Shown: positions 1-50,325 of the stretch, piece by piece
Numbering within the stretch: the stretch's first letter is position 1
How the letters are laid out: every line of letters begins with the position of its first letter
Position numbers and translations under genes: made by a program
The notes under the pieces: model-generated
Seen by the model: only the letters and a program-made list of their open reading frames with translations
Database searches by the model: none
Told to the model about the DNA's origin: nothing
Source: Oscillospiraceae bacterium
Lineage (GTDB): Bacteria > Bacillota > Clostridia > Oscillospirales > Oscillospiraceae
Assembly (NCBI GenBank): GCA_017428565.1
Contig: JAFRQP010000008.1
Location: 1-50,325, forward strand
Direction: 5' to 3'
DNA length: 50,325 nt

Positions 1-118
<118 letters not shown>

Positions 119-147
119 TTTCAAAGCGAAAACAGTATATGAAAATG

Positions 148-177
148 CCTGAGAGCCTATGCTCCCAGGTATTTTTT
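148..177 (+). terminator. Rho-independent terminator after GAPDH gene
   Basis: Nine-base arms at 148-156 and 161-169, with one mismatch and a four-base loop, are followed closely by a run of six T (172-177). It lies 30 bases after the GAPDH stop codon, so it most likely ends that transcript. Confidence 0.75.
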
Positions 178-185
178 ATGCGGTA

Positions 186-244
186 ATACGGATACCTGAT
201 AGAAAGGTCGGAAAGAATCAGAGATTTCAATCAGGTATCCGTAT
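186..244. repeat. 14-bp perfect inverted repeat at the end of the transposase remnant
   Basis: The arms 186-199 (ATACGGATACCTGA) and 231-244 are perfect inverted copies separated by 31 bases. The right arm overlaps the last codons of the minus-strand transposase remnant. The layout suggests a structured end of a REP-associated element or a terminator for the transposase gene. No second copy was noticed in this window. Confidence 0.7.
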
Positions 245-418
245 AAAGTACCGATCCTCCGCCCACCGGGCGGGGTTTGTGTCGATGCAGTCCCAAATCA
301 TGCGATAGTCATCCTCCCCGCGGATCACATGCTCGTGGTAGGAACGCTGCCAGGCGGTCAAATCGGGAAAGAGAGCGTGGATCGCTTTACTGCTGTTCAT
401 TTTCAGGAATCCGACAGC
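227..418 (-). pseudogene. REP-associated tyrosine (Y1/IS200-like) transposase, 3' remnant
   Basis: On the minus strand, codons from about 418 down to the TGA at 227-229 read as a C-terminal Y1 transposase segment, including AWQRSYHEHVIRGEDDYRM and IDTNPARWAEDRYF. These match the conserved end of REP-associated tyrosine transposases (W-Q-R-x-[FY]-[YH]-[DE]-H-x-I-R, then NP-x-[RK]W). The N-terminal part with the HUH metal-binding motif is missing: upstream of about 418 the frame runs into the dispersed GTAGGGGC repeat. About 60 codons survive, with no start codon, so this is a dead 5'-truncated copy. It sits in the intergenic space between the GAPDH gene and a lipoprotein gene. Confidence 0.75.
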
Positions 419-451
419 CTTATCAAGAAACGACCGGCTCCTGTTCTCCCG

Positions 452-572
452 TAGGGGCGGCCTTTGTGCCCGCCCGTCTGTCCGATCTGCGGAGGGATTC
501 GCGGACGAGCAATGTGCTCGTCCCTACGGAGCGGGCGGGGTTTTCCTGTAGGGGCACTTGGTGTCGCCCGCG
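452..572. repeat. Dispersed GTAGGGGC-type intergenic repeat
   Basis: Copies of a family whose units begin GTAGGGGC and continue through G/C-rich inverted segments; here also the internal palindromic piece GGACGAGCAATGTGCTCGTCC. Related pieces recur in this window near 12290-12550, 37570, 39857-39935 and 43600-43950, always between genes. No reading frame in it looks real. It abuts the truncated transposase and may mark the break point. Confidence 0.7.
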
Positions 573-608
573 AAAAAACAGCAGCCGGGGGAGAGCCCCC
601 GGCTGCTG
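573..608 (-). terminator. Strong rho-independent terminator of the lipoprotein gene
   Basis: A perfect 13-bp stem (579-591 with 596-608) with loop AGAG; on the minus strand it is followed by six U (A573-578 on the given strand). It lies 45 bases beyond the stop codon of the minus-strand lipoprotein gene. Confidence 0.9.
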
Positions 609-652
609 TGCGTTTCATATGCGGTTGTTTCTGTCGTCGGACCTGTCTGCCT

Positions 653-2113
653 TTACTGCATGCTGTTGAGCAGGGAGTTGAGCTGATCCGGGGTCAGGCC
701 CTGGCCCTCCAGGCCGGGGTTGTAGACGATGGAGTAGTTGTCGTACCAGTTGCTGAAGTAGGCGGCGTTGATGGTGACGCCGTCGCCCTTGCACTGGAGC
801 GTGACGCCCTTGAGCACCAGATCCCAGTTGTTGGAGTAGCTGCTGTAGTCGCCGGAGAGCTCGACGCCGGTGGTGTTATAGGACTTGCGGATGCGCATTT
901 TGACGTTGCCGTCGGAGTCACAGTAGGCGGCCTCGATCATGCCGTCCCGGTAGCGGAAGGTCTTCAGCCGCAGACCCTCGGGGATCGCCTGCTCCACGGG
1001 AGGAGTGAAGCTCACGCCGGAGTTGGTGACGGCCTCGTCCAGGGAGTAGGTCTCGACCCACTCATCGACCACGGGACCCAGACCGGGCGTGGGCTCCGGC
1101 TCCGGCGCGGAAGTGGGAGTGGGGAAGATGGGGATGGGGCCCGGGGTGGCGGTGGGCTCCGGCGCGGTCGTAGGCGCCGCGGTGGGCGTGGGCGTGGGCG
1201 TCGGCGTGCCGCCGGAGGTGACGGTGATCAGCGCCATCTGCGTGTCGGTGTAGCCGTTGTTGTTGCGGTAACGGCAGTAGACGCGCCAGCCGTTGAGCTC
1301 GGCGGGGATGTTGTTCAGCTTCATGGTGCTGTACATGCCGTTGATGATCTCCAGCTTCGGGAACTCCTTGGCGGCCTCTTCATAGGTCAGGTCGGTCTTC
1401 CCGTCGGGGCTCACAAAGTGCCAGACGGCCCAGATGGCGTTCTCGTATCTGGCCACGAAGGAGCAGCTGCCGCCGGGCTTCACGGTCTCGTCCGTGGGGC
1501 TCTTCTTGATGATGGGCAGCTTTGCAGGGTCAGCCGCGGGGGTGGGCGAGGGGGCTTGGGTGGGCGCGGGGGTGGCGCTGGGCTCGGTGGGAGTGCTGGA
1601 GCTGGGGATGATGACGATGCCGGTGCCGCCTTCCGAGGCGTCCAGAGCCTTGTCATAGAGGAAAGAGGTGGCGCCGCGGCTGGGGTCGGTTTCGTCGGTC
1701 CAGATCAGGCGGCGGTCGCCGGGGGTGAAGGAACCGGTCCCGTTGGTGTAGACGGTGTTGTCGGTCTCCTTGCCGTCCGCGTCAAACTCCCGCTCAATAT
1801 AGGTGGCGTCGCTGTACACGAAGGCGGCCTTCTGGGGATCGTAAACGCCGTTCATGGTGAAGTAGGCGCGGCTGCTGGCGCTGCCGGGCCAGTCGATGGT
1901 GAAGGAAGCGGTCTGTTCGCCGGTGGCCTTCACGGTCAGCGTGCCGCGGTGCGCGATCTCCTCCACATAGAGACCCTCCCACTCCTTGGGGTTGATCGTG
2001 GGCAGGTTTTCTGCCGGGGGGGCTTCCTCTTCCGTCGAGCCGCCGCAGGCGGGCAGGGCGAGAAGAATGCACAACAGGCAGAGCACCAGCGCAAGAATGC
2101 GTTTCTTGTTCAT
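653..2113 (-). CDS. Surface lipoprotein with Pro/Thr linkers and an Ig-like domain
   Basis: 486 residues. The N-terminus is a lipoprotein signal: MNKKR, a hydrophobic stretch, then lipobox LPAC with the lipidated cysteine at residue 23, so the mature protein should be anchored outside the membrane. A beta-rich N-terminal domain (about 45-165) and a central Ig-like domain are separated by two low-complexity linkers rich in PTP, PAP and PEP, followed by a C-terminal beta-rich domain. No catalytic motif is visible and I do not recognise a named family. The start is supported by AAGGAGG nine bases upstream and by a TTGTCG-N17-TATAAT promoter. The gene is transcribed alone, divergent from the carbonic anhydrase gene, and ends at a strong hairpin. 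A substrate-binding or cell-wall role is possible but unproven. Confidence 0.8.
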   Translation of the reverse strand: MNKKRILALVLCLLCILLALPACGGSTEEEAPPAENLPTINPKEWEGLYVEEIAHRGTLTVKATGEQTASFTIDWPGSASSRAYFTMNGVYDPQKAAFVYSDATYIEREFDADGKETDNTVYTNGTGSFTPGDRRLIWTDETDPSRGATSFLYDKALDASEGGTGIVIIPSSSTPTEPSATPAPTQAPSPTPAADPAKLPIIKKSPTDETVKPGGSCSFVARYENAIWAVWHFVSPDGKTDLTYEEAAKEFPKLEIINGMYSTMKLNNIPAELNGWRVYCRYRNNNGYTDTQMALITVTSGGTPTPTPTPTAAPTTAPEPTATPGPIPIFPTPTSAPEPEPTPGLGPVVDEWVETYSLDEAVTNSGVSFTPPVEQAIPEGLRLKTFRYRDGMIEAAYCDSDGNVKMRIRKSYNTTGVELSGDYSSYSNNWDLVLKGVTLQCKGDGVTINAAYFSNWYDNYSIVYNPGLEGQGLTPDQLNSLLNSMQ

Positions 2114-2164
2114 TTCGGTACCTCCTTAATTGTATATTTTCGCGTTGTTCTTTTCTAATGGTTC

Positions 2165-2193
2165 ATTATACCACGCCCGCGCGGAAACGACAA
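2165..2193 (-). promoter_or_regulatory. Promoter of the lipoprotein gene
   Basis: On the minus strand TTGTCG (2193-2188), 17-base spacer, TATAAT (2170-2165). The lipoprotein start codon lies about 50 bases downstream. Confidence 0.7.
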
Positions 2194-2231
2194 GCGGTTC
2201 CGCGCAGAAAAGCGTGGAAAAACTGTGGCGC

Positions 2232-2260
2232 TTGACAGGGCGGCGGGGGAATGATACCAT
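2232..2260 (+). promoter_or_regulatory. Promoter of the carbonic anhydrase gene
   Basis: TTGACA (2232-2237), 17-base spacer, TACCAT (2255-2260). Consensus -35 and a 4/6 -10. The start codon is only 22 bases beyond the -10, so the 5' leader is very short and holds just the ribosome site. Confidence 0.6.
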
Positions 2261-2282
2261 CGGGGAGAAGGAGGGGGATTTC

Positions 2283-2822
2283 ATGACGCAAGAAAGCATT
2301 CGTCAGCGGCTGGAACTGGGCAATCAGCGCTGGCAGCAGCGGCAGGACCTGGCGGCCCTGCGGGAATACACCGCCCGGCACGGACAGCAGCCCTATGCCA
2401 TCGTGGTGGCCTGCTCGGACTCCAGGGTGATCCCGGAGCAGATCTTCGACGCGGAGCTGGGGGAGCTCTTTGTGATCCGGGTGGCGGGGAACGTGCTGGA
2501 CAAGCACCAGCTGGGCAGCATCGAGTATGCCGCCGGACATCTCCACTGCCGGATGATCCTGCTGCTGGGGCACACCGGCTGCGGCGCGGTGAGCGCGGCT
2601 CTCGCCGGCGGCGGCGAGGGCTATATCCAGTACATCACCGACGAGATCCTGCTGGCGGCGGGGGAGGAGCGGGACCCGCTCCGCGCCTGCGAGAAGAATG
2701 TGCTCCACGGGGTGGAGATCCTGCGGCGGGAGTTTGCGGATCATCCGGAGATCCCCGCGGAGGGGCTGGAGATCCGCGGCGCGGTCTACGAGATCGACAG
2801 CGGCGCCCTGCGCTGGCTGTAG
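2283..2822 (+). CDS. Beta-class carbonic anhydrase
   Basis: 179 residues, the usual size of compact bacterial beta-carbonic anhydrases, which interconvert CO2 and bicarbonate. Zinc ligands are visible: C44 in ACSDSR, H97 and C100 in GHTGCG. The catalytic dyad D46/R48 is intact, as is the RVAGN segment (66-70). No signal peptide, so cytoplasmic. The ATG at 2283 was chosen over upstream in-frame starts because GGAGAAGGAGGGG lies just before it and upstream codons cross the promoter. The gene stands alone, divergent from the lipoprotein gene and convergent with the acyltransferase gene; a repeat with inverted arms lies behind it. A likely role is bicarbonate supply for carboxylases. Confidence 0.92.
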   Translation: MTQESIRQRLELGNQRWQQRQDLAALREYTARHGQQPYAIVVACSDSRVIPEQIFDAELGELFVIRVAGNVLDKHQLGSIEYAAGHLHCRMILLLGHTGCGAVSAALAGGGEGYIQYITDEILLAAGEERDPLRACEKNVLHGVEILRREFADHPEIPAEGLEIRGAVYEIDSGALRWL

Positions 2823-2828
2823 TGCGGA

Positions 2829-2923
2829 GGAGTACGCAGTAGTTAGTGCGTAGTGCGTAGAGGACGGGAGAAACGAAATCGCTTCTCTCGCCCCCTAAGC
2901 ACTACGCACTATTTACTAAGCAC
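2829..2923. repeat. Inverted repeat built from GTGCGTA / TACGCAC heptamers
   Basis: The left arm contains tandem TAGTGCG units (about 2842-2860) and the right arm holds the complementary CACTACGCACTA segment (about 2899-2922). It fills the gap between two convergent genes and could fold into a long hairpin that ends both transcripts. A closely similar stretch lies at 39961-40005. Confidence 0.65.
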
Positions 2924-4352
2924 TGTGTTTGCGGAAGCGGGGGCCCCAGTAGTCCCGCCCGTAGACCAGGATCTCCGCCAGCAGGCAGAGGGGCAGGGCG
3001 GCCAGCACGTCCAGGGCGGAGTGCTGCTTCACAAAGCAGACGGAGATGCAGACCATCACGACGAAGAAGCTCAGCGCAAGCTTCCTGCCCCGGCCCAGCA
3101 TGCGGTCCTTGAGCCCCACGGAGAGGATGCCCAGGGAATAGGCCACGTGCAGCGAGGGACAGACCCCCGTGCTGGTGTCGAAGGAATAGATGAAGCCCAT
3201 CAGAGCGGTGAGCAGGTTCTCCCGCGGGAAGACCTCCGGCCGCAGATCCTGGCGGCTGGGCCAGAGCACGTAGCAGAGCATGGCCACCACCTGGGTCACG
3301 ATGATGAACTTCTGCAGATGACGGAAGCCGTCCACATCGTAAAAGAAGGTGTAGAGCAGCGAGCCGAAGACCAAAAAGTACCAGCCCACATAGAAGATCA
3401 GAAACAGCTCGTTGAAGGGGATCCAGTCGTCCAGCGCGCAGTGGATGGGGGTGCAGCGCTCCGGGGGGATCAGATTCTCCGTGATGAAGTACATGCAGAA
3501 ATAGAAGATCCAGCCGCCCAGCAGCTTCACGTGGGAGAAGCGGGGCTCGTTCAGCCGCCGCAGGGAGAAGCCCCGGTAGTCCACGGGCTCGCGCTTTTCG
3601 GGGGCCTCCTCCGGGCGGTTGTAGGGATAGAGCCGCCGGGACACATTGGGGTAGGGCACCACCCGGTGCAGGGGCTGTGCCTGGGCCATGCGGGTGATCT
3701 CATCCATGAGCCGGGCGCAGATCCGATCCCGCTCCTCCTCGATGGGAGCCTCGGGCCGGAAGCGGACAGGCTCGCCGTAAAAGAGGCTCTTCCGCTCCGG
3801 GGCCACGTACAGGGGCACAAAGCACAGGGCCTTGCCGGTCTTTTTGTAGTACAGCCGGGCCAGGTCCACGAATTTCTCCTGAAAGGCGTGGACAATGTGG
3901 TTGTGCTCGTCATAGCACTCGGGGAAGATGACCAGTCTGCTGCCCTCCTGCAGCCGCCGGAGGCTCTCCCGGAAGGTGGTGAGCAGCCGCGTGTCGTGAT
4001 AGACGGCGATGGTGTGGGCGTTGTTGAAGACCAGCAGGGACAGCGGCACGATCAGATGGCTCAGCAGCTTGAAGAACCAGCGGAAGGCCTTGGGCCTGCC
4101 GGACCAGAAGTCCCGGTAGGCGTAGTCCGCCACCTCTTCCCTGTGCATCATCTCCCCGGCGCACCAGATGAAGTGCCGCCCGGGGGTGTAAAGCTCGGCC
4201 GCGATGGGTCCGTACATGTGACTGTGATTGCCGACGATGAGGCAGGGCTCCTCCGGCAGCTTCTCCGCGCCCTCCAGGCGGTATTTCGGGGAGAAGAGCC
4301 AGACGAACCAGCGGATCACCCGGTACAGCAGGCTAACCTTTTTCTCTTCCAT
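2916..4352 (-). CDS. Lysophospholipid acyltransferase-like domain fused to AUR1-type PAP2 phosphatase
   Basis: 478 residues in two parts. Residues about 1-220 resemble a PlsC/LPLAT glycerolipid acyltransferase: NHSHMYG at 42-48 occupies the NHx4D position and FPECYDE the FPEG position. The catalytic Asp is Gly48, so activity is doubtful or altered. Residues about 290-478 contain several TM helices and the PAP2/AUR1 hallmarks CPSLHVAYS and KQHSALDVLAALP, which in the family handle phosphate esters of lipids or inositol phosphotransfer. The fusion suggests membrane lipid remodelling with both activities on one protein. The start is supported by a GAAGGAG site. It is transcribed in the same direction as the thioesterase gene, with GC-rich hairpins between them. 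Confidence 0.75.
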   Translation of the reverse strand: MEEKKVSLLYRVIRWFVWLFSPKYRLEGAEKLPEEPCLIVGNHSHMYGPIAAELYTPGRHFIWCAGEMMHREEVADYAYRDFWSGRPKAFRWFFKLLSHLIVPLSLLVFNNAHTIAVYHDTRLLTTFRESLRRLQEGSRLVIFPECYDEHNHIVHAFQEKFVDLARLYYKKTGKALCFVPLYVAPERKSLFYGEPVRFRPEAPIEEERDRICARLMDEITRMAQAQPLHRVVPYPNVSRRLYPYNRPEEAPEKREPVDYRGFSLRRLNEPRFSHVKLLGGWIFYFCMYFITENLIPPERCTPIHCALDDWIPFNELFLIFYVGWYFLVFGSLLYTFFYDVDGFRHLQKFIIVTQVVAMLCYVLWPSRQDLRPEVFPRENLLTALMGFIYSFDTSTGVCPSLHVAYSLGILSVGLKDRMLGRGRKLALSFFVVMVCISVCFVKQHSALDVLAALPLCLLAEILVYGRDYWGPRFRKHSA

Positions 4353-4441
4353 GTTGCTCCTTCTTTCGCCCGCCCGAAGGCGGGCAAAATGCGGCCGGGC
4401 GGCAAGCCGCCCGGGTCACGCAAGTCAAATTCGCTGTGGCC

Positions 4442-4852
4442 TCAATCCGTGTAGAACAGCTCCAGATCGCCGGTGCAGCACAGGCGATCCTGGTCGTCGT
4501 ACAGGTCTACCCGCGCAAGGCAGATTGTTCTCCCCGCCTTGACGACCCGGCCCTCCGCCCGCATCCTCGTGCCGGTGAGCGGCCGGAGATAGTGGACGCT
4601 GGCGCTCCGGGTCACCATGGGGCGCGCTTCGCCGGAGGCGTAGATGGCGGCCACGCCGCCGGCCACGTCCAGGAGCGTGGCGCTCATGCCCCCGTGGATC
4701 GCGCCCCGGGGATTGCAGAGCTCCGGCCGGATCGGGCAGACCACGCGGCACCAGCCCTGGCCCACGGCCTCCACCTGCAGGCCCACGAAACGGTTGAAGG
4801 GACCCAGCCCCGCGTTGACCTTCTGCAGCCAGTCTTCTCTCGGCTCATTCAT
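4442..4852 (-). CDS. PaaI-type hotdog-fold thioesterase
   Basis: 136 residues, a typical single hotdog domain. The motif GAIHGGM (50-56), with the HGG signature of PaaI/YbgC-like acyl-CoA thioesterases, lies at the start of the long hotdog helix. No signal peptide, so cytoplasmic. The likely reaction is hydrolysis of an acyl- or aryl-CoA thioester; the substrate cannot be told. Its ATG overlaps the TGA of the upstream Nudix gene (ATGA, 4849-4852), showing translational coupling. It is the third gene of a D,D-carboxypeptidase - Nudix - thioesterase operon on the minus strand. Confidence 0.85.
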   Translation of the reverse strand: MNEPREDWLQKVNAGLGPFNRFVGLQVEAVGQGWCRVVCPIRPELCNPRGAIHGGMSATLLDVAGGVAAIYASGEARPMVTRSASVHYLRPLTGTRMRAEGRVVKAGRTICLARVDLYDDQDRLCCTGDLELFYTD

Positions 4853-5367
4853 ACGCCGCTCCTTCCGGGGAAAAGATAGACCCCGTCAAAGCTGCCGTTC
4901 AGAAAGGCCTGGGCCAGACTGCCGGGCTTGATGCGCTCCCTGGCCTCCTGCACGGGAAACCAGCTCCAGTCGTCCACCTCGCCGTTGGGGCTTGGCAGCT
5001 CCTCGGCCACGGTGACGGTGAAATTCAGCATCAGGGTGTTGCTGGGGGCAAAATAGTGACTGTGGTTGAAGCGCAGAGAGCGGACGGTCATGCTGAGCTC
5101 CTCCCGGACCTCCCGGGCGGCGGCGTCCTCCGCATCCTCTCCCTGGTTTACATAACCCGCGACAAGCACCCAGTGGGGACGGCCGTACTGCCGGATCAGC
5201 AGCACCCGCTCCTTCTTCTCGTCCATCACCACCATGCTGACGGCGGTGTTGTATATGGGATAGCGCCAGGCGCCGCAGCTCTCGCACCAGGGGATGGGGC
5301 GCCCCTCGCCGGGGTGGTCCCGAAGCTGCAGCTTTCCGCCGCAGTGCATGCAGTAGTTCATCTCCAT
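4849..5367 (-). CDS. Nudix hydrolase with N-terminal zinc ribbon (NudC-like)
   Basis: 172 residues. A zinc ribbon (C6, C9, C28, C31) precedes a Nudix domain. The Nudix box reads G71-x5-E77-x7-R85-E86-V-R-E89-E90-L, giving all the metal-binding glutamates; the usual final GU is SM here. The arrangement resembles NADH pyrophosphatase (NudC), but the SQPWPFPxS motif of true NudC is not seen, so the substrate is open. Its ribosome site GGGAGATGA overlaps the stop of the carboxypeptidase gene, only three bases upstream, and its own stop overlaps the thioesterase start. Confidence 0.85.
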   Translation of the reverse strand: MEMNYCMHCGGKLQLRDHPGEGRPIPWCESCGAWRYPIYNTAVSMVVMDEKKERVLLIRQYGRPHWVLVAGYVNQGEDAEDAAAREVREELSMTVRSLRFNHSHYFAPSNTLMLNFTVTVAEELPSPNGEVDDWSWFPVQEARERIKPGSLAQAFLNGSFDGVYLFPGRSGV

Positions 5368-5370
5368 GGC

Positions 5371-6777
5371 TCATCTCCCTCTCTTGCTCGGCGTGGGAGC
5401 GGGCGTCGGCAGCGGCGTGGGCTCCGGCTCCGGCTGGGCGAAGCCCCGGTCCGTCCAGGTGCTGCGGGCGTAGCGCAGCAGGATCTCCACGGCCTGGTTG
5501 CGGGTGTCGGCGCACTCGGCGCCCAGGACGATGGCCACGGCGGTGTGGGTCTCGCCGTTCACGGTGACGGGGAGGGTGGCCACCAGGCAGGAGCCGGCCC
5601 GGTTGGTGGAGCCGGTTTTCAGCCCGTTGCAGCCCTCCAGGTTAAAGACCACCGCGTTGGAGTTGGCGGTGTTGTAGCTGAGAGAGGGCATGCTGCCGTA
5701 GCGCTCGCCGGTGATCTGGGTGATCTCCGGATACTCCGTCAGCAGGATCTGGCAGAGGAGGAACAGATCCTCCGCGGACATCACGTTCTGCACCTTGGCG
5801 GTGACGGATTGGTTCAGATAGAGAGGCAGGCCGTGGGGATTGTAGAAGCGGGCGCTGTCCAGTCCCAGCTCCCGGGCCCGCTCGTTCATGCGGTCCACAA
5901 AGGCCGCCTCGGAGCCGGCCAGATGCTCCGCCAGGGCCAGGGCGCTCTCGTTGCTGGAGGCCATCAGCATGACCTGCAGCAGCTCCTGGAAGGGATAGCC
6001 CACCCCCTCCCGGAGGGTGACCATGGCGTCCGGCCCCTGGGAGAGGGCGGCCGCGTTCCCGGAGACGCTGACCCGGTCGTAGAGGGAGATGTCTCCGTTG
6101 GCCAGCCCCTCCTCCAGCAGGAGCAGGGTCATGAGCTTGGTGATGCTGGCGATGGGCACGGCGTCGTCCGCGTTGTGGGCGTAGAGGATCTCCCCGGTGT
6201 CGGCGTCGCCCAGCAGCACGGCGCTGAAGCAGGTGAAATAGCCCTGCTCGGCCAGGCGCGGCACGTCGGGATAAAAGTGCTGCCCCGGGTAGAGCCGGAG
6301 CCCGTCCTCCTGGAACTCGGCGGGGATGTCCAGCATGAGCTGGATGTCCGTCAGACCCATGTACAGATCCTGTCCCGCCCGGTAGGTGTAGTAGCGGCGC
6401 TCCTGGCCGTTGACGAAGATGCGGTTGCGGGTGGGGCTGAAGGAGGAGACCCAGGGGCTTTCGGTGGGATTGCCGGCTTCGCTGGCGGTCCTGGCGTCCT
6501 GCCCGGTGGTGACCGTGAAGAACTCCCCGTCTCCGGCGGTGTACTGGTAGGCGAAGGTAAAGGCCGCGGGGGTGCCGCTCAGCACCGCGGAGAGGTCGTA
6601 CAGCGACAGGTAGTAGTTGCCGGCATAGTCGTTCTGCATGGCCCGCACCGTGACCGTCTTATCGCCGATCAGCACCCGCAGATAGAAGGGGTAGGCGTCG
6701 GCGAAGGCCGCGCCGCCGCAGCTCAGCAGCAGCGCGCAGCACAGCAGCAGGGCGAGAAAAAGCTTTTTCAGCTTCAC
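5371..6777 (-). CDS. D-alanyl-D-alanine carboxypeptidase (peptidase S11, DacA/DacF type)
   Basis: 468 residues, exported. This penicillin-binding protein trims the terminal D-Ala from peptidoglycan pentapeptides. The three active-site motifs are intact: SITK (S211-K214), SSN (274-276) and KTG (387-389). It has a signal sequence with both an AFA cleavage site and a possible LLSC lipobox at C20, so it may be a lipoprotein or a soluble exported protein. An unusual N-terminal domain of about 150 residues precedes the catalytic domain, and the C-terminus is a PEPEPTPLPTPAPTP linker ending in KRGR. The start is GTG at 6777, with a TTGCGC-N17-TATAAT promoter close by. It leads the operon with the Nudix and thioesterase genes. 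Confidence 0.92.
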   Translation of the reverse strand: MKLKKLFLALLLCCALLLSCGGAAFADAYPFYLRVLIGDKTVTVRAMQNDYAGNYYLSLYDLSAVLSGTPAAFTFAYQYTAGDGEFFTVTTGQDARTASEAGNPTESPWVSSFSPTRNRIFVNGQERRYYTYRAGQDLYMGLTDIQLMLDIPAEFQEDGLRLYPGQHFYPDVPRLAEQGYFTCFSAVLLGDADTGEILYAHNADDAVPIASITKLMTLLLLEEGLANGDISLYDRVSVSGNAAALSQGPDAMVTLREGVGYPFQELLQVMLMASSNESALALAEHLAGSEAAFVDRMNERARELGLDSARFYNPHGLPLYLNQSVTAKVQNVMSAEDLFLLCQILLTEYPEITQITGERYGSMPSLSYNTANSNAVVFNLEGCNGLKTGSTNRAGSCLVATLPVTVNGETHTAVAIVLGAECADTRNQAVEILLRYARSTWTDRGFAQPEPEPTPLPTPAPTPSKRGR

Positions 6778-6812
6778 GGGAAAGCCTTCTTTCGGGGTAG
6801 AAATCTTGATGT

Positions 6813-6841
6813 ATTATACGCGCTTTTGCGGCGAAGCGCAA
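6813..6841 (-). promoter_or_regulatory. Promoter of the carboxypeptidase operon
   Basis: On the minus strand TTGCGC (6841-6836), 17-base spacer, TATAAT (6818-6813), 36 bases before the GTG start. Confidence 0.65.
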
Positions 6842-6847
6842 GTGCGC

Positions 6848-7720
6848 TCAGCGAACGGGGTTTTCCAGGGCGCCGATGCCCTCGATCCGGCAGCAGACCA
6901 GGTCTCCCGGCTGGAGGAAGCGGGGGCTGGCGGAGCCCATGAGCACGCCCTTGGGGGTGCCGGTGGCGATGATGGTGCCGGCCTTCAGCACCATGCCCCG
7001 GGAGAGGGTGCTGATGATCTCGGCGATGCTGTGGATCAACAGGCCGGTATTGCTGTTCTGCCGCAGCTCCCCGTTGAGGGTGGTGGAGATGCGCAGCCGG
7101 GGCGGGAAGCTGAACTCGTCCGCCGTGACGATGCAGGGCCCCATGGGGCAGAAGCCCTCCAGGCTCTTGCCGAAGTACCACTGCTTGTGCCGGGTCTGCA
7201 CCTCCCGGGCGCTGACGTCGTTGAGGATGGTGTAGCCGAAGACACAGGCCGCCGCGTCCTCCTCGGAGACGTTCTCGGCGTCCCGGCCCAGGATCACCGC
7301 CAGCTCGTTTTCAAAGTCCAGCTGCTGCGTCAGATCCCGGTGGGCGGGGATGGGCGCGCCCGTGCCCTGGGAGTAGCTCACCCGCTTGGAGAAGAAGATG
7401 GGCGCGGCCAGCTCCAGCCCGAAGGCGTCCTTGGAAAAGCCCTTGGCCTCATCGGCGTGATCCCGGTAGTTGAGCCCCAGGCAGAGCACGTCCTGCAGGG
7501 GCCGGGGGATGGGGGAGAGCAGCCGGACGGCGGAGAGGGGCAGACCTTCCCCCTCGGCGGCGGCCATGGCGGCCCGATCCTCCGCGGTGGAGCGAAGGAT
7601 CAGCTCGTTCATATCCCGGAAGGGGAAGCCCAGCTCCTCCAGAGGCAGCACCCGCTCCCCCCGCAGAACGCCCAGCTCCTCCCGGGCGCTTTCCGTTCTT
7701 GTAAAGGTGATCAGCTTCAT
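6848..7720 (-). CDS. Fumarylacetoacetate hydrolase family protein
   Basis: 290 residues, usual for the FAH family of Mg2+-dependent C-C or C-O hydrolases, decarboxylases and isomerases acting on beta-keto acids. Family motifs appear in order: GLNYRDHA, LDFENELAVILG (metal-binding Glu residues), NDVSARE, GKSLEGFCPMGP and TGTPKGV. The N-terminal 70 residues form the usual small domain. No signal peptide. The gene is preceded by AGGAGG and by a consensus-like promoter, and it appears monocistronic. Acylpyruvase, oxaloacetate decarboxylase and 2-hydroxyhepta-2,4-diene-1,7-dioate isomerase all share these motifs, so the exact reaction stays open. Confidence 0.88.
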   Translation of the reverse strand: MKLITFTRTESAREELGVLRGERVLPLEELGFPFRDMNELILRSTAEDRAAMAAAEGEGLPLSAVRLLSPIPRPLQDVLCLGLNYRDHADEAKGFSKDAFGLELAAPIFFSKRVSYSQGTGAPIPAHRDLTQQLDFENELAVILGRDAENVSEEDAAACVFGYTILNDVSAREVQTRHKQWYFGKSLEGFCPMGPCIVTADEFSFPPRLRISTTLNGELRQNSNTGLLIHSIAEIISTLSRGMVLKAGTIIATGTPKGVLMGSASPRFLQPGDLVCCRIEGIGALENPVR

Positions 7721-7750
7721 GCAGGATCCCTCCTGTGAGTTTTTTCTCCA

Positions 7751-7779
7751 TTATAGCCCCAAAATCCCGCTTCTGCAAG
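7751..7779 (-). promoter_or_regulatory. Promoter of the FAH-family gene
   Basis: On the minus strand TTGCAG (7779-7774), 17-base spacer, TATAAT (7756-7751), 31 bases before the start codon. Confidence 0.75.
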
Positions 7780-7783
7780 AGCA

Positions 7784-7827
7784 AAAGCCCCACCCTTGCG
7801 CGTAAACCGCGCAGGACGGGGCTTTTT
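7784..7827 (-). terminator. Terminator upstream of the FAH-gene promoter
   Basis: AAAAGCCCC (7784-7792) pairs with GGGGCTTTT (from 7818), with an inner TGCGCG/CGCGCA stem. It lies downstream of the transporter gene on the minus strand and just before the next promoter, so it should insulate the two units. Confidence 0.65.
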
Positions 7828-7828
7828 C

Positions 7829-7948
7829 ATGAGTGAAAAGTGAAGAGTGAAAAGTGAAGAGTTATGGAATCGCCTGCGGCGACAAATTGGAATACATCAC
7901 GCCTGCGGCGTGATTCCTAAACTTTTCACTTTTCGCTTTTATCTCTTC
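7829..7948. repeat. TTCACT/AGTGAA tandem repeat with inverted arms
   Basis: GTGAAAAGTGAAGAGTGAAA-type repeats (7834-7862) are mirrored by CTTTTCACTTTTCGC-type repeats (about 7919-7945). Between them lie GCGGCGACAAAT and CGCCTGCGGCG palindromes. The same short unit recurs at about 12752-12782, 40002-40030, 43831-43862 and 44029-44079, so it is a dispersed intergenic family. Confidence 0.65.
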
Positions 7949-7953
7949 ACTTT

Positions 7954-9231
7954 TTACGCCCAGACCAGCCAGATCACCAGCGCGCCGGAGGCGGCGGCGA
8001 TGAAGGTGAAGGGGATGCCGATGCGGATGAAGTCCCCGGTGGAGACCTTGTAGCCCTCCTTCTGCAGGATGCCGATGCCGGCGATGTTGGCGGAGGCGCC
8101 CACGGGGGTGATGTTGCCGCCCAGGGTGGCGCCGATGAGCAGGCCGAAGGCGAAGAGATAAGGGGTATCCAGGCCGATCTTCTCGGAGATGGCCAGGACC
8201 ACGGGCAGCATGGTGGCCACATAGGGGATGTTGTCGATGAAGGCGCTGATGGCCACGGAGGCCGCCACGATAATGATGTAGGTCAACAGCACCGAGCCGC
8301 CGCCCAGCTTGACGAAAAGCTCCGCAATGGCGGCGATGACGCCGGCCTCCTCGATGCCCTTGATGACCAGGAAGAGCCCGGCCAGCAAAACCAGGGTCTT
8401 GTAGTCCACGGCTTTCAGCGTGTCCAGCACCAGGCGGCCGTTTTTCTGGCGGATCAGCTCGTAGACCAGGCCGATCACCGCCACGCCGCAGCAGATGAGA
8501 CCGTTGGTGAGCGCGGGCCGGTTCTCGAACTGGGAGGCGATGATGAGCAGCAGCACCGTACCCAGCATGAGCCAGGTGGGGACGTAGTCCTTGACCTGGG
8601 CGCTGACCTCTCCGTGCACCTTCTCCTTCTCATGCCGGAAGAGCCAGAGCAGAACCGGCACGGTCAGCAGCGCGCCAACCTCTACGGCCCAGGCGATGCC
8701 CGGCTTTCCGTGGAACCAGAAGAAATCGTTGAAGCTCATGTCCACCGCGCCGGCCAGCAGGATGGAGGTGGTGTCGCCCACAAGGGTGGCCGCGCCCTGG
8801 AGGTTGGAGGACACGGCGATGGCGATGATGACGGGCACGGGGTTTGTCTGCAGCTTCTTCGCCACCGCGAGACCCACCGGCGCCACCATCAGCACCGTGG
8901 CCACATTGTCCACAAAGGCGGAGATCAGACCGGAAAACAGGCTCAGCGCCACCACGGCCCACTGGACGTTGGGCACCTTCTGCAGCAGCTTTTCCGCCAT
9001 GCGGGCGGGCATATTGCTCTGGATGAAGAGCTCCACCGTGGCCATGGTGCCGGCCAGCATCATCAGCACGTTCCAGTTGATGGCGCCGGCCACCTTGTCC
9101 GTGGGCAGGATGCCCAGTATTAGGAACAGCACCGCCGCTGCCGGCGCGATGATCCAGCGGTGCTCGGAAAAGATCAGCAGCAGCACATACATGGCGACAA
9201 ACAGCAGCAGCGCCAGAATCATGGGGTCCAT
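7954..9231 (-). CDS. SLC13/ArsB/NhaD-type ion transporter
   Basis: 425 residues, almost all membrane helices. The two pseudo-symmetric re-entrant motifs of the ion-transporter superfamily are clear: NLQGAATLVGDTTSILL in the first half and GATLGGNITPVGASANI in the second. FVDNVAT and FIDNIPY are the matching helix motifs. Relatives move arsenite, Na+/H+, citrate or dicarboxylates; the substrate cannot be read from sequence. I start it at ATG 9231 (MDPMILALL) because TGGAGG lies 10 bases upstream. A longer in-frame start at 9306 would run through a terminator hairpin. A probable yybP-ykoY riboswitch precedes the gene, pointing to Mn2+ or a related metal stress. Confidence 0.85.
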   Translation of the reverse strand: MDPMILALLLFVAMYVLLLIFSEHRWIIAPAAAVLFLILGILPTDKVAGAINWNVLMMLAGTMATVELFIQSNMPARMAEKLLQKVPNVQWAVVALSLFSGLISAFVDNVATVLMVAPVGLAVAKKLQTNPVPVIIAIAVSSNLQGAATLVGDTTSILLAGAVDMSFNDFFWFHGKPGIAWAVEVGALLTVPVLLWLFRHEKEKVHGEVSAQVKDYVPTWLMLGTVLLLIIASQFENRPALTNGLICCGVAVIGLVYELIRQKNGRLVLDTLKAVDYKTLVLLAGLFLVIKGIEEAGVIAAIAELFVKLGGGSVLLTYIIIVAASVAISAFIDNIPYVATMLPVVLAISEKIGLDTPYLFAFGLLIGATLGGNITPVGASANIAGIGILQKEGYKVSTGDFIRIGIPFTFIAAASGALVIWLVWA

Positions 9232-9246
9232 AGACAAAACCTCCAG

Positions 9247-9277
9247 AAAAAAACAGGTACAGCCCTCGCTGCACCTG
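9247..9277 (-). terminator. Leader terminator (attenuator) of the transporter gene
   Basis: A 9-bp stem (9277-9269 with 9262-9254, one G-U pair) is followed on the minus strand by seven U (A9247-9253). It sits between the riboswitch-like region and the ribosome site of the transporter, so transcription probably stops here unless the upstream RNA prevents hairpin formation. Confidence 0.75.
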
Positions 9278-9320
9278 CAAAAAAGACATAGCTTCCCCAT
9301 GTACAACAGCGACTGTCATA

Positions 9321-9407
9321 CATGAGTCTCACAGTTTAAGGAAAAACCGGGTAAAAGCTACCGTGATGACGATTTTTCCGCGCCTGCGCGCCTGTTACTC
9401 CCTCATG
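9321..9407 (-). promoter_or_regulatory. Probable yybP-ykoY (manganese) riboswitch
   Basis: On the minus strand the region opens with CATGAG-GGAGTAAC and closes with GTGAGA-CTCATG. The CATGAG/CTCATG pair (9407-9402 with 9326-9321) would be P1 closing around the conserved GGAGTA and AGA elements. In between lies CGTCATCACGG, like the conserved internal loop of this class. In known examples Mn2+ binding remodels a downstream terminator or the ribosome site, and here a terminator follows about 45 bases later. I matched this by eye to the published consensus; no covariance search was possible. Confidence 0.5.
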
Positions 9408-9436
9408 GCGCGGGTATTGTAACACAGCGCGGCGGC

Positions 9437-10219
9437 GAATGTCAACGCTTTTTCCGACGTTTTGCCTCCCGGGCAGCCTGCCTGGCGCAATAGTCCTCCC
9501 ATTCTTTTCGCATACCGAAGGGAGGGCAGGGCGGCGCCGTCCAGTTGTCCTCCCGCGGCTCATAGCGCAAGTGCAGCTCGTTCCAGTCATAGATGCGGAT
9601 GGAAAAAGGCGCTTCCTCCTCAAATTCCCGCAGACGCTCCTCCGTCAAACGCACCGGAAGTACACTCCGGCCAAAGAGCCAGCACCGGTCCAAAAACAGG
9701 GGAGAAGGCATGGATTTCAACGCGGAGGGGCGCAGAAACAGAAGCAGGAAGGTTCGGAACGGCGCTTCTCTGCCGTTACTGATTCGGATGGAATATTGGC
9801 CCGCCTCCCGGATGGCGCTCCAGGGAATCGTGCGCTGCCGGAAAAAGCCCCGGACCGCAATCCCGTTATGATCCAGGGAATAGCGCCGGCTGCGCCAGGA
9901 GAGATAGCAATAGTTGATCAAGTCGATCAAAAGGACAAGAAGAGCGAAGACCATGCCGACAAGGACAGTCCCCTCCTGAAACGAAAGAAAAAGGACATGA
10001 ATGGCATAGCCCGTCAGGAAACAACAAAAGATGGGGAAAATCAAATTGGCTGCGTAATAGTAACCCTTGTCCTCCCGCAGATCGTCCAGCCAGAGCATCC
10101 GATGCATGAAACCTCCCCCTTTCCGGTACTGTCTGTATGACGGACAGTGTGCGGCTTTTGTTCCAGCTTACGCCATGGCAGCCCGGAATGTCAACGCTTT
10201 TTCCGGCGTTTTGCCTCCC
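9437..10219. repeat. 34-bp direct repeats flanking the 221-residue membrane-protein gene
   Basis: The copies 9437-9470 and 10186-10219 (starting GAATGTCAACGCTTTTTCCG) differ by one base and lie 749 bases apart, one covering the 3' end of the gene at 9442 and the other upstream of its start. This looks like a recombination or insertion scar around the gene. Confidence 0.75.
9442..10107 (-). CDS. Hypothetical two-TM protein with a PH-like cytoplasmic domain
   Basis: 221 residues. Two hydrophobic helices at about 19-42 and 48-68 form a hairpin, followed by SRRYSLDHNGIAVRGFFRQRTIPWSAI, the strand pattern of bacterial PH-like (bPH/YdbT-type) domains. The C-terminus is charged and basic (AREAKRRKKR). 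I cannot name a specific family or function; the topology suggests a membrane-anchored domain facing the cytoplasm. The start is supported by GGGGGAGG just upstream. It is flanked by the 34-bp direct repeats, and the 3' copy covers its last codons, so its C-terminal tail may have been created by the duplication. Confidence 0.65.
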   Translation of the reverse strand: MHRMLWLDDLREDKGYYYAANLIFPIFCCFLTGYAIHVLFLSFQEGTVLVGMVFALLVLLIDLINYCYLSWRSRRYSLDHNGIAVRGFFRQRTIPWSAIREAGQYSIRISNGREAPFRTFLLLFLRPSALKSMPSPLFLDRCWLFGRSVLPVRLTEERLREFEEEAPFSIRIYDWNELHLRYEPREDNWTAPPCPPFGMRKEWEDYCARQAAREAKRRKKR

Positions 10220-10400
10220 TCTTAGAGGGAGGTGTCGCGGCGCGTCTCCCGCAAGCGCCGTGACGGAGGGAGTTTCTCCGGACTGTCGCTCCCTCTTGCG
10301 CCCGGGCAGGGGAGGGGCTATAATAAGGCAAAAAAGCAGGAAAGGAAGACCCCTCAGCCCGGCAGCCTGCCGGGCAGCTCCCCTTTCAGGGGAGCCGGGA
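10220..10400. repeat. Intergenic repeat segment before the TrmH-like gene
   Basis: It contains CTCCCTCTTAGAGGGAGG (palindromic), then GGCAGCCTGCCGGGCAGC and CTCCCCTTTCAGGGGAG, the short G/C palindromes typical of the dispersed repeats in this window. The promoter of the next gene is embedded in it. Confidence 0.55.
10296..10324 (+). promoter_or_regulatory. Promoter of the TrmH/FliB-like pair
   Basis: TTGCGC (10296-10301), 17-base spacer, TATAAT (10319-10324), 86 bases before the ATG at 10411. Confidence 0.65.
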
Positions 10401-10410
10401 CGGAAAGACC

Positions 10411-11241
10411 ATGCCGAACATCATCGAAATCACGGATTTTGCCGCCCCGGAGCTGGACGTGTACGCCCGGCTCACGGAAAACCAGCTGGTGAACCGGGCC
10501 GACCCGGCAAACGGCCTCTTCATCGCCGAGAGCCCCAACGTGATCCTCCGGGCCCTGGACGGGGGCTGGGAGCCGGTGTCGCTCTTAATGGAGCGCAGGC
10601 ACATCGAGGGCCAGGCCCGGGAGGTGGTGGAGCGCTGCGGGGACATCCCCCTCTACACGGCGCCCCTGCCGGTGCTGACGGAGCTCACCGGCTTCCCGCT
10701 GACCCGGGGGGTCCTCTGCGCCATGCGCCGCCGCCCCATGCCGGGAGCGGAGGAGATCTGCCGCGGCGCCAAGCGCGTCACCGTGCTGGAGAACATCATG
10801 AACCCCACAAACCTGGGAGCTATCTTCCGCTCCGCCGCGGCCCTGGGCATGGACGCCGTGCTGCTGACCCCCGCCTGCTGCGACCCCTTGTACCGCCGCT
10901 GCGTGCGCGTCAGCATGGGGACGGTCTTCCAGGTTCCCTGGGCTTACCTGGGGGACAGTGTGAACGACTGGCCGGAGCCGGGGATGACGCGGCTGCGCGC
11001 CTGGGGCTTTCGCACGGCGGCCATGGCCCTGCGGGAGGACTCCGTCTCCGTGGACGACTCGGCCCTGATGGCGGAGGAGAAGCTGGCCATCGTTCTGGGC
11101 ACCGAGGGGGACGGGCTGGGCAGCGACACCATTGCCGATTGCGACTACACCGTGCGCATCCCCATGAGCCATGGGGTGGATTCTCTGAACGTGGCGGCGG
11201 CCAGCGCCGTGGCCTTCTGGCAGCTGGGGAGGCGGCCATGA
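10411..11241 (+). CDS. SpoU/TrmH-family RNA 2'-O-methyltransferase
   Basis: 276 residues. The C-terminal SPOUT knot domain is clear from three motifs: NIMNPTNLGAIFRSA (motif 1), VLGTEGDGL (motif 2) and IPMSHGVDSLNVAAASAV (motif 3), which together bind S-adenosylmethionine and RNA. The N-terminal 110 residues are an RNA-binding domain of the L30e-like type seen in RlmB/TrmH proteins. It methylates a ribose in tRNA or 23S rRNA; the exact site is unknown. Its TGA overlaps the ATG of the next gene (ATGA, 11238-11241), so the pair is translationally coupled. Confidence 0.9.
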   Translation: MPNIIEITDFAAPELDVYARLTENQLVNRADPANGLFIAESPNVILRALDGGWEPVSLLMERRHIEGQAREVVERCGDIPLYTAPLPVLTELTGFPLTRGVLCAMRRRPMPGAEEICRGAKRVTVLENIMNPTNLGAIFRSAAALGMDAVLLTPACCDPLYRRCVRVSMGTVFQVPWAYLGDSVNDWPEPGMTRLRAWGFRTAAMALREDSVSVDDSALMAEEKLAIVLGTEGDGLGSDTIADCDYTVRIPMSHGVDSLNVAAASAVAFWQLGRRP

Positions 11242-12074
11242 GCGTCTGGTACCCGGTTTTTTATCCGGCCTTCCGCTGCAGGGCGGAGGCGTGCCGGCAC
11301 AGCTGCTGCCGGGGCTGGGAGATCGACGTGGACGAGGGGAGCGCCGCTCTCTACCGGGAGATGCCCGGGGCGCTGGGGGACGCCCTCCGCGCTGCGCTGT
11401 TTGAAGACGGGGAGGGCTGGCACTTCCGCCTGGACACGGAGGAGCGCTGCCCCTTCCTGCAGCCGGACGGGCTCTGTCGCCTGATCCGGGAGCTGGGGGA
11501 GGAGGCCCTCTGCGACATCTGCGCCCTGCATCCCCGCTTTTTCCAGGAGATCGGGGAGGACGAGCTCTGGGGCCTGGGCCTCAGCTGCGAGGCGGTCACC
11601 ACCCTGCTGCTGGAGCGGGACGCGCTGCGCTTTCGCTGTGACGAGACCGGGGAGGAGACGGACTTTCCCGGCCTGCTGCGCCGCCTGGGGATCTCGCTGC
11701 CGCCGGCCCTGCTGCGCTTTGCGCCCCGGCCGGACGAGGGGCGCCGACAAGAGCTGCTGCGCCGCTTCCGTGCCGCGGAGCCCATCGACGAGGCCTGGCC
11801 CCGGGAGCTGGACGCCCTGGAAGCCGCGCCCCTGCCCGGATCGGTGGACGCAGCGCAATATCAGCGGGTCTATGAGTACCTCTTTTTCCGGCAGATCGAA
11901 CGGCTGGAGGACTGGGGCGCGGCGGCGGTGGCCGACTACGCCGCGGCCATGACGGAGCTTCTGGCCCTCTGGGACGCGCAGGCTCAGGACACGGCGGGGC
12001 ACCTCCGCCGCCTCTCGGAGCAGATCGAGTACAGCACGGAGAACGTGGAGAGAGTTTTGAGATTTGAGAATTGA
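11238..12074 (+). CDS. FliB-like lysine-N-methylase / YkgJ-type Fe-S protein
   Basis: 278 residues. The N-terminus has the Cys cluster CRAEACRHSCCRGWEIDVD, followed by ERCPFLQPDGLCRLI and LCDICALHPRFF, the spacing seen in flagellin lysine-N-methylase (FliB) and related proteins annotated as Fe-S containing. FliB transfers methyl groups to lysines of flagellin, but no flagellar gene is in this window, and many non-motile Clostridia carry homologues next to other genes, so the substrate is unknown. The start overlaps the end of the methyltransferase gene by four bases; no separate promoter is seen. Confidence 0.75.
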   Translation: MSVWYPVFYPAFRCRAEACRHSCCRGWEIDVDEGSAALYREMPGALGDALRAALFEDGEGWHFRLDTEERCPFLQPDGLCRLIRELGEEALCDICALHPRFFQEIGEDELWGLGLSCEAVTTLLLERDALRFRCDETGEETDFPGLLRRLGISLPPALLRFAPRPDEGRRQELLRRFRAAEPIDEAWPRELDALEAAPLPGSVDAAQYQRVYEYLFFRQIERLEDWGAAAVADYAAAMTELLALWDAQAQDTAGHLRRLSEQIEYSTENVERVLRFEN

Positions 12075-12774
12075 GTTTTGATGAGACGGGAGATGCGCAA
12101 TGCGAGCCGGTGACGTCAGTCACCGGCTCGCAATGACATCGCAGGGGAGGGGCTCGCCCCTCCCGTTTTTTTGCCCCTGCGGGGACGGGGAAACGGATTG
12201 CCGCGCCAAACCCCTCCGTCACCGGCGCGTGCGCCGCCTTGCCTCCCCTTTCAGGGGTGGCAAGGCGGCACCGGCTCGCAATGACATCGTAGGGGCTGGC
12301 GCCCTCGACAGCCTGTATGTCGGACACAGGCGAGGGTCGGACAGGGCGGGCGGCGGATAGCCGCCCCCGCGGGGGGAGCGGATACACCCCTTCCGTCATC
12401 CGCCTTTTGTGAGACGGCGGATGACACCTCCCCCGGAGGGGGAGGCAAGAGTCCGTTTTTCGGCCTGTATCCATGTCCGCGGACGAGCAATGCTCGTCCC
12501 TACGGGGACGGGGATGCGGGCCGCCGAGGGCGTCGGCCCCTACGGGGACGGGGGAACGGATTGCCACCGCGAACCCCTTCCGTCAGCGGCGGGCGTTACA
12601 CGCCGCTGACACCTCCCCCGGAGGGGGAGGCAAGGCGGCACCGGCTCGCAATGACAGACAGGGGGTTCTCAAAACTGAAAACCGATCACGCCATCCCCCA
12701 CGTCCCCGTCTTCTCAAAACCGAAACCACAAAACAGAAACCGCAAAACGCTTTTCACTGTTCACTCTTCACTCT
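12075..12774. repeat. Mosaic of dispersed intergenic repeats, no gene
   Basis: About 700 bases without a credible gene. CACCGGCTCGCAATGACA occurs three times (about 12120, 12268, 12640), the first as half of a perfect hairpin with GAGCCGGTGAC. CACCTCCCCCGGAGGGGG occurs twice (about 12426 and 12611), and GTAGGGGC/GCCCCTAC units with an AGCAATGCT palindrome lie at 12290 and 12480-12555. The region ends in TTCACTC repeats. The in-frame reading possible on either strand is repeat-derived. Confidence 0.75.
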
Positions 12775-12885
12775 TCACTCTCCGGCGTCCTCCATGGCCT
12801 CGTAATAGTCCGCCTCGGAGGCGAAGAGGCAGTAGCGCCCGTCCACCAGCCCGCAGTAACCGCTTGCCGTAAAAAAACCTTTCAT
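12775..12885 (-). CDS. Small protein of 36 residues, conserved-looking
   Basis: The minus strand has a strong ribosome site (AAAGGAGG) eight bases before ATG 12885, then a 36-codon frame beginning MKGFFTASGYCGLVDGRY and ending at TGA 12775-12777. The composition (Gly, Tyr, Phe in the N-terminal half; acidic C-terminus) is that of a real small soluble protein, not repeat translation, although the stop codon borders the TTCACTC repeat. I recall similar short MKGFFTS-type hypothetical proteins in Firmicutes but cannot verify that here. Function unknown. It is divergent from the WYL regulator gene. Confidence 0.6.
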   Translation of the reverse strand: MKGFFTASGYCGLVDGRYCLFASEADYYEAMEDAGE

Positions 12886-12985
12886 GGGAAAGCCTCCTTT
12901 CGTTTTCTGCCCTCATTCTACCGGAGAGCCTGTCCCATAAACCGGACTTTCAAACAACTTTTCTCTTTCCTTTTGCTCGCTGCTG

Positions 12986-12994
12986 TGTTATACT
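12986..12994 (+). promoter_or_regulatory. Extended -10 promoter of the WYL regulator gene
   Basis: TG at 12986-12987, one base, then TATACT (12989-12994). No good -35 is visible at the normal distance, consistent with an extended -10 promoter. The GTG start is 31 bases downstream. Confidence 0.5.
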
Positions 12995-13025
12995 GAACGG
13001 GAACAAAGGAAAAGGAGGGATCGCC

Positions 13026-14012
13026 GTGCCGAAATCGCCCAATCAGAAGCTGAAGCTGCCGGTGCTGCTGCGCTTTCTGCAGCGCCAGAGCGACGAGAAG
13101 CACCCCGTCACCCTGCAGCAGATGATCGAGGAGCTGGCGCGCTGGGACATCGAGGCCGAGCGCAAGAGCCTCTACGACGATCTGGAGAAGCTGCGGAGCT
13201 TCGGGGCGGACATTGTGTCCGTCCGGGGGCGGAACCCGGGCTATTACCTGGGCCAGCGGGACTTTGAGCTGGCGGAGCTGAAGCTGCTGGTGGACAGCAT
13301 CCAGTCCTCCAAGTTCGTCACCCAGCGCAAGACCCTGGCCCTGATCCGCAAGCTGGAGGGGCTCTGCAGCGTCCACGACGCCCAGCTGCTGGAGCGGCAG
13401 GTCTATGTCCGCGGCCGGGTCAAGAGCATGAACGAGAGCGTCTACTACAACGTGGACGCCGTGTCCGACGCCATCAGCCGGGACCGCGAGATCCGCTTCC
13501 GCTACTTCGAGTTCACCGTCTCGGGGGAGCGGCGCTACCGCCGGGACGGCGCTTTCTATCGTCTCAGCCCCTACGCCCTCATCTGGGACGACGAGAACTA
13601 CTACCTGCTGGGCTGGGACGGGGAAGAGGGCCGCTTCAAGCACTTCCGGGTGGACAAAATGAGCCGCATCGAGCCGCTGGAGAGCCCCCGAAAGGGGAAG
13701 GAGGCCTTCGCGGCCCTGGACATGTCCGGCTATTCCCGCCGGGTCTTCGGCATGTTCGGCGGGGAGAGCGTGTCGGTGCGGATGCGCTTTGCCGCCCACC
13801 TGGCCGGCGCCGTGATCGACCGCTTCGGCAAGGAGTCCATGCTGATCCCGGACGGGGAGGAGCGCTTCACCTTCACCGCCGCCGTGGTGCCGAGCCCCCA
13901 GTTTTTCGCCTGGGTCTTCGGCTTCGGGGAAGAGGCGGAGATCCTCTCCCCGCCCGAGCTGCGCGAAGAGGCGGGGCGCCTGGCGGCGGGGATCGCGGGA
14001 CTCTACAGATAA
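13026..14012 (+). CDS. WYL-domain transcriptional regulator
   Basis: 328 residues. The N-terminal part (about 5-70) is a winged helix-turn-helix with the pattern LPVLLRFLQRQSDEKHPVT...RKSLYDDLEKLRSFGADI, followed by a WYL domain (about 140-220) with SPYALIWDDENYYLLGW and HFRVDKMSRI, and a C-terminal WCX-like segment. Such proteins sense ligands, often nucleic acids or nucleotides, and repress or activate transcription. The start is GTG at 13026, preceded by AAGGAGG. It lies upstream of the large zinc-ribbon operon in the same direction, separated by that operon's promoter, so it is a candidate regulator of it. Confidence 0.88.
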   Translation: MPKSPNQKLKLPVLLRFLQRQSDEKHPVTLQQMIEELARWDIEAERKSLYDDLEKLRSFGADIVSVRGRNPGYYLGQRDFELAELKLLVDSIQSSKFVTQRKTLALIRKLEGLCSVHDAQLLERQVYVRGRVKSMNESVYYNVDAVSDAISRDREIRFRYFEFTVSGERRYRRDGAFYRLSPYALIWDDENYYLLGWDGEEGRFKHFRVDKMSRIEPLESPRKGKEAFAALDMSGYSRRVFGMFGGESVSVRMRFAAHLAGAVIDRFGKESMLIPDGEERFTFTAAVVPSPQFFAWVFGFGEEAEILSPPELREEAGRLAAGIAGLYR

Positions 14013-14132
14013 AAGTTTTGTGCTTTCAAGCGGCGGGGAAAACGGAATTTTCCCAGGAAAATCAAGGCTTTGCGGCCTCACCGCGCCTCTCTCTCCCGGG
14101 AAAAACTATTCTGGGAAAATTGCCCTTTCCCC

Positions 14133-14161
14133 TTGAAATGCATGACGGGATACGATAAAAT
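14133..14161 (+). promoter_or_regulatory. Promoter of the vWA-kinase-zinc-ribbon operon
   Basis: TTGAAA (14133-14138), 17-base spacer, TAAAAT (14156-14161), 45 bases before the vWA start. It lies in a locally AT-rich pocket. A pair of GGGAAAA-type segments (14036-14120) upstream could be regulator sites. I see no equally good promoter inside the following cluster. Confidence 0.7.
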
Positions 14162-14205
14162 AAAAGAAATTGTCGGGCAACGGCAAAGACGAAAGGAGAA
14201 AAGAA

Positions 14206-14892
14206 ATGGGAAGCAATTTTGGAAGCAGATACAACGTTGACATCTGCATGTGCATCGACGCTACGGGCAGCATGGGCCCCCTGCTGGACCTGGTCAAAAA
14301 CAACGCGCTTAGCTTTTACGGAGACCTGAAGGATCGCATGGCCGCCAAGGACAAGCACGTGGACGAGCTGCGCGTGCGCGTGATCGCCTTCCGCGACTAT
14401 CTGGCCGACGGGAAGGACGCCATGCTGGCTTCTCCTTTCTTTGTGCTTCCGGAGCAGGCGCCGGAGTTTGAGGCGCTGGTGCGCGGCATCCAGCCCCGCG
14501 GCGGCGGCGACGATCCGGAGGACAGCCTGGAGGCGCTGGGCTACGCCATCAAGTCCAAGTGGACCACCGGCGGCGACAAGCGCCGGCACGTGATCGTCCT
14601 GTGGACGGACGACGTGCCCCATGATCTGGGCTTCGGCGCGGCGGCCCCCAACTACCCCAGCAAGATGGCCAAGAGCTTCGATGAGCTGACCGAATGGTGG
14701 GGCGTGGGCGGCCAGAACGGCGTCATGAACGCCAACGACAAGCGCCTGCTGATCTACGCGCCCAACAAGGGCTACTGGAACGACATCATGGGCATCTGGG
14801 ACAACACCCTGCTCTTCCCCTCCGAGGCGGGCAAGGGCCTGGAGGAAGCCACGTATTCCGAGATCCTGGACGCGATCACCAACAGCATCTGA
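14206..14892 (+). CDS. von Willebrand factor A domain protein (TerY-like)
   Basis: 228 residues, essentially one vWA domain. The MIDAS metal site is visible as D18-A-T20-G-S22, with a later Asp in WTDDVPHD; the insertion WWGVGGQNGVMNANDKR precedes the last strands. Cytoplasmic, no signal peptide or TM segment. vWA proteins bind partner proteins through a divalent metal; in TerY-P triads the vWA protein is encoded with a kinase and a PP2C phosphatase, as here. Start ATG 14206 is chosen because AAAGGAG lies just before it; an upstream in-frame start has no ribosome site. First gene of the operon, 30 bases before the kinase. Confidence 0.88.
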   Translation: MGSNFGSRYNVDICMCIDATGSMGPLLDLVKNNALSFYGDLKDRMAAKDKHVDELRVRVIAFRDYLADGKDAMLASPFFVLPEQAPEFEALVRGIQPRGGGDDPEDSLEALGYAIKSKWTTGGDKRRHVIVLWTDDVPHDLGFGAAAPNYPSKMAKSFDELTEWWGVGGQNGVMNANDKRLLIYAPNKGYWNDIMGIWDNTLLFPSEAGKGLEEATYSEILDAITNSI

Positions 14893-14922
14893 GTATCTGA
14901 CAGCGAAAGGGGTTAAGACCCG

Positions 14923-15831
14923 ATGAGTACCGTAATCAACGGCTACCGCCTCACCAAGGAGCTGAGCAACGAAAACGCCGGCATGTGCACCTGGGGCTTC
15001 GCGGTAAAAAACGGTCACGAGTATTTTATCAAGCAGTTCCTCAACCCCAAATATCCCGACAGCAACGGCCGCCTCTCGCCCGCCCTGGTGGAGAAGATGC
15101 GCAGCGCAGCCGACGCGGTCTTCCGCAAGCGCAAGCAGTTCTATGACCGCCTGCGGGAGTGCCGCACCGGCAACAACGTGGTGGTGGAGGAGTATTTCCG
15201 CTCCGGGAACTTCTACTACGCCGTGTCGGACCGGATCCGCGGGCCCTACCTGACGGTGGAGCAGATCGCCGCCCTGCCGGACGAGAAGAAGCAGGTGCTG
15301 ATCCGGGCGATCCTGTTCAACGTGATGCAGTTTCACGAGAAGAACATCGTCCACTCCGACCTGAAGCCGGACAACATCATGGTCCGGCGCACCGCCGAGG
15401 GCTACTGCACCGCCAAGATCATCGACTTTGACGCCGGCTTTTTCAGCTTTGACCCGCCCAAGGAGATCTCCGGGGACCAGGTGTATTTTCCCCCGGAGGT
15501 GCTGCTGTACAATATGGGCAGGGAGGCCGTGATCTCCGAGAAGGGGGACATCTTTGCCCTGGGGCTGCTGTTCCATCAGTACTGGTGCGGCGTGCTGCCC
15601 GGCTTCAACCGGGAGGAGCACCGCTACGCCAGCGAGGCGCTGCTGGAGGGGGACGCCCTGCAGCTGAGCGTCCACGCCATGCCCGAGAATGTGAGCAGGC
15701 TGCTGGCTCGGATGCTGTCCATCGATCCGGCGGATCGTCCCACCGCCCGGGAGGCTTGGGAAAGCCTGTCCGAGAAGATCATCCGGGTCCTCAACACCCA
15801 GTTCTATGAGCTGAGCGACGACGATCTGTAA
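14923..15831 (+). CDS. Atypical Ser/Thr protein kinase with acidic DDDL tail
   Basis: 302 residues, one kinase domain and no TM. The ATP-anchoring Lys is K37 (YFIKQF), the catalytic loop is HSDLKPDN with D146, K148 and N151, and the metal Asp is D168. DFG is replaced by DFDAG, and the Gly-rich loop is poor (NENAGMCTWGFA), as in atypical bacterial kinases of stress operons; both HxD and the metal Asp remain, so activity is plausible. The C-terminus ends ELSDDDL, a tail shared with four other proteins of the operon. It is the second gene, directly after the vWA gene, and its likely opponent is the PP2C encoded two genes on. Probable targets are the zinc-ribbon proteins. Confidence 0.88.
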   Translation: MSTVINGYRLTKELSNENAGMCTWGFAVKNGHEYFIKQFLNPKYPDSNGRLSPALVEKMRSAADAVFRKRKQFYDRLRECRTGNNVVVEEYFRSGNFYYAVSDRIRGPYLTVEQIAALPDEKKQVLIRAILFNVMQFHEKNIVHSDLKPDNIMVRRTAEGYCTAKIIDFDAGFFSFDPPKEISGDQVYFPPEVLLYNMGREAVISEKGDIFALGLLFHQYWCGVLPGFNREEHRYASEALLEGDALQLSVHAMPENVSRLLARMLSIDPADRPTAREAWESLSEKIIRVLNTQFYELSDDDL

Positions 15832-15862
15832 ACAGGAAAACGGAAGAAGGAGAGCAATCACG

Positions 15863-16285
15863 ATGAATCTGAGCGACGACCAGGTTTTCGCCGTCGTGCT
15901 GGTGGCGCTGGTGGCCCTGCTGGGCATTCTGATCATCATGGCGGCGGCGCGCGCCTCCGCAGAAAAGAAGAGAAAGACCGGCGGCACCGCCCCGGTCAAA
16001 AAGGCCCCCGAGGCCGAGAAGAAGCCGGAGCCGGCGAAGGACCCGGTCAAAAAGGCCCCCGAGCCCGAGAAAAAGCCCAAGCTGATGGGCTCCATGGCCC
16101 GGAAGGACGCGCCGGTCACCCCGGCGGGCGGAGATCCCGTCCGGCGGGAGGGCGAGAGCGACCGGGACAAAAAGAGCATCGACGAGCGCATCGCGGAGAA
16201 GAACGGCCAGTGGGTCTGCCGCTACTGCGAGAGCATCAACGACCATACGCTGACCATTTGCCAGGCCTGCGGCAATCCCCGTTAA
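15863..16285 (+). CDS. Single-TM protein with C-terminal RanBP2-type zinc finger
   Basis: 140 residues. One TM helix (about 8-28) is followed by basic AEKKRK, so the rest should be cytoplasmic. Then come two copies of a Lys/Pro/Glu repeat (DPVKKAPEPEKKP type), the motif KLMGSMARK, and a C-terminal finger with W-V-C-x2-C, then C-x2-C in the last 27 residues, spaced like RanBP2 fingers that bind protein or RNA. KLMGSMARK resembles KLMGRMSKK of the PP2C and the L-x-G-x-M repeats of the first subtilase. It follows the kinase by 31 bases with a GAAGGAG site. An adaptor role is likely but inferred. Confidence 0.75.
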   Translation: MNLSDDQVFAVVLVALVALLGILIIMAAARASAEKKRKTGGTAPVKKAPEAEKKPEPAKDPVKKAPEPEKKPKLMGSMARKDAPVTPAGGDPVRREGESDRDKKSIDERIAEKNGQWVCRYCESINDHTLTICQACGNPR

Positions 16286-16298
16286 GGAGGAACAGAAG

Positions 16299-17360
16299 AT
16301 GTTTTGCAAATACTGTGGAAAACCCGTGGACGAGACCACCATGCGCTGCAAGATCTGCGGCCGCCCGGTGGGACAGCTGGAGGGCGGAAACGGCTTCTGG
16401 GACCTGACGGGGGAGAAGCCCGCCGCGGAGCCCGCGGCGGACAACGCCGCCCTGCAGGAGCTGCAGGCGAAGGTGGACGGCCTGAAGGTCGAGCTCGACG
16501 CCCTGCGGGCAAAGCCCGCGGCGGTGAAAAAGAGCGGCCTGGGCGCGCTTGCGGCGCTGCTGGCCCTGCTGGCGCTGGCGGTGGCCGTCTTCGCCCTTTT
16601 CCAGCTGCGCGGCCTTGCCGGAAAGCTGGAGAAGAGCATGACGAGCCAGACCGGGCAGAGCGTGACCGTGATCCCGCCCTATCAGGGCTCTGCTCAGCAG
16701 GAGCCCGGGGAGCAGGGGAGCGCGGTGGTCCAGGATCCCGCGGACGCGGAGCAGACCAGCTCCGAGACCGGAAACGGCGAGGAGCAGCTTTCCCCGGACG
16801 AGCAGGGCACCGCGGCGGAGACGAACCGGCTGTATACCCCCTGGGAGCTGGCCCAGGATGGCCGGCTGGAGAGCTATGAGTTGGACGACGGCATCACCTA
16901 CGTGCTCTGGCCGGACTACTTTGACGGCCCCAGAGGGGAGAACGAGACCAAGCGGCAGAGCATCACCCCCCGGGATCCCATGATCCGGCAGACGGATGAG
17001 TTCCTGATCTTCAAGTCCTCCTTCCTTGGCCAGCACACGGGCGACCCCGAGCGCGGCATCGCCGCGGATCAGGGGAGCTTCGCGGTCTACTGGGCGCGGA
17101 TCGAGCTGGACGAGAACGGAAAGCCCAGCGGGGTCTTCCCCGTCGAGACGGCGCCGGATCCCCGGACACCGGATCCGGAGAAGGACCGGTTTATCGACCG
17201 GATCGCCCCGGGCAACTCCCACTCTCTGTACATCATCGGCGGCGCGGAGGACGGCGAGGAGGGCTACTACGCCCTGATCGCAGAGAAGTCCAGCGACGTC
17301 TTCGCCGGCCACTATGCCTATATCAGCGATATCATCGAGCTCTATATCCCCAATCGGTGA
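16299..17360 (+). CDS. Zinc ribbon - coiled coil - TM - extracytoplasmic domain protein
   Basis: 353 residues. An N-terminal zinc ribbon (C3, C6, C17, C20; MFCKYCGKPV...CKICG) is followed by a predicted coiled coil (about 51-72), a TM helix (about 81-103), a Ser/Gln/Glu-rich linker and an extracytoplasmic domain of about 170 residues that I do not recognise. The inside-out arrangement (ribbon inside, domain outside) repeats that of the two subtilases further on. Start ATG 16299 has AAGGAGG upstream and lies 13 bases after the previous stop. It may couple an external ligand to the cytoplasmic kinase and phosphatase. Confidence 0.75.
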   Translation: MFCKYCGKPVDETTMRCKICGRPVGQLEGGNGFWDLTGEKPAAEPAADNAALQELQAKVDGLKVELDALRAKPAAVKKSGLGALAALLALLALAVAVFALFQLRGLAGKLEKSMTSQTGQSVTVIPPYQGSAQQEPGEQGSAVVQDPADAEQTSSETGNGEEQLSPDEQGTAAETNRLYTPWELAQDGRLESYELDDGITYVLWPDYFDGPRGENETKRQSITPRDPMIRQTDEFLIFKSSFLGQHTGDPERGIAADQGSFAVYWARIELDENGKPSGVFPVETAPDPRTPDPEKDRFIDRIAPGNSHSLYIIGGAEDGEEGYYALIAEKSSDVFAGHYAYISDIIELYIPNR

Positions 17361-17384
17361 CCCGATCCAGGAACGGAGGCGGCC

Positions 17385-18356
17385 ATGGCCAGTAAATCGG
17401 AAGAAAAAAACAATATGATCGGCACGGTGGACTTCCTCTTCTCCTTTTGCGGGGAGAAAAAGCCCGGGAACGGGGAGGACAGCGTCCTCTATTCCCTGAA
17501 CATGAGCCAGGCCCTGGTGGGCGTGTTCGACGGCTGCGGCGGCTCCGGCGCCAGCCAGTACGGCGGTCTGCAGAACAAAACCGGCGCTTATGTGGCCTCC
17601 CGCGCCGCCTCGGCGGCCTATCGGGACTGGTTCGATTCTCTGGAGCCGGGGAAGGAGCCCTATCCCCAGGAGATCAAGGCCCGTATTCTGGAGTATCTCA
17701 GGCTCTGCGAGTCGAAGGGCGGCTCCGGCGGCGGCAGCAAGCTCATGGGCCGCATGTCCAAGAAGCTGCCCACCACCGCGGCGGTGGCCATCGCCCGGCC
17801 GGCCCGGGGCGGACTGGCGGACGTGCAGCTCCACTGGGCGGGGGACTCCCGGGTCTATCTGCTGGACGGGGAGGGCCTTGCCCAGCTCACCGAGGACGAC
17901 CTGGGCGGCATCGACGCCATGCGGAACCTGTCCGAGGACGGTGTGCTCACCAACGCGATCAATCTGACCACGGATTTCAGCATCCACAGCGCCCGCATCA
18001 CCGTGGGGCGGCCCTGCCTGCTCTTTGCCTCGACAGACGGCTGCTTCGGCTATCTGTCCACCCCCATGGAATTTGAGTATCTGCTGCTGAGCACCCTGCA
18101 GGCCGCGCCCAACGCCGCCGCCTGGGAGAAGGCGCTGGAGCAGGCGGTCGGGGAGACCGCCGGGGACGACTATACCGTCAGCGGCATGGCTCTGGGCTTC
18201 GGCAGCTTCGACAATCTGAAGCGCCAGCTGGCCGGGCGGACGGGGGAGCTGTACCGCAACTACATCCGCGGCCTGGAGAGCTGCACCAAGGAGGAAAAGC
18301 AGCAGCTCTGGGAGCATTACAAGAATCACTATCACCGCTATCTCTGCCGCCCCTGA
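17385..18356 (+). CDS. PP2C-type protein phosphatase
   Basis: 323 residues, cytoplasmic. The metal-binding residues of PPM phosphatases are all present: D49 in VFDGCGG, D154 in WAGDSRVYLL, D218 in STDGCF, and D261-D262 in GDDYTV. A Gly/Ser-rich insert carries KLMGRMSKK (from residue 119), a motif shared with the small TM/zinc-finger protein and the first subtilase. It should remove phosphates placed by the kinase encoded two genes upstream; vWA, kinase and PP2C together form the TerY-P-like core. The ATG at 17385 follows GGAGGCGGCC. A C-terminal helical extension of about 50 residues has no known motif. Confidence 0.9.
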   Translation: MASKSEEKNNMIGTVDFLFSFCGEKKPGNGEDSVLYSLNMSQALVGVFDGCGGSGASQYGGLQNKTGAYVASRAASAAYRDWFDSLEPGKEPYPQEIKARILEYLRLCESKGGSGGGSKLMGRMSKKLPTTAAVAIARPARGGLADVQLHWAGDSRVYLLDGEGLAQLTEDDLGGIDAMRNLSEDGVLTNAINLTTDFSIHSARITVGRPCLLFASTDGCFGYLSTPMEFEYLLLSTLQAAPNAAAWEKALEQAVGETAGDDYTVSGMALGFGSFDNLKRQLAGRTGELYRNYIRGLESCTKEEKQQLWEHYKNHYHRYLCRP

Positions 18357-18425
18357 GACGGGAAAAAGTCTTATCCTTGCATGACCGTTCCGTGTAAATC
18401 GAAAAGGTATGACAGGAGGTTTCTT

Positions 18426-19316
18426 ATGAAAGAAAAACTGTTTCAGCCCAAGGCACTGAGAATCCTTGTCTGTATCCTGCTGGTGGCAAGCCTTGCGACC
18501 CTGTTTTTGCCCTGGGAGACGCTGACCATTGACGGAAAGCCCATGGGAGAACACTTGCGGCGGCTCGGCGTCCCGGTGGATGCGGCGCGGCAAATGCTGG
18601 GAAACGAGCTGACAAACGAGTTTGGCGGCGACGGGATGCTTCTTGCAATGGACAGCATTCTGACGGGCAAGACCTCCTTTGTGCAGCGGGCTCGGATCCT
18701 GGGGAAAACGGGAGACACGCTGCAGAACATGACCGGCCCGATGCTGGAGATCCTGGCCGAGTCCGGCCTTCAGGATACAGAGGAAGGGCCGCTCGTGATG
18801 AAGATGCTCCGGATGGTTCTGGAATGGGGGAGAGATGAGATGTACCTCTTTGCCGGGATCTATTGGGGCGTGATGGTGCTGATGGTTCTGCTTGCGGCGC
18901 TGGCCTTCTTCTGCTTCTGCAAGGGCAAGCGGGGCGGCATGATCCCCTATCTGGTGCTCTCAGCCTGCCTGTGCGGGATCACGGCCTTTGGCGTCTGGCA
19001 GGCAAACAGCCTTATGAACCTGTATGCGGAGCTGCTGCAGTCGGTTCCGGATTTCCAGATGGGGCTGTCGGTGGTGGGCATCCACAGCCTGCGGAATCTG
19101 TACGGCCTGGGCTGCGGCGCCTGGCTGTGCGTGCTGTTCGCGGCTCTGGCCTTTGCCCTCAGCTTTGTGAAACCCCGTACCCCCGCCCATGAGGCGTTGA
19201 CGGAGACACCGAAGGAGCCGGAAGCTGCAACGGCAAGCGATCCTGCTCCTCAGAAGGAAGAGCCGGAAGCCCTTGAAGCCGCTGCCCCGGAGAGCGGGGA
19301 GCAGACGCAGGTCTGA
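18426..19316 (+). CDS. Four-TM membrane protein of the cluster family, without zinc ribbon
   Basis: 296 residues. It is the first of eight paralogues that share an N-terminal TM helix ending in LATLFLPW, an extracytoplasmic segment, three more TM helices and a GxGAWL motif before the last one. TM helices lie at about 11-30, 143-165, 172-192 and 230-250. The cytoplasmic tail is acidic and Ala/Pro/Glu-rich and lacks the zinc ribbons of most paralogues. ATG 18426 follows ACAGGAGG. Function unknown; the family may be the membrane scaffold of the system. Two strong hairpins follow the gene. Confidence 0.75.
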   Translation: MKEKLFQPKALRILVCILLVASLATLFLPWETLTIDGKPMGEHLRRLGVPVDAARQMLGNELTNEFGGDGMLLAMDSILTGKTSFVQRARILGKTGDTLQNMTGPMLEILAESGLQDTEEGPLVMKMLRMVLEWGRDEMYLFAGIYWGVMVLMVLLAALAFFCFCKGKRGGMIPYLVLSACLCGITAFGVWQANSLMNLYAELLQSVPDFQMGLSVVGIHSLRNLYGLGCGAWLCVLFAALAFALSFVKPRTPAHEALTETPKEPEAATASDPAPQKEEPEALEAAAPESGEQTQV

Positions 19317-19327
19317 GCCTGAAAACA

Positions 19328-19388
19328 GGGAACCCGGCGCAGCCCGGGTTCCCGCAGGACTGAGCCATGAGACGCTCATGGCTGAGTC
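19328..19388 (+). other. Two tandem intercistronic hairpins
   Basis: A 10-bp perfect stem (19328-19337 with 19344-19353) is followed by a 14-bp stem with one mismatch (19358-19371 with 19375-19388) and a three-base loop. Neither is followed by a T run, so they are better candidates for RNA processing or stability elements than for terminators. They separate the first two four-TM genes. Confidence 0.6.
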
Positions 19389-19457
19389 GTGCAAGTAAAG
19401 CTGCGCGTGGGAGGCGCAAACCGCGCCGCCCGATCAACTTGGAAAGAGAGTGATGCT

Positions 19458-21269
19458 ATGCCTGCGAAAACCAAGACTTCCCTGGTGATGAAGATCGTCG
19501 CCGTGGTGCTGATCCTGGCCAGCGCCGCCATGCTGTTTCTGCCCTGGATGAAGGTGTCCGTCTCCATGAACGGCATGACCCTGTCCGGCAGCGAGATCGT
19601 TCAGATGTCCGGCCAGAGCATGGACGCGTTCAGGATGGAGATCCGGGAAAAGGCTAATGAACTCGCCGAGGACGCGCAGTGGGACTACGGCATCCAGCTG
19701 GACGCGGAGAAGCTGATCGACACCATGATGCTGATCGTGCGCTTTTCCTGGTCCCCCTTCTCCCTGAGCAAGCTCCTGGGGAACGTAAAGAGCCTGACGC
19801 CGCAGCTGATGCGGATCGTGGAGCAGGAGAGCGGCTACATGAGCGCCACCTTCCAGGAGGCCTCCTCCAAGCTGGGCCTGGCCCGGATCGTGCTGCTGAT
19901 CCTCCTGATCCTGACCCTGGCCATGGCCGCTGTCGCCGTTGTCTGCGCGCTGACGGATCATAAGCTGGGCATGATCCCGTATCTGGTCTTTGCGCTGATC
20001 CTGCTGGTGCTCTTTATCGTGCTGATCGCCGTCGCCAACAATCATATGGGCGAGATCGGCGCGCTGATGGACTCCGGCAATGAGTTTGCCAATTCTGTTT
20101 CCCTCCGCATCGGCGTGGGCGGCATCCTGTGCCTGGTCTTCGCCGTTCTGGGCTTTGTGGCCATGTTCCTCCCCATCGGGAAGAGAGAAGTCGCTTATGC
20201 CGGGACCCCCGCCCGCGCCATGAGCTGGATCTGCCCCGGCTGCGGCGCGAAGCGCAAGGCCGGCGAGCAGTTCTGCCTGAACTGCGGCGCCAGGCGGCCG
20301 GAGTCCGCTCCGCCGCGCCCCGCGGTCCCCGCCGGCTGGAAGTGCCCCACCTGCGGCACCATGCTCAAGGCGGACCAGCGCTTCTGCCTGTACTGCGGCA
20401 CCAAGCAGCCCGAGCAGGCAGCCCACGCCGGGGACGGCATGTTTGCCCCGAAGGGCCCCGCCGCCGGAAGCAGCTGCGCCAAGTGCGGCGCTCCTCTGAA
20501 AGCCAATCAGAAATTCTGCCCCGCCTGCGGCGCCAAGCAGCCGGAGGCCGCGGCTCCCGTACCTGTGACCCGCGCCCCCGCCGGCTGGACCTGCCCGGGC
20601 TGCGGCGCCAAGCTGAAGGCCAGCCAGAAATTCTGCCCCACCTGCGGCGCCAAGCAGCCGGAGGGCGCGGCTCCCGCGCCTGCGATCCGTGTCCCCACCG
20701 GCTGGACCTGCCCGGGCTGCGGCGCCAAACTGAAGGCCAGCCAGAAATTCTGCCCCACCTGCGGCGCCAAGCAGCCGGAGACGGCGGCCCCCGCCGCTCC
20801 CGCCGGCTGGACCTGCCCCAGCTGCGGCAGCAAGCTGCTTGACAGCCAGAAATTCTGCCCCCGCTGCGGCACGAAGAAGCCGGAGCCCGTCGCCCCGGCT
20901 CCCGCGCCGGCCAAGGCGCCCGCCGTCTGCGCGGCCTGCGGCGCCGCGCTGCTGGAGGGCATGCCCTTCTGCCCCAAGTGCGGCACCCGCGTTGAGCAGC
21001 CCAAGGAGGAGCTTTGGGCCGCCCCCGCCATCCCTGCGGAGGAGCCTGCGGCCCCGAAGGAAGAGACGCCGCTTCCCCTCGTTCCGGAGATGCCCGCCGT
21101 CCCGGAGGAGCCCGCGGCGCCTGTGATCCCGGACGTTCCGGCGATCCCGGAAGTCCCGGTGATTCCCGAGACCCCTGTGATCCCCGAGGCCCCCGTGATC
21201 CCGGCCCCGCCGGTGAACCCTGAGCCTTCTTTCGGCGGCTTCCAGGTCCCCGGTGACGATGACCTGTAA
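19458..21269 (+). CDS. Four-TM protein with seven cytoplasmic zinc ribbons and acidic DDDL tail
   Basis: 603 residues. The N-terminal four-TM domain (LASAAMLFLPW motif; helices to about residue 240) is followed by seven C-x2-C-G...F-C-x2-C-G zinc ribbons between about 259 and 513, joined by Ala/Pro linkers with a GWxCP lead. Next comes a proline hinge of repeated VIPExP units, then the C-terminal sequence GGFQVPGDDDL. The RKK/GKR flanks place the ribbons in the cytoplasm. Ribbons 4 and 5 are nearly identical at the DNA level, a recent duplication. Start ATG 19458, after GGAAAGAGAG. This is the largest ribbon array here and a candidate hub for binding the kinase or other partners. Double zinc ribbons (DZR type) usually bind proteins or nucleic acids; which applies is unknown. 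Confidence 0.85.
   Translation: MPAKTKTSLVMKIVAVVLILASAAMLFLPWMKVSVSMNGMTLSGSEIVQMSGQSMDAFRMEIREKANELAEDAQWDYGIQLDAEKLIDTMMLIVRFSWSPFSLSKLLGNVKSLTPQLMRIVEQESGYMSATFQEASSKLGLARIVLLILLILTLAMAAVAVVCALTDHKLGMIPYLVFALILLVLFIVLIAVANNHMGEIGALMDSGNEFANSVSLRIGVGGILCLVFAVLGFVAMFLPIGKREVAYAGTPARAMSWICPGCGAKRKAGEQFCLNCGARRPESAPPRPAVPAGWKCPTCGTMLKADQRFCLYCGTKQPEQAAHAGDGMFAPKGPAAGSSCAKCGAPLKANQKFCPACGAKQPEAAAPVPVTRAPAGWTCPGCGAKLKASQKFCPTCGAKQPEGAAPAPAIRVPTGWTCPGCGAKLKASQKFCPTCGAKQPETAAPAAPAGWTCPSCGSKLLDSQKFCPRCGTKKPEPVAPAPAPAKAPAVCAACGAALLEGMPFCPKCGTRVEQPKEELWAAPAIPAEEPAAPKEETPLPLVPEMPAVPEEPAAPVIPDVPAIPEVPVIPETPVIPEAPVIPAPPVNPEPSFGGFQVPGDDDL
20583..20820 (+). repeat. 117-bp tandem coding repeat (zinc-ribbon units)
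   Basis: Units beginning GGCTGGACCTGCCC start at 20583 and 20700 (period 117 bases, 39 codons) with very few differences, and a third begins at 20804 after a shorter linker. Each unit codes for one zinc ribbon plus its linker. In-frame gain or loss of units would change ribbon number without breaking the gene. Confidence 0.85.
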
Positions 21270-21284
21270 GCACGGACCAATACC

Positions 21285-21312
21285 CTTCCCGGAGGCAAAA
21301 GCCTCCGGGAAG
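21285..21312 (+). other. Intercistronic hairpin without T run
   Basis: A perfect 12-bp stem (21285-21296 with 21301-21312) and AAAA loop lie between two genes of the cluster. It is followed by AGAGAAAGCG, not T, so it is more likely an mRNA processing or stability element than a terminator. Confidence 0.6.
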
Positions 21313-21329
21313 AGAAAGCGAGCGAAAAC

Positions 21330-22328
21330 ATGCCAAAGCGCAAAAGCCCCGTATTTGTGAAAATCATCGCCTGTCTGCTCCTGCTGGGCAGCTTTGCCTG
21401 CTTCTTTCTGCCCCAGCTGCCCTGGCTGAAGCTGTCCGCGGACGTTGGGCCCGACAAGGTGCGCATGAACCCCGGCGAGCTCATCCAGGCCTTTACCGGC
21501 ATGGACGCCGATACCGCCAAGGACATGGCTCTGGAGCGCATGAGCAGTCTTGGCCTCCCTCTTGACACGGTCTCCCTGTCCAGCCTGCTGGACCGGGTGC
21601 TGGATGGCCATTTCCGGCTGCTGGACTTCCCCCTGCTCTGCGGGGAGATCGGCGTTCTCTGCCGGGATCTCCAGCGGCCCGACGTGGGCCGGCAGCTGGA
21701 CACGGCAAAGCTGGTGCTCTGGATCGTGATCGGCCTGCTGGCCCTGCTGGGCGTGATCGCCCTGATCTGCCTGCTGACGGATCACCGCTGGGGCATCCTG
21801 CCCTATTTCCTGCTGGCCGCGCTGATCACGGCGGGCCTGTACCTGCTGCGCGCCGAGCTGAACCGGACCCTGGTGGAGGAGAGCGACGCGCTGCTCTCCG
21901 GCGTCGGGCTCAGCGGCGTCATCGCCCTGCTGGGCGTGGACGTGGAGCTGGTGAAGATGGGCATCGGCGCGCTGCTCTGCCCCTTCCTGGCGCTGCTGGC
22001 CATGCTGCTGCTGTGCATCCGCAAAAAGAAGAGCGCCGCAAGCCCCTATCCCGCGCGGAGAGAGCCCACAGGCAGCGCCCAGGCGCCCCGCCCCCGGGAA
22101 GAGGGCTGGACCTGCCCCAACTGCGGACGGATCTGCGAGCGGGACGGCAATTTCTGCAAGTTCTGCGGGACCGAGCGTCCCAGACTTCCCGGCGCCCTGT
22201 TCTGCCCCTCCTGCGGCGTCCAGCTCACCCCGGGCGCGACCTTCTGCAGCGAATGCGGCAGCCCGGTCCGCGCGCCGCGGATGGAGGAGAGCACGATCTT
22301 CCGCATGCCCGGGGAAGACGGACGCTGA
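21330..22328 (+). CDS. Four-TM protein with two zinc ribbons
   Basis: 332 residues, a paralogue of the preceding gene. The first TM helix ends FFLPQLPW; three further helices follow at about 130-150, 160-180 and 205-230, then RKKKSAASPYPARR, marking the cytoplasmic side. Two zinc ribbons (from about 262 and 292) have C-x2-C-G...F-C-x2-C-G spacing. The C-terminus is MPGEDGR, acidic but without the D-x-D-L end. The extracytoplasmic segment between TM1 and TM2 (about 30-125) differs strongly from its paralogues, so that side may meet different partners. Confidence 0.8.
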   Translation: MPKRKSPVFVKIIACLLLLGSFACFFLPQLPWLKLSADVGPDKVRMNPGELIQAFTGMDADTAKDMALERMSSLGLPLDTVSLSSLLDRVLDGHFRLLDFPLLCGEIGVLCRDLQRPDVGRQLDTAKLVLWIVIGLLALLGVIALICLLTDHRWGILPYFLLAALITAGLYLLRAELNRTLVEESDALLSGVGLSGVIALLGVDVELVKMGIGALLCPFLALLAMLLLCIRKKKSAASPYPARREPTGSAQAPRPREEGWTCPNCGRICERDGNFCKFCGTERPRLPGALFCPSCGVQLTPGATFCSECGSPVRAPRMEESTIFRMPGEDGR

Positions 22329-22349
22329 GCGCTGCTTTTGCAGTAACGG

Positions 22350-22378
22350 CTGCCCCGGCTCCCGCGGGAGCAAGGCAG
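22350..22378 (+). other. Intercistronic palindrome
   Basis: GCTCCCGCGGGAGC (22358-22371) is a perfect 14-base palindrome extended by CTGCC (22350-22354) and GGCAG (22374-22378). It lies between two cluster genes, with TTTT four bases later, so weak termination is possible. Confidence 0.5.
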
Positions 22379-22423
22379 TTTTGCTGAACCAAGTATACAT
22401 GTGAGAAGAAAGGAAGGAATCCT

Positions 22424-23089
22424 ATGGAATTCGGTAAAAAGCAAATCACGCTGTTCAAGGCGATCTCCCTGGCGCTGATCGTCACCTGCTTCTTCACGAT
22501 CTTCATGAATTGGCTGGGCGCGTCCATGATGGGGATGCACGCCGGAGCCAACATGTTCGGCACCAGCTTCAAGGGCTGGACGAACGGCACCAGCTTCTGG
22601 TCGGTCATGCTGATCATCAACGCCATCCTGCTGATCCTGCTGGCAGCTCTTGCCATTTACGGGCTGCTCAAGGACAAGAACAGCCTGGTGCTGCCCTTCG
22701 CCGTCGTGGGCTTCATCAGCTTTTTCCTGGCGGTGTTCCAGAAGGCCTTTCTGGGCGTCGGAAGCGAAATGCATGTTGGTCTCGGCGCCTGGCTGATGCT
22801 CTTCCTGAGCCTGCTGGCCTTCGGCTTCGCCGCGCTGGACAATCTGGCGGCCGGCAAGAAGATCCTGAGCTTGGAGGACTTCGGCATCAAGGGCGGCCTG
22901 CCCAAGATCAACCTCGGCGCCGCCGGCGGCTGGACCTGCCCCAGCTGCGGCGCCAGACAGGGCGCTGCCCAGCGCTTCTGTGACCGCTGCGGCACCCAGA
23001 AGCCGGAGCCTCCCCGCTGCCCCGCCTGCGGCGAGCTGGCCAAGCCCGGCGAGCTCTTCTGCTCCAACTGCGGCAGCCGTATTTCCTGA
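22424..23089 (+). CDS. Four-TM protein with two zinc ribbons
   Basis: 221 residues. A shorter paralogue: TM1 (about 8-28) lacks the full FLPW motif (FTIFMNWLG), the extracytoplasmic loop is only about 30 residues, and TM2-TM4 follow closely, with GLGAWLMLF before the last helix. The cytoplasmic tail carries two ribbons from about residues 172 and 199, joined by PEPPR exactly as in the gene at 24022. It ends at the second ribbon (NCGSRIS), without the acidic tail. Start ATG 22424, after GAAAGGAAGG. Confidence 0.8.
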   Translation: MEFGKKQITLFKAISLALIVTCFFTIFMNWLGASMMGMHAGANMFGTSFKGWTNGTSFWSVMLIINAILLILLAALAIYGLLKDKNSLVLPFAVVGFISFFLAVFQKAFLGVGSEMHVGLGAWLMLFLSLLAFGFAALDNLAAGKKILSLEDFGIKGGLPKINLGAAGGWTCPSCGARQGAAQRFCDRCGTQKPEPPRCPACGELAKPGELFCSNCGSRIS

Positions 23090-23220
23090 GAAAAACGCCG
23101 TCTGAAGTCCGCGGCCTTTGCCCCTCCGATCTGGACGGTTCGACGATCCTCCTGCGAGGGCGCAGCGCGGCGGCGCTCCGTCTGAAAGAAAAACGAGAAC
23201 AAAGAGAAAGGATGATTTCC

Positions 23221-23946
23221 ATGCCGTTTGATTTTCGTTCCCTGTCCCTGTTCAAGATCATCGCTCTGGCCCTTGCCGTCCTCTGCATTGTCATGCTGTT
23301 CCTGCCCTGGGTCCGCGTGTCGGTGAGCCTGGTGGATGCGTCTGAGAGCGGAAACGCCTTCAAGACCGGCCTCGCCGATGCGAAAAGTTTCTGGTCCTTT
23401 ATGCTGGGCGTGTTTGCCGTTCTCGCCATCCTGGCCGTCCTTCTGGCGGCCTTCGGGATCCTGACGGACCGCACGACCCTTGCCCTGGCGCTGTCGTGCC
23501 TCGCGGTGCTGATGTTCCTCTTCGCCCTCTTCCAGGTCCTGCACATCAAGAGCGAGATGAAGGGGGCCATGGCCGGCTATTCCGCCTATTTCAAGGATCT
23601 GGTCAAGGTCCGCATCGGGATCGGCGGCTGGCTGTTCCTGCTCTTCGGCCTGGGCTCCTTCGGCGTGCTGGCCTATGAGTCCCACAGCCAGGGCCGCGGG
23701 ATCGTGGACTTCTCCCAGTTCAGCCAGGTGGGCGAGATGCTGCCTGTCAAGAACATCAAGCTGCCCAGCTTCGGGAAGAAGGACGCCGGAGAGCGTCCCG
23801 CCCCCCGCGCCAAGGCCCGTTCCGCCGCCCGCGGCAAGGTCGTTGCCGAGGCGCGCCCCGGCGCCTGGATCTGCCCCAACTGCGGCGCGAACATGAGCGC
23901 CCGCCGGGATCGCTGCACCCTCTGCGGCGAGGAAAAGCCCGAGTAA
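23221..23946 (+). CDS. Four-TM protein with one zinc ribbon (tandem duplicate A)
   Basis: 241 residues. Its N-terminus (PFDFRSLSLFKIIALAL...VLCIVMLFLPWV) is nearly the same as that of the next gene, showing tandem duplication. Four TM helices are followed by a basic, Arg/Ala-rich linker and a single ribbon (CPNCGANMSARRDRCTLCG, from about residue 219) that uses RC in place of the usual FC. I start at ATG 23221 rather than 23212 because AAAGGA sits eight bases before 23221 but directly abuts 23212. The gene is preceded by about 130 bases with no visible promoter. Confidence 0.8.
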   Translation: MPFDFRSLSLFKIIALALAVLCIVMLFLPWVRVSVSLVDASESGNAFKTGLADAKSFWSFMLGVFAVLAILAVLLAAFGILTDRTTLALALSCLAVLMFLFALFQVLHIKSEMKGAMAGYSAYFKDLVKVRIGIGGWLFLLFGLGSFGVLAYESHSQGRGIVDFSQFSQVGEMLPVKNIKLPSFGKKDAGERPAPRAKARSAARGKVVAEARPGAWICPNCGANMSARRDRCTLCGEEKPE

Positions 23947-24021
23947 GCCCGCTTCCGACACGGAGAAAGCTGTATTCTGCCTGAGGAAAGCTCAGGAAAA
24001 AATAAAGAAAGGATGATCCCC

Positions 24022-24738
24022 ATGTCGTTTGATTTCCGTTCCCTGTCCCTGTTCAAGATCATTGCCCTGGTCCTTGTGGTGCTCTGCATCGTCATGATCT
24101 TCCTGCCCTGGGTCACGGTCAAGGTCAGCGCCTTCGGCATGTCTGAGAGTGAGTCTGCCAACGTCTTCAAAACCGGCATCGAGGGCGAGTGCACCAGCTT
24201 CTGGTCGGTCTTGCTGATCATCTTCGCCATCCTGGCTCTTCTTGCCATCCTTCTGGCGGTGTTCGGCATCCTGATGGACCGCAGCCTCTTCGCTCTGCCT
24301 CTGGCGGCGCTGGCGGTGCTGATGTTCCTCTTCGCCCTCTTCCAGTCGATCCATGTGAAGGGCGTGCTGAAGTCCGCCATGGGGGACTACGCCTCCTATC
24401 TGGGCGGCCTGGTCAAGATCCACCCCGGCATCGGCGCGTGGCTCTTCCTGATCTTCGGTCTGGGCGCCTTCGGCCTGCTGTTCTATGAGGACCGCACCCA
24501 GGGCCGCAACACCTTTGACGCCGCCGGCATCGACCTTTCCGGCGTGTCCATGCCCAAGGTGAACCTGCCCAGCGTGGGCGGCTGGAACTGCCCCACCTGC
24601 GGCGCGAAGAACGGCGCGAGCCAGAACTTCTGCACCTCCTGCGGTACCAAGAAGCCCGAGCCTCCCCGCTGCCCCAACTGCGGCAAGCTCCTCAAGGCCG
24701 GCGAGGCCTTCTGCTCCAACTGCGGCACCCGCGTGTAA
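24022..24738 (+). CDS. Four-TM protein with two zinc ribbons (tandem duplicate B)
   Basis: 238 residues, the tandem paralogue of the previous gene, with the same SFDFRSLSLFKIIAL start and FLPWV end of TM1. The TM helices are followed by GGWNCPTCG and two ribbons (about 186-238) with the PEPPR connector. Most differences lie in the extracytoplasmic loop and in the linker. ATG 24022 is preferred over 24013 for the same ribosome-site reason (AAAGGA eight bases upstream). It ends only six bases before the next start. Confidence 0.82.
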   Translation: MSFDFRSLSLFKIIALVLVVLCIVMIFLPWVTVKVSAFGMSESESANVFKTGIEGECTSFWSVLLIIFAILALLAILLAVFGILMDRSLFALPLAALAVLMFLFALFQSIHVKGVLKSAMGDYASYLGGLVKIHPGIGAWLFLIFGLGAFGLLFYEDRTQGRNTFDAAGIDLSGVSMPKVNLPSVGGWNCPTCGAKNGASQNFCTSCGTKKPEPPRCPNCGKLLKAGEAFCSNCGTRV

Positions 24739-24744
24739 GAAGGC

Positions 24745-25251
24745 ATGAAGAAAGCAAATCCGACTTTCCGCGTCCTGGCCGTTGTCCTGATCCTTGCCAG
24801 CCTTGGCACGCTCTTTCTGCCCTGGATAAGCCCCGGCAGAGACTTCGCTTTCCTGGAAAGCCTGTCCGGCTATGATATGGGCAAAATGTTTTGGGATGTG
24901 ACGGCGGATTGGATGAAGAGCGGCAACGGTTTGAGCAAGTCCACCACTGCCGATATCCTGACCGGCGTCGTGATGGTCCTGCTTGCCCTCACTGCGGTGC
25001 TGGGCCTGGTCCTGGCGGCCCGGGGCCTGCGCTGGGGCGCAATTCCCTACGCCTCCGCCTGCCTGGTCTTTTCGGTGTTGTTCTTCTTCTATTTTCTTCG
25101 AACCTTCAACAATGTGTTTCTGCGGTCCTACGGCTTTTCGCCCTACACGGCGGGGATCGGCCTGATCCTCTTCCCCATGCTGGCGATCGCCGCGGCCCTG
25201 TGCCTGCTCCTTCCGAAACAGACCACCCTCCCGGGCGACGTCCTTACCTGA
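24745..25251 (+). CDS. Short four-TM paralogue without zinc ribbon
   Basis: 168 residues: the four-TM family domain alone, with TM1 ending LGTLFLPW, an extracytoplasmic loop of about 45 residues (GYDMGKMFWDVTADWM), and three further TM helices. The protein stops right after the last helix, where its paralogues begin their ribbons. It may be a ribbon-less regulatory or partner subunit, or a degraded copy. The start lies six bases after the previous stop, and the ribosome site (AAGAAGG) overlaps that stop region. About 170 bases without a gene follow. Confidence 0.72.
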   Translation: MKKANPTFRVLAVVLILASLGTLFLPWISPGRDFAFLESLSGYDMGKMFWDVTADWMKSGNGLSKSTTADILTGVVMVLLALTAVLGLVLAARGLRWGAIPYASACLVFSVLFFFYFLRTFNNVFLRSYGFSPYTAGIGLILFPMLAIAAALCLLLPKQTTLPGDVLT

Positions 25252-25424
25252 GGATCCCGGCCCTTTCCCTTCCCCCGTCAGTCTGAGGAGGCGAAGCCGA
25301 CGAAGAATCCCTCCGGATGCTTCTTCGGCCCCTGCTCCCCGGCGCGGACGGGGGGAGGGGAGGCAGCCCCGCTCCCGCGCAGCGTCCCCCGGCCCCGTTC
25401 CATGAAGAGAGGAGAAATCGAATC

Positions 25425-26564
25425 GTGAAAAAAACCCATCCTGTGGGAAGAGCCCTGGCGGCAGTCTTTGCGCTTGCCAGCATGGGCATGATCTTCCTGA
25501 GCTGGCTCAGCAGCTATGCGTCCTACTGGGATCTGCTGGAGCCCATGCTGGACTATCTGAAATACGCCGTGCAGGAGACGGAGACCCTGATTTTCCTGAT
25601 CATCACTGCGGTTTTTGTGGTTACGGGCATCACCGCCGTCATCTGCGCCTGCACCGGCGCAAAGGGAGGCGTGTTCCCCCACATCATCAGCGCCCTGGCG
25701 GCTGCCGGGTACTTTGTGTACGCCATCAGTGAGATGGGCGGCGGCCTGGGCGATCTGGGCGTCGGCGGCTGGCTCTGCGTGGGCTTTGCCGTTGCCGCGT
25801 TCATCTGCATGTTCATTCCCGACAACGCCGCAGCCCGCCCGGCCTACGGCGGCGCGTACGGCGGCGCTGCGCCCGTCAAGGCCTCCCCCAGCACCTGGAC
25901 CTGCCCCAGCTGCGGCACGATCCTGGCGGATCGGGAGCGCTTCTGCCCCAACTGCGGCAGCGCCCGCAAAGTGACGCCGCCCCCGGCCCCGGCTCCCGCG
26001 CCTGTCGCTCCTGTGACCCGCGCCCCCGCCGGCTGGACCTGCCCTGGCTGCGGAACGAAGCTGAAGGACAGCCAGAAGTTCTGCCCCAATTGCGGCTCCA
26101 GACAGCCGGAGAAGGCGGCCCCCGCCGCCCCGGCCCGCCCCGCGGCTCCCGCCGGCTGGACCTGCCCCGGCTGCGGAACGAAGCTGAAGGACAGCCAGAA
26201 ATTCTGCCCCAACTGCGGCTCCAGACAGCCGGAGAAGGCGGCCCCCGCCGCTCCGGTCCGCTCAGCGGCTCCCGCCGGCTGGACCTGCCCCGGCTGCGGA
26301 ATGAAGCTGAAGGACAGCCAGAAGTTCTGCCCCAACTGCGGCACCAGGAAGCCGGAACCGGCCGCCGCGCCCGCGCCGGCCGCGCCCGTGACGCCGGCCT
26401 ATACCGCTCCCGCGGCTCCGGCCTTTACCGCGCCCGCGGAGCCGATCCCCGCCCCGCCCGCGCCTCCGGCCTATACCGCCCCCGAGACTCCGGCCTATGC
26501 GCCGAAGCATGAGAGCCCCGCCCCCTCCGGCGGCTTCTACAACGCCGGGGACGAGGATCTCTGA
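25425..26564 (+). CDS. Four-TM protein with four zinc ribbons and acidic DEDL tail
   Basis: 379 residues, starting at GTG 25425 (GAGAGGAG nine bases upstream). The four-TM domain (FALASMGMIFLSW) is followed by a Tyr/Gly segment and four zinc ribbons between about residues 160 and 306; the last three are near-identical 41-residue units (GWTCPGCGTKLKDSQKFCPN). A Pro/Ala/Thr tail leads to GGFYNAGDEDL, closely like GGFQVPGDDDL of the seven-ribbon protein. The paired tail and ribbon array suggest these two proteins do the same kind of job, perhaps with different external loops. Confidence 0.82.
   Translation: MKKTHPVGRALAAVFALASMGMIFLSWLSSYASYWDLLEPMLDYLKYAVQETETLIFLIITAVFVVTGITAVICACTGAKGGVFPHIISALAAAGYFVYAISEMGGGLGDLGVGGWLCVGFAVAAFICMFIPDNAAARPAYGGAYGGAAPVKASPSTWTCPSCGTILADRERFCPNCGSARKVTPPPAPAPAPVAPVTRAPAGWTCPGCGTKLKDSQKFCPNCGSRQPEKAAPAAPARPAAPAGWTCPGCGTKLKDSQKFCPNCGSRQPEKAAPAAPVRSAAPAGWTCPGCGMKLKDSQKFCPNCGTRKPEPAAAPAPAAPVTPAYTAPAAPAFTAPAEPIPAPPAPPAYTAPETPAYAPKHESPAPSGGFYNAGDEDL
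26031..26355 (+). repeat. 123-bp tandem coding repeat (zinc-ribbon units)
   Basis: Three units beginning GGCTGGACCTGCCC start at 26031, 26154 and 26277 (period 123 bases, 41 codons) and are almost identical. Each encodes one zinc ribbon plus Ala/Pro linker. It is a different period from the 117-bp repeat at 20583, so the two arrays expanded separately. Confidence 0.85.
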
Positions 26565-26676
26565 GCCCTTCCGCCGCGCCGGGAGGCGCCGCCTGCCGGA
26601 AAGCGTCTCCAGCGAGCCGCACGAAAAACATGCGCCTGCGCCTGACATGTTCATTTGAGAAAGGATGGTTTCATTC

Positions 26677-27288
26677 ATGGATGTCGTTCTCATTATTTTT
26701 GGCGTGATTGCCCTGATCCTTACGATCTTGAGCATGATCTTCATCGTCCCCAGGAACAGAGAGCCCCAGCTGAGCGGCTTTTTCAAGTGGCTGCACCACG
26801 TGTTCAACTTCGATTCCCTGCTGATCGAGCAGATCTTGAAATTCCTGTACATCCTCTGCAGCTTTGCCGCGGTCTTCCTGGGCCTTGCGGCGATCATCCA
26901 GAGCTTCAGCGGGGACGGAAGTGTTGCGCTGATCGGCCTGCTGCTCATCGTCCTGGGCCCCATCGTGATCCGTCTGCTCTACGAATCGATGATGATGTTT
27001 GTCATCCTGGTCAAGCAGGTGTCCGACATCAACCGCAAGATCAAAAACGAAAATCCCCGCAAGGGCGCCGACACGCCCTACGCTCCCCCTGCGCCCGTTG
27101 AGAGAGCGCCCCGCCCGGTGGCGCCCGTCTGCCCCAGCTGCGGCAGCAAAATGAGACCCGGCGCCAAGTTCTGCGGCATCTGCGGCTTCCGCGCGGAGCC
27201 CGCCCCTGCGCCCGCCCCCGCCCCTGCGCCCGCCCCCGCGCCGCAGCCCACTGCGAACAACTACTATCCCACCGACAACGACCTCTGA
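26677..27288 (+). CDS. Membrane protein (DUF4282-like) with zinc ribbon and DNDL tail
   Basis: 203 residues. It differs from the four-TM family: one N-terminal TM helix, then FFKWLHHVFNFDSLLIEQILKF and two or three further helices, a pattern like DUF4282 proteins. A single ribbon (CPSCGSKMRPGAKFCGICG, about 152-170) is followed by seven AP repeats and the acidic end YYPTDNDL. So a second membrane-domain type carries the same ribbon-plus-tail module. ATG 26677 is chosen because AAAGGA lies upstream at good spacing; the in-frame ATG at 26665 abuts it. A GC-rich hairpin with a broken T run follows. Confidence 0.78.
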   Translation: MDVVLIIFGVIALILTILSMIFIVPRNREPQLSGFFKWLHHVFNFDSLLIEQILKFLYILCSFAAVFLGLAAIIQSFSGDGSVALIGLLLIVLGPIVIRLLYESMMMFVILVKQVSDINRKIKNENPRKGADTPYAPPAPVERAPRPVAPVCPSCGSKMRPGAKFCGICGFRAEPAPAPAPAPAPAPAPQPTANNYYPTDNDL

Positions 27289-27301
27289 GTACAGGCCGCA
27301 C

Positions 27302-27336
27302 GCCCCTGCCCGCCCCGCGTGGGCAGGGGCTTCCGC
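27302..27336 (+). terminator. Possible internal terminator of the cluster
   Basis: GCCCCTGCCC (27302-27311) pairs with GGGCAGGGGC (27321-27330), followed by TTCCGCTTTTT. The T run is interrupted, so it may act as a partial terminator that lowers expression of the subtilase half of the cluster. Confidence 0.5.
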
Positions 27337-27398
27337 TTTTTCCCGTGCAGCCCCGTTCAGGGCTGCGAGACGGGAGCGCCGAAAGGAGCGCGTGCCCC

Positions 27399-28574
27399 AT
27401 GCGTACCAAAAAAATGAACGGAAGAGGAGCCGGGATCCTGGTTATCCGGATTCTGGCCTGCCTGCTGCTGGCGGCGAGTCTGGCAACGCTGCTGCTCCCC
27501 TGGGCCTCCCTGCGCCTTGACGACGGAGGAGAGCGCGTCACCCTGCGGGAGCTGGCGAAGAGAGAGGAGCAGCGCAGCGGCCAAAGCTTCCGGGAGCGGG
27601 TCCTGTCCCGGCTTTCGGAGCAGGACGAGGGCCTGTACGCAGGCCTGCTGCGGACGATGGATCCGCTGCTGGACGACCGGATGAGCCCCCTGCGGGTCAC
27701 GGTCGCCTGCACCGGCGCCGCCCGCTGGCTCTCCAATACCAGCACGGCTGTTTCCCAGGGACCCGGCGCAACGGAGCCGGAGACCGCAAACTGGGTGCAG
27801 GACGTGCAGGCGTCGGCGTCCAAAGTGAAGATGACGTCGGTGTTTTTATGGGTTTTGCTTGTGATGCTCCTGGTCACGGGAGCTTATGCCATATACGCCG
27901 CAGCCGTGGGTTACGGCTTCGGTACGATCCCTTATCTGGTCTGCGCCCTGCCTGCCTTTCTGGGCGCGGTGCTGGCGGTGTCCCGGGCAAACGCCTGGTT
28001 CCGGGGCGCAAGCCTCTCCGCCGGGCTGATGCAGGCTGCGGTGAACGGGCTCAGCGCCGGGGGGAACCCCGTCTCCGTGCCCTTCCGCCTTGGCCTTGGC
28101 GCCATCCTTTTCGCCGCGCTGCTGGTGGCGGGCATCCTGCTGGCCATGTGCTCCCGGGAGCCGGCCGGGGCCCGGGGCGGGGAAGCCCCGCGTCCCGTCT
28201 CTGCCCTGCCGGCGGACCCAGCGGGGCCGGTCCTGGCGCCGAAGCCCTGGCGCTGCCCGGTCTGCGGCACCCTGATGGGCGATGGGGTCTACTGTGTCAA
28301 ATGCGGCAGCCGGAAGCCGGAGCCCCGCCGCTGCGGAAGCTGCGGCGCCCTGCTGGAGGAGGGGGCCCTCTTCTGCACCGCCTGCGGCGCTGCGGCGGAG
28401 AACCGGCGGAGCGCCCCGGCGGAGGAGCCTCCGGCCCGCCTGATTTCCACCATGAGGACCGGGACGGTCCGGCCCGCTGAGACCGCGCCGGTGCCGCAGA
28501 CCTTGCTCTGGAGCGGCAGCCGGAAGGAGAAGCAGGCCCCGGATCCCCGGATCCCGGACGATTCGGAACTGTAA
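27399..28574 (+). CDS. Four-TM protein with two zinc ribbons and DDSEL tail
   Basis: 391 residues. TM1 ends LATLLLPW; the extracytoplasmic segment is long (about 35-145) and helical, followed by three TM helices and FRLGLGAILF, the family motif. Two ribbons start at about 286 (CPVCG...YCVKCG, shorter than usual because the intervening loop lacks residues) and 312 (CGSCG...FCTACG). The tail is Ser/Arg/Thr-rich and ends RIPDDSEL, the loosest version of the D-x-D-L end. ATG 27399 is supported by GAAAGGAG. A Ser/Thr-rich tail would be a good kinase substrate, though this is only inferred. Confidence 0.8.
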   Translation: MRTKKMNGRGAGILVIRILACLLLAASLATLLLPWASLRLDDGGERVTLRELAKREEQRSGQSFRERVLSRLSEQDEGLYAGLLRTMDPLLDDRMSPLRVTVACTGAARWLSNTSTAVSQGPGATEPETANWVQDVQASASKVKMTSVFLWVLLVMLLVTGAYAIYAAAVGYGFGTIPYLVCALPAFLGAVLAVSRANAWFRGASLSAGLMQAAVNGLSAGGNPVSVPFRLGLGAILFAALLVAGILLAMCSREPAGARGGEAPRPVSALPADPAGPVLAPKPWRCPVCGTLMGDGVYCVKCGSRKPEPRRCGSCGALLEEGALFCTACGAAAENRRSAPAEEPPARLISTMRTGTVRPAETAPVPQTLLWSGSRKEKQAPDPRIPDDSEL

Positions 28575-28628
28575 GCCCACAATCCGCCGCGGCGAGAACA
28601 CGCCGGGCACGAAGAGAGAAGAGAGAGT

Positions 28629-30590
28629 ATGAAGACTTGCAAGCATTGCGGGGCCGGCAACCCGGATGAGCTCCGGGTCTGCGCCTTCTGCGGAAAAGAA
28701 CTGGACGAGGAAGAGAAGAAGCCGCGGTCCGGCCTGCTGGGCAGCATGGGCCGGAAGCGTTACGCCGCTCCGGAAGCGGGGGAGTCCGCACCCAAAGCGG
28801 AGGACGCCGCGCCTGCGGAGGAGCCCAAAGTGGAGGACGCTGCGCCTGCGGAGGAGCCCAAAGTGGAGGACGCCGCGCCCGAAGCGTCGGAGGGCTCTTC
28901 CGTGCGCAAGAGCGGCGGCCTTGCCGGACGCATGGGCAAGGTCCGCTATGAGAGCAAGGATGAGGGCAAGTCCGCCGAAAAGGAGGCAAAGCCGGAGTCC
29001 TCCCTGCGGAAGGACACGGGCCTTGCGGGGAAAATGGGCGATGTACGTTATGGCACCAAGCCAAAGGACTCCCCGCCTTCCGCGCTGAAGGACACGGGGC
29101 TCGCCGGCAAGATGGGCGAGGTGCGCTACGGCACCAAGCCCAAGGATTCCCCGGAGGAGCCGCGGCCCGCGGAGCCGGAGAAGAAAAAGCGCCCGGACAA
29201 GGGCGTGATCGTCGCCGTATCGCTGGCGGTGCTGGCGGCGGCGGCCTCGGTGCTGCTGGTGTTCTGGGACGCCATCTTCGGCAGCGCCCAGCTCTACGGC
29301 GCGGGCATCGGCGGCTACATCAACTACTACCGTCCCGTCGAGGAAGAGGAGATCGTCGAGGAAGACGGCGTCCGCTATGTAGGCGATCAGATGCTCATCG
29401 TCTCCGCCTTCGGTGCCAGCTATGAGGAGATGGAGACCTTCTTCGAAGAGCGGGACATGGAGATCATCGGCTATGTGGAGCTGATCGATACCTATCAGGT
29501 GCAGCTGGACAAGTCCTACACGCTGTCGGAGCTGCACACCATGGCAAGCGAGCTGGAAAAGGACGGGCTGGTGGATTCCGCCACGGTCAACACCGTGCGG
29601 GAAAACGCCGACTTCTCCATCCCCTCGGACCCCTGGGACGGCAATTCCGACTGGGACGAGCCCAGCCCCTACAGCGGCAACTGGGGCGTGGTGGCCATCC
29701 ACGCGCCGGAGGCCTGGGAGCGCTGGGAGCCCAGCGTGGTGCGGGTCGGCGTGCTGGACAGCATGTTTGACGAGGGGAACCGGGATCTGAACGTCGTCAT
29801 GACCCGCGGCAACGAGGTCTATGACCGCACCCCCAACAATGACGACAAGGCCCACGGCACCCACGTGTCCGGCACCATCGGCGCCATTCACGACAACGGC
29901 TACGGCGTGGCGGGCGTGGCGGAAAACTGCGAGATCTACGGCTACTCCGCCTCCCGCTACAGAACCACAATGGACGAGGTCAGCGCCATGGCGGAGCTGG
30001 CGGCCCAGGACGTGCGGGTCATCAACTACAGCATGGGTCTGATCGACGAGTACCGGGACGCGGCCATCGAGCGCAATGGCGTGGAGCGGGATATTTACTA
30101 TCACTATGCCGCGGCCTTTTCCCAGACGGCGATGAAGCACCTGCTGCGCAAGGGCTATGACTTCATCCTGGTCTGCGCCGCCGGCAACGACCCGGTGGAG
30201 GCCAAGTGGGCCAGTGAGTACGCCTATATCACCGACCCCATGATCCGGGACCGGATCATTGTGGTCGGCGCCGCCGAGGTGGATCGGGACGGGCACTATT
30301 CCCTGACCTACTTCAGCGCCAGGGGCGAGCGGATGGACGTGGTCGCCCCGGGAATGGACATCTACAGCACCATGCCCGGCGGAGGCTTTGACTATATGAG
30401 CGGCACCTCCATGGCGACGCCTCATGTCACCGGCGTCACCGCCAGCGTATGGGCCATTGCGCCGAACCTGTCGGGAGCGGAGGTCAAACGCATCGTGGTG
30501 AGCACGGCGACCACTCCGGTCTCCGGCACCGGTGTGGGCATGATCAATATGGAAGCCGCCATGGCGGCGGCGGAAGCAGCGGCAAGATAA
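28629..30590 (+). CDS. Membrane-anchored subtilisin-like protease with cytoplasmic zinc ribbon
   Basis: 653 residues. An N-terminal zinc ribbon (C4, C7, C18, C21) is followed by four L-x-G-x-M-G repeats (GLLGSMGRKRY, GLAGRMGKVRY, GLAGKMGDVRY, GLAGKMGEVRY), a TM helix (about 192-214) and an extracytoplasmic peptidase S8 domain. Before the catalytic part lies a prodomain-like segment (YVELIDTYQVQL...). The triad is intact: D377 in VGVLDS, H409 in AHGTHVSG, S594 in SGTSMATPH; the oxyanion Asn is in CAAGND. It should cut proteins outside the membrane while its ribbon and repeats meet the cytoplasmic kinase/phosphatase side. No classical signal peptide; the TM acts as a signal anchor. It precedes a paralogue by 18 bases. 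Confidence 0.9.
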   Translation: MKTCKHCGAGNPDELRVCAFCGKELDEEEKKPRSGLLGSMGRKRYAAPEAGESAPKAEDAAPAEEPKVEDAAPAEEPKVEDAAPEASEGSSVRKSGGLAGRMGKVRYESKDEGKSAEKEAKPESSLRKDTGLAGKMGDVRYGTKPKDSPPSALKDTGLAGKMGEVRYGTKPKDSPEEPRPAEPEKKKRPDKGVIVAVSLAVLAAAASVLLVFWDAIFGSAQLYGAGIGGYINYYRPVEEEEIVEEDGVRYVGDQMLIVSAFGASYEEMETFFEERDMEIIGYVELIDTYQVQLDKSYTLSELHTMASELEKDGLVDSATVNTVRENADFSIPSDPWDGNSDWDEPSPYSGNWGVVAIHAPEAWERWEPSVVRVGVLDSMFDEGNRDLNVVMTRGNEVYDRTPNNDDKAHGTHVSGTIGAIHDNGYGVAGVAENCEIYGYSASRYRTTMDEVSAMAELAAQDVRVINYSMGLIDEYRDAAIERNGVERDIYYHYAAAFSQTAMKHLLRKGYDFILVCAAGNDPVEAKWASEYAYITDPMIRDRIIVVGAAEVDRDGHYSLTYFSARGERMDVVAPGMDIYSTMPGGGFDYMSGTSMATPHVTGVTASVWAIAPNLSGAEVKRIVVSTATTPVSGTGVGMINMEAAMAAAEAAAR

Positions 30591-30608
30591 CATGAAGGAG
30601 AGAGTCAG

Positions 30609-33026
30609 ATGATGCGTTGCGCGCATTGCGGTCAGGAGCTGCCCGAGGAGGGCCTGTTCTGCCCGTATTGCGGGGAGGAGATCGCGCCCCCTTTGACCGA
30701 CGCGGAGGAGCGGACGGCGCCGGAGGCGGAGCCTGTCCCGGAAGCGCCGGAGACGGAGCCTGTCCCGGAAGCGCCGGAGGCGGAGCCTGTCCCGGAGGCG
30801 CCGGAGGCGGAGCCCGTCCCGGAAGCGCCGGAGGCGGAGCCTGTCCCGGAGGCGCCGGAGGCGGAGCCCGTCCCGGAAGCGCCGGAGGCGGAGCCCGTCC
30901 CGGAAATGCCGGAGGACCGGGAGCGCGAAGATGACAAACAGCGCTGGAAGCCGGGCTGGAAATGGCTCCGGACTCTCGATGGAAAGCTGCTCCGGAAGCC
31001 GAAGGCGCCAAAAAAGGAAAGACCGCCCCGGGACTGGGAGAAGATCAAGAGGATCTTCCGCATCATCGGCGGCGTTTTGACCGGCATCGGGCTGATCGCC
31101 CTTCTGGTCGTGGCCGTGGTGCTGATGCGCATGAGCCGGGAGGTCCGGGGTACGACGGGTGAGACAGAGAACCCCGCGCTGCCGGCACGACCGGAGGCCA
31201 TCAACTTCGTCTCTCAGACGGACGCTGCCCGGGTCCGCACGGACGGGGGCGTACAATATCTGGACAATGAGCTGATCGCCGTCTCGGCAGAGGGCGTGAG
31301 CTACACGGAAATGGAGCGCTTCTGCGGGCTGTGGGATCTGCGGATCATCGGCTATGTGGAGCTGACGGACACCTATCAGCTCCGTCTGCCGGAGGCCCAC
31401 ACCCTGGAGGGCCTGGACCGCCTGGCCCGGGAGCTGGAGCAGGAGGAGCTGGTGGACTGCGCCATGCCCAACGTGGTGTGGGTGCCCGGCGCCTTTGCCG
31501 CGCCGGAGGATCCCTGGGGCGGACAGACCGACTGGGAGAAGCCCCAGCTGGGAAAGGACAACTGGGGCCTTGCGGCCATCCGCGCCCCCGCCTGCTGGGA
31601 GAAATATCCTCTAGAGCTGGTGCGCGTCGGCGTCATCGACGGAGCCTTTGATTCCCGGCACCAGGATCTTCGCTACACGTCTCTCCGCCGCAACGAAGGG
31701 GAGCGGCGCAGCGACAGCGCCGACGCGATCCTCCTGCGGGAACACGGGACCATGGTGGCCTCGGTGCTGGGGGCGGTGCACGGCAACGGCCAGGGGCTCA
31801 GCGGCGTGCTGAGCGACTGCGCGCTCTACGCCGTGGGCTCGCCTCTCTACTGCAGCCAGATGGACGCGCTCAGCGCCATCGCGGCCCTCTCGGGCCAGGG
31901 CGTGAGCCTGATCCACTACGGCCTGGGCTATCGGGAGGAGCTGATCGCCGGTGCCCTGGAGGGCCAGGCGCTGCTTCGCGGCTATTACTATGAGGAAGCG
32001 GGGCGCATCAGCTCTCTTGCGCTGCGGCGGCTGCTGGGGAAGGGCTGCGATTTCCTGCTGGTGATCCCCGCCGGCAACGGCTTGGCGGGCGTCCCGGTGG
32101 ACGCGGCCTGGAGCAGCCTCTTTGCCAGTCTCAGCGATCCGGAGCTGCGCAGCCGGATCCTGGTGGTGGGCGCCGCCGGGATCGAGAAGGACGGCAGCTA
32201 CGTCCAGGCGCCCTTCAGCAACATCGGTTCCCGGGTGGATCTGCTGGCCCCCGGGGTGCAGATCTACTGCGCCCTGCCCAACAACGCCTATGCCCGGCGG
32301 GACGGGAGCTCCCTGGCCTCGGCCCACGCCGCCGGCGTCTGCGCCGCGGTCTGGGCGGCCAACCCCGCTCTCAGCGGGGCGCAGGTGCGGGACCTGCTGG
32401 TGGAAAGCGCAGGGACCCCCGTGACCGGCGGCAGCGCCTTTATGATCGATATGGAGGCGGCCATGGAGGCAGCCGTGCGCAGCGCCGGCTCTCTCAGCGG
32501 ACCCGACGAGAGGGAGCGGGCTCTGGACGCCTATGCCGCCCTGCTGAACCGGGGCGTGCAGCTGCGGCTGCGGAGCCTCCCGGGGGAGGCCGGCGGCCTC
32601 ACCATGGACGCGCAGTACTATCTGCTCCTGGATATGGACGGCGACGGGGTGGAGGAGATCCTGCTCTACGCGCTGAATCCGGCGGAGCGCTATGCCAGCT
32701 TTGCCATCTACGCCTATCGGGGCGGTGAGGTGCTGCGCATCGCCGATGCCTGGGACAGCTGCCGCTTCGCCTCCTGGTCCAATGTCACGCTGACGCTGGA
32801 GGTCTGCGACGGACGCTATGTTTACGCCAGCGCGGAGAAAAGCTCCGCCGGCTACGGCGAGTCCGGGGAGCGCTACTGGCTCAGCTTCGACGGCAGAGAG
32901 CTGAGCTGCACCCAGGAGGATCTGCGGGAGAGAAGCGAGGAACGTGTCATCCTGATCTTCAAGTCCTCGCTGACCCGGGCCGGCATCCGCATCGGCTCGG
33001 CGGAGGACGAGCTGCTGAGACGCTGA
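30609..33026 (+). CDS. Second membrane subtilase with zinc ribbon, PVPE repeats and C-terminal extension
   Basis: 805 residues. It has the same ribbon spacing as the first subtilase (C4, C7, C18, C21), then seven 9-residue EAEPVPEAP repeats (39-101), a TM helix (about 153-174), a prodomain-like segment ([12 protein letters not shown]) and a peptidase S8 domain. D344 (VGVIDG), H379 (REHGTM) and S568 are kept, but the Ser motif reads [11 protein letters not shown] instead of GTSMATPHVAG, so specificity or activity may differ. About 200 extra residues at the C-terminus include [15 protein letters not shown], like a calcium-binding FG-GAP-type segment. It is probably the product of duplication and divergence of the previous gene. 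ATG 30609 and 30612 are both possible; 30609 fits the GAAGGAG site. Confidence 0.85.
30723..30911 (+). repeat. 27-bp minisatellite (seven units) in the second subtilase gene
   Basis: Seven tandem 27-base units, each coding for E-x-E-P-V-P-E-x-P (EAEPVPEAP in most copies), fill 30723-30911. They differ at a few silent positions (CCT/CCC, GAA/GAG). The period is a multiple of three, so copy-number change would alter linker length between the ribbon and the membrane without a frameshift. Confidence 0.9.
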
Positions 33027-33060
33027 GCGCGAAACCCTGAAAGAAAAAGGAGAGGGATCC

Positions 33061-34176
33061 ATGCCCTTTTTCATCGTTCGCAACGATATCACCAAAATGC
33101 AGGTGGACGCCATCGTCAACGCCGCCAGGCCCAGTCTGCTGGGGGGCGGCGGAGTGGACGGCGCCATCCATGCCGCCGCGGGGCCGGAGCTTCTGGAGGA
33201 GTGCAGGACCCTGGGCGGCTGCGAGATCGGCCAGGCCAAGCTCACCCGGGGCTACCGTCTGCCGGCGCGCTGGGTGATCCACACGGTGGGCCCGGTTTGG
33301 CACGGCGGCCTCTTCGGGGAGCGGAAAAAACTCCTGTCCTGCTACCGGAACTCCCTTGCGCTGGCGGCGGAGCAGGGCTGCGAGAGCGTGGCCTTCCCCC
33401 TGATCTCCTCCGGCGCCTACGGCTACCCCAAGGACAAGGCTCTGGATGCGGCCCGGGAGGCCATCGAGGGCTTCCTGCAGGAGCAGGACATGACCGTTTA
33501 CCTGGTGGTCTACGGGGAGGAGAGTCTGAGCGCCTCCCAAAAGCTCTTCGCGGAGGTCCGGGAGTATATCGACCGGGAATATGTGCGGCAGCACCCCTAC
33601 CGCCGCAACGAAGCCGCGCGGAAGGCGGCCCTCCGGGAGGAGAGCGGGAGCTTCCCCGCGCCTGGCGCGATCCAGGAGGAGGACGCGAACTCCGCGCCGC
33701 TCTTCATGATCCCTGCGCCGAAAAAGCGGAAGGAGAGCGCGATCTGTCCGCCCGCGCCCGCTCAGAGCGACGGCGGCTTGTGGGAGGAGGAAAGCAGCGG
33801 CGAGCCGGGAAACTGGCCCTTCGGCCGCCTGGACGAAAGCTTCCAGCAGATGCTGCTGCGGCTGATCGACCAGCGGGGCATGACCGACGCGGAGTGCTAC
33901 AAGCGGGCCAATATCGACCGTAAGCTCTTTTCCAAGATCCGCAAGGACGTGCATTACAAGCCCTCCAAGCCGACGGTCCTGGCCTTCGCCGTGGCCCTGC
34001 GGCTGGAGCTGGGGGAGACGGAGGAGCTGCTGGAGAAGGCGGGCTTCGCCCTGTCCCGCAGCAGCGAATTCGATCTGATCCTGCGCTATTACATCGAGCG
34101 GCGCGTGTACGATGTTTTCAGGATCAACGAGGCTCTGTTTGAATTCGATCAAACGCTGCTGGGGACGCTGTCATGA
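33061..34176 (+). CDS. Macro domain protein with a C-terminal helical (Xre-like) domain
   Basis: 371 residues. The N-terminal macro domain (about 1-165) keeps the ligand-binding motifs: [18 protein letters not shown] and the later [11 protein letters not shown]. Such domains bind or hydrolyse ADP-ribose and its derivatives. After a Pro/Glu-rich linker, a C-terminal helical domain (about 255-371) contains [26 protein letters not shown] and [23 protein letters not shown], which resembles a helix-turn-helix (Cro/Xre-like) fold often fused to macro domains in Firmicutes. Macro domains also occur in Ter-type stress clusters. The start has AAGGAGAGGG upstream; the end overlaps the next gene by four bases. 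Confidence 0.85.
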
Positions 34177-34601
34177 TTTATACGGAACAGACAAACAAGG
34201 CCATGCGCCTGGCCTATGAGGCGCATCAGGGACAGTGGGACAAGAGCGGGGTGCCCTATGTGTTCCACCCGCTGCACCTGGCCGAGCAGATGCCCGACGA
34301 GGACTGCACCGTGGCGGCCCTGCTGCACGACGTGGTGGAGGACACGGAAACCACGCTGGAGGATCTGCGGAAGATGGGCTTTTCGCCCCGGGCCCTGGAG
34401 GCGGTGTCACTGCTGACCCACGATCCTGCGGAGCCCTATCTGGACTATGTGGCCCGGGTGAAGCAGAATCCGGTGGCCAGGACCGTGAAGCTGGCGGATC
34501 TGCGGCACAACAGCGATCTGCGCCGCATCGACCGGGTGACGGAGAAGGATTTAGCCAGGGTGGAGAAGTATGCCGCGGCCATACGGCTGCTGGAGGACTG
34601 A
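34173..34601 (+). CDS. HD-domain phosphohydrolase (small SpoT-like type)
   Basis: 142 residues. HxxHP and LLHDVVEDT mark the HD metal-binding site of the RelA/SpoT hydrolase family (ppGpp or related nucleotide hydrolase), and [14 protein letters not shown] is the characteristic late motif. No synthetase or TGS domain is present, so it resembles small alarmone hydrolases. It overlaps the macro-domain gene by ATGA (34173-34176), showing tight coupling, and may close the cluster with a nucleotide-signal activity. Confidence 0.82.
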
Positions 34602-34669
34602 AAAAACTTCCCCGGGTCGGGGACAAGAGAGAAAACCGGCGCCAGACGCCGGGAGAGAAGGAGATCGTC

Positions 34670-35761
34670 ATGAAGCTGACCAAGATCGTCATCACCGGCG
34701 GCCCCAGCGCGGGCAAGACCACCGCCATGAGCTGGGTGCAGAACGCCTTTTCCAAGCTGGGCTACACGGTGCTCTTCGTGCCCGAGACGGCCACGGAGTT
34801 CATCACCGGCGGCGTGGCCCCCTGGACCTGCGGCACCAACCTGGACTACCAGAAGGTGCAGATGGAGCTGCAGCTGACCAAGGAGCGGCTGTTTGAAAAG
34901 GCGGCCCGCACCATGAAGGCGGACAAGATCCTCATCGTCTGCGACCGCGGCGCCATCGACAACCGGGCCTACATGAACGACGAGGAGTTCGCCGCCGTGC
35001 TGCGGGAGGTGGGCAAGACCGAGCAGGAGCTGCTCCTGGGCTACGATGCGGTGTTCCACCTGGTCTCCGCCGCCAAGGGCGCGGAGGAGTTTTACACCTA
35101 CGCCAACAACGCCGCCCGCTACGAGTCCGTGAGCCAGGCGGTGGTGATGGACGACAGGCTGATCGAGGCCTGGAAGGGCCATCCCCGCCACTGTGTCATT
35201 GACAACTCCGTGGAGCTGCGGGAGAAGCTGAAAAAACTGATCGCCCAGATCCGGGACTTCCTGGGCGAGCCTGCGCCCCCCGAGATCGAGCGCAAATTCC
35301 TGGTGGAGATGCCGGATCTGGAGCGGCTGGAGAAGCTGCCGGGCTGCCGCCGGGTGGAGATCGAGCAGGCCTACCTGCCCACCACCAACGACGAAAAGCT
35401 GCGCATCCGCAAGTGGGTGGAGGACGGTCAGGCGATCTACTACAAGACCCGCCGCCGCCGCGTCAACGGCCGGCGTCTGGAGGTGGAGGAGCGGCTCACC
35501 CAGCGCAGCTATATGGAGATGATGGAGGAGGCCGGAGCGGCGCTGCAGCTGCTGCGCAAGACCCGCTACAGCATCCCCTATCAGGGGCAGCAGTTCCAGC
35601 TCAACGTCTATCCCTTCTGGACGGACCAGGCCATCGTGAAGATCGAGCTGAACGAGGAGGACGCCCAGGTGCAGCTCCCGCCGGAGCTGACGCTGATCCG
35701 CGAGGTCACCGGCGAGCGGGAGTACAAGGACTACACGCTGGCGGCCCTCATGCGGGATTGA
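34670..35761 (+). CDS. AAA ATPase - CYTH domain fusion
   Basis: 363 residues. A P-loop NTPase/AAA_28-type domain (GGPSAGKT at 10-17, ILIVCDRGAID as Walker-B-like segment) occupies residues 1-185. A C-terminal CYTH domain (from about 204) has the ExExK signature E205-I-E207-R-K209. CYTH proteins bind triphosphates (inorganic triphosphate, thiamine triphosphate) and metal in a tunnel. Fusions of this kind are seen in several bacteria; the substrate is not known. ATG 34670 is selected by GGGAGAGAAGGAG; upstream frame continuation is spurious. It lies 68 bases after the HD gene and may belong to the same transcript. Confidence 0.82.
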   Translation: MKLTKIVITGGPSAGKTTAMSWVQNAFSKLGYTVLFVPETATEFITGGVAPWTCGTNLDYQKVQMELQLTKERLFEKAARTMKADKILIVCDRGAIDNRAYMNDEEFAAVLREVGKTEQELLLGYDAVFHLVSAAKGAEEFYTYANNAARYESVSQAVVMDDRLIEAWKGHPRHCVIDNSVELREKLKKLIAQIRDFLGEPAPPEIERKFLVEMPDLERLEKLPGCRRVEIEQAYLPTTNDEKLRIRKWVEDGQAIYYKTRRRRVNGRRLEVEERLTQRSYMEMMEEAGAALQLLRKTRYSIPYQGQQFQLNVYPFWTDQAIVKIELNEEDAQVQLPPELTLIREVTGEREYKDYTLAALMRD

Positions 35762-35823
35762 GGCGGTTCTGCGCCGCCTCGGCTAAGGCGAGCCCGCCCC
35801 CCCCGAAACAGCGAAAAAGCCGC

Positions 35824-35837
35824 AATTCTTAAGAATT
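35824..35837. promoter_or_regulatory. 14-base palindrome upstream of the SPOR-gene promoter
   Basis: AATTCTTAAGAATT is a perfect palindrome, 42 bases before the -35 of the next promoter. It could be a regulator site or part of an AT-rich promoter region. Nothing identifies the protein that would bind it. Confidence 0.35.
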
Positions 35838-35878
35838 CATAAAGCGCTCCCGGAAGGCGCAAAACCTGGCGTCGGCCC

Positions 35879-35907
35879 TTGCAAATCCAGGAAGAAGGGA
35901 CTATAAT
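35879..35907 (+). promoter_or_regulatory. Promoter of the SPOR-domain gene
   Basis: TTGCAA (35879-35884), 17-base spacer, TATAAT (35902-35907), 31 bases before the start codon. Confidence 0.8.
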
Positions 35908-35938
35908 AGGGCCACCGAGAAATTGGGAGGATCATAAA

Positions 35939-36688
35939 ATGAAAAAAGTTTTTCGTTCTCTTTTACCGCTGCTTCTGGCAGTGCTGATGATGAGTTCTCT
36001 TGCAGTGGCCGCCTTTGCCGAGGAGCCTGCGTACCGCTATACCGACGGGCAGAGCTACAAGGCCGGCGAGGGGGAGACCAAGGTCTATACCGTTCAGGTT
36101 TCCGCCGGCGCCAACCTTGACGGCGCAGAGCGCACCCGGCAGGAGCTTTTGAAGGACGGCTTTGACGCCTTTGTTTTCCAGGAGGAAAACGGGCACTACC
36201 GCATCATGAGCGGCAAGTTCAAGAACAGATACGACGCCCAGCTCTATCTGGAGCTGCTCAAGGAGGTCACCAAGCGGGACAAGGCCTATGTGACCGACGT
36301 CGCCCTGCCCGACTCCGCCATTGAGGACTTTGTGGCCAACTACAAGAAGGATCCCCGGGTGGTGGACGATGTGAAGTACAACGGCTGGGAGACGCCCACC
36401 GGCGCCTTCGTGGACGCGACCTTCACCGAGGAGGAGACCGCTGATCTCTACATCGTGCGTTTCTCCGGCGGCATCAACTTCAAGGCCGCGGAGCAGCGTC
36501 GGGACGAGCTGGCCGAAAAGGGCTTTGACGCCTACGTGCTGAAGATCCCCGGCTTCTACATCATTGGCGCCGGCGCCTTTGAGAGCCGGGAGGAGGCCAT
36601 CGCCCTGCGGGATGAGATCCGCCAGGCTACCGGCCGCTGGGGCACCACCGTGCAGCAGCTGGAGCTCCCCGTCTCCATGCTGGGCTGA
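35939..36688 (+). CDS. Secreted protein with two SPOR-like domains
   Basis: 249 residues. A clear signal peptide (MKKVFRSLLPLLLAVLMMSS...AFA) leads to two SPOR-like repeats at about 47-115 and 163-240: VYTVQVSAGANLDGAERTRQEL and LYIVRFSGGINFKAAEQRRDEL, each ending with a G-x-F motif. SPOR domains bind denuded glycan strands of peptidoglycan, often at division or sporulation sites, so the protein probably sits in the cell wall. The first Met of the signal peptide (35939) has GGGAGG upstream. It has its own promoter and a strong terminator, so it is a single-gene unit. Confidence 0.82.
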   Translation: MKKVFRSLLPLLLAVLMMSSLAVAAFAEEPAYRYTDGQSYKAGEGETKVYTVQVSAGANLDGAERTRQELLKDGFDAFVFQEENGHYRIMSGKFKNRYDAQLYLELLKEVTKRDKAYVTDVALPDSAIEDFVANYKKDPRVVDDVKYNGWETPTGAFVDATFTEEETADLYIVRFSGGINFKAAEQRRDELAEKGFDAYVLKIPGFYIIGAGAFESREEAIALRDEIRQATGRWGTTVQQLELPVSMLG

Positions 36689-36713
36689 GGGAAGATAAAA
36701 ATCGAATCACTTC

Positions 36714-36741
36714 AAAACGCCTGCCGCTTGGCAGGCGTTTT
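36714..36741. terminator. Bidirectional-type terminator after the SPOR gene
   Basis: AAAACGCCTGCC (36714-36725), loop GCTT, GGCAGGCGTTTT (36730-36741): a 12-bp perfect stem with the T run inside it. A second small hairpin (36748-36764) follows. Confidence 0.85.
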
Positions 36742-36844
36742 CAATTGTCGCCTGGCAGGCGACCTGCGGGGGAGGGAAAGATCCTATACTGTGACCGTAA
36801 GCAGGAAACAACAAAGCGGGAAACACAGAAAAGGAGGAATCCCC

Positions 36845-37564
36845 ATGAAGATTTGGAACATGATGCAGAAGAAAGAGCGCCCCGAGCAGGGCGGAGCTGC
36901 CCCCGCGGCGAAGAACGAGCTGACGGAGCTGGTCTTCATCCTGGACCGGAGCGGCTCCATGAGCGGCCTGGAGGGCGATACCATCGGCGGCTTCAACAGT
37001 CTGATCGAGAAGCAGAAAAAGGAGCCGGGGAAGTGCTTTGTGACCACAGTGCTCTTCGACAGCCGCAGCCAGACCCTGCACGACCGGCTGGAGCTGCAGC
37101 AGATCGCGCCCCTGACCGACCGGGACTACCGGGTGGGGGGCTGCACCGCCCTGCTGGACGCCCTGGGCGGGACCATCCGCCACATCGCCAACATCCACCG
37201 CTACGCCCGCCCCGAGGACGTGCCCGCCCGCACCACCTTCGTCATCATGACCGACGGCTACGAGAACGCCAGCCGGCACTTCGGCAGCGACGAGGTCAAG
37301 CGCATGATCGAGCATGAGAAGGAGAAGTACGGCTGGGAGTTTTTGTACCTGGCCGCCAACATCGACGCGGTGGAGACCGCCCGGCACATCGGCATCAACG
37401 CCGACCGGGCCGCCAACTACCACGCCGACAGCCGGGGCACCGAGGTGGCCTACGAGGCGGTGTCCTGCGCCATCAGCGCCCGCAGGAAATACGCCGCCCC
37501 CCTCAGCGCCGACTGGAGCGCCAGCGTCAACCGGGACTACGAGCAGCGGAAAAAGGGAAAGTGA
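36845..37564 (+). CDS. von Willebrand factor A domain protein with canonical MIDAS
   Basis: 239 residues. Unlike the vWA protein at 14206, the MIDAS motif is canonical: D34-R-S36-G-S38-M, with later VIMTDGYENAS. The N-terminal 25 residues are charged and Ala/Pro-rich, probably disordered, and the C-terminus ends in RKKGK. No TM or signal peptide, so cytoplasmic. ATG 36845 is preceded by AAAGGAGG, and TATACT at 36785-36790 could be a -10, without a good -35. It belongs to a separate transcript after the terminator but may still serve the nearby vWA/kinase system. Confidence 0.85.
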   Translation: MKIWNMMQKKERPEQGGAAPAAKNELTELVFILDRSGSMSGLEGDTIGGFNSLIEKQKKEPGKCFVTTVLFDSRSQTLHDRLELQQIAPLTDRDYRVGGCTALLDALGGTIRHIANIHRYARPEDVPARTTFVIMTDGYENASRHFGSDEVKRMIEHEKEKYGWEFLYLAANIDAVETARHIGINADRAANYHADSRGTEVAYEAVSCAISARRKYAAPLSADWSASVNRDYEQRKKGK

Positions 37565-37976
37565 ATTCTGTAGGGGCCGACGCCCTCGGCGGCCCGGAAG
37601 CGTGAAAAGAGCCGGCCCCGAGGCTCGTAAGGACAGGGATAGGGACAATTTCACATCAAAGAACAGCCGCCCCGCGGATGCGGGACGGCTGTATTGATAT
37701 GTTGGGTTCGGGCGGGCGCGGGTGCGGGGGAACCCCTTCCGTCAGCCGCCTCGCGGGGGATCGGCGGCTGCCACCTCCCCCGGAGGGGGAGGCAAGCGGG
37801 GGATCGGCGGCTGCCACCGTTCCACCTTGCGGTGCCCGGAAAACGCTGCGGGCTTTCGCTGATCCTTGCGTTTTCCGACCGCTGCGGAAAAAGCGCGCTC
37901 CCTTCATCAGCCACCGGCAGCGCGAGCGCGCTTTTCCCCCCGATGGGGAAGGCAAGTCGTGCGCGCTGCGAAAGGC
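37565..37976. repeat. Repeat-rich intergenic region, no gene
   Basis: About 410 bases without a credible gene. It opens with TGTAGGGGCCGACGCCC (dispersed family), then a hairpin at 37664-37691 (12-bp arms, one mismatch), the CACCTCCCCCGGAGGGGG unit (about 37779-37797) and the duplicated CGGGGGATCGGCGGCTGCCAC stretch (37754 and 37797). The end of the minus-strand symporter gene borders it on the right. Confidence 0.65.
37664..37691. terminator. Hairpin in the repeat region (possible weak terminator)
   Basis: Twelve-base arms with one mismatch (37664-37675 with 37680-37691), loop GGAT. The flanking sequence is only moderately T/A-rich. It lies 100 bases after the vWA stop. Confidence 0.4.
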
Positions 37977-39398
37977 TCAGGCCTGCTTCTGCGCGGCGCC
38001 CAGGACGCGCTCCTTCTCCACCTGCAGCTCGTCGATCTTCTGCTTGGACAGGGGATAGACGAAACGCAGCAGGATGAACACCAGCAGGAACAGCACCGCC
38101 GGGATCATGACGGAGGAGTTGTACATGCTCTGCAGCGCCTCGGGAGTGAGCTTCTCGGTGTTGAGCTTGCTGCCCTCGTAGCCGATCTTCAGCAGCGGGA
38201 CGTTTATGAGGATGGTGGCCACGGTCTGGCCCAGCTTGCGCATGAAGGAATAGAAGGCGTAGCTGGTGGCCTCGTCGTTGAGACCGAACTTGACCTTGTT
38301 GTAGTCGATGGCGTCGGTGGCCAGGGCCCAGATCAGCAGGAAGATGAAGGCGGTGCCCACGCCGGAGGCCAGGCAGGCGGCCAGATACAGCCACATGTTG
38401 GTGATGCCGAAGAGCGCCAGCACGAAGAGCACGATGTAGAACACAGCGGCCAGCAGGATGCCCCAGGAGCAGACCTCCCGGCGGCCCAGCTTGTTGCTGA
38501 GCCGGGTGGCGAAGAACATGACCACCGCCACGGGCAGATACTGGAACACGGTGGGCAACATGGTGAAGCCGGGCTTCTCAAAGTAGTTGTGGAAGAGGTA
38601 GGTGTTGTAGCCCTGACCGAACATCTGGGCGGCCAGGAAGAGCATGGAGGCCAGGGACACCGCCATGAAGGGGCGGCTCTTGAGCAGGGTCTTGATGACC
38701 TGCATGGTCTGGCCCTTCTCCCGCGGGGCGGGCTGGGAGACCACGCGCTCCTTGGTCCAGCGGTAGCAGAGCATGTAGGCCACAACGGACAGCACCGCGA
38801 TGACCGTGGCGCCGATCATGACCTTGGTGGGGCTCAGGACCGTGTTGCCCTCTGCGGTCTTGCTGTACATAATGGAGGCCAGCACCATGGCGGGCATGGC
38901 GCCGAAGGTGGAGCCGATGGAGCGGAACACGGACAGAGCGGAGCGCTCCTTGTCGTTGGAGGTGATGACCTGGGCCAGGGAGCCGTAGGGGATGTTGATG
39001 CAGGTGTAGAGCATCCCGAAGAGGATGTAGGTGACGTAGGCGTAGGCCAGGTAGGAGCCGGTCTTCAAGCCGGGGATCTTGATGAACATCAGCACGCCGG
39101 CCAGGGCCACGGGGATGGCGAAGATCTTGATCCAGCGGCGGTAGCGGCCGTCGGCCTTGGGCTTGGCCCCGTCGATGAGGCGGCCCCAGATCGGGTCGTT
39201 GATCGCGTCCCAGATGCGGGCGATGATGGTCATGATCATCACGCTCAGGACGCTGATCCCCAGACCGTCGGTGTAGAATTTGTTCATGACGCTCTGCGTC
39301 AGACCAAAGACCAGGCAGGAGGCCAGGTCGCCCATGGCGTAGCCGATCTTGTCCTTCGCGCCGATGCCGCTTGTGCTGGCGATGTAGCCTTGTTGCAT
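37977..39398 (-). CDS. GPH-family sugar/cation symporter (MFS_2, MelB-like)
   Basis: 473 residues with about 12 TM helices. Features of the glycoside-pentoside-hexuronide:cation symporter family are visible: the N-terminal KIGYAMGDLASCL, DAINDPIWGRLID (loop 2-3) and DAIDYNKVKFGLNDEATSYAFYSFMRKLGQ late in the protein. The family imports sugars or glycosides with Na+ or H+; the substrate is not indicated, and no glycosidase gene is adjacent. Start ATG 39398 with GAGAGGAA upstream and an excellent promoter. Transcribed alone, leftward; the C-terminal EVERV..AAQKQA-like tail is charged. Confidence 0.88.
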   Translation of the reverse strand: MQQGYIASTSGIGAKDKIGYAMGDLASCLVFGLTQSVMNKFYTDGLGISVLSVMIMTIIARIWDAINDPIWGRLIDGAKPKADGRYRRWIKIFAIPVALAGVLMFIKIPGLKTGSYLAYAYVTYILFGMLYTCINIPYGSLAQVITSNDKERSALSVFRSIGSTFGAMPAMVLASIMYSKTAEGNTVLSPTKVMIGATVIAVLSVVAYMLCYRWTKERVVSQPAPREKGQTMQVIKTLLKSRPFMAVSLASMLFLAAQMFGQGYNTYLFHNYFEKPGFTMLPTVFQYLPVAVVMFFATRLSNKLGRREVCSWGILLAAVFYIVLFVLALFGITNMWLYLAACLASGVGTAFIFLLIWALATDAIDYNKVKFGLNDEATSYAFYSFMRKLGQTVATILINVPLLKIGYEGSKLNTEKLTPEALQSMYNSSVMIPAVLFLLVFILLRFVYPLSKQKIDELQVEKERVLGAAQKQA

Positions 39399-39442
39399 GG
39401 TGATTCCTCTCTTCTCATTATTTTGCCGGGGATAATAGCATT

Positions 39443-39471
39443 ATTTTATCGTATGCGGATCCTTCCGTCAA
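39443..39471 (-). promoter_or_regulatory. Promoter and possible operator of the symporter gene
   Basis: On the minus strand TTGACG (39471-39466), 17-base spacer, TAAAAT (39448-39443). Next to the -10 lies the inverted repeat ATAATAGCATTAT (39432-39444), a good place for a sugar-responsive repressor to bind; that is inference. Confidence 0.75.
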
Positions 39472-39504
39472 CCGACAAATGCGAAAAAACGACTACGCCC
39501 CCAC

Positions 39505-40030
39505 GCTCCGCTGTCATCCTGAGGAGCGCAGCGACGAAGGATCTCATAAGCCGCGGCCCGCACCCCCTCTGCCCCCGCTGGCATGTCGCCCGTGCAATTC
39601 CCGCTTGCAATTTCTGCCCGCATCCCTTATACTGAAAATGGAAGAATATCCGCAGATTGGACTTGTCAACAACGGTCGAGACCGCCTGGCATTTCCCGCA
39701 GTCTGTCTCGGCGCGGCTTGGCATCAAGTCGCGCCTTTTTGCCCTTCGGCGCGCCTGCGCTTCCCCTTCTCCGCAGGGGCGACCTGCGCCGACGTCCGGC
39801 AAGGGACGGGGAAGACGGATTGCCACGTCGGGCTTCGCCCTCCTCGCAATGACATGCGTAGGGGCGGCTATCAGCCGCCCGCCGACCCGCTCCCGCGCCC
39901 GACAAGGCGGGCGGATGATATCCGCCCCTACGGCGCGAACCGCTCCGTTTCCCTCATATCCTAAGCACTAAGCACTACGCACTACGTACTACGCACTGAG
40001 CACTCTCTTCACTCTTCACTGTTCACTTCT
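39505..40030. repeat. Mosaic of dispersed repeats, no gene
   Basis: About 525 bases before the secreted Ig-like gene. It contains GTCATCCTGAGGAGCGCAGC (39512), GGGCTTCGCCCTCCTCGCAA near 39828 (the GTCATTGCGAGG family), GTAGGGGCGGC (39859) with its inverted GCCCCTAC partner (39923), and ends with CACTACGCAC heptamers (39965-39998) and TTCACTC tandem repeats (40002-40030). I see no protein-coding potential; frames here change with each repeat. Confidence 0.7.
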
Positions 40031-40044
40031 CAGGAGGTATCGCC

Positions 40045-42621
40045 ATGAAACGCACAAAACGCATCTTCTCTCTGCTGCTGGCGGCGCTGCTGCTGATGAC
40101 GCTGCTGCCGGCGGCTGCCCTGGCCTACCCGCCGGACGACGATGTGGCCACCCACAAGCACAACTGGGTCGTCACCACCAACCAGCCTGCCACCTGCGAG
40201 GATGAGGGCGTCATCACCTGGACCTGCAGCATCTGCAACAAGACCTGGACGGAGACCTCGCCCGCCCTGGGGCACGACTGGGACGACGGCGTGGTGACCC
40301 AAGAGCCGGAGGGCTGGACCCCCGGCGTGCGCACCTTCACCTGCAAGCGGGATCCCTCCCACACCAGGACGGAGGCCATCAGCCCGGTCGCCCCGCTCGT
40401 CGTAGCGCAGCTGGGCTTTGTGTGGCCGGGTCTCTATACCTCCGACCTGCACATCACCGTCCATCCGGAGGACGGGCGGATCTCCCGGGGCGGCAGCGAC
40501 CTGCACACCATGACCGTGGAGGCCGAGGGCGGCACGGGGAAATATACCTACAGCTGGTACTATACGGATAACAGCGGCTCCGTCAGCCCCACCGCCATGG
40601 ACACCTTGGTGATGACAGGCTCCGCTGCGGCCTTCAGCGGCTATTCCGGCGGGAGCAGCGCCTTCCTGGAGGCCTTTGCCAGCGTCTTCGGGGACAAGGA
40701 ATTTGCCAACTACCCCACCGTGGATCTGAACAGCATCCCCACCCGGCCGGATCTCTTCGGCTCCCGCAGCAGCGGCTTTCTGGGGGAGGGGGAGGCCAGC
40801 TATTCCGCCAGCATCGGCAACTGCTCCTACTACTGCGTGGTGACGGACGAGGCCGGGGGAAAGGCCACCTCCTATGAAGCCCGGGTGGAATACCGCCTGG
40901 GTGTCCGCACCCAGCCCAAGGACACCAATCTCCCCTCCGGCGGCGAGGCCACCCTTTTCTGCGAGGCCTGCGACGGCACGGGGGACTACAGCTACACCTG
41001 GCTGCGCGCCGACGGCAGCCCCGCCCAGGGCAACGCCAGTATCCCGGGCACCATCATCGTCCAGGAGCCGGGGGACTACTATTGCGTCATCAGCGACGGG
41101 GTGGAGGAGATCACGACCCGATCCGCCGCGGTCTACGAGGCGGAGACCCTGCTGCCGGTGGACTGGTCCAAGAACGTCGTGAAGTGGCCGGATGAGGAAG
41201 CGGAGCTCTTTGCCGAGTTCACCGGCGGTACGCCGCCCTACCACTGCGTGTGGACCAAGAACGGCCAGACCGTGGGCGAGGATGAGAGCGACACGCCCCG
41301 CTTCACCCTGTGGGTGAAGGACAACGCTTCCTATCTCTGCACCGTCACGGACGCCACGGGGCAGAGCTCCTGGGTGACGGTCCGGGCGGGAGTCCGTGAG
41401 CTCGCCATCGCCAGACAGCCGGAGAGCTGCTATCTGCCCGCCGGCGGCTCTGCGGAACTCTCCATCCAGATGGCGGAGAGCGGCAACTACCGCTATCTGC
41501 TGATCCGCAACGCAGACCGCGTCGTAGTCCAGGAGAACAATACCGGCGTCTTCCAGGTCGATGAGACCGGCATGTACAACATCGGCGTCTATGAGCACGC
41601 CCACCCCAGCCATTACGTCCTTTCCAACTACGCCGTCGTGATGGAGGACAAGCTCCGCATGACGGATCAGACCGAGAGCGCCGAGATCACCGACGCCAAT
41701 CAGGGCGTGACTCTCTCGGTGACTGTGGAGGGCGGCAGCAAGCCCTATACCTACTATTGGTTCGTCTATAAGGACGCGGAGTTCCTCCATGACGCGGGCT
41801 GGTATGAGACAGGGTCGAACAGCAATACGATGGGGGCGAGGACGCCGGGCAAGTATTACTGCCGCGTGAAGGACGCCGAAGACCATTGGATCGACAGCCA
41901 CTTCATACCCGTGAGCTATACGGGCGACGCGCCCCTCATCACGCTGCAGCCTTACGACATCCTCTTTGACTACTCCGAGGAGAGCCAGAACTGGTGCCTG
42001 ATCTGCGACGCCATCCCCGGCAAAGGCGGGGACGCGGAGGATCTGATCTTTGAGTGGTATCACAAATACCCCGGCGCTGGCGACTTCAGGAAGATCGACA
42101 CGGGAGGGAGCAGCAAGGTCCTGGGCGACGTCTATTACGGCGGCAGCGGCGCAGCCTTCCCCACCTGGAACTGCGGCTGGTACTATTGTAAGGTCACAGA
42201 CCCGTCTACCGGCAAGAGCACCGACAGCCGCGTCGCCAAGGTGGACGTGGAGCTGACGGTCACGGATGCGAAATTCATTGACAAATCAGCGGTATTTGGC
42301 TGCGGAGAGATCCTGTACAAAATGCAAGGTGGATATGCTCCCTATACCGTGGAGTTCTGGGGCTATTGGAGAACCGGCGGTATCCATGATGATCAGCGCA
42401 CGCCCGTTCTTGCGGCCTCGGTAAATGACAAGTCGGATGTGGATCCAAATACTTGGTATGATAGTCCAGAAGTTCCCTACTTGCATGATTACATTGGTTT
42501 TGATTGGAACACCGGGAAGCCGACATGGGAAAGGGAGTTCCCAACGTATTTCATCGTCGTGACAGACGCACTTGGTCAAAGGTTCGAATATCATGATCCG
42601 GATCTGCACTACCACTGGTAA
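40045..42621 (+). CDS. Large secreted protein with multiple Ig-like domains
   Basis: 858 residues with a signal peptide (MKRTKRIFSLLLAALLLMTLLPAAALA). After it comes a small Cys/His segment (CSICNKTWTETSPALGHDWDDG) of the GHDW type that recurs in Firmicutes surface proteins, then a series of Ig-like domains marked by YYCVVTDEAGG, YYCVISDG and YLCTVTDATGQ strands. No LPxTG sorting signal or SLH domain is seen, so it may be released or held by other means. GC and codon use change sharply at about 42265: the last 120 codons are more AT-rich. Start ATG 40045 has AGGAGG upstream. The role (adhesion or surface display) is inferred from the fold only. Confidence 0.8.
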   Translation: MKRTKRIFSLLLAALLLMTLLPAAALAYPPDDDVATHKHNWVVTTNQPATCEDEGVITWTCSICNKTWTETSPALGHDWDDGVVTQEPEGWTPGVRTFTCKRDPSHTRTEAISPVAPLVVAQLGFVWPGLYTSDLHITVHPEDGRISRGGSDLHTMTVEAEGGTGKYTYSWYYTDNSGSVSPTAMDTLVMTGSAAAFSGYSGGSSAFLEAFASVFGDKEFANYPTVDLNSIPTRPDLFGSRSSGFLGEGEASYSASIGNCSYYCVVTDEAGGKATSYEARVEYRLGVRTQPKDTNLPSGGEATLFCEACDGTGDYSYTWLRADGSPAQGNASIPGTIIVQEPGDYYCVISDGVEEITTRSAAVYEAETLLPVDWSKNVVKWPDEEAELFAEFTGGTPPYHCVWTKNGQTVGEDESDTPRFTLWVKDNASYLCTVTDATGQSSWVTVRAGVRELAIARQPESCYLPAGGSAELSIQMAESGNYRYLLIRNADRVVVQENNTGVFQVDETGMYNIGVYEHAHPSHYVLSNYAVVMEDKLRMTDQTESAEITDANQGVTLSVTVEGGSKPYTYYWFVYKDAEFLHDAGWYETGSNSNTMGARTPGKYYCRVKDAEDHWIDSHFIPVSYTGDAPLITLQPYDILFDYSEESQNWCLICDAIPGKGGDAEDLIFEWYHKYPGAGDFRKIDTGGSSKVLGDVYYGGSGAAFPTWNCGWYYCKVTDPSTGKSTDSRVAKVDVELTVTDAKFIDKSAVFGCGEILYKMQGGYAPYTVEFWGYWRTGGIHDDQRTPVLAASVNDKSDVDPNTWYDSPEVPYLHDYIGFDWNTGKPTWEREFPTYFIVVTDALGQRFEYHDPDLHYHW

Positions 42622-42676
42622 TGCATAGGAACAAATGTTTTCTTTGTTGATCCATCATCCGAAAGGAGTTTTCGCT

Positions 42677-43519
42677 ATGAAAAAACTGCTTGTGATGCTG
42701 CTGGCCCTGGCGCTGCTGCTGGCCCTGGCCGCCTGCGGGGAGGAGACCCCCGCCCCCGCCCAGGCGGACGAGCCCGGCGCCGCCGACTCGGCGCCCGCGC
42801 CCGAAACCGCCCCTGAGGAGAAGCCGGGGGAGGGCGCGCCCGCGGCGCTGCTGGAGCCGGTGGAAGTCCCCATGCTGGAGGAGCCGCTTCTGTCCGCCGA
42901 AGCCCGCGTCCCCGGGGACTGGTACGCCCTGCACCAGGGGGCGATCCTGTGCCTGAGCCTTTCCGAGGACGGCGCCTACACCCTCTTCTTCCCCGGCGCC
43001 GCCCTGGAGGAGAGCCGGGGGACCTGGACGGTGGAGAGCAACCAGCTCTTCCTGGACAGGCGGGAGGACGAGCCCCTTCTGGTGCTGGACGACAGCCTCC
43101 TCTGGGAGTCCGCCCGCATGCGCTTCACCCGGGAGATTCCCGAGACCTACGTCCCCTCCGAGGAATTCTATGACCTGCAGCCCGGCGATCTGGACGGGCT
43201 GTGGAGATGCCGCTTCCTGGAGGTCGGCGGCCTCACCGTAAGCGCCGAGACCATGAGCGACGATACGCTGCTCTATATCGAGGGGGAGAACGTGGCCCTG
43301 GCCGGCTCCTTCTTCGGCAACGTCCCCCTGGTCTTCGCCTATGATCAGGACGCTGCCACCGCCGCGCTGGGCGAGGGCGATGCCGCCGTGACCCTGAGCC
43401 TCCGCCTCCAGCAGGACGGCTTCCTCCGCCTGACCCTGGAGACGGGCGACCTGGCGGATTCCGTGGTCTTCTACCTCAGCCCCGAAACCCCCGCCGACGC
43501 CGATCTGCCGGAGGGCTGA
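42677..43519 (+). CDS. Lipoprotein of unknown function
   Basis: 280 residues. Lipobox LAAC with the lipid cysteine at residue 20 follows a long hydrophobic signal (MKKLLVMLLALALLLALAAC). A Pro/Ala/Glu-rich spacer (24-65) precedes a beta-rich C-terminal domain with the pattern GDWYALHQGAILCLSLSEDGAYTLFF...GTWTVESNQLFL, like small lipocalin-like or DUF-type wrap domains; I cannot name it. ATG 42677 fits GAAAGGAG; the in-frame ATG at 42635 lacks a site. It follows the Ig-like gene by 55 bases and may be co-transcribed with it. Confidence 0.75.
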   Translation: MKKLLVMLLALALLLALAACGEETPAPAQADEPGAADSAPAPETAPEEKPGEGAPAALLEPVEVPMLEEPLLSAEARVPGDWYALHQGAILCLSLSEDGAYTLFFPGAALEESRGTWTVESNQLFLDRREDEPLLVLDDSLLWESARMRFTREIPETYVPSEEFYDLQPGDLDGLWRCRFLEVGGLTVSAETMSDDTLLYIEGENVALAGSFFGNVPLVFAYDQDAATAALGEGDAAVTLSLRLQQDGFLRLTLETGDLADSVVFYLSPETPADADLPEG

Positions 43520-44079
43520 TCCCTCCGCGCCCGGATGGGCCGACGCCCCGCCCCCTCCGCCCCCGTTGGGGCGACCTGTGGTCGCCCGCGGACACCTGCG
43601 CGGGACGCACAAAACGGGCGGGGATAAACCCCGCCCCTATGATGCGAACCGCCGTTTCCCCCGTAGGGGCCGACGCCCCCGGCGGCCCGCGGACCCGCGC
43701 CAAAGACGACAAGACCCCCCGGGAAACCCGGGGGGGTCTGCGTTGCTTTGCTTCGCTCGTCGCCTCAAAACGGAAAACGCACTTCGCTTTTTCGGGCCGC
43801 CGGGGACGTCGGCCCCTACGGAATTACTCTTCGCTCTTCGCTCTTCACTCTTCACTGTTCGCTTTTTCGGGCCGCCGGGGAGCCCATGGCCGGGCCCCTT
43901 CGACGCAAGGCACAGTCCGCGGCCGAGCAATGCTCGGCCCTACGGCGCAAGGCGTCCGTCCCGCTTCATTCCGAATTCCGAATTGTCCCGTCTCCTTCGT
44001 CTCCTCAAAACTGAAAACTCAAAACTCTCTTCACTCTTCATTTTTCACTCTTCACTCTTCACTCTTCACTTTTCACTTT
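43520..44079. repeat. Repeat-rich intergenic region with hairpins, no gene
   Basis: About 560 bases. It holds GTAGGGGCCGACGCCCCCGG (43662), its inverted partner near 43800, AGCAATGCT palindromic pieces (43925), a long G/C hairpin (43713-43738), and three blocks of CTTCACTCTTCACT-type tandem repeats (about 43831-43862, 44029-44056 and up to 44079). Frames through it encode repeat-like Arg/Pro/Gly strings, so I do not call a gene. Confidence 0.7.
43713..43738 (+). terminator. Possible terminator of the lipoprotein gene
   Basis: GACCCCCCGGG (43713-43723), loop AAA, CCCGGGGGGGTC (43727-43738, one bulged base). No T run follows, so its strength is uncertain. Confidence 0.4.
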
Positions 44080-45309
44080 TTATACCACCTGGAAGAGATA
44101 AAATTTCAGATAGTCCGTCTCCGGCACATTCCAGAGGATGGGGTGGTCCGGCCCCTGCTGGCGCACCTCGATCTGGCGCAGCTGCACATCCGCCAGCCGC
44201 GCCGCACTCTGCAGCATGCGCACAAAGCGCTCGTTGGGCATGAAGTGGCTGCAGGAGGCCGTGGCCAGATAGCCGCCCCGGGGCAGCAGCTTCATTGCCA
44301 GATAGTTGATCTCCCGGTAGCCCCGCTCCGCCGCGTCGGCGGTCCTGCGGGACTTGGTGAAGGCGGGCGGATCCAGGATGATGAAGTCAAAGGGCTTGTG
44401 CGCCCGCTCGGCCAGCTCCGTGAGCCTCTCGAACACGTCGTGCACCTGGAAGTCCGCGATGTGCTCCAGCCCGTTGCGCCGGGCGTTTTGCTTTGCCATC
44501 TCCACCGCGGCGGCGGAGATGTCCCAGCCCTCCACGTACTCCGCGCCCCCTTTCGCCGCGTTCAGGGCGAAGGAGCCGGTGTGGGTGAAGCAGTCCAGCA
44601 CCCGGCGGCCCCTGGCGAGCCTTGCCACGGCCTGGCGGTTGAATTTCTGATCCAGGAAGAAGCCGGTCTTCTGCCCGTTTTCCACGTCCACCTGATAGAA
44701 AATGCCGTTTTCGCAGATCTCCACCAGGGGGCTCTCCGGCGTGGGCAGCCCGGGCAGGGGGAACCAGCCCTTGTCCTGCTCCATGCCCTCCAGCTCCCGG
44801 ATGGCCGCGTCGTTGCGCTCGAAGAGACCGCGGATCTGCTGCCCGTCCTCCTGCAGAACCTCCACTAATAGGGGGAAAAGCAGATTTTTTATGTGCTCAA
44901 TCCCCACCGAGAGGGTCTGCGTCACCAGAATATCACCGAAGCGATCCACCGTCAGACCGGGGAAGCCGTCCGCCTCCCCGAAGATCAGCCGGCAGCAGTC
45001 CGTCTGCCCGTCCATCACCGCCTTGCGGTAGCGCCAGGCGTACTCGATGCGCCGCCGCCAGAAGGCCGCGTCAAAGCTGTCGTTGGCGTTGCGGGAGAGC
45101 AGCCGGATGCGGATCTTGCTCTGCTCGCTGAGAAAGCCGGTGCCCAGATAGCGGCCCTTGCCGTCGATGGCGTCCACCAGGCCGCCGTTGGGAGCCTCTC
45201 CCTCCCGGCGCACCACCTCGCCCTCGTAGATCCAGGGGTGCCCGGCCTTGACCCAGTCCGCCCCCTTGGAGGAAATGATGCATTTCGGATAGCTGCGCTC
45301 GCTTTTCAT
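44080..45309 (-). CDS. Class I SAM-dependent rRNA methyltransferase (RlmI/COG1092 type)
   Basis: 409 residues. An N-terminal PUA-like domain (GHPWIYEGEVVRREG, residues about 20-75) is followed by a Rossmann methyltransferase domain with LDCFTHTGSFALNAAKGGA (motif I, SAM binding) and FDFIILDPPAF (motif IV with DPPxF). The family makes m5C in 23S rRNA (RlmI of E. coli), though some members act on other RNA. Start ATG 45309 has GGGAGGCG upstream; the longer upstream frame crosses the next gene's promoter. It is divergent from the DUF1858-like gene at 45442, and a TTCACTC repeat block borders its stop codon. Confidence 0.88.
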   Translation of the reverse strand: MKSERSYPKCIISSKGADWVKAGHPWIYEGEVVRREGEAPNGGLVDAIDGKGRYLGTGFLSEQSKIRIRLLSRNANDSFDAAFWRRRIEYAWRYRKAVMDGQTDCCRLIFGEADGFPGLTVDRFGDILVTQTLSVGIEHIKNLLFPLLVEVLQEDGQQIRGLFERNDAAIRELEGMEQDKGWFPLPGLPTPESPLVEICENGIFYQVDVENGQKTGFFLDQKFNRQAVARLARGRRVLDCFTHTGSFALNAAKGGAEYVEGWDISAAAVEMAKQNARRNGLEHIADFQVHDVFERLTELAERAHKPFDFIILDPPAFTKSRRTADAAERGYREINYLAMKLLPRGGYLATASCSHFMPNERFVRMLQSAARLADVQLRQIEVRQQGPDHPILWNVPETDYLKFYLFQVV

Positions 45310-45441
45310 ATCGCGCCTCCCGCTCCCTTCTGTTTTCTGCTCCATCCTACCACAGATTCGCCCGCCGCACAACAAAAAACACTTTTGTTTCGCGCCGCAT
45401 TGTGATAGAATCGGGGTGAGAAGAAAAGGAGGAGCACACCT

Positions 45442-45672
45442 ATGGCTTATGATGAAAAAACCAGGCTGAGTCAGATTCTGGACGAGCACCCCTGGCTGGA
45501 GCAGGAGCTGCCCCGGCGCTATCCGGAGCTGAAGAAGCTGGATAACCCGGCGGGCCGCTTCATGTTCAGGCGCATGAACGTGAAGGACGCCTCCCGTTTC
45601 AGCGGCATCCCGGCGGAGAAGCTGCTGGAGAAGCTGGAGCGGGTGATCGCCGAGGTCGAGGGGCAGAAATAA
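45442..45672 (+). CDS. DUF1858-like small protein
   Basis: 76 residues. LSQILDEHPWLEQELPRRYPELKKLDNPAGRF...MNVKDASRFSGIPAEKLLEKL follows the DUF1858/DUF438 N-terminal helical pattern (peptide 'P-x-L...L-x-NP...A-x-x-x-G-I/L'). No Cys pair is present, in contrast to its convergent neighbour. Function unknown; related domains are fused to hybrid-cluster or redox proteins. Start ATG 45442 follows AAAGGAGGAG; TAGAAT at 45406-45411 may be a -10, with a weak TTTTGT -35. Confidence 0.7.
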   Translation: MAYDEKTRLSQILDEHPWLEQELPRRYPELKKLDNPAGRFMFRRMNVKDASRFSGIPAEKLLEKLERVIAEVEGQK

Positions 45673-45676
45673 AAAA

Positions 45677-45710
45677 ATCGGAGCGATGTTTGTCGCTCCG
45701 ATCTTTTTTT
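45677..45710. terminator. Bidirectional terminator between convergent genes
   Basis: A perfect 10-bp stem (45677-45686 with 45693-45702) has an A run before it and seven T (45704-45710) after it, so it can end both flanking transcripts. Confidence 0.9.
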
Positions 45711-45716
45711 GTCGGC

Positions 45717-45920
45717 TCAGCCCTGGCCGTTCAGGTACTCCTGAATGGAAGCCAGCACCACGTCCGCGTCCAGGCCGTGGACGGCGCAGGCCTCTTCCAG
45801 AGACTCCCCGATGGAGGAGGGGCAGCCCACACAGTGCATGCCCGCCTGCATCAGGACATAGGCGATGCCCATGTCGTACTCCAGCATGGCGCCCATGGTG
45901 GTTTCCTTGGTGATTTCCAT
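45717..45920 (-). CDS. DUF1858 redox-disulfide protein (hybrid-cluster-associated type)
   Basis: 67 residues. The pattern MEITKETTMGAMLEYDMG...GMHCVGCPSSIGESLEEACAVHGLDADVV matches the small DUF1858 proteins with a CxxC pair (C-V-G-C here) found with hybrid-cluster (prismane) proteins. The CxxC suggests thiol-redox chemistry or electron transfer in the cytoplasm. I use ATG 45920 because AAAGGAAC lies before it; an upstream in-frame ATG (45983) has no site. No hybrid-cluster gene is in the window, so the partner is unknown. Confidence 0.8.
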   Translation of the reverse strand: MEITKETTMGAMLEYDMGIAYVLMQAGMHCVGCPSSIGESLEEACAVHGLDADVVLASIQEYLNGQG

Positions 45921-46146
45921 ATCCGCATGTTCCTTTCTGTCGTGGTTCCAAAGCGCCGGAAAAGCGTCTCTGTAATAAAGCAAAAACCATTATAACAGGT
46001 CTTTTTCAAAAATCAAGAGGCGGCGGGAGCTCCGCCCCATCTGGCGCGGAATTTGCTTTCGCCTGAAGGATAGAATGATGCTTTCATCCAATAATGAAGG
46101 AAGACAATAAATTCATGAAAAACGATAATAAATTACCAATTTACTG

Positions 46147-46175
46147 TTGCAAAGCAGAGGGACATGTGCTAAAAT
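46147..46175 (+). promoter_or_regulatory. Promoter of the BlaI-like regulator gene
   Basis: TTGCAA (46147-46152), 17-base spacer, TAAAAT (46170-46175), in an AT-rich stretch (about 46060-46220). The gap 45921-46266 holds nothing else I can support: a short frame from 46094 has no ribosome site. Confidence 0.7.
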
Positions 46176-46266
46176 TTCAAACTAGATTGAGCACCATTAA
46201 ATTTTATGGAAAATGCTGGAAAAGGATAGGCGAGTCCGGCTCCGGTCCGCTCGAGGAGGTCATCCT

Positions 46267-46623
46267 ATGTATCTTACAAAAAATGAATTGGAAATTATGG
46301 ACGTGCTGTGGGAGCAGGGGCGTCCCCTGTCCCGCGGTGAGCTGCTGACGCTGCCGGAGAAAAAGACCTGGATGGACAGCTCCATTCATATCCTTCTCAA
46401 CAGTCTCCTGCGGAAGGGAGCGATCCGGGAAGCAGGCTATGCCAAGTGCGGCAAGACCAGCGGACGCGTCTATGAGGCTGCGCTGAGCTGCGCGGAGTAC
46501 TACGTCACGACCCTCAGTTCTACCAAGGTGCAGCCCACGCTGGAGGACTTGCTGGCCGCGTATCTGGCGGCGATCCCTCTCAGCGAAGAGGAGAAGAACC
46601 GGGCAATAGAGCTGCTCAAGTAA
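46267..46623 (+). CDS. BlaI/MecI-like winged-helix repressor
   Basis: 118 residues. LTKNELEIMDVLWEQGRPLSRGELL is the start of the winged helix of penicillinase-type repressors, with the recognition region SSIHILLNSLLRKGAI, followed by a helical dimerisation arm. Such proteins block promoters until proteolysed or displaced. No BlaR1/MecR1 sensor or beta-lactamase gene is adjacent, so the target is unknown; the nearby D,D-carboxypeptidase at 5371 is far away. ATG 46267 has GAGGAGG upstream, and the gene has its own promoter and terminator. Confidence 0.82.
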   Translation: MYLTKNELEIMDVLWEQGRPLSRGELLTLPEKKTWMDSSIHILLNSLLRKGAIREAGYAKCGKTSGRVYEAALSCAEYYVTTLSSTKVQPTLEDLLAAYLAAIPLSEEEKNRAIELLK

Positions 46624-46644
46624 AGACGGGCGACGCCGCTGCCG

Positions 46645-46679
46645 TGAAAGCCGCCCCGGGAAACCGGGGCGGTTTTCAC
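46645..46679 (+). terminator. Terminator after the BlaI-like gene
   Basis: CCGCCCCGG (46651-46659), loop GAAA, CCGGGGCGG (46664-46672), then TTTT; the stem extends outward through GTGAAA/TTTCAC. Confidence 0.8.
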
Positions 46680-46811
46680 GGTTTTTTACGCTCTTCCCGG
46701 CGCTGTCTAAACAGACGCGGCGGGCGTTTTTTGAATCTGTCAAAAACGAAAAGAGCTTTTTTTGCACTTTGCACCAAAATCTTTGGAAAGGACATTTTTG
46801 CGGCGTTTTTC

Positions 46812-46840
46812 TTGCATAATCCCTTGCCCTGTGATAAAAT
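46812..46840 (+). promoter_or_regulatory. Promoter of the CooC-like / dehydratase operon
   Basis: TTGCAT (46812-46817), 17-base spacer, TAAAAT (46835-46840), 71 bases before the start codon. Confidence 0.75.
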
Positions 46841-46911
46841 ACTGACAAGTATGCATAGTGGGAGCATTCTGTTCATTTATGCAAAACTGCACGATCCGAG
46901 GGGGGACGCAT

Positions 46912-47676
46912 ATGGAAAAAAAGGCCAAGATCATAACGGTCGCGGGGAAGGGCGGCGTCGGCAAGACGTCGATCTGCGCGTGCATCGTGAGACTTCTGAC
47001 GGAGCGCTTTCCGGACAAGAAGATTCTCGCCATCGACGCAGACCCTGCCGTGGGGCTGAGCGTGGCTCTTGGCGTGGACGTGAAGCTGACGCTGGATGAT
47101 ATCCGGATGAGCATCGTTGACAGCGTGGAGAACGGCGAGACGAGAGAGGCGCTGGAGCTTCTCAGCGAGGCCCGTTTCCGCATTTTCGACGCGCTGGTGG
47201 AGATGCCTGGCTTCGCATTTCTGGCAATCGGCAGACCGGAGAGCTCCGGCTGCTACTGCAAGGTCAATTCGTATCTCAAGGAAGTCATCAGCATCCTGGC
47301 CAACAGCTTTGACTATGTGGTCATCGACGGCGAGGCCGGGATCGAACAGATTCAGCGCCGCGTGATGGAGAAGGTCAGCCACCTGCTGCTGATCACCGAT
47401 CAGAGCAAGAAGGGCGGCCAGGTCATTACCACCATCAAGGGAGTGGCGGACGATCTGATCTCTTACGAGCGGATCGGCGCCATCATCAACCGGGTCACCA
47501 ATCCCGAGCTTGTGCCGCTCATGCAGGTGCCCGGGGTGGAGATCCTCACCGCGATCCCCGCGGACAGTGCTTTTGCCGCCAACGACATCAAGGGCAAGAG
47601 CGTTCTGGAGCTGCCCGCGGATTCCGCCATGCTCAAGGGAGTGCAGGAAGCGCTCCGGAAAATAGAAATTCTTTGA
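46912..47676 (+). CDS. CooC-like nickel/metal-chaperone ATPase (MinD/ParA superfamily)
   Basis: 254 residues. The deviant Walker A GKGGVGKT (12-19), AIDADPAVGLS and FDYVVIDGEAGIEQ are typical of SIMIBI ATPases. A C-x-C pair at C114-Y-C116 (SSGCYCKV) corresponds to the metal-binding CxC of CooC, which loads nickel into carbon-monoxide dehydrogenase. Here it is first in an operon with two 2-hydroxyacyl-CoA dehydratase subunits, so it may serve as an ATP-dependent activator or cofactor inserter for them, a role usually taken by the ASKHA-type HgdC. Start ATG 46912 follows GAGGGGGGA. Confidence 0.82.
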   Translation: MEKKAKIITVAGKGGVGKTSICACIVRLLTERFPDKKILAIDADPAVGLSVALGVDVKLTLDDIRMSIVDSVENGETREALELLSEARFRIFDALVEMPGFAFLAIGRPESSGCYCKVNSYLKEVISILANSFDYVVIDGEAGIEQIQRRVMEKVSHLLLITDQSKKGGQVITTIKGVADDLISYERIGAIINRVTNPELVPLMQVPGVEILTAIPADSAFAANDIKGKSVLELPADSAMLKGVQEALRKIEIL

Positions 47677-47692
47677 AGAAGAGGTGTAACAT

Positions 47693-48889
47693 TTGAAAGA
47701 TCTTAAGCATCTGATCTACTTCGAACGTCTGCTTGAGAACGCCGACAATGAGCTTGTGGAAAAGGCCAAGGCCGAGGGCGGCATCTGCCTGGGCTATACC
47801 TGCTTCCACATCCCCGAGGTGCTGCTCAACGTGGACAAATGCTTCTCCACCAGACTGCGCGCCCCCAACACCGGCTCTATCGACATCGCCACCTACTACA
47901 TGTCCAACTACACCTGTGAGTTCGCCCGCGCCCTGCTGGAGCGCGCCATCGAGGGCGGCTACCAGTTCCTGGACGCGATGATCGGCGTGGACGCCTGCTC
48001 CATGATGAACCGCTCCATGGAGCACTTTGAGATCCTGAAAGTCAATGACAACCCCAAGTTCTTCGTTACCCACACCGACATGCCCTTCAAGATCACCGAC
48101 TACACCATCAAGGGCTATGTCCGCCAGATGCAGGCCCATGTGCTGGACCGCATCCATGAGGTCTTCGGGGTCGACACCTCTGACGCCGCCATCCGCAAGG
48201 CCGTGGAAGAGCACAACGAGGTCTGCCGCATCATGACCGAGATCAGCCAGATGCGCAAGGCCGAGAATCCCATCGTCACCGGCTACGAGTTCCACCTGCT
48301 GAACCTGGTCACCTACACCTGCCCCAAGGCGCTGATCCTGCCCTACCTGCGGGAGACCCTGGAGGAGCTGAAGACCCGCGAGCCCGACGTGAAGAATCCC
48401 TTCCGCGCCCGCGTGGCCATCGTCGGCTCCGAGATCGACGATCCCAGCCTTACCAAGCTCATCGAGGGCTGCGGCGCCCTGGTCGTGTCCGACCGGTACT
48501 GCTTCGGCTCCACCCCCGGCCGCGAGGTCATCGAGCTCAACGACGAGGAGGACGCCCTCACCCAGATCTGCCGCCACTACATGGAGGTTTCCGAGTGCGC
48601 CCGCTACATCTCCGATGAGAAGGTGCTGCAGCGCCGCGAGACGGCCGACCGTCTGGCCAAGGAGTTCAAGGCCGAGGGCATCATCTACGAGCAGATGAAG
48701 TACTGCGACTACTGGGGCTTCGAGCGCGCGCTGGTCAGCCACATCATGCACGACGAATACGGCTGGCCCGTCCTCTCCATCGACCGTCTGTACAACAACG
48801 GCAACTCCGGCCAGCTGCGCACCCGCGTCCAGGCCTTTGTGGAGTCCCTGGAGATCAAGCGCATTCATAAAGAGGAGGGTAACAAGTAA
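47693..48889 (+). CDS. 2-hydroxyacyl-CoA dehydratase subunit (HgdB/BadE-like)
   Basis: 398 residues, cytoplasmic. It starts at TTG 47693 (MKDLKHL after GAAGAGGTG), 17 bases after the ATPase stop. The sequence follows the D-subunit pattern of 2-hydroxyglutaryl-CoA/benzoyl-CoA-reductase-type enzymes: GICLGYTCFHIPEVL, DACSMMNRSMEHF, the RVAIVGSEIDDPSLTKLIEGCGALVV core, YCDYWGFE and VLSIDRLYNN. Several conserved Cys residues (in CLGYTC, DACS and KYCDYW) are the usual Fe-S cluster ligands. These enzymes remove water from 2-hydroxyacyl-CoA in amino-acid fermentation using a radical mechanism; the substrate is not clear. It ends overlapping the next start (taATG). Confidence 0.85.
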   Translation: MKDLKHLIYFERLLENADNELVEKAKAEGGICLGYTCFHIPEVLLNVDKCFSTRLRAPNTGSIDIATYYMSNYTCEFARALLERAIEGGYQFLDAMIGVDACSMMNRSMEHFEILKVNDNPKFFVTHTDMPFKITDYTIKGYVRQMQAHVLDRIHEVFGVDTSDAAIRKAVEEHNEVCRIMTEISQMRKAENPIVTGYEFHLLNLVTYTCPKALILPYLRETLEELKTREPDVKNPFRARVAIVGSEIDDPSLTKLIEGCGALVVSDRYCFGSTPGREVIELNDEEDALTQICRHYMEVSECARYISDEKVLQRRETADRLAKEFKAEGIIYEQMKYCDYWGFERALVSHIMHDEYGWPVLSIDRLYNNGNSGQLRTRVQAFVESLEIKRIHKEEGNK

Positions 48890-50325
48890 TGGCAAAAGTG
48901 AAATACCCCAATCCTAAATTCTTTAAGGCCAAAGACAATATCGAGTGGAAGAAGCAGGGCGAGAACGCCAAGGAAGTGCTCGGGATCTTCGGCCAGATGC
49001 TGAAGGAGACCGACTGGAAGGCCTTCGGCAAGAAGTGCATCGAGGACTGCAAGGCCAATGTGGAGCGCGTCAAGGGCGAGTACAAGGACTTCATGGCCCT
49101 GGACGGCAAGGAGAAGTGGGACCGCGTGGTGAACGGCGAGCGCAGCCTGGGCCGCCTCTACCGCAAGGGCGCCATGGCCACCGTCCGCCGCGAGTGGCGC
49201 GGCGTCAAGGACACGCTGTACGATTTCTATGAGTGGGCCCACATGTGGGGCATGCTGCTCATGACCTTCTCCAAGGATCTGATCCCCGCCATGAACAGCG
49301 CCCTGTGGTATCGCTGGATGATTTCCTACTTCTGCTGCCACGGCTTCATGGACAAGAACATCCTGGGTCTGCGCGGCTCCAACCTGCGCATGAGCCATGA
49401 GGTCACCTTCCAGATCTTCCGCTACGTGGCGGAGAACCTGGTGCTCCTCTCCAAAGCCGACCGCAAGAACGGCAACAGCGACGCCCTGAACAAGATGATG
49501 TTCACCTTCGACGAGATGACCATGGGTCAGATCGCCGCCGGTTTCCCCGACCTCTGCGCCATCCCGCACCAGCTGCTGCCCATGTTCCTGGTCTCCGAGA
49601 TCGACCAGCTGGTCTGCATCCCCTATATCGACGCGGTAGAGAGCTACGGCCTGCCCTCCGACACCTGCCCGGTGCCGTCTTCCGAGTGCGGCGCTCTGGT
49701 CATCAACGCCCTGCCTGACATGGGCTCCCTGTTCATCTCCAGCTCCATGCCCTGCGACGGCTCCACCATGGCCTCCTCCTACTTCGCCCGCCGCTTCCCC
49801 AACATCCCCGTGTTCCATCTCTGCTTCCCCGTCCGCTACCTGGACGACGAGAACACCGTGCAGATGGCCGCCGAGGACATCAAGGCCTGCATCAAGGCCA
49901 TCGAGGACGCCACCGGCGCCAAGTGGAGCTGGGACGCCTACTTCACCGCCATGAAGCGCTTCAACCAGGAGACCGACCTGGAGCTGCAGAAGTGGGAGAT
50001 CAACAAGTCCAAGTACCCGCAGTTCATCGGACCGAGCTACGAGCTCTTCCGCAAGTGGAACTACGAGATGGACGGCGGCATCGATCCTCGCGTCCTGCCC
50101 TCCATGGAGAAGGTCAACAAGATGCTGCAGAAGGCCTACGAGAACCGCGAGACCGCCTGGCCCGAGCGCAAGATGCGCTACCGTGCCATCGTGTGGTCCT
50201 GCCCGGCCCACTACTACGCCAACTTCTCCAACTGGCTGGCCAACTGCTGGGGCATCAACGTCCTGGTGGAGATGGAGTCTCTGAACTTCACCAAGCACCT
50301 GGAGACCGAGGACAAGGAAGAGGCG
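48889..50325 (+). CDS. 2-hydroxyacyl-CoA dehydratase partner subunit (partial, cut by window edge)
   Basis: The frame opens at ATG 48889, overlapping the previous stop by one base, and stays open for 479 codons to the edge. It begins MAKVKYPNPKFF. Cys-containing stretches (FCCHGF, CVPSSECGALV-like region around TCPVPSSECGA, SMPCDGSTM) and the segment AIVWSCPAHYYANF, followed by an IN-x-L-VEME-like region, fit the larger subunit of the same enzyme type. With the previous gene it should form the heterodimeric dehydratase. Codon use is strongly biased to C-ending codons (GGC, GCC, AAG, CTG), suggesting high expression. The C-terminus and any further genes, such as an HgdC-type activator, are outside the window. 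Confidence 0.82.
   Translation, partial: MAKVKYPNPKFFKAKDNIEWKKQGENAKEVLGIFGQMLKETDWKAFGKKCIEDCKANVERVKGEYKDFMALDGKEKWDRVVNGERSLGRLYRKGAMATVRREWRGVKDTLYDFYEWAHMWGMLLMTFSKDLIPAMNSALWYRWMISYFCCHGFMDKNILGLRGSNLRMSHEVTFQIFRYVAENLVLLSKADRKNGNSDALNKMMFTFDEMTMGQIAAGFPDLCAIPHQLLPMFLVSEIDQLVCIPYIDAVESYGLPSDTCPVPSSECGALVINALPDMGSLFISSSMPCDGSTMASSYFARRFPNIPVFHLCFPVRYLDDENTVQMAAEDIKACIKAIEDATGAKWSWDAYFTAMKRFNQETDLELQKWEINKSKYPQFIGPSYELFRKWNYEMDGGIDPRVLPSMEKVNKMLQKAYENRETAWPERKMRYRAIVWSCPAHYYANFSNWLANCWGINVLVEMESLNFTKHLETEDKEEA

Follow-up and report, generated by a model that had tools for sequence, protein, structure and literature searches.

According to Anantharaman 2012, cited in PMC11090510, the TerY-P triad consists of a vWA protein, a PP2C phosphatase, and a kinase, and the relevant passages of PMC11090510 give this kinase a zinc ribbon at its C-terminus. 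In actinobacteria, a kinase (with a ribbon or TM helices), a PP2C, and a stand-alone vWA protein are also encoded adjacent to one another in the GAP1-N2 GTPase-centric theme, as outlined in the section of PMC7159879 that treats it.

Here, we have analysed a stretch of 50,325 nucleotides from an Oscillospiraceae bacterium (hereafter, the window), in which a vWA protein, a kinase, and a PP2C are encoded in a predicted operon of 19 genes, all on the + strand (14206..34601) and separated by gaps of -4 to 122 bases when ORFs are taken from their first start. The first-pass annotation of this DNA had described 18 genes on one strand with short gaps, of which the strand and the gaps were right and the count was not. 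Similarly, it had listed nine membrane proteins, seven of them with zinc ribbons; the kind of protein was correctly recognised, but ten four-TM proteins (g6-g15) are in fact encoded at the locus, eight with ribbons and two (g6 and g12) without. Its other assignments are all recovered: namely, the vWA protein, the kinase, and the PP2C (g1, g2, and g5 by Pfam), a zinc-finger and a zinc-ribbon protein with one TM each (g3 and g4), two subtilases with a ribbon and a TM (g16 and g17, with intact catalytic residues), and macro and HD proteins at the operon end (g18 and g19). The features are as follows.

13026..14012, +, WYL/WCX transcriptional regulator (WYL 1.1e-11, WCX 1.7e-13)
14133..14161, +, promoter-like site TTGAAA-17-TAAAAT (10/12 consensus; block conserved in 8 genomes)
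14206..14892, +, g1, vWA protein, MIDAS-like DxTxS..GGxD..TD (VWA_4 28 bits, cut-off 27)
14923..15831, +, g2, Ser/Thr kinase with catalytic K, HxD, and DFD; tail FYELSDDDL (Pkinase 1.4e-22)
15863..16285, +, g3, one TM and a C-terminal RanBP2-like zinc finger, WxCx2Cx3Nx6Cx2C (Pfam RanBP 6e-4, below cut-off)
16299..17360, +, g4, adaptor with N-terminal zinc ribbon, GNGFWDL, TM, and variable C-terminal domain; core
17385..18356, +, g5, PP2C phosphatase (PP2C_2 3.4e-6); core
18426..19316, +, g6, four-TM, no ribbon
19458..21269, +, g7, four-TM, 7 ribbons, tail GFQVPGDDDL
21330..22328, +, g8, four-TM (5 hydrophobic peaks), 2 ribbons; core
22424..23089, +, g9, four-TM, 2 ribbons
23221..23946, +, g10, four-TM, 1 ribbon (weak in Pfam)
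24022..24738, +, g11, four-TM, 2 ribbons
24745..25251, +, g12, four-TM, no ribbon
25425..26564, +, g13, four-TM, 4 ribbons, tail GFYNAGDEDL
26677..27288, +, g14, four-TM, DUF4282-like (slightly under cut-off), 1 ribbon, tail NYYPTDNDL
27399..28574, +, g15, four-TM, 2 ribbons; end DDSEL tail-like, outside the tail pattern
28629..30590, +, g16, ribbon-TM-subtilase, linker with four GLxGxMGxxRY-like copies (S8 7.3e-43)
30609..33026, +, g17, ribbon-TM-subtilase with an extra C-terminal part (S8 3.9e-26); core
33061..34176, +, g18, macro domain and possible HTH (0.023); loose neighbour
34173..34601, +, g19, SpoT-like HD protein; loose neighbour
34670..35761, +, AAA_28 ATPase and CYTH protein, downstream neighbour

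The ribbons of the four-TM proteins are of the paired-CxxC type (g7, g8, g9, g10, g11, g13, g14, and g15). When the genome was searched with Zn_Ribbon_1, 21 of the 36 matches with E of 0.001 or better (two of the 21 under the curated cut-off) were concentrated in the 20 kb of the operon. This is more than expected by chance, while the binomial value of 1.5e-35 is overstated because the ribbons, spread over 10 genes, are in part tandem copies. Rfam and tRNA searches gave no match. Antisense ORFs of up to 1184 aa were also seen and are presumed to be shadows of the GC-rich genes.

Ribbon membrane proteins accompany vWA genes outside the window as well: 54 genes for proteins with a ribbon and a TM were found in 351 kb around 21 other vWA loci in 20 genomes, whereas 283 kb of control DNA taken from these genomes had a single one, and 20 of the 21 vWA loci but 1 of the 20 control stretches contained such genes. 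An adaptor with a ribbon and a GFxD motif is present at 15 of 24 vWA loci, and the motif occurs in 17 of 46 distinct proteins with an N-terminal ribbon and a TM (loci longer than 5 kb), all 17 beside vWA and/or PP2C; the adaptors of the window and of genome G118 come in addition to those 17. When the adaptor profile was searched across the phylum, 17 of 299 genomes were hit, window included, and among 25 loci GFxD was solely in that of the window. We found no earlier description of this signature. In g4, the first 40 residues show 85% mean pairwise identity, compared with 43% for the part after the TM. The C-terminal domain of g4 gave only weak matches in Pfam and one match to titin in PDB (0.052), and its comparison with an Ig-bearing protein of the window was negative; only visual inspection hints at an Ig-like fold.

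The first-pass annotation placed the ribbons in the cytoplasm, and this is supported for g16, g17, and g3 but, judged by charge, not for most of the four-TM proteins, seven of ten having higher K+R counts on the side opposite to the N-terminus. Contrary to these counts, a C-terminal tail that the membrane proteins have in common with the soluble kinase points to the cytoplasmic side.

This tail, of the type FxxAGDL, is common to kinases and their operon partners. In its strict form, it ends 26 of 2468 open frames in the 24 vWA stretches (11 kinases and 15 operon partners), besides g7, g13, and g14 of the window, as compared with none of 2538 frames in 30 control stretches (0.13 expected; a locus with its own kinase and PP2C, L071, is excluded from the controls) and none of 795 frames at vWA-less loci. 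A narrower pattern, F..[AG]GDL, taken from kinases outside family f1, matches 10 of 2445 non-kinase frames and again none of the 2538 controls. The corresponding p-values (1e-8 and 8e-4, respectively) are not clean tests because the pattern was drawn from the same data and many loci are related. Also, the strict tail is found at only 14 of the 24 vWA loci (window counted) and on the kinase at 11 of the 22 loci with a kinase; the kinases of the window and G118 match only loosely, and the narrower pattern matches no window protein. Variants of the tail are common to partners within a locus, both being PTDF in G038 and TGGDL in G511. At the vWA-less locus of G006, a four-TM protein ends in the loosely tail-like EGEDIL, so that loss of the tail along with vWA is not clear-cut. 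No earlier description of such a tail was found.

Within the genus, 9 of 102 genomes have the locus with a fixed core composed of the ribbon-TM adaptor g4, PP2C, the four-TM ribbon protein g8, and the ribbon-TM subtilase g17, and the order g4-PP2C-g8-g17 is the same in all nine (the contig of G021 stops inside S8, and G100 and G120 are near-identical). The first-pass annotation had proposed a search for conserved order in other genomes, and the genes are indeed linked there. PP2C of at least 60% identity and the locus-type S8 are found in the same nine genomes. Only three of the nine loci have vWA and kinase, and the other six lack both; the core is therefore independent of these two. The analysis supports the membrane scaffold proposed in that annotation, while its suggestions that the scaffold controls the proteases and may act in envelope stress or defence are conjectural. 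The window, G118, G116, G043, and G021 have the locus at the same chromosomal site with the same pair of genes upstream, and a mobile island was set aside on this comparison of flanks, which are constant in several genomes.

Macro and HD genes, present at six and five of eight evaluable loci, respectively, look like loosely attached neighbours. The AAA_28-CYTH gene lies downstream at all eight evaluable loci, is present in 70 of the 102 genus genomes, and occurs also at genus loci without the core; genes flanking the operon are poorly annotated. In the order, the S8 profile hits 11 of 394 genomes, window included. No vWA match was found in the stretches around the other 10, and a general linkage of S8 with the triad beyond the genus was thus rejected; S8 is tied to the module in one genus only. 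One secreted S8 close to the vWA locus of G599 was noticed and could be there by chance. The PP2C tree was built without the too divergent rows G013, G302, and G810, and three weak f78 vWA matches lie outside the set of vWA loci.

A promoter had been placed at the operon start. The scan gave three promoter-like sites against 1.8 expected and hence says little alone; GATACGATAAAATA with an upstream CTTG, however, precedes the first gene in eight genomes (six have it exactly, while G043 differs by one substitution and G006 by three), which favours that placement. The WYL/WCX gene is upstream at all nine loci, window included, and its product is likely the operon regulator.

The sequences show that the active- or metal-site residues of vWA, kinase, and PP2C are all in place. 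For vWA, 29-33 of 34 aligned rows (the window among them) retain the metal-site residues DxTxS..D..D, and the vWA profile weakly matches integrin beta-8 in PDB (0.004). In the subtilases, D344, H379, N490, and S568 (g17 numbering) are invariant in 11 of 11; from the motifs, we take D344/H379/S568 to be the Asp-His-Ser triad and N490 the oxyanion Asn. The proteases of g16 and g17 are probably outward-facing.

We propose, at just short of an even chance, that the locus encodes a membrane-tethered phospho-switch, in which tails and ribbons would dock clients including the subtilases to vWA, kinase, and PP2C. Ribbons and tails would face the cytoplasm, and vWA would use its metal site to read the acidic tail, thereby gathering the kinase and the clients. 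Because both g4 and PP2C persist where vWA and kinase are absent, g4 (with its ribbon and GNGFWDL) may tether PP2C to the membrane. Phosphorylation would then alter the complex and switch the two outward subtilases, which might cut surface or envelope proteins. A broader proposal is more doubtful but conceivable: an undescribed class of Clostridia signalling, in which vWA reads the FxxAGDL tail on the kinase and on membrane or ribbon clients, new clients join by gaining a tail or a ribbon, and the recruits of the rumen version include surface subtilases. If true, rumen bacteria would gain an outside protease under kinase control, and membrane proteins and surface proteases would be wired in a modular way to a phosphorylation switch. 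vWA-kinase-PP2C triads recur across bacteria. The shared tail offers a list of likely clients and allows a binding test with peptides and one purified protein.

The tail could instead be a degradation or targeting signal for a general cell factor rather than a docking tag for vWA, which we consider unlikely. C-terminal signals typically show small, acidic, and hydrophobic residues at a free end of the chain. Strict tails are absent along with vWA, but so is the kinase. A general signal would nonetheless not be expected to be missing from all 2538 control frames, and the variants common within two loci argue against it as well. The gathering of unrelated stress genes at one site is a still weaker explanation, to which we give very little weight: it suits the variable macro and HD genes and the AAA-CYTH gene, widespread in the genus even at core-less loci, but the fixed core order, the shared ribbons and tails, and the conserved promoter block limit it at most to g18, g19, and the flanks and largely disfavour it for g4, g5, g8, and g17.

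Another reading is an antiphage defence operon, in which the triad senses infection, proteases are released or the membrane is perturbed, and the infected cell dies. WYL regulators have been described in defence loci, and one precedes the operon at every locus; also, the four-TM genes are expanded in tandem in some genomes. Gao 2020, to the extent cited in PMC11090510, reported stand-alone antiphage systems among TerY-P-like modules whose kinase has an OB fold. The constant site and upstream genes in the window and four other genomes do not fit this well, however. Furthermore, PADLOC run on 10 of the 19 genes matched neither vWA nor PP2C and gave general kinase and subtilase models and otherwise weak matches, IetS (3e-4) among them; none of the 19 genes has a nuclease domain by Pfam, and scanning viral contigs with a pattern yielded no confirmed vWA relative. 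We therefore regard defence as improbable. A role in secretion or surface-protein maturation, with mycosin-like subtilases and the four-TM proteins as a transport or assembly platform, appears more improbable still; the best NCBIfam match of g16 is indeed the type VII secretion mycosin TIGR03921 (2.5e-25), but the two subtilases score 89.3 (g16) and 44.6 bits against a cut-off of 278.75, so that membership was rejected, and neither an EssC-like ATPase nor WXG100 was matched among the 19 genes.

The phospho-switch that we favour can be compared with known systems. Mycosins are membrane-anchored S8 proteases, and the subtilases here share the anchored protease but differ in having both anchor and ribbon N-terminal, in a score far under the cut-off, and in no secretion ATPase among the 19 genes. 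MAD6, a kinase of the MADS defence system, is the top NCBIfam and PADLOC model for g2; since g2 scores 67.8 bits where the cut-off is 460, and no other MADS model was matched in the 10 genes scanned, membership was rejected. Among the 19 genes, CnuB, CnuC (McrBC homologues), and CnuH/CnuE of CoCoNuT type II/III-A were unmatched, Pfam gave no match to Ter genes or restriction systems, and no AAA ATPase as in the vWA-MoxR ternary conflict system was found by Pfam in g1-g19. As far as PMC7159879 describes it, the GAP1-N2 theme likewise has kinase, PP2C, and stand-alone vWA side by side, but it belongs to actinobacteria and is linked with GTPase/GAP1 proteins, none of which was matched among the 19 genes. 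In agreement with the first-pass annotation, no system combining these genes turned up in the open-licence literature that could be searched. Its comparison with TerY-P also holds: g1 is a vWA protein whose metal site is the basis of its likeness to TerY, PP2C (g5) and a Ser/Thr kinase (g2) are in the same operon, the three partners keep active-site residues, and ribbon membrane proteins are tied to such triads. Compared with the kinase as PMC11090510 presents it in the cited passages, g2 (302 aa) has no C-terminal ribbon, with neither paired CxxC nor a Pfam ribbon; the ribbons are instead on separate, mostly membrane proteins, and the locus differs further in its subtilases, its putative membrane clients, and the tail that kinase and partners have in common. 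The locus is thus best read as a putative membrane-tethered relative of the TerY-P triad.

At the sequence level, the parts of the locus, their order, the active-site residues and the common sequence tags are established. The window, 50325 bases long, covers one entire contig of a source genome of 2.69 Mb that is 84% complete, and its 19-gene + strand cluster is bounded by a WYL regulator upstream and an AAA-CYTH gene downstream. The first-pass annotation listed the right contents but not the right counts, since the four-TM proteins number ten, eight of them with zinc ribbons (paired CxxC). Features of the window are as follows.

14206-34601, + strand: g1 vWA, g2 kinase, g3 TM protein with RanBP2-like finger, g4 ribbon-TM adaptor, g5 PP2C, g6-g15 four-TM proteins, g16 and g17 subtilases (S8), g18 macro, g19 SpoT-like HD
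30717-30915: 27-bp repeat, 7.4 copies, encoding an EAEPVPEAP linker from ribbon to TM of g17
36845-37564, + strand: separate vWA protein downstream of the locus (VWA_CoxE 8e-5, below the cut-off)

In the genus survey of 102 genomes, many of them incomplete, S8 profiles matched in 12 and PP2C also in 12, nine of the latter at ≥60% identity. These nine (G000, the window's own, G118, G039, G006, G043, G116, G021, G100 and G120) are exactly the genomes with S8 at this locus; the S8 of G030, G112 and G114 is situated elsewhere. The order WYL-g4-PP2C-g8-S8 is found in 9/9, the G021 contig stopping within S8, and evaluable loci have macro in 6/8, HD in 5/8 and AAA-CYTH in 8/8. The second S8 (g16) is present at four of the nine loci and vWA at three, while a vWA of the g1 family occurs anywhere in the genome in 6/102. 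The loci of G100 and G120 are 99.93% identical across 8.6 kb (L046 220-8857, L047 5051-13688) and hence not independent, which reflects either recent transfer or binning contamination; the two are listed as different species. In a PP2C tree of 26 rows, furthermore, G039 (with vWA) groups with G006 (without) at a support of 99/98, and at least two changes in vWA presence are demanded. The named genomes with relatives of the subtilase are metagenome bins, among them RUG12056, RUG502, RGIG5982 (sheep omasum), RUG166 and RUG180, RUG standing for rumen; five of these eight loci are of the window type and three lack its core.

While a consensus scan gave three promoter-like sites against 1.8 expected, weak evidence alone, GATACGATAAAATA with an upstream CTTG precedes the first gene in eight genomes. 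The GATACGATAAAATA block is exact in G000, G118, G039, G116, G021 and G100, with one substitution in G043 and three in G006. In G000, G118 and G039 the gene behind it is vWA, whereas the remaining five genomes have g4 there; the vWA-kinase-g3 block is thus present or missing between the promoter block and g4. The cluster is predicted to be one operon.

Beyond the locus, a vWA profile matched in 5/295 genomes of the order and 17/391 of the class (window counted in both); three of the 17 class matches were weak and were left out of the loci read. At 23 vWA loci in 22 genomes besides the window's, genus included, the stretches read contained a kinase at 21 and PP2C at 22 (E 1e-8); L171 ends at the contig end, and L178 has neither at this threshold. 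With the window included, the kinase retains its catalytic Asp residues in 25/25 rows and Lys in 24/25 (one row being an unrelated PrkC-like protein), PP2C its metal Asp in 26-28/29, and vWA its metal-site residues in 29-33/34. At L025 (G013 contig 21), one genus genome carries vWA genes in six copies, of which five are arranged in tandem, together with a fused PP2C-kinase and another kinase.

Ribbon proteins accompany these genes. A single gene caller found 54 paired-CxxC + TM genes in 351 kb at 21 vWA loci (window, G039 and G118 excluded; same-genus G111, G038 and G013 included) versus one in 283 kb of control DNA, and at least one such gene in 20/21 loci versus 1/20 controls. As controls served the first 2 to 19 kb of contig 1 from each of these 20 genomes. 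The partners vary: they carry DUF805 in G308 and G038, combine a RanBP2-like finger and Sel1 repeats in G302, and include a finger protein with TPR in G838.

Among 46 distinct N-ribbon + TM proteins (67 loci over 5 kb), 17 have GFxD(I/L) near residue 32; all adjoin vWA and/or PP2C, and by code they span seven families (f1, f3, f19, f43, f44, f69, f76). Such an adaptor occurs at 15/24 vWA loci, window and G118 counted. Across the 15 aligned adaptors, all selected by the motif, M1, both CxxC pairs, G32, F33 and D35 do not vary (numbered as in L168); in G006 the g4 motif reads GNSFWDL. Pairwise identity of g4 in the genus is 85% over the first 40 residues and 43% after the TM. Because the motif is retained where PP2C stays without vWA and kinase, we infer that it serves PP2C.

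The window has the following C-terminal tails.

g2 kinase: FYELSDDDL
g7: GFQVPGDDDL
g13: GFYNAGDEDL
g14: NYYPTDNDL

Many kinases of other families end in WFSSAGDL, WFKPAGDL, WFHHAGDL or similar. In open frames of at least 60 codons, taken without gene calling, the strict pattern [WFY]x(1-3)[APG][GTS]D(xx)[LF]-stop matched 26/2468 in 24 stretches spanning the 23 other vWA loci, 3/395 in the window (g7, g13, g14), 0/795 at five vWA-less loci and 0/2538 in 30 control stretches (the 20 of the ribbon count plus 10 S8 loci of order genomes). About 0.13 was expected from the protein-internal rate (Fisher 1e-8; this and the p-value below are guides only, since the patterns were shaped on the same data and the loci are related). 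By reading, the 26 comprise 11 kinases and 15 operon partners, 12 with TM and three soluble ribbon proteins. When genes were called and the pattern differed a little, the matches were 9/22 kinases, 13/110 ribbon proteins, 4/304 other locus genes and 0/272 controls. F..[AG]GDL, derived from kinases outside f1, matched 10/2445 non-kinase frames versus 0/2538 controls (p 8e-4) and no window protein. Kinase and partner share the end PTDF in G038 (a ribbon-DUF805 protein) and TGGDL in G511. The strict tail is absent from G111, G302, G013, G810 (two), G759, G682, G842, G760 and G711, several ends being loosely alike; a four-TM protein at the vWA-less locus of G006 has the loosely tail-like end EGEDIL.

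In both g16 and g17 the N-terminal ribbon is followed by a single TM and then the subtilase domain, whose catalytic Asp, His and Ser and oxyanion Asn are invariant in 11/11 aligned proteins. Flanking K+R counts predict the ribbon inside in g16 (6 vs 0) and g17 (5 vs 3) and the finger inside in g3 (5 vs 0); g4 is nearly balanced (4 vs 3). Since seven of ten four-TM proteins have the K+R excess opposite the N-terminus, charge does not settle their topology. GL(L/A)GxMGxxxY-like copies recur in the ribbon-to-TM linker of g16: the window and G039 each have four (one of those in G039 starting AL), G118 has three and G006, the sole g16 without vWA and kinase, has none, the numbers being small. Ribbon-TM-subtilases are also encoded at L064, L072, L073 and L048, where the DNA read (short contigs in the case of L048 and L072) gave no match to vWA, kinase or PP2C. 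At L023/L079 (G030), a same-family TM-subtilase without ribbon adjoins unnamed genes and, by eye, an rpsL-EF-Tu operon. A subtilase at L071 (G453) adjoins ribbon membrane proteins and two FHA proteins, one of them joined to a kinase; this may be a further phospho-signalling cluster that includes a surface protease.

These features are consistent with a membrane-tethered vWA-kinase-PP2C switch, in which the vWA metal site would read the acidic tail, g4 would anchor PP2C, kinase and PP2C would set phosphorylation of the membrane assembly, and the outward subtilases would be the output. We hold this reading tentatively, at slightly below the even chance given it before the K+R counts of the four-TM proteins and the end EGEDIL in G006 were weighed. 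The main rival, defence, appears unlikely. Antiphage use is described for OB-fold TerY-P forms (PMC11090510). In the open-licence PMC literature searched, as far as its text was accessible, the gene set and the tail are named nowhere; absence elsewhere is not proven. A Herpetosiphon plasmid also carries vWA-PP2C-kinase with no paired-CxxC protein within 16.7 kb around it, and triads without ribbons therefore exist. PMC7159879 describes a kinase-PP2C-vWA theme in actinobacteria, and also S8 with NucA and trypsin. TerY-P, to which the present triad is likened, consists of vWA, PP2C and a kinase with a C-terminal ribbon (PMC11090510).
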